A stretch of 64,000 nt of DNA. Origin: Macrocystis pyrifera (lineage: Eukaryota; Sar; Phaeophyceae; Laminariales; Laminariaceae). The translations under genes were made by a program, and so were the position numbers. Shown one piece after another: positions 1-64,000 of the stretch. Position 1 is the first letter of the stretch; each line of letters begins with the position of its first letter. The notes under the pieces were generated by a model. That model did no database searches and was not told where the DNA came from. It worked only from the letters and a program-made list of their open reading frames with translations. The stretch spans positions 434,001-498,000 of the forward strand of contig JASSKH010000026.1 of assembly GCA_031763025.1 (NCBI GenBank), read 5' to 3'.

Positions 1-100
1 GGCTTGACTCTTGCGCGGAATATTTTGTGACAAATGTCAGAATCACACTGTATAGTGAGTAATACCTCGACTTTCGCACTAAACGGAAACGCCTCTCCTC

Positions 101-223
101 GTGAAGAAAACCCTCAAGCCGAATTTATGGGCACGATGGGCGAGGGATATCAGCGGAGTATTTCCGTTTTCCACGCCCGCTCGACTTTGGGGACTTTTTA
201 TATGTTTTAATTTCCGATGGGAG
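101..223 (+). repeat. Family A repeat, copy 1
   Basis: Shares ccctcaagccgaatttatgg, the cagcggagtatttccgtt segment and the end tatgttttaatttccgatgg with four other copies. All copies have the same orientation and lie within the first 5.2 kb. Core about 120-130 bp. Confidence 0.9.
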
Positions 224-420
224 AATCTGGCTTTTTTTTTCCGAATTCACACTCGTACAGCAGTACGTAGTAAAAGCATTTTTGGCTTGACTCTTGTGGG
301 AAACGTTTTGTAACAATGTTTCTGGAGTTGCAGTGGTATTCGGCCTCACTTGCTTCATCTGCCCCTTTTATTGTGGGCAGTTTAGAACCACTGCTACAAC
401 CACCATTATCACCAATACTA

Positions 421-637
421 CTATTAACGGGGATAATAGTAAATTGGACCAAATGTTGTTATTACGGGGGTCCATAGTTAACAGGACCAAATTTTGTTAG
501 TAAAAATAGGTAAATATATAGGTTTTTTATGTATACCATTGGTCCTATTAACTATGTACCCCCGTAATAGTAAAATAGGTAAATGTATGGGTTTTTGTGT
601 GTACCCTAGGTCCTATTTACTATGGTCCCCCGTAGTA
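421..637. mobile_element. MITE family B, one copy nested inside another
   Basis: An outer copy (421-459 plus 570-637) is interrupted by a complete copy at 460-569. The break in the outer copy is at its internal tgTTAgtaaaa site. The inner element runs TA-TTACGGGGG … CCCCCGTAA-TA, so the TA is duplicated. Confidence 0.88.
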
Positions 638-783
638 CTTCGTATACGTGTAGGCTACTGGTGTTGCTACGATATGGTATGATAGAAGAGTTAGTGGCTC
701 ACGGCAGGCTGTTGACACCTATTCTCTCCCCTGCCTACCATTGGGCCTGTTCTGGTTGGATCGACACGTTAGTCTGCTCCGTT

Positions 784-917
784 TCGCCTCCGCATGACGA
801 AAACCCTCAAGCCGAATTTATGAGCACTATGGGCGAGGGAAATCAGCGGAGTATTTCCGTTTCCCGCGCCCGCTCGACTTTGGGGACTTTTAATATGTTT
901 TAATTTCCGATGGGAGG
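784..917 (+). repeat. Family A repeat, copy 2
   Basis: Nearly identical core to copy 4 (4099-4229), preceded by the shared tttcgcctccgcatgacg. Confidence 0.9.
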
Positions 918-1035
918 TGAGCATTTTGGCCACTGCTGAAATTGCTCGAGAGTTGTTTGCTTGTGCCTTGTTGAGTTGTGGCCAATTTCGGCGTTTCCCC
1001 CCTTGAACCACTTCTTTTTTTCGTCTACGTAGCGG

Positions 1036-1210
1036 TATGCTCCGGTTCGATCGTAACGGTCGCAGGCGTTTCTTCTTCTTCGCCTCCGCGTGACGGAAAC
1101 CCTCAAGCCGAATTTATGGGCACTGTATGGGCGGGGGAGATCAGCGGAATCTTTGCGTTTCCCGCGCCCGCTCGACTTTGGGGACTTTGATATGTTTTAA
1201 TTTCCGATGG
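1036..1210 (+). repeat. Family A repeat, copy 3
   Basis: Similarity extends about 45 bp upstream of the core (ctccggttcgatcgtaacgg), shared with copy 4. This suggests the real unit is near 175-190 bp. Confidence 0.85.
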
Positions 1211-2372
1211 AAGATGAAAGGGAGGAGTTCGTGGTCTTGATCGCGTGGCAGATATTTTGTTGGCGTCTATTTTGTTGGCGTCAACCATAGCTCATTCATG
1301 CGCGTTTTAGTTAATATTTCACAGCTGGTGACGGCGAACTGTCGTCTACTTTGTCGTGTGCGGTGGCAACAAGTACCGGGTAATTAATATACGAGGTTGG
1401 CCGTTTTGCCATGATAGGCTGTCTCCAATGTGGTTCGATTTCGAGCGTCAGATTTGTATTTTTCTATCCCAAAAATGAAAACACGTTTGCTTAAGCAGTC
1501 CGAATAGACAGCATCCGACCGGAATTTTTCCATTTGTTTTCCGATGGTCCAAGTCGTCAGATTTTGGCCCAAAATTTGACGACTTGGGCCGCAAGATTTT
1601 CGTATCGAAAACTTGCATGGTCTTCAACGTGTTCTCCACGCCAGCAAGTAGCAGCAGCAGAACGATCGATTAGTAGGATGGTGACACAGCTGTATTGCGA
1701 CGTTGCTCCGCGCCCGACGCGCAGTCGGCGGGCGGCGTGTCTCTCCGTGGCCAGACTACAGTCGGCTGGCGCGGGCTCGGGCCTAGAGATCAAGAGGAGC
1801 GCACTCGGTGCGCACCTCTCCATAGGTACGTAATCGTGGACTACAGCAGCAGCAGCAGTCAGTCCCACTGCGAAACGCAAAATACCGAAGACAGGTTGAC
1901 TCTACGTAGGGCACTCGGCACGTCTCTTCACCGCTAGACCAAGGCAGTCAGCGTGGGCTCGGACGCTTGGGCCCTACGCGCAGTGCAGCGCACCAAGCGC
2001 GTGTGTTCGCGGCGCCAAACCACAGACCACAACAACAGCAGTCAGCAGTTGGTCTCGGCGCTTGCTCGAATCTCTGCACGCACAATGCATCCGTTTTTTC
2101 TGGCATAGGAAGACTGATTCGATTTTGCGAACTTCACAGCTGAGAATGCGATCGGGTCAAAGTCTGAAGCTCAAAATCTGAACCGCATGGGAGACAGCCT
2201 TGGGCCGAATGTCACAGGTCGGTGCGTTCTGCCCATCTTAACCCGTTCCATTTTGTGCATTGTTGTGATGCGCACGATGCAGCCACCGCGCTGGAGTTTG
2301 CGCCGACTGCAGCTCCATGTTTCATGGTGCCACATGTAACAATGGTCACCAAGAGACGCGTCACGAAAGAGG

Positions 2373-2481
2373 TATTGCGGGGGACCATAGTAAGTAGGAC
2401 CAAATATTGTTGGTGAAAATAGGGGAATATATAGATTTTTGTGTGTACCGCAGGTCCTATTTACGATGGTCCCCCGGAATA
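2373..2481. mobile_element. MITE family B copy
   Basis: About 109 bp with inverted ends tattgcgggggaccatagta and tttacgatggtcccccggaa. Internal AT-rich core ataggggaatatatagat. Confidence 0.9.
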
Positions 2482-2957
2482 GCAGCTTTCGCCTTTGCAA
2501 GGTAAAATATTTCTGTCTGGCGGAGGAGCTCGTGGACCGAGGAACTACCTACCCGGTATACATATATCCCACTTGTGTAGCACACTATTTTTCGTTTTTT
2601 TTGGCTTATCCTGTTAAGGCCACATATTTTTTTTTACCAAAAATACAGCTTTGGGGCGACTTGCCCAATAGTATGGAGCTCAAGTGAGGAGGCTCAAAAA
2701 AATCTCAAGAGTGTCTTAAGGTGCCACCCCTAGAAGTCCTACGACTTATATATAGTGTGGAACTCCTCAGTAGGGAGGCTCAGAAATTCTCAGAAATTTC
2801 GAGGTGCCACCCCTAGAGGGCAAACCCTGCCGTAGCACGTGTCAAAATTATAATCTGGGGGGCGTCTGTCTGTCTCTCTGTATGTCTATCTGTCTGTAAA
2901 TGACGGACCTCAGATTTAACCACAAATGGTTGCGTTGCAACCATTGCAACTCCTTCG

Positions 2958-3050
2958 TAACCGTTTTAGAACTAGTCCCGTTTTGGGGACAAACCACTCA
3001 AATTTCAAGTAATTTATCCCCAAAACGGTACTGCGGTTCTGGAAAGGGTT
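2958..3050. repeat. Family D palindrome
   Basis: Arms cccgttttggggacaaacca and agtaatttatccccaaaacgg flank a short loop. The flanking gaaagggttaacc recurs in other copies. About 85-95 bp. Confidence 0.85.
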
Positions 3051-4035
3051 AACCAGCGCTGTCAGCTGACTGCAGGCAGCTACTGTAAGTGGTTGTGGGT
3101 GAGCATGCATCTATACCAATAGTACTAACTTATGTACGATTAAAATATTAATGGTATGGTTTTGGAGGCCAGCCGAGGAAAATTCGGGGGGGGGGGGCGT
3201 CGTTGCATTAGAGTCCAGCAGTTTATTCGACACTACCAGGTGTGGTTGAAGCACACTGTGCACGAGATAAAAAGGACTAACGCTAAGCCATGGTTGATTG
3301 GTTCTGATTGGCGCAGGGTTAGGGTTATAGCATCTACATGGTATAGTAGTGCACAGTGACCCTCAAGCATACCAGCCAGTGTCGAATAATGGTTGGAACT
3401 CCACTCGAGGCGTCGTCGTGCACTTCCTGGACATGGCAGTCGGTAGTGACACTTTCGGCACCCGAGCGCAGAGACCTTGGTAGAGCGTGTAGAGCGCCGA
3501 GTTCGCACACACAAGCAAGGGTGCGATCGTTTTTTCACTGTCGTTTTCTCGACACCGCTAAGAGTGTTGAAGTCGAACCGGGTACGTTCTATTCTCGGAA
3601 GGCAGGAGTGCGATCGTTCTTCAGCGCTCGTTTTTTTTTCCAGAAGGCTGGGGAAGGTTCCCCATATCGAACAAGCGAGGCGTGTTCGGAAAGGTGCTGG
3701 TCGCGAGAGAGAGCCTTCCGAAAATATATGCATGATTAACTTCAGCGCCCTTCATCGTTGTCGAAAAGACGAGCGCTGGAAATTTCGATCGCGAATCTCA
3801 ACGGTGTTGCTCCTTACGGCACACGTAGCATGCGCTCATCACAGCTCACTCCATAGCTTGCTTCAGCCGTCATGCGGCCTGCTCATTGCTCATGTCTCAA
3901 CGTGGCCTCTTCGGACGCAAGTCTCCTTTACCCCAGAAGTTGGTGGAAGCAGTGAACCTTTTTTTTTGTATGCTGGCGCATTGACTTCTCACGGTATATT
4001 CTGGTTCGATAGTAAAAAACTTATTTTCCGATGTT

Positions 4036-4229
4036 TGGTTGGAACGGTAGTTCCGGTTCATCAACCGTAACGGTCCACGTACGCCGTTTCTTGTACGTCT
4101 CCTCCACGTGACGAAAACCCTCAAGCCGAATTTATGGGCACTATGGGCGAGGGAAATCAGCGGAGTATTTCCGTTTCCCGCGCCCGCTCGACTTTGGGGA
4201 CTTTTATATGTTTTAATTTCCGATGGGAC
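4036..4229 (+). repeat. Family A repeat, copy 4
   Basis: Core at 4099-4229, with upstream similarity to copy 3 from about 4036 (gtaacggtccacgtacgccg). Confidence 0.85.
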
Positions 4230-4376
4230 GAAGGAGTGTGGTATGTACGACTGTAGAAGTAGCATGAGTAACGACACCTGTTATTTGCGCCCTGTGTTAG
4301 TAGGTGCACCCGACTATGCTAGTAGGATGCCGGTCTTTTCTGACCGGTCAAGGAATTTGTTGTCCTTTTTGAACCA

Positions 4377-4918
4377 AGTAGGTGTAGGGAGCGGTCAGTC
4401 AAGACGGTCAAACCGCGGTCTTCCACCCTCTTTCAATGCTAGTGTATAGTGTAAGAGCGGTCAGTCAAGGCGGCCAAACCGCGGTCTCCTAGGTCTGGTG
4501 TATGGGGCGGTCAGTCATGGCAGTCAAACCGTGGTCTCCTGCCATATTTGTATGGTAGGTTTAGTATAGGGCGCGGTCAAGGGGTCAAACCGCGGTCTCG
4601 TACCATATTAGGATGCTAGCATAAGATAGTGTAATGGCGGTCAAACTGCGGTCTCCTAGCCTATTTTTATGCTAGGTTTAATGTAGGGGCGGTCAGTTAA
4701 GGGATCAAACCGCGGTCTCCTACTATATTTGTATGCCAGGTTCAGTGTTGGGGTGGTCAGTTAAGGGGTCAAACTGCGATCTCCTACCATCTTTGTGTGC
4801 TAGGTATAGTGTAAGGGCGGTCAGTCAAGGCGGTCAAACGGCGGTCTCCTACAATCTTTGTTTGCTAGTGTATAGTGTAAGAGCGGTCAGTGAAGGCGAT
4901 CAAACCGCGGACAGCTAA
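4377..4918 (+). repeat. 65-bp tandem array, nine units
   Basis: Unit marked by gcggtcagtcaaggcggtca then aaccgcggtctcctac. Unit starts near 4391, 4457, 4509, 4570, 4635, 4688, 4754, 4819 and 4884 (spacing 52-66 bp). Not CRISPR: the intervening sequence is also conserved. Confidence 0.88.
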
Positions 4919-4984
4919 CATTTTTTTGCCCCCAACAGCAGCTCCAGTTATAGTTTAGTCTCGATGAGTTCAGGCTTGTGCGAT

Positions 4985-5140
4985 CGTCTGCGTTTTCTTT
5001 TCTCCGCCTGCCTCCGCATGACGAACACCCTCAAGCCGAATTTATGGGCACATATGGGCGGGGGAAATCAGCGGAGTATTTCCGTCTCCCGCGCCCGCTC
5101 GACTTTGGGGACTTTTTATATGTTTTAATTTCCGATGGAG
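4985..5140 (+). repeat. Family A repeat, copy 5
   Basis: Core begins cctccgcatgacgaacaccc; upstream is a related cgatcgtctgcgttttc segment. Confidence 0.85.
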
Positions 5141-6525
5141 GCCGGTACTGCACGTAACGCTTAAGAATTTTAGGCGTAGCCCTGTGACACGTCGAGCAGA
5201 TGACGTTGTACCGTAAATCGTTTGGATTCAAGATTTTCCGCCACCAGATCTTGTGGAAGAGCTGTATCGTCCAGGTTCTACCCGGCAGAACAAAGTACGC
5301 AAGATCCTTGTCATACAGATCCCACCCAGCCCACCGAGCATGGCCATACAGATCGCGCAGATTGTAATACCGGGTATGTGGGTTCCGGGTTCCGGCGGTC
5401 CTCCCCTCAGGTACACCTGAGATAATTATCTGCCCCGAAAGATTGAGATGATGAAGTGGGGATCTGTCGATCTGTAAACCTTTTCACCCCCAGCAAAAAA
5501 CATCCCAACTGTTCCTACTCCATGTGATTTTCCTGTAGTTTTTGTTTTCCTGTCGTAGAAGGTGGGTGCAGTTTTTGGTTGTAGACGGCCGCCACTCTGG
5601 GCGTAAATATAAGCACCGATTGGTCTTGATATTAATGTATAAAATTTTCTTATATTTCCGCCCAGAGAGGTAGGGGATAGGGGATAGGACATGCCGATCA
5701 CTCTTTTTTGCCTGGGTCAAGCCCGAGATCCTCGTACTGAAAAGTGGTTTTGTTTTCCGTCCGACCGACATCTTAATGCTTTCCAAAAGCGCACACAGCA
5801 GTCGAGCTGACGGCAGTGAGGCATACCAGGTGTATCAGGTTTGCCTTATTGCAAATATGCTCCAGCGCGAGAGTCCCCAAGGAGAGTAAGGCATGCCCTA
5901 TCTTGACGAGTACTTGAAAAAAATAGTTGCACGGCTGGCTGCCTTAAAGCTACGGGCCTGCTTTGAGTTGCGTGAACCCGGAGATCCAACGTACATACCG
6001 GTACCCGGTATATATTTCCTTTCCTTCCTTCTTTCTGTTTTTTTGTCTGTTGTGTCCTCTTTGTTTTTTTTTTTTTTTTTCTGGTGTACATATTATACCA
6101 TGGATATGTTCTCCCGGTATTGTTTAGTTGCAAGTGATACGGGATGGTCTGCCACAGCTCGTTAGTTAGTACCTTTTTCCTTTCGTCAGTTGGTATGGCC
6201 ATGCGCACTACTTCGTACCAGGTACTCCATTGTCTTTTTCCCATCGAGATGCATTTTTGTTACACCCTGTTTCGATATCACAGACAATGATTTTCAGGAA
6301 AATGAGCCAATGTGAAAACGTCGTCATCATTACCATCATCGCACCATATAGACGCCAGCCCTCGCGCGCCGTCCGTCTGACATAATAATGACATGTTTTG
6401 TTGTTCCTTGCGCCAGCGCGAGTTCCTGGCGAGAGCTATACATGCACGTACGCTGTTTTTGCTTTGCTTCAACCGGCGTTCCGTCCCGTTTTTTTTTTTT
6501 GCCCTTCGACTTTTTCTTTCCGCAG

Positions 6526-6630
6526 TCTATCCGCGCAGACCTGGAGTGGCTGGGGTGGAAGCCGGTGCAGACCACGTACTCCTCCGACTGCTTCGAGACT
6601 CTGCACTCCATGGCTGTCAAGCTCATCAAG
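6526..6630 (+). CDS. GlnRS exon a: catalytic domain entry
   Basis: Thirty-five codons beginning [11 protein letters not shown], after acceptor ttccgcag and before donor gtaggc. This is the segment just after the nucleotide-binding HIGH region in the family. The preceding exon (…NPEKE…YV-type) was searched for in 1-6525 and not found, so the upstream sequence reads as intron. Confidence 0.96.
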
Positions 6631-9600
6631 GTAGGCAAGGGTCGGTCGGTCGGTCTGTCGGTCGGTCAGTCGGTCTGTCGGTCGGTAATTAAACGCGTTG
6701 CTTCAATAGGGGGTATAAAGTAGCATTTTGTGGCCGGAAACAAAACTGGCTGACGGGCCCCTTTACGGAGGAAGTACTTGCTACAAATATCGGGTATATA
6801 TCGTGTCAACCCTTTTGAGAACAGCAGTCCTTTTTTGTGAGGACAAACCGCTCAATTTGTCAGTAACCTTGTCCAATTTATGAGTAACCTTGTCCAATTT
6901 ATCAGTAACCTTGTCCAATTTTGACTAACCTTGTCCAATTTATGACTAACCTTGTCCAATTTATGACTAACCTTGTCCAATTTATGACTAACCTTGTCCA
7001 ATTTATCAGTAACCTTGTCCAATTTATCAGTAACCTTGTCCAATTTATCAGTAACCTTGTCCAATTTATGACTAACCTTGTCCAATTTATCAGTAACCTT
7101 GTCCAATTTATCAGTAACCTTGTCCCAGAACGGGACGACAGCAGTAGCCCTAAAAGAGTCAATTGCATTCGTCAGGCGTTTGTATGACAGAGGTCCACCC
7201 TGTTTTTTTCTGAGGCTCCTATGTCCCCCCGAGGTAAAATGCGGAAGTCAACGGGGACAATCGTATGAATGCGACTGATGCCTGGAATCTGTGCGGCGCG
7301 CACCTTCAATACTTATGATACAGATATCCCGACAAGCTGTGGTACTGCTGTGTACCTCCTTCCTTCAACTGCCGCCCGATAAGGACACCGTGGTGGCTCA
7401 GAAAGCTTTTCTCCATAAATGCGATACCTGTCTCAAAGAACGCCTCTCGTGTTCTTCAGTAAATCTCGTTTTAGATATATGCCTACGTGCGAGGCTTGCG
7501 TATATACCGGGCATGTTTTTTTTTGGTCGTGGTGCACTTTTTCCCCTCTCGCAGCATTTTCTTTTGTCAGAGTCGGTTTTTTGGGTTGAGAAACAGAGGT
7601 CGTGAATTGAGTGAAGAGCCTCTGAAAATGTTGCGGCGCCTCTACCCGACAGTAGCATGCGTCTCCACTTTTGATGTATCGTGCCGTCGGTCGGTACACG
7701 TGCTGTTGGTCGGTCGGTATATCGGTCGGTACATTGCTGCTGTCGGTCGGTGGATAAAGGGACCTCAGGGAATATTGGTGCACTCCTGCCATACCATTCG
7801 TCATCAATTTTAAATCGTTCCGTCGGTCGGCACATCGTTTTGTTGGCCGATCGGTATATCGGTCGGTACATTCCTCGTGCCAATCGGTAGGTAGACACAT
7901 CATCCCGTCGGTAGGTATGTCGGTCGGTCGGTTGGTGTATCTACGAGTAGAGGGAACAGAGTCTGCGTGTTCGCCTCTGGGCGCGTGATGTCTCGCTCGA
8001 GCGCGCACGGCGGCAATATCAACCCAAATGCGCCAGGTGCGGTATCTAACCTGTTGCAGTGCAGTGCGGATGCAATAACTAGTCCAGCTGCGTTTGTCAC
8101 TCTCGTTGTGATCTAGAAACGAAATTTTAATAAAAAAGGTCGCCCGTTCGCCTTTTTCCTCTCTTTCCTGTGCTAATTTCAACTGTTGTTCTGGGGTTTC
8201 CGATAGACCGGGAAGGCGTATGTGTGTCACCAGACGAAGGACGACATCGCCAGGTGCAGAGAGATCGCCAAGAAAAACGTGGTAGAGGGCAACACCGACG
8301 CCGGCAGCCCCTGCAGCCCTTGGAGAGACAGGCCCATAGAGGTAACGTTTCGGGGGTAACGTGGTGTAGCGCTTGTTTCGGTTCGGTTGCTGTTGCGGTT
8401 ACCTTTTCCTCTTTTCGGAATCGGTGTCGGGTTTCTTCTGCACCCTCGTTTTGGGAACACAGACCATTTAGAATTTCTAGTGGATTTTTTCGTCAGAGTG
8501 GTGAACGCCAGAACAGTGTTCGAACCTTCCTTCTTTTCAACGACCTTCTTTGACGTTGGACAACATCGGACAGTCCATTCCTGCCCTGCTGCGATCTGTA
8601 CCTGGTATTACGGGGGTCCATAGTTAACGGGACCAAATATTGTTAGTAAAAATAGGTAAATATATAGTTTTTTATGTATACCATAGGTCCTATTAAGTAT
8701 GGACCCCCGTAAAAGGAGGACAGCATCTATAACCATTATCGCCACGAATACGAACGAACTTCGTTTTTTGTCGTGCATTCGCCGGGCACTCCGTCACCAG
8801 GAGAGCATGGAGCTGTTCGGCAAGATGAGGCAGGGGAGGCTGGAGGAAGGGTCCGCGACGCTCCGACTGAAGATGGACATGGCGTCTCCGAACCCCAACA
8901 TGTGGGACCAGGTAGGATTGAGGCAACAGCAAGGAGCGGTTTGGCGAGGGTTGAGACTGCCAGCCGAACCTGCACTTGCAGGCGGGCGCCTTTGAGTATA
9001 TGCTGTGAACTCATGTGCTGTGGGTGTCGATGGCTGCTGTCACTGCTGCTGTCGCAGCTATAGTTAGGAAGGTGCACTCCGCCTGCGTCTATCCCTCAAT
9101 GATGCTCGGAACTTGGGCGGTATCAGTGGGCACGAGGATCACAATCAATAGTTACCTCGCACACGCCTGGCACGTATGATATATACATACCAGGGTATAT
9201 GTTACCTGGTATGGACAACGGTGTTTTTTTTTTTTCTTGGCGTAGCTGTGTTTGTAGTTTTCTGTTGAAACAAGATGCAGATATAAAATGCAACTACTCT
9301 TGTGTTTTCGTAGGTATACATGCAGTTGTGTGTGCCGATATTCCATGACATACAATGTCTCATCTTTTCTCATGCATGCCGATTTTTTTTCGTTTTTTTT
9401 TTTTTTTTTTCGTCGGCTCGTGTTGCGGTGTACCCTTCTTTCTGGGCCTCGTTGTCGGCAGGTGGCCTACCGCATCCGTTACACCCCCCACCCTCATGCT
9501 GGCGACGCTTGGTGTATCTACCCCACCTACGACTACACACACTGCCTCGTGGACAGGTGAGGAGAGAACAGTCCGATAATACCATCAGGTCGACTATGCT

Positions 9601-12600
9601 GTACCTCTACTTGTGTTGCCTTGAACATCATCGTATTGACGACGGCAGAATGCCCATGATATCGTGGTGTCTGCACTCAAAATATACCCTTGAAATATTT
9701 TCGTCGTAACGTTGATAAAACATCATCGTATGGATAATGTAATAGTGTCGATAGTAAACAATGTTTTCGATAATATCGGTTCTGCTTTGCTGTTGCTGCC
9801 GCTGATGCTGTTGCTGGGGGCCCATTGGTGCGTGCGTCTACCCCACGTACGACCGACCGCACAGCACTGCCTGGTGGACAGATGGTGGAGAGAAAATAGA
9901 ACGATAGCGTAATACTTCGTAGACTATCGATAATATCGCTCGAAGCGCTATCGACAATGCTTTCATATATACTAGATACCACTCTGAAGGGGAGATGCAA
10001 AGACCGTTATGTATTGATTCTCGTGTGTGAATGCCCCTTGCGTTTCCGTCCACAGCGGCGCCCTTGACATAACATACTATTATAGTGGCTGCGGTATATA
10101 GCTCATACGAATCAGAGCACACGGTCGACTCTGAAACCACGCTTTCTTCTTTGTTTACGCGCAATATTTGGTTCTGGTTTAGACGTTCCCCCGTACTTGA
10201 TCAATTGTACACCGTACGAAGTACCAGGGTATGGTTTATCTAACTCAACCTGACGGCGCAAAACGCCTCTCGTGTCGTCGCCGGCGGGCAGTTTGGAGGA
10301 CATCGACTACTCCATCTGCACTCTGGAGTTCGAGACCAGAAGAGAGTCGTACTACTGGCTGCTTCAAGCCCTCGACCTATACCGCCCGAGCGTGTACGAG
10401 TTCTCGCGGCTCAATATCACTCGCACGGTGAGACACGGGAAACGTTTCAGACGTCGGACGCATGTACGACCATCTACGTGCAGTAGCTCCCAACCTGCGT
10501 TCGTGAGATTCTGAGCAAGATCTGTGTGTTGCAGCTATGGGTCCAACCTTCGAAACATGTACATGTGCTATTTGTAGATCGTCCAGATTTATTGGGCTCC
10601 TCCCACATACAGACCGGGGATGTGTATGCCCTCTGAAATATGCAGATCATGAATATGGAAAACGATTATCTGCCCGATGTGGGAAGCGTCTAACCCTAGT
10701 AGCGCTCCAGTCCCGTTTTGGGGGACAAACCACTCTAAATCTGAGTAGTTTGTCATCCAAACGGGACTGCAGTCTTAAAAAGGGTTGTGAATCGTAGGTG
10801 TGACGTGGTAACCTGTGTATCCCACTACAAATACATGTTGACACACCGTACTCGGTCCTGATTACTACTGTATCAATATGTTTATTTTTTTAATTCGGGG
10901 TGCCGTAAACTCGCAGTTTCAATTTGATTGATTCGTACTGAAAATAGAGGTAATTACTTATTTTCCGAATTCGGGGAGACGAAATAATACCTGATACCAG
11001 GTATATATGTACTATTACGGGGCACCATAGTAAATAGGACCTACGGTACACACAAAAACCTCTATATTCCCTATTTTTATCATCAAAATTTGGTCCTATT
11101 TACTATGCCCCCCCCCCCCCCCCCCCCCCGTAATAGTGGTCCCTCAACTCCCGGTATGGTATGCGCCAGGCAACAATACCGGCACTACATAGCGGCAACC
11201 GGCACTATTTCGCGCACTGTTACGGGAGTCCATAGTTAATAGCACCTATGGTACACACAAAAACCTATATATTTACCTACTTTTACTAACAATGTTTGGT
11301 CCTATTTACTATGGTCCCCCGCAATACCACACTTGATGAGTCCCGTATGTGTCGAGTGTCGAGCGATTCCACAGGCAATTAACCCCTTCAGGACCGCGAT
11401 CCCGTTTTTATGGGTAAAACCATTCAAATTCTAAGTAGTTTGTCCCCCAAAATGGGACTGCAGCCCCAGCGGCCCCAACAGAGATTCACTGACCCTCTTG
11501 AGGCAAAAAAATGCAGTCACGGTGTGGGGACAAACCAGTCAAATTAGAGCTACACTATTACGGGGGACCACAGCAGTAAATAGGACCAAATATTGGTTGG
11601 TAAAAATAGGTAAATATATAGGTTTTTATGTACACCATAGGTCCTATTAACTATGGACCCCCGTAATAGTTTTGTCCCCCAAAACGGGACTACTGCAGCA
11701 CTAGCAGCGGTAGAAGGGTTGAGTGGGCAACCGGCACTACTCACTGAATCGGCACTCTATGATTACGGGGGACCATGGTTAGCAGGACCTACGGTGCACA
11801 CTACGTAAACACCCATATATTTCCATAATTTTACCAACAATATTTGGTCCTGTTTACTATGGCCCCCCCTAATAGCAGAGGGACTACTACTACTACTGAT
11901 GTGGTGGTGTGCTCCAGCGGTATGCTCCCTGGTGATACAGACGCCGGTACTCTCTCTGGTCGATTTTTTTGTGGTCGTATCCTTCTTGGACGGGGTTTTT
12001 CCCTTGGAGGAGGCGGGTCAGGCCAGTCAAGGGAAAACGTGCACCAGTCAAGAGCGCGTACGTATATCCCGAGTGTCCCACGCTGAAACCTGCAGTAGTG
12101 GTTTGGCGTCTCGAGAGAGTTAAGGAAACGAAAATGGAAAATTGACGTCAGCCGGAAAGGGGTGAAAGTGCCTGTCTCCTGACATGTTCGGCTTCAGGTA
12201 CTGTCTAAGAGGAGACTGCTGAAGCTGGTGAAGGCCGGCAAGGTGAGGGGGTGGGACGACCCTCGCATGCCCACGATCAAGGGGCTGAGAAGACGCGGGT
12301 ACACGGCGGAAGTCCTCAACAGCTTCTGCGAGGATATTGGAGTTACGAGGTGAAACAGAAGAAGAAAAAAAAAAACGTGGTATGAACGAGTACGAGAACT
12401 TCGAACATCTAAAATCTTGAAACATCAGCTGTGAAATCAGGAATTCCGTCGAAACCCTAAACGAGTATGCATATAGTAGTGATGTGTGATCCGAAGAAAC
12501 GGGAAAAAAAGAAAAAAAAAGTGCAGTTAGAGGAGAAAACGAAAAAACAAGACGAAATGAAGAAAATGAAAATAGAAAACTTGAGAGGAACAAATGAAAA

Positions 12601-15600
12601 AAATGGAAAAGGAAAACACAAGACCAAGAAATGGAAAATTGGAAAGGAACGAGAAAAAAAGTAATGATTATTCGAATAAATTAAATAGCAAGAATATGAT
12701 CGTTCGGGCGGGGGGGGGGGGGGGGGGGGCTATGGAATGGAGAAAATGCTAAAAAAAGAGGGAGAGGGAGAGCTACAGCGAAAAGGTGTCCCCTCGTTAG
12801 TTGCATTTAGAGTGCCCGCTGAAACATGGATGTATTTAGTTCTATATTCTCAAGTCTTCGGGAGTTTTAGGAGTGCAGTCTCGTTTTGGGGACAAACCAC
12901 TCAAATTATGACTATTAATAGTTTATCCCCAAAACGGGACTGCAGTCCTATTTCGGGGGACCATAGTTACTAGCACCTATGGGGTACATAAAAACCTATA
13001 TATTTACCTATTTTTACTAACAATATCTGGTCCTATTTACTATGGTCGTCCGTAATAGAACGGTAGTTCTCGACGAACGTGAACGAAACACAGACACAAG
13101 AAGGCGAACCTGGTATACTTGCTGTGGTTGCACGGAAAAACAGCAGCAATATTAATAGTAATAATAACCGACAAAGCGCTCAGACGTGCCAGCGTATCAC
13201 ATAATTTAACGGTACTTTATACAGGTTCTATTACGGGGGGCCATAGTAAATAGGACCAAATATTGTTAGTAAAAATACGTAAATATATAGGTTTTTGTGT
13301 GTACCGTAGGTCCTATTAACTATGGTCCCCCGTAATAGGCAAAATAGGTCTGAGGTGTTACCAGATAGCACGTTTCTTGCCGTATCATTCATTCCAGTAC
13401 TAACGTAAACATATACGGAACTTGGTGCCTGGTACAAAGCATCGACGTGAAACACTTTTGAGGGAGAGGCGACTGCCCAGTACCCAGGGGGTGTTGACGC
13501 CCTGGGTGAGAACTGGGGCATCTGATGTGTGTAGAATGTTTGCCTATATCTACATTTTTGTTTTAGGAACCGACATCCGTACATTTTTTATGTACCAGCA
13601 ATACTCAACGTTTTTGTATTGTGTGTTTTCGGTGTGTGTTGCTTATTTACAGGAACGATATCGATGTATAGACTAATTTACTCTGGTCCCCCCCCCCCCC
13701 CCCCCCCCCCCCTCCCCCTCTTGTTGACGAAGGAGCGAAAATCTGATTGAGGTCGAAAAACTGGAGCACTGGGCTAGGTCTGGCCTGAACATCTCCGCTC
13801 GACGAGTAATGGCCGCGCTGTCACCGATCAAGGTAGACCTTTAACCATTGTATATATGTATACCCCTACACGCCCCAGGGGAACAGAGCCATCGGCCTGT
13901 GTCCTTCATTGTTTTGCTTTTCGGTGCTCTTGTGTGCTTTGCACCGGTTCGCTTATGACGGTTAAGCTTGGCTTTGCCTCCTCAGCTTGGCTTCGCTTTG
14001 CATCGCTTGCCTTACCTTGCGTTGCCTTCCGCAAATTTCGTCAGCGCAGCGTACTGTAACTGTTCGCTTTAGATATAGATGCACCCGGTGATACTGCAGT
14101 ATATTTACGGGTCAAAATGTGATCACCGGGGTGTGCTATCATCAGCGCAGCCTACTGTAGCTGTTCGATTTTCAGACATAGATAGCACATTAACGCACCT
14201 TGTGATACTGCTGTATATTTACCGGTCAAAATGCTATCACCGGGGTGTGCTATCATCAGCGCAGCCTACTATAGCTATCCGCTTTTCAGATAGAGATAGC
14301 ACAATAACACACCCGGTGATACTACTGTATCGTCACCGGCGAAAATGTTATCAGATAGTACATTAACACACCCGGTGATACTGCTGTATAATTACCGGTC
14401 AAAATGTTATCACCGGGGTGTGCTATCATGAGTGTTCCCAGTACCTGGTACAGTAACAGATTAAAGCGGTATATAGATGGTTCCCGCCCTCTTCGTATAT
14501 ACCAGTACGTTTTTTTTTTGTTAAAACATCGTACATTCTCAGGCAGTCTATTGTGGGGTCAGTTTCTAAAAGGTTTTCAACCACAATTCCCCCCCCTCCC
14601 CCTCCCTTCTTGATTCACCACCTCTGTACTATAGGTGACCCTTACAAATCTGACAGGGAGCTTGGAGTTTGAAGCGCTGGATGTGCCGTTCGCGCCCGAG
14701 AGAGGCTCGCACAAGGTCCGCCTGACGTCGACGCTGTTTATCGATGCGTCGGACTTCAGAAGAAAAGACTCCTCCGACTACTTTGGTCTAGCTCCCGGCA
14801 AGGTGAGACTGCGTCTGGGGCTCACGGGTGCTTGGTGGGAAATCGTAGAGGGAGGGGGTGGGTGGTGATTTGCGGGGGCTCGTGGGTGGTGAACTCCTCT
14901 GACTACTTTTGAGCCCAGCTCCCGGCAAGGTGATTAGGTTCGGTGCTAATGTATTGCCTTGGTCGATTGACCATCGACCACGCATCCGTCTCGGGGGTCG
15001 AGGTTTACTGCGATGTCGTACGGCAGATGGCAATTTGTCTTGCTATTGAAAAAAAAAATAAAGACCAATACGAAAGCCTACGATCCTTTTTTGGCTTTTT
15101 GTATTTTTACAACTTGACGTATTTCTGTTTTTTTTAGTCTCGTAAAAAGGTTTATTTATAGTCTAGAGCCCCAGTATCGTGTGGCAGGCGACGCTCTGTC
15201 CTTACTTGGAAAAAATGGGTGTATCCCCCCCTCCCCAATTCCCCGCTCACCGACTCCGACCCGACCGCCTCTCTGGCCTGCTGCGACGGACACCTTTCTG
15301 TTTTCTTGTCTTTTTTTGACGTTCGCCTCGTCTGTTCCGCTTTCCTCTCGCGCGTGAAATAAGATGGTGGCCCTCAAGTACTGCAACGCGACCATGCGCT
15401 GCGACGAGGTCGTCGACGGGGACGGCGGCCCAGACGCCCCCCCTGCCGAACTTCGCTGTACGTTTGAGGAACTCCCCGCAGAACCTTCCTCCGCGGCAGC
15501 TGCGACGCCGGCAGCGGGGCCGGGCGTGGAAGGTGCGGTTACGGTGGACGAGAAGGTGGTGAAACGGTCGAGGCCGAAGGGGAACATCTCGTGGGTTTCC

Positions 15601-15882
15601 GCGGAGCAGGCGGTGCGGGCGGAGGTGAGGCTGTACAGCCACCTCTTCTCGGTGGACTCCCCCGACGACAAGTGGGAGCAGCAGGTGAGAGAGATTTTGA
15701 CTGATGGTGCTCACCCCTCACCCCACCTCTCCTCTCTTCCTTCTCCACCTGCTCATTTCTCGGCCCATAGGGTCAACCCCGTGCATATTGTCTTGACACT
15801 TAGTTTTCGGTTGCCGCCCGCTCTCCCTATCGCCTCTCCAGTACCACCTCCAAATATCAAGCGTTCACCCGCCCTCCTTCCT

Positions 15883-15917
<35 letters not shown>

Positions 15918-18900
15918 CCCAATATGTCTGGTCGGTGAAAACCCGACGCGCTCCGTCCCGGCATTGTAGGGATGGGAGGGTCTATGGTCATACGACTACG
16001 GCCATGCATGATAATGAGTACCCCCCCCCCCCCCCCCCCCCCCCAATTAGTCCGACGTTGTCATCCAATGCGAGAAAACCAGCCTTACGAGCGGGTCTTG
16101 GTAGGATGCAGCTCACCGTTCGTGCGACTCGCCGGAGGACACCTCACGGCGAATCGCGCTTGGTGCAAGCAATGTCTACCTGGTCGGTAAAAAACCCGAT
16201 GTGCTCCGTCCCGGCATTGCATATAGGGATGCGAGGTTCCTATGGTCGGTCAGTCGCATGACAGCAACCCCCCAAGGACTGGAGCCCCGCTTTGGGGACA
16301 AACTAGTCGAATGTCAGCAATTTGTCCACGAAAAAGGGCCTGCAGTCCTAGCCCCCCTCCCGCCCACGGCCATGCATGACACCGAGTACACCCCCCGCCC
16401 CCTAACGCCTCGATCCCCACCGCGTTTGTCTGTTCGTTTTCTTTGCCGGCGCGTTTCTTCGCTGGTCAGCTCAACCCCGAATCGGAAGTGGTTCTGTCCG
16501 GTGCCGTGATCGATCCCTCCGTCCTCGAGAAGGAGTGCTCCAAGGGCACCCCCCTACAGGTAACTGAATGACCACAGATTCACAGGAACTCGGGGTAAGC
16601 AATAAATTACTGTTTTGCACAGTCAGTAGTAACTGGTCGCGCACTTGTGTGCGTCGGTAAACCCCGGTCGTTAGATCGATCGGTCGGGCGGTCGGGCAAC
16701 CGGTGACCTTCGATCGTCTCGATTTTTTTTTTTGTTGTTGTTGCGGTAGAGCTTTTGCCGGTTATCCGAGAAAATCATTTGACATACAAGACTACTAAAT
16801 ATATAGGGTGTTTGCGAAGATTTTTTTTTGTTGGGGGGAGGGGGTTCATGGTGTTTGTAGGCTGTTTCTTACGTACACCAGGCACACCACTCTGTCCCTA
16901 ATTGGAAATAACGTTTTTTGCTCTGTATTAATGCACTAAGGAATTGTTGTTGTTGTTGTTGTTGTTGTCTTCACATTAAATCGTCCTTTCTACCCAGCTT
17001 CATCAGTACACCCAGTGTCCGTCCTGATTCCTTATCCTAGAGAGATACTGATTCCGTGGTCACAGACTGTGAGACAGAGGAAGAGCCAAAAATAAAATAA
17101 AATAAAAAATATTGGCAACTTCAAGTGTCAAGCAAGTGAAATGCCAGCGTACCGGGTACGAGAACACAACAACACAAGCGAGACCAAAAAAATAAGAGCA
17201 AAAAGACAATGAAACACAAAAAAACAAAAATTTGAAATGAAAAACGAATGTTGTATTTATAGACAGAGTGGTGATGTAGTATTAATTGCTGTGGGAAGAA
17301 GCGGCCAAAAATGACCTGTTTTTTTTTCAACCCAACTCTTCTTGGGTGGGGGTTTGTGCTCTTCTGTTTGTCTGTGTGCTAGTTACAAAACGGCGCAACT
17401 TCTGATTTGGCTAATAGGGGCCTTCTGAAAACCCCTGTTGAGCCAATCAGCTCCTCATGTTTTGTTGGTTTCAAATGTCTTCATAACCCAGCCAAACCGG
17501 ATTAGTATCGCAAAATACCCCGTTAATGCAATGGTTGGTTGGGTCTGATGGGCTCAGGGTCAAGGTTAGGGTTGGTTCTATTCGTCTTGTATCGACCTTT
17601 TTTTCGACTAGGTGGCAAGCTACCCTCGTTTCTTGGGGAGCCGTGTAGATTAACGAAAATGGCATTCGCTCGTAAATTTGCCTTGTTTTCATGCTGGTAC
17701 AGCGACAGTCGGGGTTTCCTACACGGTACATAGTCCGGCGTTTTTGCTATTGAGGGATCGGAAGCGCTTTTTGTTGCGTTCATCGAGACCCCTTAATACC
17801 TTCCGTCCTTGAGGAGAGGTGCTCAGAAGGTACACGCCTAAAGGTATTGAATTAGAAAGGTATCTCCTCTCTGTGTACCTCTTCTAGGACAACGGCAGTG
17901 GGGGTTTGCTCTGGTAGTGAGGCGTTTGCTGTACTATAGGGGTTGGAGTCGATTTTTTTTTTCCGTCTCCGTGTTCCCGGGTTTTTGTTGACCCCTATTA
18001 CAGGTATCGAACATTTGTCATAAATGTCCTCACTTGCAATGGCGTGTAAGCCTTGGTGCGTTTCAACCCCCCCCCCCCCCCCCCCCCCCCTCCTCTTCCC
18101 ATCCCAACCCGCTGAAACGCTCCCCGCCGTTCCTCCCTTTTAACTGTGCGATTGCGCTCGAAAGTTGGAAAGGATTGGGTTCTTCGTGGTGGACCAGGAT
18201 TCGACCCCTGACATGCTTGTCCTTAACCGAACGGTGACTTTGCGAGAGGCCGCCGGAAAGAGCACCGCGCCTTCGGGCAAGAGCCGCAAGGAGCAGCAGG
18301 CGAGTGGCTTAGATTGCGCTGCTGGTCGCTAGTCGATTGCGCCGCTCGTTGTTGGTTGAATTGCGCCGCTCGTCGTGGGTTTGTTGCGCCGCTCGTCGTT
18401 GCTCAATCGGGCCGCTCGTCGTGTGTTGGTTTGCTTCTGGTTGTTGATCGTTTGGGTTATTTTGGGTTTCATGGTTGGATTCTTTTTTTGAGTTGTTGGT
18501 TTGTTTTTGGTGACATGGTTGATTTCTTCTTGATTGTCGATCGGTTGGTCGGTTTATTTTGATGGCATAGTTGATCTCTTCATGGTTGTTGATTGGTGGG
18601 TTTCTTCTTGCCTATTGATCGGTTGGTTGTCTTTCTGCGGCATGGTCGGTTTCTGCTCTCGTGTCGATTGGTTAGTTGGTTAATGTTTTTTTGTTTATTC
18701 CAGCTTGTTTGTTGGTTGGTTGGTTGCGACAACGGACCAATCGAAACAAATCACACCTCGGACTGATCATGATCTATCTATCTACCAGGTACAGTATATC
18801 ATCTACAGCAGTAGTAGTTCGTCACCTGCCGTTGTCAGATGTTGTGCAAGATCTGCCTTATAGGGCAGATCCAACCCAGTAAACGTGCGGTAGATCATGC

Positions 18901-19564
18901 AGATTTTACGGCTCCCACCTGCCAACAGGAGCTACTGCTGTAGATCATACAAGATCGAGAACAGAACATCTGCGTTGAAATATCTGGATTATGCAGTGGG
19001 AAGCGATGATCCGTCCAAGCAGTAAAACAGAGACAGTGCGTACCCCGATTTAAGAGCGCTCAAGATAAGAACAATCAAATCGGCATGTCCCGCTTGTAGT
19101 AAAAGCGACCGGGTATATATATCCCACTACAGATAAGAGCGCTGTGTATTACTGTAAGAGCGCCTGATTTTGCTTGTCGTGGGGCGCTCCGCTCTTTAGT
19201 CGGGGTACCCCCACTCCTGTGCCTTTTTTTATACGCACGCGCTCCTAATAACCTATTATATTTTCCCACCATCCCGGTTGCGTCTCCGTCTTTTTTTCCT
19301 TTTTTTTCTTGCTGTTCTTGTTATATATTTTTTCGCTGGCAGGCGCGTCAGGCCGCGGAAAAGGAGGCGCGGAAAAACGTGCCCCCCCAAGAGATGTTCC
19401 TGCCCCAGACCGATCTCTACTCGGCCTTCGACGATGCGGGAGTCCCAACGGCTAACAAGGCCGGAGAGCCGTTGAGCAAGAGCGCCATCAAGAAGCTCAA
19501 GAAGGAGTGGGACAAGCAGAAGAAGTTGTACGAAAAGGCCCAGGCGGAGGCGGGGAAGGCGTGA
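6526..19564 (+). CDS. Glutaminyl-tRNA synthetase (eukaryotic class Ic type), 3' twelve exons, 5' end outside the window
   Basis: The enzyme charges tRNA(Gln) with glutamine, using ATP, in the cytosol. Exons: 6526-6630, 8207-8341, 8801-8911, 9462-9556, 10292-10427, 12198-12349, 13733-13832, 14635-14802, 15364-15684, 16470-16559, 18165-18299 and 19343-19564 (stop TGA 19562-19564). All junctions keep phase, giving 589 codons plus stop. Family-typical segments in order: [56 protein letters not shown], the KMSK-like VLSKRR, then the anticodon-binding beta barrels ending [17 protein letters not shown]. The HIGH motif and any N-terminal tRNA-binding domain must lie upstream. It is eukaryotic GlnRS rather than GluRS because of the VLSKRR loop and the [10 protein letters not shown] segment. 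One intron has a GC donor. The C-terminal extension after TLRE is basic and low in complexity. Confidence 0.97.
6820..7160. repeat. 21-bp minisatellite that grew inside a family D palindrome
   Basis: About 12-13 units of gtaaccttgtccaatttatc plus one base (6859-7128). One side is gaggacaaaccgctcaattt, the other ttgtcccagaacgggacgac. These flanks are the outer arms of family D, so the array replaced its loop. The multiple-of-3 period leaves all frames open, which explains the repetitive ORFs here. Confidence 0.85.
8207..8341 (+). CDS. GlnRS exon b
   Basis: Forty-five codons from TGKAYVCHQ to SPWRDRPIE, phase 0 at both ends (acceptor ccgatag, donor gtaacg). The SPWRDRP segment is a strong eukaryotic GlnRS signature near the acceptor-stem binding insertion. 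Confidence 0.96.
8606..8713. mobile_element. MITE family B copy
   Basis: Intron b-c of GlnRS. tattacgggggtccatagtt … ctatt-aagtatggacccccgta; the right end is slightly decayed. Confidence 0.9.
9462..9556 (+). CDS. GlnRS exon d: IYPTYDYTH active-site segment
   Basis: Encodes [20 protein letters not shown] followed by [11 protein letters not shown]. The PTYD..H residues line the glutamine/ATP pocket in characterised GlnRS structures. It ends in phase 2 and joins the next exon as AG+T (Ser), reading DSLEDIDYS. Confidence 0.95.
10292..10427 (+). CDS. GlnRS exon e
   Basis: Reads (S)[19 protein letters not shown], then [20 protein letters not shown] and LNITRT. It matches the family stretch between the PTYD motif and the KMSK-like loop. 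Acceptor gcgggcag, donor gtgaga. Confidence 0.95.
10690..10787. repeat. Family D palindrome
   Basis: ccagtcccgttttgggggac … gtttgtcatccaaacgggac then tgcagtc, bounded by taaccct and agggtt. Confidence 0.87.
11013..11135. mobile_element. MITE family B copy with expanded C run in its right end
   Basis: The normal CCCCC of the right terminal repeat has grown to about 22 C before gtaatag. The left end has the usual GGGG. Confidence 0.88.
11219..11326. mobile_element. MITE family B copy
   Basis: Begins gttacgggagtccatagtta and ends tatggtcccccgcaata, 84 bp from the previous copy. Confidence 0.87.
11380..11475. repeat. Family D palindrome
   Basis: gatcccgtttttatgggtaa … gtttgtcccccaaaatggga then ctgcag. 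Confidence 0.82.
11528..11700. repeat. Family D palindrome split by a MITE
   Basis: The left half ggggacaaaccagtcaaatt and the right half ttttgtcccccaaaacggga are separated by the complete family B element at 11556-11668. Confidence 0.87.
11556..11668. mobile_element. MITE family B copy inserted into a family D palindrome
   Basis: Flanks 11528-11555 and 11669-11700 are the two halves of a family D element. Other D copies read agTAgtttgtccc where this one has acTA[element]TAgttttgtccc, showing TA duplication. Confidence 0.9.
11760..11874. mobile_element. MITE family B copy
   Basis: gattacgggggaccatggtt … tactatggccccccctaata. Confidence 0.87.
12198..12349 (+). CDS. GlnRS exon f: KMSK-equivalent loop VLSKRR
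   Basis: Begins [20 protein letters not shown] and ends in phase 2 at …EDIGVTR. VLSKR is the GlnRS version of the class I KMSKS loop that positions ATP. The following [15 protein letters not shown] is the connector into the stem-contact fold. Confidence 0.96.
12868..12948. repeat. Family D palindrome
   Basis: agtgcagtctcgttttgggg … gtttatccccaaaacgggac then tgcagtcc. Confidence 0.85.
12949..13057. mobile_element. MITE family B copy abutting family D
   Basis: tatttcgggggaccatagtt … tatggtcgtccgtaata. It starts immediately after the ctgcagtcc end of the family D element at 12868-12948. Confidence 0.87.
13229..13337. mobile_element. MITE family B copy
   Basis: tattacggggggccatagta … aactatggtcccccgtaata, nearly complete. 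Confidence 0.9.
14037..14430 (+). repeat. Tandem array of about 110-120 bp units
   Basis: ggtgatactgctgtatattt, accggtcaaaatgctatcac, cggggtgtgctatcatcagc and gcagcctactgtagctgttc recur three to four times. Lies within GlnRS intron g-h. Confidence 0.85.
14635..14802 (+). CDS. GlnRS exon h: anticodon-binding domain start
   Basis: Fifty-six codons, VTLTNLTG to [12 protein letters not shown], forming the first anticodon-binding beta-barrel strands. The 3' end of this exon, with its donor, is imperfectly repeated 90-130 bp downstream (see the repeat at 14886-14940). Confidence 0.94.
14886..14940 (+). pseudogene. Duplicated 3' end of GlnRS exon h
   Basis: aactcctctgactacttttg then agcccagctcccggcaaggt repeats exon h's last 40 bp (gactcctccgactactttgg / tctagctcccggcaaggt), including the donor. 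It is in the following intron and has an insertion that breaks the frame. Confidence 0.8.
15364..15684 (+). CDS. GlnRS exon i with low-complexity insert
   Basis: Begins [17 protein letters not shown], continues from GLAPGK in phase 0, and ends DDKWEQQ. Between the conserved ends is an Ala/Pro/Gly stretch of about 25 residues ([19 protein letters not shown]) not usual in the family. It then returns to [20 protein letters not shown], the standard GlnRS strand. Confidence 0.94.
15922..16044 (+). repeat. Family C repeat, truncated, with C tail
   Basis: Only the 3' half: ggtcggtgaaaacccgacgc, cggcattgtagggatg, acgactacggccatgcatga, then gagta and a run of about 24 C. Confidence 0.82.
16045..16395 (+). 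repeat. Family C repeat interrupted by family D
   Basis: Longer copy with gatgcagctcaccgttcgtg, cgcttggtgcaagcaatgtc and the cggcattg segment. It is broken at about 16262 and resumes at 16364, ending cgagtacacccccc. Confidence 0.8.
16270..16352. repeat. Family D palindrome inside a family C copy
   Basis: ggagccccgctttggggaca … agcaatttgtccacgaaaaa then gggcctgcagtcc. Family C sequence resumes at 16364 (cacggccatgcatgacac). Confidence 0.78.
18165..18299 (+). CDS. GlnRS exon k, followed by a GC-AG intron
   Basis: Reads [20 protein letters not shown] then [13 protein letters not shown]…KEQQ. The donor is CAG|gcgagt, so the next intron begins GC rather than GT. The downstream acceptor ctggcag|GCGCGTCAG keeps phase 0. 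Confidence 0.93.
18765..19020. repeat. Family F repeat (gatcat/ctgctgtagatcat)
   Basis: Shares gtgcaagatctgccttatag, gatccaacccagtaaacgtg and gctactgctgtagatcat with copies at about 21655-21955, 42710-42975 and 43555-43790. Internal short palindromes on GATC. Confidence 0.75.
19343..19564 (+). CDS. GlnRS terminal exon
   Basis: Seventy-three codons and a stop (TGA). It encodes a charged lysine-rich tail, [20 protein letters not shown] to [26 protein letters not shown] followed by a helical [13 protein letters not shown] segment resembles C-terminal extensions of other eukaryotic aminoacyl-tRNA synthetases. Its role is not known from sequence. Confidence 0.93.
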   Translation, partial: ARQAAEKEARKNVPPQEMFLPQTDLYSAFDDAGVPTANKAGEPLSKSAIKKLKKEWDKQKKLYEKAQAEAGKA

Positions 19565-19615
19565 CATAGCGGAGCAAAAGGGGTTGGGGGGGGGGGGGGG
19601 GTGGGGGAGATCTTG

Positions 19616-19840
19616 CATTTTGTATTGGATCTTGCATTGGATCTTGTCGTGTACCTGCAGTTGGATCTTGCATTGGATCTTGTCGTGTATCTTGAGTTGG
19701 ATCTTGTCGTGGCTCTTGCATCTTGCCTTGGATCTTGTGGTAGGTTTTGTGTTGGATCTTGTCGTGGATCTTGCATCTTGGCTTGGATCTTGCCGTGGAT
19801 CTTGGAGGTTGCCGTTGATCTCGGTCGTAGATCTTGGATA
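19616..19840 (+). repeat. Degenerate 12-bp repeat 3' of GlnRS stop
   Basis: Units around ttggatcttgca / ttggatcttgtcgtg, about 15 in number, starting roughly 50 bp after the stop and following a G run at 19583-19600. Probably in the 3' UTR or just beyond it. Confidence 0.8.
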
Positions 19841-20237
19841 TTTAGTGGTCACAACAGTTTGTATCTCTCTTCGGTTTCGTTTGTACGGGGGCGTGTTTTG
19901 ACCCGAGGAGGGGGGGGGAAGGGGGAAGGGGTTGTGCGACTTGAGGTCTTCGTGTTGTACGTATGTACCGGAGTGACAGAGTGAGAAAGAGAGAGATGAG
20001 GGAGTTTAAAAGATTCTCGCGAGAATTTGTATCGAAAGGTATTTTTGGTGTCGTCCTTGTCCCGTGTACAAGGATTTCGCCGGGGATTGTCCCAACACGT
20101 GATCACACCCCTTCAACTTGTTTTTCATCTGGTGTACACGATACACGATGCTCGATGCCACGCGTTCCGGGGCTAGCTGAAGTGTGACGAAGGCGATGGT
20201 TGCACGCCTCGGGCAGATCATCTGCAGATACTGTTAC

Positions 20238-20346
20238 TATTACGGGGGTCCATAGTTAATGGGACCAAATTTTGTTGGTAAAAATACGTAAATATATAGG
20301 TTTTTATGTACACCATAGGTCCTATTAACTATGGACCTCCGTAACA
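20238..20346. mobile_element. MITE family B copy
   Basis: Lies 3' of the GlnRS gene. tattacgggggtccatagtt … aactatggacctccgtaaca. Confidence 0.9.
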
Positions 20347-20894
20347 GATAATTCCCACTTGATCATCTTCCCTCTGTACGGTTTCAGCTCCCCGGAAAAG
20401 GACGATGCCACTGCTGTTAATGATCGCTGGCGTATGTATTTCGGATCTACCCGGTACTTCGTATATACCTCTCGTACCGCTGTGATGGTGCGTACGAGTA
20501 GCCCCATTGGATTGACGAGGCTCTTGGCTGTCTCTGTCGTAAAAAGTACGGTACCAGGTACTCTTGCGAGTAACTTATTGATAGTCACACTGTTCCCAAT
20601 GTCCCGTACGTGAGTCTCTGCTTGGTTGTGGGTATTCAGTCGGTTACTTGTGTTGTGGCACTAACTGCAGGTGGCCTGGGAGGTAACAGGTTGATTGCTG
20701 GTAGTACTACTGCTGTATACGAAATACCTGGCGCCTTATAATGCCGCAATTCGATACCATCACACAACAGTGGCGGACTGTGTCATCCGTTATCCCGTTC
20801 ATGCGATTCTTCATTCGGTCGACATCGGAATCGCAAAATGTAGACGATATTCATCAATAGTGTCGCCGATGTATTCATGACGTCTTTTACCAGC

Positions 20895-21130
20895 TACAAA
20901 TGCCCCCCGGAGGGGGGGTGTACTCGATAGGAGAGATGTACTCGATCTCATGCATGGCCGTAGTCGTATGACCATAGACCCTCGCATCCCTACAATGCCG
21001 GGACGGAGCATGTCGGGTTTTCACCGACCAGGCAGACATTGCTTGCACCAAGCGCGAAGCGCCGTGAGGTGTCCGGCGAGTCGCATGAAGGGTGAGCTGC
21101 ATCCTACTAAGAACCGCTTGTGAAGCCAGG
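20895..21130 (-). repeat. Family C repeat
   Basis: Reverse complement of the family, starting with a G run and tgtactcgat and ending ctgcatcctactaagaaccg. It lies in the interval between the converging genes. Confidence 0.82.
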
Positions 21131-21654
21131 GGGGGGGTGGTGATCCGATCGGGCTCTATTCGCTCGTTCTATTTCACTCGAAATTCAAGCGAGCCAACCG
21201 GTTTGTCGGGAAGAAAAACGATTCGTATCAACAATAATCGCTTTCTGCGCCGAAATCGATTTTAATACTACGAGGTGTTCGAGTTTTCGATCTGATTCCA
21301 CAGCCCTAGTACATTAATGGTGGTCGTAATGGTGATGAAAAAACTAAAATGAAAAAGCCGGACAGATCGTGATCAAAATCGACTCGACCTATGTGCAGGA
21401 GCGTCCTGCACAAGGGTCTCATTAAGTAAGGGCGGGTTTTTTTCGGCCGCCCGGCGTTTTTTTGGGAAAACGCCGACAAAACACGAGGCGGAGCCGCGTG
21501 ACTGCCCCTGCTAACCTCGAGCCCCCCAAAAGAATTGGGGTTATAGGGTCAGGCCTGGGGTTGGGTTGGTCTGGGCCGACGTGCAAGGTCGAAACTGACG
21601 ACACACGCCCCGCATATTTTTTTGTGCAGGGGGCTCCTGCACATTGTGGGAGCC

Positions 21655-21955
21655 ATCTAAATAATGTAATTCCTCACCTACCAGCCGTGGCGAGAGGTTG
21701 TGCAGGATCTGCATACGTACCACTCTGACCTGAAATATAGGGAGCGTTAGCATATAACTATTCAATCCGAAAGGTCCTTATATTTTGGGTCAGAGTGGTA
21801 GTATATATCCAACCCAGGAAACGTGTGTTATGTGCTGAAAATCATGCAGATTGTACGGGTCCCACCCGGCAACATGGACCACTGCTGTAGATCATGCATA
21901 CAAGGTCGGAAATAGATGATCTATCTGCCTTGAAATATATTTAGTACGTGAAGCA
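21655..21955. repeat. Family F repeat
   Basis: aggttgtgcaggatctgcat, tatccaacccaggaaacgtg, actgctgtagatcatgcata. A tattttgggtcagagtggta inverted segment lies inside. Confidence 0.72.
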
Positions 21956-22789
21956 GGAACTGAGAATAGAATCTAATCCAGGTGTGTGCACATTTTCCGC
22001 ATTTCGCTGCTGGAGTTTTCATCCGGGAGGCGGGGGGAGGGGGTTCGAGACCGCCGTCCCCTCCCGTTTGACGTTAGCTTGCCCCATAGGAATCAACACA
22101 AAAACAAGCCATGCGTGTTGTATACATTCACACCTGGTACATATATATGTATGTAACATACGTGCACCATGAGCGAAACCGGTGATATGCTATTATTGAT
22201 GACGATGATCGTAATGGCACTGTTGTTACCGAAATGAATCATGACGATGATGATGGTGATGATGACGATGATGACAATGTTGACCAGAAAATCATCCATG
22301 CAGCAGCAGTCGCGACATCTCTTACCGCCCGAAACACAAGGCAGAGTATCATACCCACTACTCAACCACTGTACTGACCCGAATACTGCTCAGCAGTTTG
22401 TCTCTGGATACTACTGTACCCCTGATCACTCCTCCATCACTCACACAGCAGCAGGTAGGTAGCATGACTCGAAAGGCGGAGTTGAATTTCATCATGCAGG
22501 GGAGCGTCAGCCTGGCTGCGAGGCGCATGCACGACCCTCAACCGTGACGGACGATAGACACCGGATGCACCAGTAAACCAGTAACAAGTACGGGAGAAAT
22601 GCTTTCAACAGACGAAAGAAAATAACGAAAAAACAAAACAAAACTCAAGCCCTCAACAACGGCGACAAAATCTCATGAGAAACACCAACGCACACGCCTC
22701 TCTGCCCAGCCCAGGCAAGCCAAACAACACCGTCGCCACAGAACAAAACCGCTTAATTGTGATGTTAGCACTGTTGTTGGCAGACTGAT

Positions 22790-22832
<43 letters not shown>

Positions 22833-24019
22833 TGGGGTATCCGTACACAGAACCATCATGCTGTTTCGCCAGCGAAGGGTCTGCCAACACTGAATCAGTA
22901 CGGGTACGTACGTACGGGAGACAGGCGGACGAAAAAACGGTGCTAAACCCCTCTTGCGTACATTGTACGTACGTACGTACGTACGTAAGGGAGACACAGA
23001 CAGACAGATAGACAGACCACCCAAACGGTATTCTATACCCGGCAATTACCAACAGAATATGTCCCAATTAATGCACGCCATACACAGTCCACGTACGCAC
23101 GGCAGACAGGCAAAGGAACTACACGGTGTTACACCGTTACTACCAACAGAACGCCCCGTAAAATACACGCCATACATACCATACAAACCCCCTTCCGGCA
23201 CCGACAGAGCGGCGCAACAGAGAGCAAAAAAAAACGCCATCACGTCCGCGGCTTGCCCGGGCGCCAACAAAAAAAAACACCACCAACCCCCCCCCCTCCC
23301 CCCGTCTCCCGAGTTCCCTCCCCCATCCCCGCCGCAAAAACATCCCAACAAACACACCACAATAATGAAAACAGACAACACGCGTTATTATGTTACTAAA
23401 GAGAAGGAGCACAGCGGCAAGCAAGCGTCCGCCTGACACTTTTGGAAAACCATTCGACGGCAGCCCACAGGGGGTAGCGTGCCAATCCCCACCCCCCCAA
23501 CCCCATGGGAGTTATATATGAATATCGCACGCCTTCTTGGTGTCGATTGCCGATGGACACGGCAAACGTTTTCCAAAACGCGCTCGGGCAAAAACCACGC
23601 TGAATCAATCACCACGCAAGAACAAAGCTAAAATAAACCGAACCACTCCTCACACGGCGACCCAAAACGGAAACCATATCCCCCGTCCCCCATCCCAAAG
23701 AACCCTCTCCCCCACCCGCCCACAAAATATCCATATACTCCAGTCTGTCCCCAATTTTCCAACCCGCTCCAATTATTCCTCCCCCCCCCCCCCGCGTTTT
23801 CCCTATCTCACCCTTCCCTCCACCCCCCCTGCCCTGGCTGTAAAATTCGTCGCATCCACATCCAAAAATCGAACCGAAAAAAACAAAACAATAAAGGAGC
23901 CAAGCACACACACAAAAATATGGGCCGGCTTATTTTGTACTCTGGTTACACAGCATGGCACGGCTCATGTTGGTATACGTTTCCCCCCAAGGCTGCCACC
24001 ACTACCACCACACCGCACG

Positions 24020-24385
24020 TCAGAGGGCGACGAAACCGCCAAAAAATTGGCAACCAACAGCTTCCACACCACACGGGCATAGGGTGATGAAACCGCCAAA
24101 AACCTGCCAACCGACACCTTCCACGCAACACGGGGAGGGCAACGAAACCGCCGAAAAACTGCGAACCGGCACCTTCCACCCAACACGGTAGAGAGCGACG
24201 AAACCACCGAAAAACTGCGAACCGAAACCTTCCACAGCTCATGGCAGAGGGCGGGGAAAACGCCAAATCAAAAATGCCAACCGACACATTCCACGGCCCG
24301 TGGCCGAGAGCGACGGAACCGCCAACAACCTGCGAACCGACACCTTTGGAAGCCGACACGGTAGAGGGTGACGAAACCGCCGACA
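24020..24385. repeat. 57-bp tandem array, seven units, 3' of USP
   Basis: Unit marked by gcgacgaaaccgccaaaaa, cctgcgaaccgacaccttcc and acacgg. Starts near 24026, 24084, 24138, 24190, 24246, 24305 and 24364. Ends about 330 bp before the USP stop. Confidence 0.85.
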
Positions 24386-24714
24386 CACAAAACGGCACAA
24401 TACCTCCCGCAACAGCGACGACAGCAGCAACAGCAAAAGCAGGCGCAGCGGCAGCAGCAACGACAGCAACGGCGGCGGCAGCAACTGAGGCAAGGCAGCA
24501 GCGCCAGCAGCAGCACCACCACCACCACCACCACCACGATCACCCTTAACCCCTCCCAATCCCCAACCTCCTCCAGCACACAGCACAGGCCCTGCAGCCC
24601 AAGCGGCTTGCGCGCTGGCGAACCTTACGAGATAGCGAAGGGTGCGAGCGACGTACATAGCGAGCGGACAAAAGCGCAGCGCCAAAAACAAATGCCGGAC
24701 CGGATTCCCTCCGC

Positions 24715-24884
24715 TCAAAGGCGCGTGTACAGGAGAAGGTAGGGGTGGCCATTGACGGGATTGAGAGCGTGGGCTTCCGTCTCGGGGGAAACGACCTGGT
24801 CGTCGAAGTGGCGCCATGTACCCCTAGCGTCCCTGACGAGAGCGGTGTAGTGGCCGCCATGGAGACTTCGGCCGTGATGCAACA
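24715..24884 (-). CDS. USP terminal exon: catalytic His and Asp
   Basis: LHHGRSLHGGHYTALVRDAR then GTWRHFDDQVV and finally PYLLLYTRL with stop TGA at 24717-24715. The His of GGHYT and the Asp of FDDQ complete the catalytic triad. Confidence 0.97.
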
Positions 24885-27800
24885 CTGAATAACAAATGAG
24901 TAAACAAGTTGTTTGAAAGTATGGTGAAGGGAGTTGAACGCCGTGCGAGAGCATAACAAGGAGAGGGGGACCAGGGGGAACGGGAGGGGTGAACTCATGT
25001 CATGGAATAGGGGGGGGTGGAGCAGTGGCCCCCATTGAGGGTTCGGCTGTCATGCAACACAGAATAGACGAGACAAGATTACATATCTTAACGGGAGTTG
25101 CAAGTCGTTCGAGAGCGTAGAACAAAGGGGCGGGAGGGGGGGGGTAGTGGCTTGCCATGGAGGCGTCAGCAGTGACGCAACCCTGAATTAATGATATGAA
25201 ACGTCATTACGACAGGAGTCGCACGTCATCCGAGAACGGGGGAGATGTGGGGGGAGGGGGGTTAGGTTCAGCATGGTAGGGGGAAGGCCCTGTGTTCAAT
25301 CGTGATGAAACGCAGAATTCATAAATTTCTTCAACTTCCATCGTGGCGGAAGACAACACGGGGATACCCCTCTAAACTGTGAATATAGTCACCGTTGGGA
25401 GTATAACATGAATACAAAACGGTTCTTATATTCGCGAACAGAGTGGTGCTCAATAGAGATCGGGAACCGTTCGTACAGGGTGAAGAGTGTGTGCGGGCGG
25501 GGGAGCACTCGATATCATGCATGGCCGTAGTCGTGTGACCATCGACCCTCCCAGCCCCAAAATGCCGGGACAGAGCTGGGGGGCGGGGGCGGTAAGGTGA
25601 GGACGGTTGGTGTAGTAGGGGCTCCGTGAAATCATCACCAATACATAAGAGCTTCGACCCAATACCTTTTTGTTTTGGTATTTGAAGCCCTTAAGAATTG
25701 CACTTCCGTTTGGGGACAAGTAACTTGGGAATGAGTCAAAACACACGACTAAATTTCTGTACATCGCAGTACTAAGGGTTCAAGAACGAAGTTTTCGGGA
25801 TGGCATAAGCGGGAACGAGGCATGTAGGTATGCTCCTGCGACCATCATCACCACCACGACCATCACCATCACCATCTTCTACCACCCGCACAATCGTCAC
25901 CGACACCCCAAGAGGGCGATCATGATCATCACCACAACCGTCACCGATACCCGTATCATCAGAGAAGCATTCATGACCATCATAGAGCTTTTACCGACGC
26001 CAACCATTATAATCATGAACAGTGATGATCACCATCACAACGAATCCATTGACGCCATCGCGATCGTGAATCATCACCACTATGTCATGGTTATCTATCA
26101 GAATCACGAGAACAATCGTAACTATCTGTCCATGCACGATCATCAACGCCTTCTCACCGACGGTAAAGAGGCGGTACTTGAGAGGACCCTTCTTGGAAGC
26201 CTCGAGCTGCAGAGAAGGGGACATGATCCTTGTCGGCACCGTCAGATCCAACGGATACCTGTCAACGGGTTGCGTTGTTTAAACGTCGCACGACAGCGGT
26301 CAGTGCTGCAGTGTTTATTTCATCCAGTGTTTCTTGCATTCAGTGTTTCTTTCAGTAGACAGTTCTATTCCAGCGCGGTGCGCTCGAACACTATTCATTC
26401 CTAAGCTCCATCATCAAGATCCCCATTTCCAAATCATCCTCACATCGGATAACAACAATACCGCTGATCCACGATACGGTAGGATACAACAGATACGACA
26501 GCTCTCGCGATCCCTCCTGCGGCGCAAGTTCAACGTCAACTTCAACCCGAACCTCATCATTTACCAAGTCGCCAACTGAACCCGCGATTCGGGAGACAAA
26601 AAGCCTGCCACGAGAGCTGGGTCATTCTTGCAGCAGTACAAGAGACAACCGTAGTGTAACCAGCTTCAACCTCAACTTGAACCTTAACAATAACGTCAAG
26701 CATATCTCGTAACTCCAACCTCAAGTTCAACTTTAACCTCAACTCTAACTTCAACCATAACCTCAACTACCCAGCACCAACTCTTAGCCATAAACTCAAG
26801 CCCAGCCATACACCCTCAACCTCAAATTCAACCCCAACTTCAAGTTCAGCCATAAAAATCAAGCTCAATCATGACCTCAACTTCAAGTAAAACTTGAACC
26901 CCCAACTCTTTTCTTCAACTAGAACCCCAATTTCATGCTGCAATCTCAACTTTCGCCTTGAATATCTCAACTCAACTTTCAACCTACAGTATGAACCTCA
27001 ACCCTCAACCGTCTGACCACAACCTCAACCATACCCTCAGCTTCAACTTCAACTTTAACTTCAAGGTCGGCAATTTACCTGACGTGACGGGCGAGCTTGC
27101 GCGGTCCCAGCTCCGGGTGGAAGGAAAACTGTTTGAGGTGCAGCGTCAACACCTTCGGCGCTTGCTCTAGCGTCAGAGTTCGAGAGGCCTTCACCTTCAT
27201 TGAGTAGGTGTCAACAAACAAGGGGTGGGGGGGGGGTTACGCTCATGTCATGCATGGGCGTAGTCGTATGAACAAAGAGGGGAGAGGAGAGGGGTACTTG
27301 ATATACAAAATTGGTTTCTGTTACCTGGTATTTTGGCGATTGCTCCAGCGTCAGACATCGAGAAGCTTTCACATCAAGCAGGCGTCAACAACCACCGGGA
27401 GAGAGGGGACGGGAAGCGCGCTCACTTGTTGCTCGATTAGTCATTTGACCATCGACCACACATCACTTTCGAGACGGAGCGAGGGGGGGGAATATATATG
27501 CCAGTACATATATATACACCAGCCTGATTTTGTTCTTTTGTTGTTTCAGAATTTTCCTCGTCGTCCGTTGCGACGGTCTGCCACTATTGATACCGGTTTT
27601 AATTATTACGGGGGACCATAGTAAATAGGACCAAATATTGTTAGTAAAAATAGGCAAATATATAGGTTTTTATGTGTACCATAGGTCCTATTAACTATGG
27701 ACCCCCGTAATAATACCGTACACCACTCCTCTGTCTGGAAGTACAAGGACCGCTTTGTTATAAGTATGAATGTCCAGAACGCCCTTCTATTGCGGTATCA

Positions 27801-30800
27801 GTATCTGGTCTTCCGGATGAGCCGATAGCAGCGGAATTCTTGGTTCCCAACAGGTACTGCCCGTAAGTACTGTATGGTACGGTAGTACACTGGTATCGGG
27901 TAGGCCAGCGCACTGCAGTAGTACCAAAGAGCACAACACCTCCCACCCAAGAAACAAAAAAACTACCCGCAAACAAACGCGGACCCTCAAAAGCAGTACA
28001 GCGGTACGCACGCAGTGTCTCTGTCTCGCGTTTTTTTTTTCAGCACAGAGCTTGTATCTCCCTAGGACTGAAGAATCGGCACGGACACTGGGTAAGCGTG
28101 CTGGACGTCGACGAGTATATAGGAAGAACGGTTTCATGGAGGGTGGCCTACGGCACCACGTATTCCAGAAAATGGTTGATACACCCTGCGTACGAGACGA
28201 ACATTAACCTTATCTCTAATTCTCATCCAATCGGAGCAACTCTAACCCGAACCCTGCCAATCAGACCAAATATCTAACAAGTGGTAAGCTCTACCGGTTT
28301 GATGTGAAGACCACACACCCCAACACAGCAGTAAAGCACCCACCTCCATGTTAAGCCTTCCCTTAACACCAGCCACCGCTTCCCCTCCGAACAACGCCGC
28401 GAGAGCTTCGTCCAAAACCGTGGCCCCCGCCCTAGGGGACGACATCGACCCAGCCCCTGCCCACGCCCCACCTCCTCCACCATCCGCCGCGGGGCCTCCC
28501 CCGCCCCTCTGCGACCACCCCCCCGCGGCACCCCACCCGTTACCACCACCGCCTCGAGGTCCATCAGCACCTTCCGCACCGCCGCCGTTGCTGCCATTGA
28601 CGGTTTCATAACCGTTTGTTGCTCCCCAGGCGGGGCTGGAAGAAGACGTCCCCTCCCCATAGGCGTTATTATTGTGGTTTGTTTGGGCGGGTGGTATCGG
28701 CGGGTCTAGGTCAAGCTGGTGGGGAGTTGTAAGGAGATGGTGAGGATGGGGGAAGGGGGGAGGGGTCCGGAAATCGGCGAAGCGAGAAAAAGGAAAAAGG
28801 GGAAGGGGTAAAGGGGGGGGGGGGGGGTTGGTCTCAACAGCTCAAGCTTGAAAACGTTTTAAGCATCCGCCGGGGGCACAAAAAAACTACCGAGGGGAGT
28901 ACTGCATACATCCGCACGCCGCCCGGAAATCACGTTTCCTGTTAACGTTCGCTCATGCTGTGTGCCTTTCGGGGGAGTGGGGACCGACCCCAGCAAACCT
29001 CCGCATCTGACAAGAAGTGATAAGATAGAGAAGCAATCGCGTGCATTGCATTGCATCGCATTTTCCTCCGATTATCACAAGACCGTTTTCGGCCCTATCC
29101 CGGAGAAAGGCCACGACGTTGTTGAAAAAGAGGGATAAGACCGAAGTAGAGACAGCGCCACCTGAAGCAGCGGCTTGGCACGGGGCGTGTCTTCAAAGTA
29201 GGACACCACTGCAAGCATACTGGGTCCTGTAACAAAACAAAGCAATCAGGCTTGCCAAGCGGATGGGTGCCCCAGAGCACCTACACACCCTACGGCAGTA
29301 CGAGGGTACGCCCGACGTCCATGTCATACCCTACAACAGACATACACCCTCGGTGATTTTGGTTTTCACCTGGAGGCAGTGGAAGGGTTCGCGAGTGACG
29401 GATGATTTAGCGTTCCCGCTCTTCTTGACCTCCGATCGAAACATGCCGTAGAATAACTCCGTTATCTGCGGGCACGCGGTCCAATCCCACGCAACAAAAG
29501 GTAGAGAGAGAAAGACAACAAAGGGAAGCAATCGTAGGTAAACAGAGGACGCGGGCAGCATGAAAACGGCAAAAAAGGGCAGAGCGCAAGGTAAAAGAAA
29601 AAAGGGTACTACAGTAAAACAAACACACGCTAAAAAGAAAGCACAATAATAATAACAAACACACGCGAAAGGACGAGTTTTACTCGCGACGACAGAGAGA
29701 GAGCGGCCAAACCAGCAGCGGAACAGGAAGCACCCCCCCGCATTCCACCGTCCCCCCTCATGGCCCTACCCCCCCCCCCCCTCCCTTAACCCTACAAAGA
29801 GCGCCCAAGTGTTGTAGGTGTCTCTATTAGGAGTAGGAACGGTGCTCCATCTCGAAAGGGATGCATGCGTGGTCAATGGTCAAATGACTACAAGCGACAA
29901 ATGACTACGCCCCCCAACCCCCCCCGCCCCCATTTCCCCACAATCGGCTAAAATCCTCCTCTCTTGACCCCCCATCACCGCCCCCCCCCCTCCTCAACCT
30001 CTACCCCCCCTTCCCCCTAAACTCCCTCACTCACCCCCGCCAACCCGACCCCCCCTGTCCCATCATAAAACCTCATCACCACAACAATCACCACCACCAA
30101 CACCACCCCCCCCCCGCCACCCTTCAGCCCCTCCCTAATGACTCCACCAAAAAAAAAACACCCGGTCACCGCAAACCCCCCGCCCCGCCCCCCCCCCCGC
30201 CCCACCCCGCCCCTCACCACAACTTTCCTCTAAAACCACCCCCATCCCGCCCCCCTCTCCCACGATAAAACCTCATCACCACCACCACCACCACCCTCGC
30301 CACCCTCCAGACCCCCCTTCCCCCACTACAAAAACGCACCACGGATGAATTAGAAACCCGTCGTCGCGGGTCGGGCACGTTAACGACCGCCTTCGCTCCT
30401 CCCTTCCCAACCTCCATCCACTCGTCGTCCTCCTCCTTTTCCTGTGCGTGGCTGCCCCCCCCGCCGCCCCCCAACCCCGCCCCCACCCCCCGCCGCCGCA
30501 GTTCGAACTTCCTTCCGCTTGACCGTCCTCCTTCTCCTGCACCTTTTTCGCCTCAACGATTTCCTCGTGCAACTGATGACCATCACGTACGTGTGTTTCG
30601 TTCAGTCCAGGTCACACCGAGGTGGGGGTGGGTAACGGGTGACGACAAGGAGGGGGAAGGGGGCGGGGGGGGGGGGGGGGGGGGGGGAGGAGGGGGGGGG
30701 AGGGGGCCTGTCTTTTACAGTGCTCATCAGGTACCTCCTTAGCAGGTGTTCCTGTGCACTGCTGCTGCTGTATGGAAGAGAGGCAAACTCGAACCGAAAA

Positions 30801-32709
30801 AAAATAAAGGAAGAACAAAACTCATGCAACAGGATACCCAGAACTAATCGAGTCATCAACTCGTGTGTGCGTCGGGGGACCGCGTCAATCAGCCGGGATC
30901 GTCAATGTTTTTAGCGCCTTCGAAGTGATAAAAGTACTAATGGCATTGCATTTGCTCCTCTATCATTCCATGACAAGAGAAAGGGAAGAAGCGCCAGACC
31001 CCCCCCCCCCACCTGGTCCAAAAAAAACGCGAGGAACTCTTGCGCGTCCTCCTGCTCCCCGAGGTTGGCGCTGCGGAAAGCCCCGAAAGCTCTCGACATT
31101 GCCTGTGCAAGGCGAAAACGCGAAAGGAAAAAAAAAAAAAAAAAAAACAGAAGCTCGGCATTATTGAACGAACTGCTCTGGGGGGGGGGGAAAGGGGGGG
31201 GGAGGGGGAGTATGACGAACATGGAAACATGATGGAAGCAAAAGTTGGAGCAAACTGGACGCAAAATTGAATAGAATTAGAAGTGTCAGTAGGAACCAAA
31301 TGGAAACAGAATGGGAGGAGGGGGGAAGAATAATGTACGCCGAATCAAAACGATTCTATATACGATAGCTGACGAAACAAGCGCAAGCACAAACAGAGAC
31401 AAATAGTACGAAAAAAAGCAGTCTGCGAGCAGGGCACCAAGCAACAACATGAGAAGCGGGAGGGGGTGTACTCATGCCATGCATGGCCGTAGTCGTGCGA
31501 CCATAGACCTTCGCATTCCCTACAATGCCGGGACGGAGCACGTCGGGTTTTCACCGACCAGGCAGACATTGCTTGCACCAAGCGCGAAGCGCCGTGAGGT
31601 GCTGGGCGAGTCGCATGAAGGGTGAGCTGTGTCCTACTAAGAACCGCTTTGGAGGCGGACTTGATATATAGATGACAGCTTCGAATGAATTGATTACTTT
31701 TCTGGTGTCGCCACTTCCAGAGAGATGCAATGTATATACTACGTACCTGCCTCGTAGGTGCCTCACCATATACCAGGTACTCATTACGTGACATGTGATG
31801 CGGGAGGAGGCGCAGCCGGGACAGAGAGGAAAAGCACTCTAGTGCTATCATCGCCTACCCCCTCCCTGCACTACACAGAACAGATTTCTCCCTGTCACTG
31901 CTGGAACCACCAGACGGTACGCATGAACCACCGGCAGCGAAGTAACTCGGAGAGCAAATACGAGACGGAAAACAAGAAAAAACACAGACCGCACTACGCA
32001 TGCGGCTCCGTCTGTTCACCATATCGCATGGTATCACACTACACCGTTCCATACCACACCATACCAACACCATACCATACCACACCATATTAGCATCGCA
32101 ATACAAAATATATTATGGTCACTTTTACCACATCCCGCAACACCATGATGATAAATAAACATGTCGCGCCTTTTTCACGTCAGAAAATATCTGATACCAC
32201 ATGATATCCCCTCACATCACATCCTCTATCCAAATTCCACGACATGATGAGATATCCCGCCACATCACCACCCCCCCCCACCCCCCCACCCACCCCCTTC
32301 CATCCCACCTCACCTCATCCGGTAAAACAGGCTCTGGAGCCCCCGACGGCCTTTGATACCGCCCCCCCCTACTCCTGCTGACGGGCATCGACCATGCCCC
32401 GCCCCCGCCCCCGCCCCCGCCCCCTCTCCCCTTGTTGCCACCGCCTCCTCCTAGAGGTACCGCTGCCCCAGGCTTAGGCGGTTCAAATGCCGACGCGAAT
32501 CGCGCGAGCTGTGCCCACGTGGGGAGCGCCTTTTGAGCGGGGATGGAATCTCGCAGCCCCGACGCAGCCCCGAACAGTACCCTGAGGATAAATATGAAAG
32601 GGTGGCACGTGTGGAAGCATTTTTTGGGATGGGGAGAGGGGAGGGGGGGGAGGGGGGGAGGGGAGAGGGGGAGGGGGCGGAGGCAGGGGGGGAGGCGGAT
32701 GCGTGGAGG

Positions 32710-32763
<54 letters not shown>

Positions 32764-34610
32764 GCAGGGGGGGGGGGGAGGGGAGGGGGGTGGCGGGAAG
32801 GGGTGGTAAGGTTGATGTTGATCTCGATCAATCCCGACGTGATTGTGGAGAGATAGGGGGAAATATAGTTCACGGCCGATCATATTGCCGGATGGGTGCG
32901 AGCGCGATATATCACTGCCGTACCATCAATAGTCATCCTGATCGGAAAACATGGCAAGAAATTATTTTTCACGATTCCGTTAGCTTGGGCGTGTGGGTTC
33001 GGGCAGGGGAGGAGAGGGGGGGGCGGGTATCATACTCATTTGTTTTTGTTGACTGCCTTAGTCATTTGACCATTGACCACGCATCCCTTTCGAGACGGAG
33101 CACCGTTCCTAATCCGAACAGGGACAAACTCAGCGAGAGGGGGGAGCGGAGCCGTGTCTGCGTACTGACACACTGGACCGTGTCGCGTCGGCGGTCGGGA
33201 AACCGACTCAACCTTCGACACCTTACACGGGGCACGCAAGTTTTGGGGAGAAACCAACGGGAGCTAGATTAGGCGCTTTTGGCCAAAGCGACAAAAGGTG
33301 AGCAAGCGCTAACATCGGGGGTAGAAAACAAAAGCGAACACACATCTGAGAAAGGCTTTCAAGGAACCGACTACAACCACTGCGGTCAACACAAGCGAAA
33401 GGGAACAACACCACGCAAACCTTCAGTCAGCGATCCCCCCGGGCACCTCGAGGATGGAGACACACCGCCCGCAACCGTCCGGGAACAGACAATCAACTCA
33501 CCCCACGAACGGCTCACACGCCAGCAGCGCCTGCAGCACCACGCTTCGGAAGCAGCTGTTGCCTGTGTTTACCAACCCACGATGTATCAACTCCGGCGCC
33601 GGCTTCGCCGGCTGCAGCAGCTGCGCCGCCGGCACCACTGCCCCAACCCCCCCTACCCCCCCACCTCCCACTACCGCCGAAGCCGCCGTAGACCCCTCTA
33701 TCAAACCGTTCTCCCTCCCCAGCGTTCCCAGCAAAGCTTTCCAGGCCCGTTTCGACTCCACCGCGGCCTCTTCGGCGGCTTTTGCTTCCGCCTCCGCCTT
33801 CGCCGCGGCCCGTGCAGCTTCCACGGCCGCGCTATCCACCACATCTAGGACCTCTCCCACACCTCCGACAGTCCCCGCCTTCCCCTCTCCCTCTCCGGAC
33901 AACGCCTCATCTCCCCCCTTCTTTTCCTTCTCTCTGTCTTTCCCGCCACCACCACCGCCACCCCCCCGTGACGGCGATGCCATCCCCGACCCCCTATCCA
34001 CTGCTGCCGCTGCCGCTGCCGACGCCGCTTCCCCCGCCCCCCCCCCCCCCCCCCCGCGTTACCCCCCCCCTCCTTATCTTCCTTCCCCTTGACCCCGTTA
34101 GCGTAGGAAGGGGGGACGCCTTCTCGCGCGCCTGCGGAAGACTCGACTCCCGCGTCTTCCCAAGCATCACCGCCACCGCCCCACCCGCCGTCGGTGGCTG
34201 CGATAGCGGTTGTGGTAGCAGCCGGAGTTCGGGCGGGGGAGGGTGTGGGTAGCTTTGGGGGTCCCGCTGCGATTCTTGCCCAGGACATGGGCTGTGGTGA
34301 GGATTGTTTGGGCAAAGGAGAAGGGCGGCGGTGGAGGAGAAGGAGGAGGTGGAGGAGGAGGTGGAGGAGGAGGACAACGAGAACGGGGAGGGCGGAGGAG
34401 GAGGAGGAGGAGGGCGACGGGGAGGAGCACGATGAGGACAAAAGGGGGGGGGGGGGAGGCGGCGAAGGGCAAAGGTGAGGAGGGGGGAGGGAAGCGGGGT
34501 GGGGCACAACAACAGCAACGAGAACGACGACAACAAGCGACAACAGCACCACCATCCCCACCAAAACACCAAAACTGCAAACGGTAGACAACGACTCACC
34601 AAAACAACAA

Positions 34611-34651
<41 letters not shown>

Positions 34652-36318
34652 ACTACAACGACTACAACAACATCACATATCAGGCATCACATGAGGAACT
34701 GCAGTAGGCAGTGTGGATCATACCACGGGGGGCGACGCCTTTGCCGGAGCCGTTGCAGGGGGTGGCGGCGAAGGCGAGGAAGCAGGCGCCGAAGGCTGTG
34801 CGGGTGGTGAAGGCTGCGAAGGTGGCGGAGGTGTTGAACTCCTCGTCGTCACAACGGAACCGGCACCCGATGTCGCACCATCTTCGGCCCCCATCGGCAT
34901 CGACTCCTGCAAGCCATATTCGGAAATTAGGTAGGTAGCATGGCATTAACCAGCGGGCATTCGAAGTTGGACAGCGTAGACGTTTCGTGGTGGAATCGTA
35001 TTATTAATAAGAAGCCTGAGCTACTGCCGCGAATCAAATTCATGTGTACAGATAGCATCACATTGGACAGCGGGCATGGGGATTTGGACCATCGTAGACA
35101 ATTTTGGGGTGGAATCGGATTTGAAAGGCTGACCTACTCTTGCAAGTCGTGATCATAAATAGCACGGCGTTGGATAGCTCGCATTGCACGCTGGTTGTAG
35201 GCGTGCTGTGATGGAATGGCATCAAGAAGGCAAAATTACTCCGGCATGCACATTATAGTCAGAGATTGGTTTCGAAACGCGAAGAACTACTCCTGTAAGT
35301 CGGACATTGGATACCGTGTACCGTGTCGTGGAATCGGACTCAGAGCGAAAAATCCAACACAACGGCTACAGCTATATCCCGATCTCCAGTAGGTCATCTC
35401 GATCCTATCTTTGCCGATATGATGAGCAAGCCGCACCAGACAGATCCCACCCGGCAATGTTGTATGCTAGGGCATGGACTACTGCTGTGTTCCAAAAAGT
35501 TGTAGACGAAAACGGCAGAGCAGCAGCAGCACGATCATGTGTAAATCAGGCGGCCTGCTCCGGTGGCCTCTACCCGTCCCGTCTACCGTAATCTCTCGCA
35601 ACAACCGTGCGTCTCGGCATCCAACAAAGCACCGCCGGGCAGTAGAGGCGATGCAACAGACTTTGCACGGCAGAATGCGGTGCAACCGATGCAAGCGACA
35701 CTACCGTTCGCATTGCACTACACCATGCACTGAACCACCGATTAACGTGAAGACGACAGCTGCATCGACGACAACAACACCAACCCCGAGAACACAAACA
35801 CAAACGCCAACACCACCCGCACCAAAACCCCCACCACTACAACAAACATCTACCAGGCATGTATTCCTACCTCCTCCACGCTGGCAGCGCCCGCTTGAGC
35901 ATCAGCCTCCGCCGACAAGCCACCCTTCGCATCCTCCAGTTCCACGCCATCGCCACCCACCCTCACCACCACCCTCACCACCACCACCACCAACACCAAC
36001 AACACCACCGCCGCCACCGCCGTCCACAAGTGTCGGCACCGGACTATCGGTCTCCATCTCCGGCTCCGCGGCAGTTGCGGGCTTCGGAAGCGCGACTAGC
36101 GCAGCCGGACCAGCTTTCGAGGCGCCGGTGGGGTCGGCAGCCGCTATCGCCGCCGGCGTGGTCGCTGCAGCAGCAGCAGCAGCAGCGCCTGTCTTGCTCT
36201 GGACGTCCGGAGCGGAGGAGGGGGAGGGGAAGATTCAAAGTGTTGTGCGACATGGGTAAAGCGTAATGCGCCACGAGCGGAAGGTGTAGAGAGAGAGCTC
36301 GGGTAGGATAAGGTCCCG

Positions 36319-36349
<31 letters not shown>

Positions 36350-37830
36350 AGGAAAATGCGGGGGGGCGGTTAGAACATGCGCAGAGGCAAGCCATACATT
36401 TTTTACCGGGTAACTGATGTAACCTTATTTCAGTAACACGGCATGTTAGATGCATGAATAGCTGGTGCGATAGAAGTGAACTGCTGCTGTCAAGTAGTAC
36501 ACGACTCACTCAGGCGCTGCCGTAAAACTTCTGTAGACTGCAGTCGGAACGAAGCTTTTGCTGCTTCTTTGCTGAACGTAATTGTAGCTATGTAGGATAC
36601 CAATACCGACTGTACCAGGTACGATACAATAAAATACATACCTGGTACCTGGTATAAATACCTGTTACGAAGTATGTTATGGAGATGACGCGTCGATCGC
36701 TGTACGAAGTGGAGAGTGGCTATTTGCATTTTTTAAGCGTTGTCCGTAATTTCGTGACGCCTTGTTTTCCAGTAAACCGCGGTAATGTGTACCGGTACCA
36801 GGCGTGAATACTACAGCAGTCCAATACGCCGTACTTGTTCTTCTGCTGTACTGGCTGTATTGATACGTGGATTGATAGTGGGCGGCTTCACGATTCGATG
36901 AAACTGGACATACATATGCGCACGAAAACACACCGCTTGGACTAAGGTATTGTCTGGTCGCGTATTTTTGCCAGTTCGTCGTGATGCACGTACGTACTCA
37001 TATCAGACATATCGGAAGTGCTCGACTATAATGTGCATAATAAACACTACTGTAATAGTACAACAGCGGTACTCGTCGTCTTAAAAGGTCAAGCAGCGCT
37101 CGGACATCGTGAGAGAGACGCCGAGATCTGGGGCCTAAGGGGGAGGGAGACCCAAGGCTCAGACACACTGCACACGGCTGGCTGTGATCATTCAGGTCGA
37201 TTGCTATTACTAACGTCTGCTTGGACTTTTGGGGGACGAACAATATGACACATCGGCAGCAGTCCTACCCGAGGAGGGAAGGAGGGAGGGAGGAGAACGT
37301 TCTACTGCGATTGCTCACAGCCTGTTCATATTCAGGTGGTGTATCAGTATGTGGTGAAATTGTTGGGCTGCCCTTGGCGGGTGGGGTGGTGGCCAGCACG
37401 AGTTTTCAGACGAGTTTTCAGGGCATCTCCGTTGCATCACTTGGCAGCAAAACTGGAAAAACAAAAAAGACTAGCGGCCCCACGCGAGGAACCGACCATG
37501 CTCTTGCAAGGAGGGAAAGGAAAAGTAACTCTGTCGATTGCGAGAAGTGCTGTTATTGCTGCTACCCCTGCTGCTGGTGCATAGCATTGTAGAATACCTC
37601 CGCCATACGTGCCTGGGGATATGAGAAGGGGGGGGCAGTGTTGGCCTGGAGGGAGGAACTCTGCTGTCCGCAAAAGCACGCGCACACACTAATCCCTATA
37701 ATATGAATAGGACAGCCTATCCTGCTCCTCCTCCTCTCACATGCACCACGTAGCTCTTCTTGAACTCTTTCGTGTCTTCCAGGGAGAACGACCCGAAGGT
37801 GAAGGAGTCCTCCACGTCCGAATCTTCCAT
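24715..37830 (-). CDS. USP10/Ubp3-like ubiquitin-specific protease, complete, twelve exons, three apparent frameshifts
   Basis: A cysteine protease removing ubiquitin from proteins. Exons in coding order: 37830-37741, 36198-35871, 34906-34724, 34291-33502, 32581-32314, 31102-31013, 30572-30340, 29465-29370, 28715-28344, 27194-27079, 26258-26158 and 24884-24715, about 945 codons. The catalytic Cys is in GLVNTGNSCF (exon 4), the QEDAQEFLAFFLDQ box in exon 6, and the His and Asp in GGHYTALVR and FDDQ (exon 12). USP10-specific order is kept: SWARIAA before the Cys box, LHEEIVEAKK after QEDAQEF, EDDEWMEVG, ITELFYGMFRSEV, TVLDEAL, LTLHLKQFSF, YRLFTVVLHHG. Exons 2, 4 and 7 each break frame inside G-rich tracts, while flanking phases predict one continuous protein. 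A UBP3 orthologue of another subtype is the main alternative. Ala/Gly/Pro-rich inserts enlarge the N-terminus and the middle. Confidence 0.92.
25490..25577 (-). repeat. Family C repeat, truncated
   Basis: gggggagcactcgatatcat, gcatggccgtagtcgtgtga, ccaaaatgccgggacagag. It sits between USP exons 12 and 11. Confidence 0.75.
26158..26258 (-). CDS. USP exon 11
   Basis: YPLDLTVPTRIMSPSLQLEA then SKKGPLKYRLFTV. It joins exon 10 as AG+G (Arg) and exon 12 as G+TG (Val), reading YRLFTVVLHHG as in USP10. Confidence 0.95.
26640..27065. repeat. Degenerate aacctcaactt repeat
   Basis: Short units aacctcaacttcaac repeat with much drift up to 15 bp from the 3' border of USP exon 10, so they occupy the 5' part of that intron in the gene's sense. 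Confidence 0.75.
27079..27194 (-). CDS. USP exon 10
   Basis: VKASRTLTLEQAPKVLTLHL then KQFSFHPELGPRKLARHV, ending in phase 2. This is the core LxLHLKRF strand of USPs. A degraded copy of its 5' half lies upstream in the gene's sense, at 27339-27391. Confidence 0.95.
27339..27391 (-). pseudogene. Degraded duplicate of USP exon 10 5' border
   Basis: gattgctccagcgtcagaca then tcgagaagctttcacatcaa parallels 27159-27216 (gcttgctctagcgtcagagt / tcgagaggccttcaccttca). It covers the acceptor and first about 35 coding bases; in-frame stops are present. Confidence 0.75.
27604..27712. mobile_element. MITE family B copy
   Basis: In a USP intron. tattacgggggaccatagta … aactatggacccccgtaata; both terminal repeats are well preserved. 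Confidence 0.92.
28344..28715 (-). CDS. USP exon 9: long Gly/Asn insert then TVLDEAL
   Basis: 124 codons in phase 0. It starts LDLDPPIPPAQ, continuing FHCLQ to give the family's LQLD. An Asn/Gly/Ala-rich insert of about 70 residues follows, and it ends ATVLDEALAALFGGEAVAGV KGRLNME. The acceptor is ccccaccag; a second ag at tcttccag (28693 region) would shorten the exon but lose LQLD. Confidence 0.85.
29370..29465 (-). CDS. USP exon 8
   Basis: Thirty-two codons in phase 0: ITELFYGMFRSEVKKSGNAK then SSVTREPFHCLQ. It matches the USP family strand and helix read in USP10 as ITGIFGG…RSVV…PFFTLQ. Confidence 0.9.
30340..30572 (-). CDS. USP exon 7: LHEEIVEAKK, with frameshift
   Basis: Begins LHEEIVEAKKVQEKEDGQAE and ends in another frame as EDDEWMEVGKGGAKAVVNVP…SNSSV at donor gtgcgt. 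Both halves match consecutive USP10 segments. The 233-bp length should be divisible by 3. The break lies in the G-rich stretch at about 30440-30505. Confidence 0.85.
31013..31102 (-). CDS. USP exon 6: QEDAQEF box
   Basis: Thirty codons in phase 0: AMSRAFGAFRSANLGEQEDA then QEFLAFFLDQ. Q(E/Q)DAQEF is a hallmark of the USP fold. Confidence 0.95.
31450..31716 (-). repeat. Family C repeat, near full length
   Basis: From gggagggggtgtactcatgc to ttctggtgtcgccacttcca. With the copies at 51608 and 56090 it defines a unit of about 265-280 bp, whose other end is ctctggaagtgg. Confidence 0.85.
32314..32581 (-). CDS. USP exon 5
   Basis: Joins exon 4 as GG+G, giving FVGVLFGAASGLRDSIPAQKA. It passes WAQLARFASAFEPPKPG and a Gly-rich run and ends PEPVLPDE at donor gtgagg. 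This corresponds to the USP10 region between the Cys box and QEDAQEF. Confidence 0.85.
32711..32762. repeat. G homopolymer of 52 bases
   Basis: C on the coding strand of USP, 130 bp upstream of the exon 5 acceptor. Surrounded by further G-rich sequence from 32638 to 32800. Confidence 0.95.
33055..33125. repeat. Family E repeat (about 55-70 bp)
   Basis: agtcatttgaccattgacca then cgcatccctttcgagacgga. Partial copies at 14967-15005 and 27430-27480 (plus); 29825-29895 and 40908-40970 (minus). Confidence 0.7.
33502..34291 (-). CDS. USP exon 4: SWARIAA linker and catalytic Cys box, with frameshift
   Basis: Starts PMSWARIAAGPPKLPTPSPA and ends RGLVNTGNSCF…LLACEPFVG at donor gtgagt. The Cys of GNSCF is the nucleophile; SVVLQALLACEP continues the box. 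The two ends are in different frames. The change falls at a 19-base homopolymer (C on the plus strand, 34037-34055), and the exon length is one base short of the phase expectation. Charged and Gly-rich linker lies between. Confidence 0.88.
34724..34906 (-). CDS. USP exon 3: Pro/Ala-rich linker
   Basis: Sixty-one codons in phase 0, ESMPMGAEDGATSGAGSVVT followed by a Pro/Ala/Ser-rich run ending KASPPV. Acceptor ggcttgcag, donor gtatga. Probably disordered. Confidence 0.75.
35871..36198 (-). CDS. USP exon 2: low-complexity linker with frameshift
   Basis: Begins SKTGAAAAAAAATTPAAIAA in phase 0 and continues to EPEMETDSPVPTLVDGG. It runs into a GGT/GAG repeat and then reads VELEDAKGGLSAEADAQAGA…SVEE before donor gtagga, but in another frame. 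The length of 328 bp is one more than a multiple of 3, although both borders are phase 0. A slip in the GGT repeat at about 35945-36010 would explain this. Confidence 0.6.
37741..37830 (-). CDS. USP exon 1: start codon and FGSF motif
   Basis: ATG at 37830-37828 in the context AAGACCATGG. Thirty codons, MEDSDVEDSFTFGSFSLEDT then KEFKKSYVVH, donor gtgaga. The acidic residues around FTFGSF resemble the N-terminus of animal USP10, where YIFGDF binds the stress-granule protein G3BP. A function for FGSF here is inference. The start is chosen for its strong context and because it gives a phase-0 join to exon 2. Confidence 0.75.
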
Positions 37831-38273
37831 GGTCTTTTTCCTGTGCACGCCGCTGAACGCAACGTTTCAGGAAGTCGAAGTCGGGCAGGGGGTGGCAGGA
37901 AATATTGAAATGTAAAGAAACGTGGTTTCCACACCTTGAGGCGTTTTTAAAAAGGGCTCTCGCGGACAGAATTCGTAAAACTCTTGCCAACATAGGGCGA
38001 AAGAGGGAGACAGTACAAACCTGCCCGCCAAAGGTACAGAGTAGAGAATGCAAGAGAGTCACAGAGCGCAGTTTTCAATTTCGTTGGCGTCAAGCATTCA
38101 ACATGATATTTCTTCACCAATCCCTTTTGGAAAAAAAGCCATATGTATTATACAACTCCATGAAAAAATGATGTTCTCTCACAAACAAACAAACAAACAA
38201 CACGAAGCGGCTTCTTATCCGCGGCTAAAAGGCCACGAACGGTAGCAGCAAGCAGGGGCGCACCGAGCGGGAT
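37831..38273. promoter_or_regulatory. Shared head-to-head promoter interval
   Basis: The 443 bp between the start codons of the minus-strand USP gene and the plus-strand coiled-coil gene. It must contain both 5' UTRs and both promoters unless further 5' exons exist. I see no convincing TATA box or repeated element. An AAAC tetranucleotide run lies at about 38182-38202. Sharing of control is inferred from spacing only. Confidence 0.45.
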
Positions 38274-63551
<25,278 letters not shown>

Positions 63552-63573
<22 letters not shown>

Positions 63574-63815
63574 GTGAGCAAGATCGAGAGGTTTATGGTA
63601 TCGTCTTCATTTTCTGTTTCTTCGTTTTCTTTTTGTGTTCGACACACGCTTGCTTATTGTCGGACGGCAAATATAGAACTAGCAGATTTTGTGTTACTGT
63701 AAGCACGATCGAGGTTATGGTAACGGCTATAAGGTAAGCAGGATCGAGGCTACGATAGCGAAGATAATGTAAGCAAGATCGTGGCTTGAGTACCGAAGAC
63801 AACGTAAAGAAAGTT
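63552..63815 (+). repeat. 36-bp repeat overlapping the 3' border of golgin-like exon 19
   Basis: Unit gaggctacggtaacgaagat then aatgtaagcaagatcg. Units at 63552, about 63710 and 63747, with a worn one at 63783. Each carries a donor-like gt(a/g)agca. The first unit is coding. Confidence 0.8.
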
Positions 63816-64000
63816 AAGAGGCCATGAAAAAAAGGAAGGAATACACCCGCGCAGTGCTGTTTCGGGGGCATGCAGCACGCACCGCAGCGCATACGAAGCA
63901 TGTGGCACATACACGTCGTTGTGTGAGCCTCTCCGATCTCCCAGTCAGCGAAACAAGATTCCTCTACGATCTATACTCGGGCGGACGTATCAGTAGTAAT

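Follow-up and report, generated by a model that had tools for sequence, protein, structure and literature searches.

The 3' splice site is usually described in terms of a short U-rich tract. C-rich sequence can also act there in mammals: C-rich motifs that lie ahead of weak PY tracts in human introns were described as enhancers in minigenes (PMC2481429). In LCAT intron 4, according to the same study, G-rich motifs could fully replace C-rich ones and single C-rich motifs had little effect; inhibition of an alpha-globin intron by alphaCP2 is cited there as well (PMC2481429). The poly-C-binding alphaCPs promote exons with C-rich tracts (PMC4797308).

Here, we analyse a locus at which, as expected of a C-rich or alphaCP-type enhancer, a sense C-rich motif is enriched upstream of acceptors. 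The human C-rich intronic enhancers of PMC2481429 comprise three to four contiguous C, accept G-rich substitutes and have a minigene-backed function, whereas at this locus we read from sequence a zone of ~150-200 nt with pure C runs of up to 66, in which G is scarce. The alphaCP/PCBP-dependent tracts (PMC4797308) resemble the present ones in being C-rich, 5' of the acceptor and on the sense strand, but belong to mammalian cassette exons and follow a mixed C/U motif, whereas those described here are pure C. Because G-rich motifs can replace C-rich ones in LCAT, an enhancer role by itself leaves the scarcity of G at this locus unexplained. A literature search on intron polypyrimidine tracts in Ectocarpus returned no match, a result that does not by itself prove absence.

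The window, that is, the whole 64-kb stretch of DNA analysed, belongs to an intron-rich eukaryotic genome, has a GC content of 52.6% by base counts and contains three genes: GlnRS (+), a USP-like gene (-) and a long coiled-coil gene (+), for which we keep the label "golgin-like" from an earlier note on this DNA. Nine of the 12 GlnRS exons align to PDB GlnRS chains, three of them strongly, and the exons at 13733, 16470 and 19343 were set by reading frame and by what we take to be the GlnRS sequence; the GlnRS exons were also inspected base by base. The USP gene has three UCH matches in Pfam, a strong one at E 3e-7 and weak ones at 0.017 and 0.12, and the exon at acceptor 27194 overlaps a weak one; no family match was obtained at USP acceptors 32581 and 31102. 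The translation of 17799-17843 (+) resembles the GlnRS exon 16470-16559; it may represent an exon, duplicated or decayed, that lies in the following intron.

All other exons come from a small gene model built on codon usage, a donor matrix and an acceptor scored on the last 4 intron bases and 1 exon base, so that the model is unable to favour acceptors for their upstream pyrimidines. The USP and golgin models depend mainly on this small codon model, and their exon ends are model calls. It recovered 12/12 GlnRS exons, but the same exons were in its training set, which consisted of the GlnRS exons and several golgin exons. An earlier gene finder lacking intron-length and intron costs collapsed to more than 1,000 tiny exons and was discarded. 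The output comprised 80 exons, 46 of them scoring at least 8; seven of the 46 were left out before counting as doubtful (USP 24484 and 30016; golgin 45466, 46987, 48574, 56840 and 63527), and two sub-threshold GlnRS exons were added, 9462 for PDB homology and 13733 for reading-frame continuity, giving a final set of 41 acceptors. Sense G runs of 16 and 19 fall inside predicted exons, which suggests that some exon ends are placed too far out.

Within 200 nt upstream of these acceptors, in the three genes of this one window, we found 23 sense runs of at least eight C, distributed over 17 of the 41 acceptors (Table 1); runs of at least 10 number 16, at 15 acceptors, and 24 of the 41 have no run of at least eight inside this distance. 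With the search halted at the previous exon, intronic sense G runs of at least eight were found at none of the 41 acceptors over the same 200 nt; without the halt, sense G occurs at 2/41 against 2.8 expected. For random noncoding positions in the same genes, the mean was 4.98 of 41 with a C run of at least eight, and 17 was reached in 0 of 20,000 draws. A strict set of 34 acceptors gave 19 such C runs at 14 acceptors and two G runs at one, and an uncurated rerun with 40 acceptors, in which CCC, GGG, TTT and AAA codons score zero and nothing was curated by hand, gave 22 C runs at 16 and two G runs at one. The 12 GlnRS acceptors and USP 27194 alone have C runs at 4/13 and G runs at 0. The C bias of true acceptors is absent from a negative control of 41 spurious antisense-strand acceptors, which have nine C runs at six and five G runs at five. 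Runs of at least eight T lean the same way (eight against one for A), not significantly so relative to random positions (P 0.15).

Table 1. Coordinates of C runs upstream of acceptors, repeats and aligned GlnRS exons; distances are those from run to acceptor
Position	Strand	Feature	Acceptor	Distance (nt)	E
13688..13712	+	C25; probably part of polypyrimidine tract	GlnRS 13733	20	
14589..14608	+	C8 plus TCCCCCTCCCTT, C-rich tract	GlnRS 14635		
18067..18090	+	C24	GlnRS 18165	74	
27227..27236	-	sense C10; tail of element-B relic 27242-27278	USP 27194	32	
28813..28827	-	sense C15	USP 28590 (modelled)	222	
30665..30700	-	sense C23 + C9	USP 30511 (modelled)	153 and 180	
31180..31202	-	sense C11 + C9	USP 31102 (modelled)	~77 and 91	
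31128-31147	-	sense T20	USP 31102	nearer than C11/C9	
32643..32778	-	sense C8, C50, C12 in C-rich block	USP 32581 (modelled)	61-185	
34444..34456	-	sense C13	USP 34266 (modelled)	~177	
36320..36346	-	sense C27	USP 36198 (modelled)	~121	
40989..41054	+	C10 (tail of element-B relic 40916-40975) + C8	golgin 41100	101 and 45	
42118..42126	+	C9	golgin 42205	78	
48972..48984	+	C13	golgin 49173	188	
49141-49158	+	T18	golgin 49173	upstream	
49892..49902	+	C11	golgin 50096	193	
50375..50385	+	C11	golgin 50483	97	
51873..51938	+	C66; element-B tail, then TCTCATCTCCAG	golgin 51951	12	
53500..53510	+	C11	golgin 53590	79	
54654..54710	+	C8 after element-B-like end TGACATGAGTACA, + C11	golgin 54745	83 and 34	
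61931..61962	+	C32	golgin 62175 (modelled)	212	
51609..51872	+	near-full-length element B; C25 at 5' side (51585-51609), C66 at 3' side			5e-92
56094..56357	-	near-full-length element B with C13 tail, antisense to golgin			
31467..31727	-	near-full-length element B with CCCCC tail, sense in USP			
15923..16021	+	element B, 5'-truncated, between C33 and C24			
16044..16249	+	element B, truncated at both ends, after C24			
20937..21126	-	5'-truncated element B, not in any of the three modelled genes; C9 at 5' side, C7 near 3' end			
51252..51481	+	element B; C8 near 3' end			
55959..56074	-	element B, 5'-truncated, tail to head with copy at 56094			
25507..25576	-	5'-truncated element B flanked by C tracts on either side			
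531, 8676, 11630, 13299, 20308, 27674, 41714(-), 61528 and others		repeat A			
11108..11129	+	C22 replacing terminal CCCCC of repeat A copy	far from any modelled acceptor		
9462, 10292, 12198	+	GlnRS exons, PDB alignment at 29-42 bits			
6526, 8801, 14635, 15364, 18165	+	GlnRS exons, PDB alignment at 6-18 bits			
8207	+	GlnRS exon, PDB alignment below zero bits			

All 17 C runs listed in the earlier note are present, with edges shifted by a few bases, and the switch of their strand with gene orientation that it described is real. Of these entries, 14587-14610 is a C-rich tract consisting of C8 plus TCCCCCTCCC, and 50380-50391 is really the end of a C11 (50375-50385) plus an A and CCCCC. Placement of the 17 runs just upstream of modelled acceptors holds for 16/17, at 12-222 nt, two of these (28813 at 222 nt and 61930 at 212 nt) being more than 200 nt from the modelled acceptor, whereas within the window no reliable acceptor follows the run at 63249. 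The spacing of 80-155 bp given for USP fits roughly for four of six runs (~78, 120, 129 and 153), but two are farther away (~178 and 222). The proposal that C runs are the polypyrimidine tract suits the runs that end within 50 nt of the AG, at 6/41 acceptors (runs of at least eight T do so at 5/41), but apparently not the other 17 of the 23, which end 61-193 nt upstream. Those six, a C66 at 12 nt, C25 at 20, C10 at 32, C11 at 34 and C8 at 38 and 45, could serve as the polypyrimidine tract itself; for runs beyond 50 nt, the closer analogy would be an intronic C-rich enhancer recognised by a poly-C-binding protein.

Sense C runs also occur away from acceptors (C22 at 11108, C33 at 15884, C24 at 16021 and C25 at 51585), as does a G42 at 22790 in noncoding sequence. 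The window has 15 C/G runs of at least 20 against one for A/T, exact lengths depending on the assembly, and long C/G runs are thus general in it.

The intron ends that carry these runs are themselves C-rich. With homopolymers of at least eight masked and element sequence itself left unmasked, C makes up 32-36% and G 17.5-23% from -20 to -150 of acceptors, and C/G parity is reached by about -300. After donors (+0..100, runs masked), G is at 32-39% and C at 16-23%. The mean GC skew of the 31 introns of at least 400 nt is +0.18 over the first 200 nt, where it is positive in 27/31, and -0.31 over the last 200 nt, where it is negative in 27/31; the middles average -0.013 (24 introns long enough). 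Because the sign changes inside introns, a mutation bias that acts uniformly with transcription is less likely than a cause tied to splice sites. Pairing of complementary G and C tracts across the intron finds no support, as the two end skews are uncorrelated (31 introns, Spearman -0.09, p 0.64), as are the longest G and longest C per intron (0.16, p 0.39).

Short tracts are distributed in the same manner. Near acceptors, C5-7 tracts outnumber G5-7 tracts by 41:5, and in the first 200 nt after donors, in the introns of all three genes, the ratio is 6:22. Runs of at least 10 relate to tracts of 5-7 as 16:41 near acceptors and as 24:114 in the remaining noncoding parts of the three genes; near acceptors, a run is long rather than short with odds 1.85 times those elsewhere, a difference that is not significant (Fisher p 0.12), and the small sample still allows for modest extra expansion, or selection for long runs, near acceptors.

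SINEs and other short non-LTR retroposons are short and dispersed, with 5'-truncated copies, a homopolymer 3' tail of A and tail-to-head pairs. The window contains, at 17 places, a dispersed repeat of ~267 bp, here called element B, that is likewise short, often 5'-truncated, supplied with a homopolymer 3' tail and arranged in two tail-to-head pairs, but its tail is C rather than A, searches of the window matched it to neither a tRNA nor an Rfam family, and C tracts are found at many of its 5' junctions. A profile of 267 positions, seeded with three near-full copies, identified 15 places at E<0.05, and two further, diverged places come from a previous profile of 116 positions. Three of the 15 matches start at profile positions 2-4 and 12 at 30-243, and 12 of the 15 reach positions 256-267, indicating a common 3' end. 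At least five C lie within 30 nt of the 3' end at 15/17 places (6.5% of random window positions) and, unexpectedly, within 20 nt of the 5' end at 11/17 (4.1% of random window positions); this null takes window positions on either strand, exons included, and the 5' figure for sense-strand noncoding sequence is 5.7%. C tracts flank both sides at 9/17 places, where a target-site duplication would therefore be hidden, and G5 was found beside none of the 17 places at either side. At 16044 and 55959, the 5' tract is the tail of the copy before it. Of the copies inside genes, 11 have the sense and five the antisense orientation, so that the preference for the sense orientation is only a tendency. Element B directly accounts for three of the 23 near-acceptor runs, the C66 at 51873 and the C10 at 27227 and 40989; only its last ~13 nt precede the run at 54654.

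ARAGORN predicted 0 tRNA genes in the window, and Rfam yielded 0 matches at gathering scores, leaving element B with no tRNA, 5S or 7SL-like head in these searches. An introner element would itself make up an entire intron, both splice sites included; element B does not fit this description, given that copies lie inside longer introns, several per intron in places, at varied distances from the acceptor. Three core patterns of element B and of a second repeat, repeat A, gave 0 matches in viral contigs. Two viral contigs, both AT-rich, matched a 21-base pattern, but the similarity covered only ~23 bases and no convincing homology extended beyond it, and two rhizobial genome matches to one 19-base pattern were taken as chance. 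A literature search for a poly-C-tailed SINE or retrotransposon found no match, which does not prove that none exists.

Repeat A is MITE-like, ~110-120 bp long and near-palindromic, with ends TATTACGGGGG...CCCCCGTAATA; its 39-base end pattern occurs at eight places with at most three mismatches. In one copy, distant from all acceptors, the C22 at 11108 looks like a C5 seed that has expanded. The window also contains triplet arrays (AGT x71 at 44945-45158, TGC x21 at 56879-56942 and CTG x35 at 62049-62154), a 21-bp array at 6853-7125 and a TTGGATCTTG-type array at 19611-19838, just past the GlnRS stop.

We consider it probable, although well short of assured, that a C-rich zone at the 3' end of introns, maintained by splicing, provides seeds from which long C runs arise by slippage, the strand of the runs following the gene via the zone. 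The last ~150-200 nt of introns would constitute this sense C-rich zone, with a G-rich mirror after the 5' splice site, and splicing is the probable agent of its maintenance. Nearest the AG, it would act as a C-version of the polypyrimidine tract; farther upstream, it may be intronic enhancer sequence, rich in C, that KH-domain poly-C-binding and U2AF-type proteins recognise. The many C5-7 tracts in the zone would be the seeds, C/G homopolymers apparently expand readily in this genome, and some seeds would slip to C runs of 10-66. The runs at 61-193 nt would be either enhancer sequence or tolerated bystanders, and a minority of runs would be tails of a poly-C-tailed repeat. A pure C run would be tolerated in the zone because pyrimidine character is kept, long G runs would be missing near acceptors because G seeds are scarce, and the strand of the runs would follow the gene because the C-rich zone does. 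A zone that supplies seeds, with expansion roughly uniform, is the simplest account: the masked intron end is still C-skewed and long runs track short tracts, which calls for no separate cause beyond skew and expansion. The earlier statement that the pattern is "not simply local base skew" is thus half right, since the intron end is C-skewed even with all runs of at least eight removed and the long runs track the density of short C tracts.

If the long C runs were themselves selected, as strong landing pads for poly-C-binding splicing factors with length favoured near acceptors, one would expect runs such as the C66 and C25 that end 12 and 20 nt before acceptors and the nominally higher proportion of long runs there, and the alphaCPs (PMC4797308) offer a precedent; nevertheless, the difference in proportion is not significant, 24 acceptors do without a nearby run, and runs as long as C33 (15884), C25 (51585) and G42 (22790) occur elsewhere, so that we regard such selection as unlikely. 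Transcription or splicing could also expand sense C near acceptors by a mutational strand bias, through single-stranded non-template DNA, R-loops or lariat ends. This would fit the tracking of gene orientation by run strand, but is decidedly unlikely given that the skew flips inside introns, from +0.18 to -0.31, and that short tracts are already biased. The strand-limited expansion raised in the earlier note is likewise unneeded, because sense G runs of at least 10 are present elsewhere in the noncoding sequence of the same genes (10, and three more after donors) and the long-to-short ratio near acceptors does not differ significantly.

Insertion of a poly-C-tailed mobile element near acceptors is, in our view, very unlikely to have produced most of the runs as its tails: although element B is present at 17 places with C tracts at most 3' ends and many 5' ends, and three near-acceptor runs, including the C66, come after its copies, the other 20 of the 23 follow no recognisable copy, and the zone is C-rich even with the runs masked, the element sequence itself being left in. 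Stretches of 42-66 identical bases are difficult to assemble, and exact lengths here may err; still, a sequencing or assembly artefact would hardly track gene orientation and acceptor position or recur as the same bias in short tracts, and we consider it exceedingly improbable as the origin of the long homopolymers.

The seed-supplying C-rich zone, our preferred reading, leaves room for a part played by element B. It is possible, although we are more inclined to doubt it, that element B, as a retroposon with a poly-C tail, targets poly-C tracts for its insertion, with this tail priming on the G strand. Such insertion would tend to make it land sense in C-rich intron 3' ends, where its own tail would lengthen the tract and it could become the polypyrimidine tract of the acceptor, as the C66 (51873-51938) appears to have done, a feedback between element and splice site.

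Set against the usual view of the 3' splice site, the sequence suggests that this genome relies on a long C-rich zone from which pure C runs of up to 66 arise. The lengths and distances of these runs form a natural series for how U2AF and poly-C-binding proteins read C, and for how much homopolymer instability splice sites tolerate. If element B sits in such tracts, it would link mobile DNA to the anatomy of the splice site.
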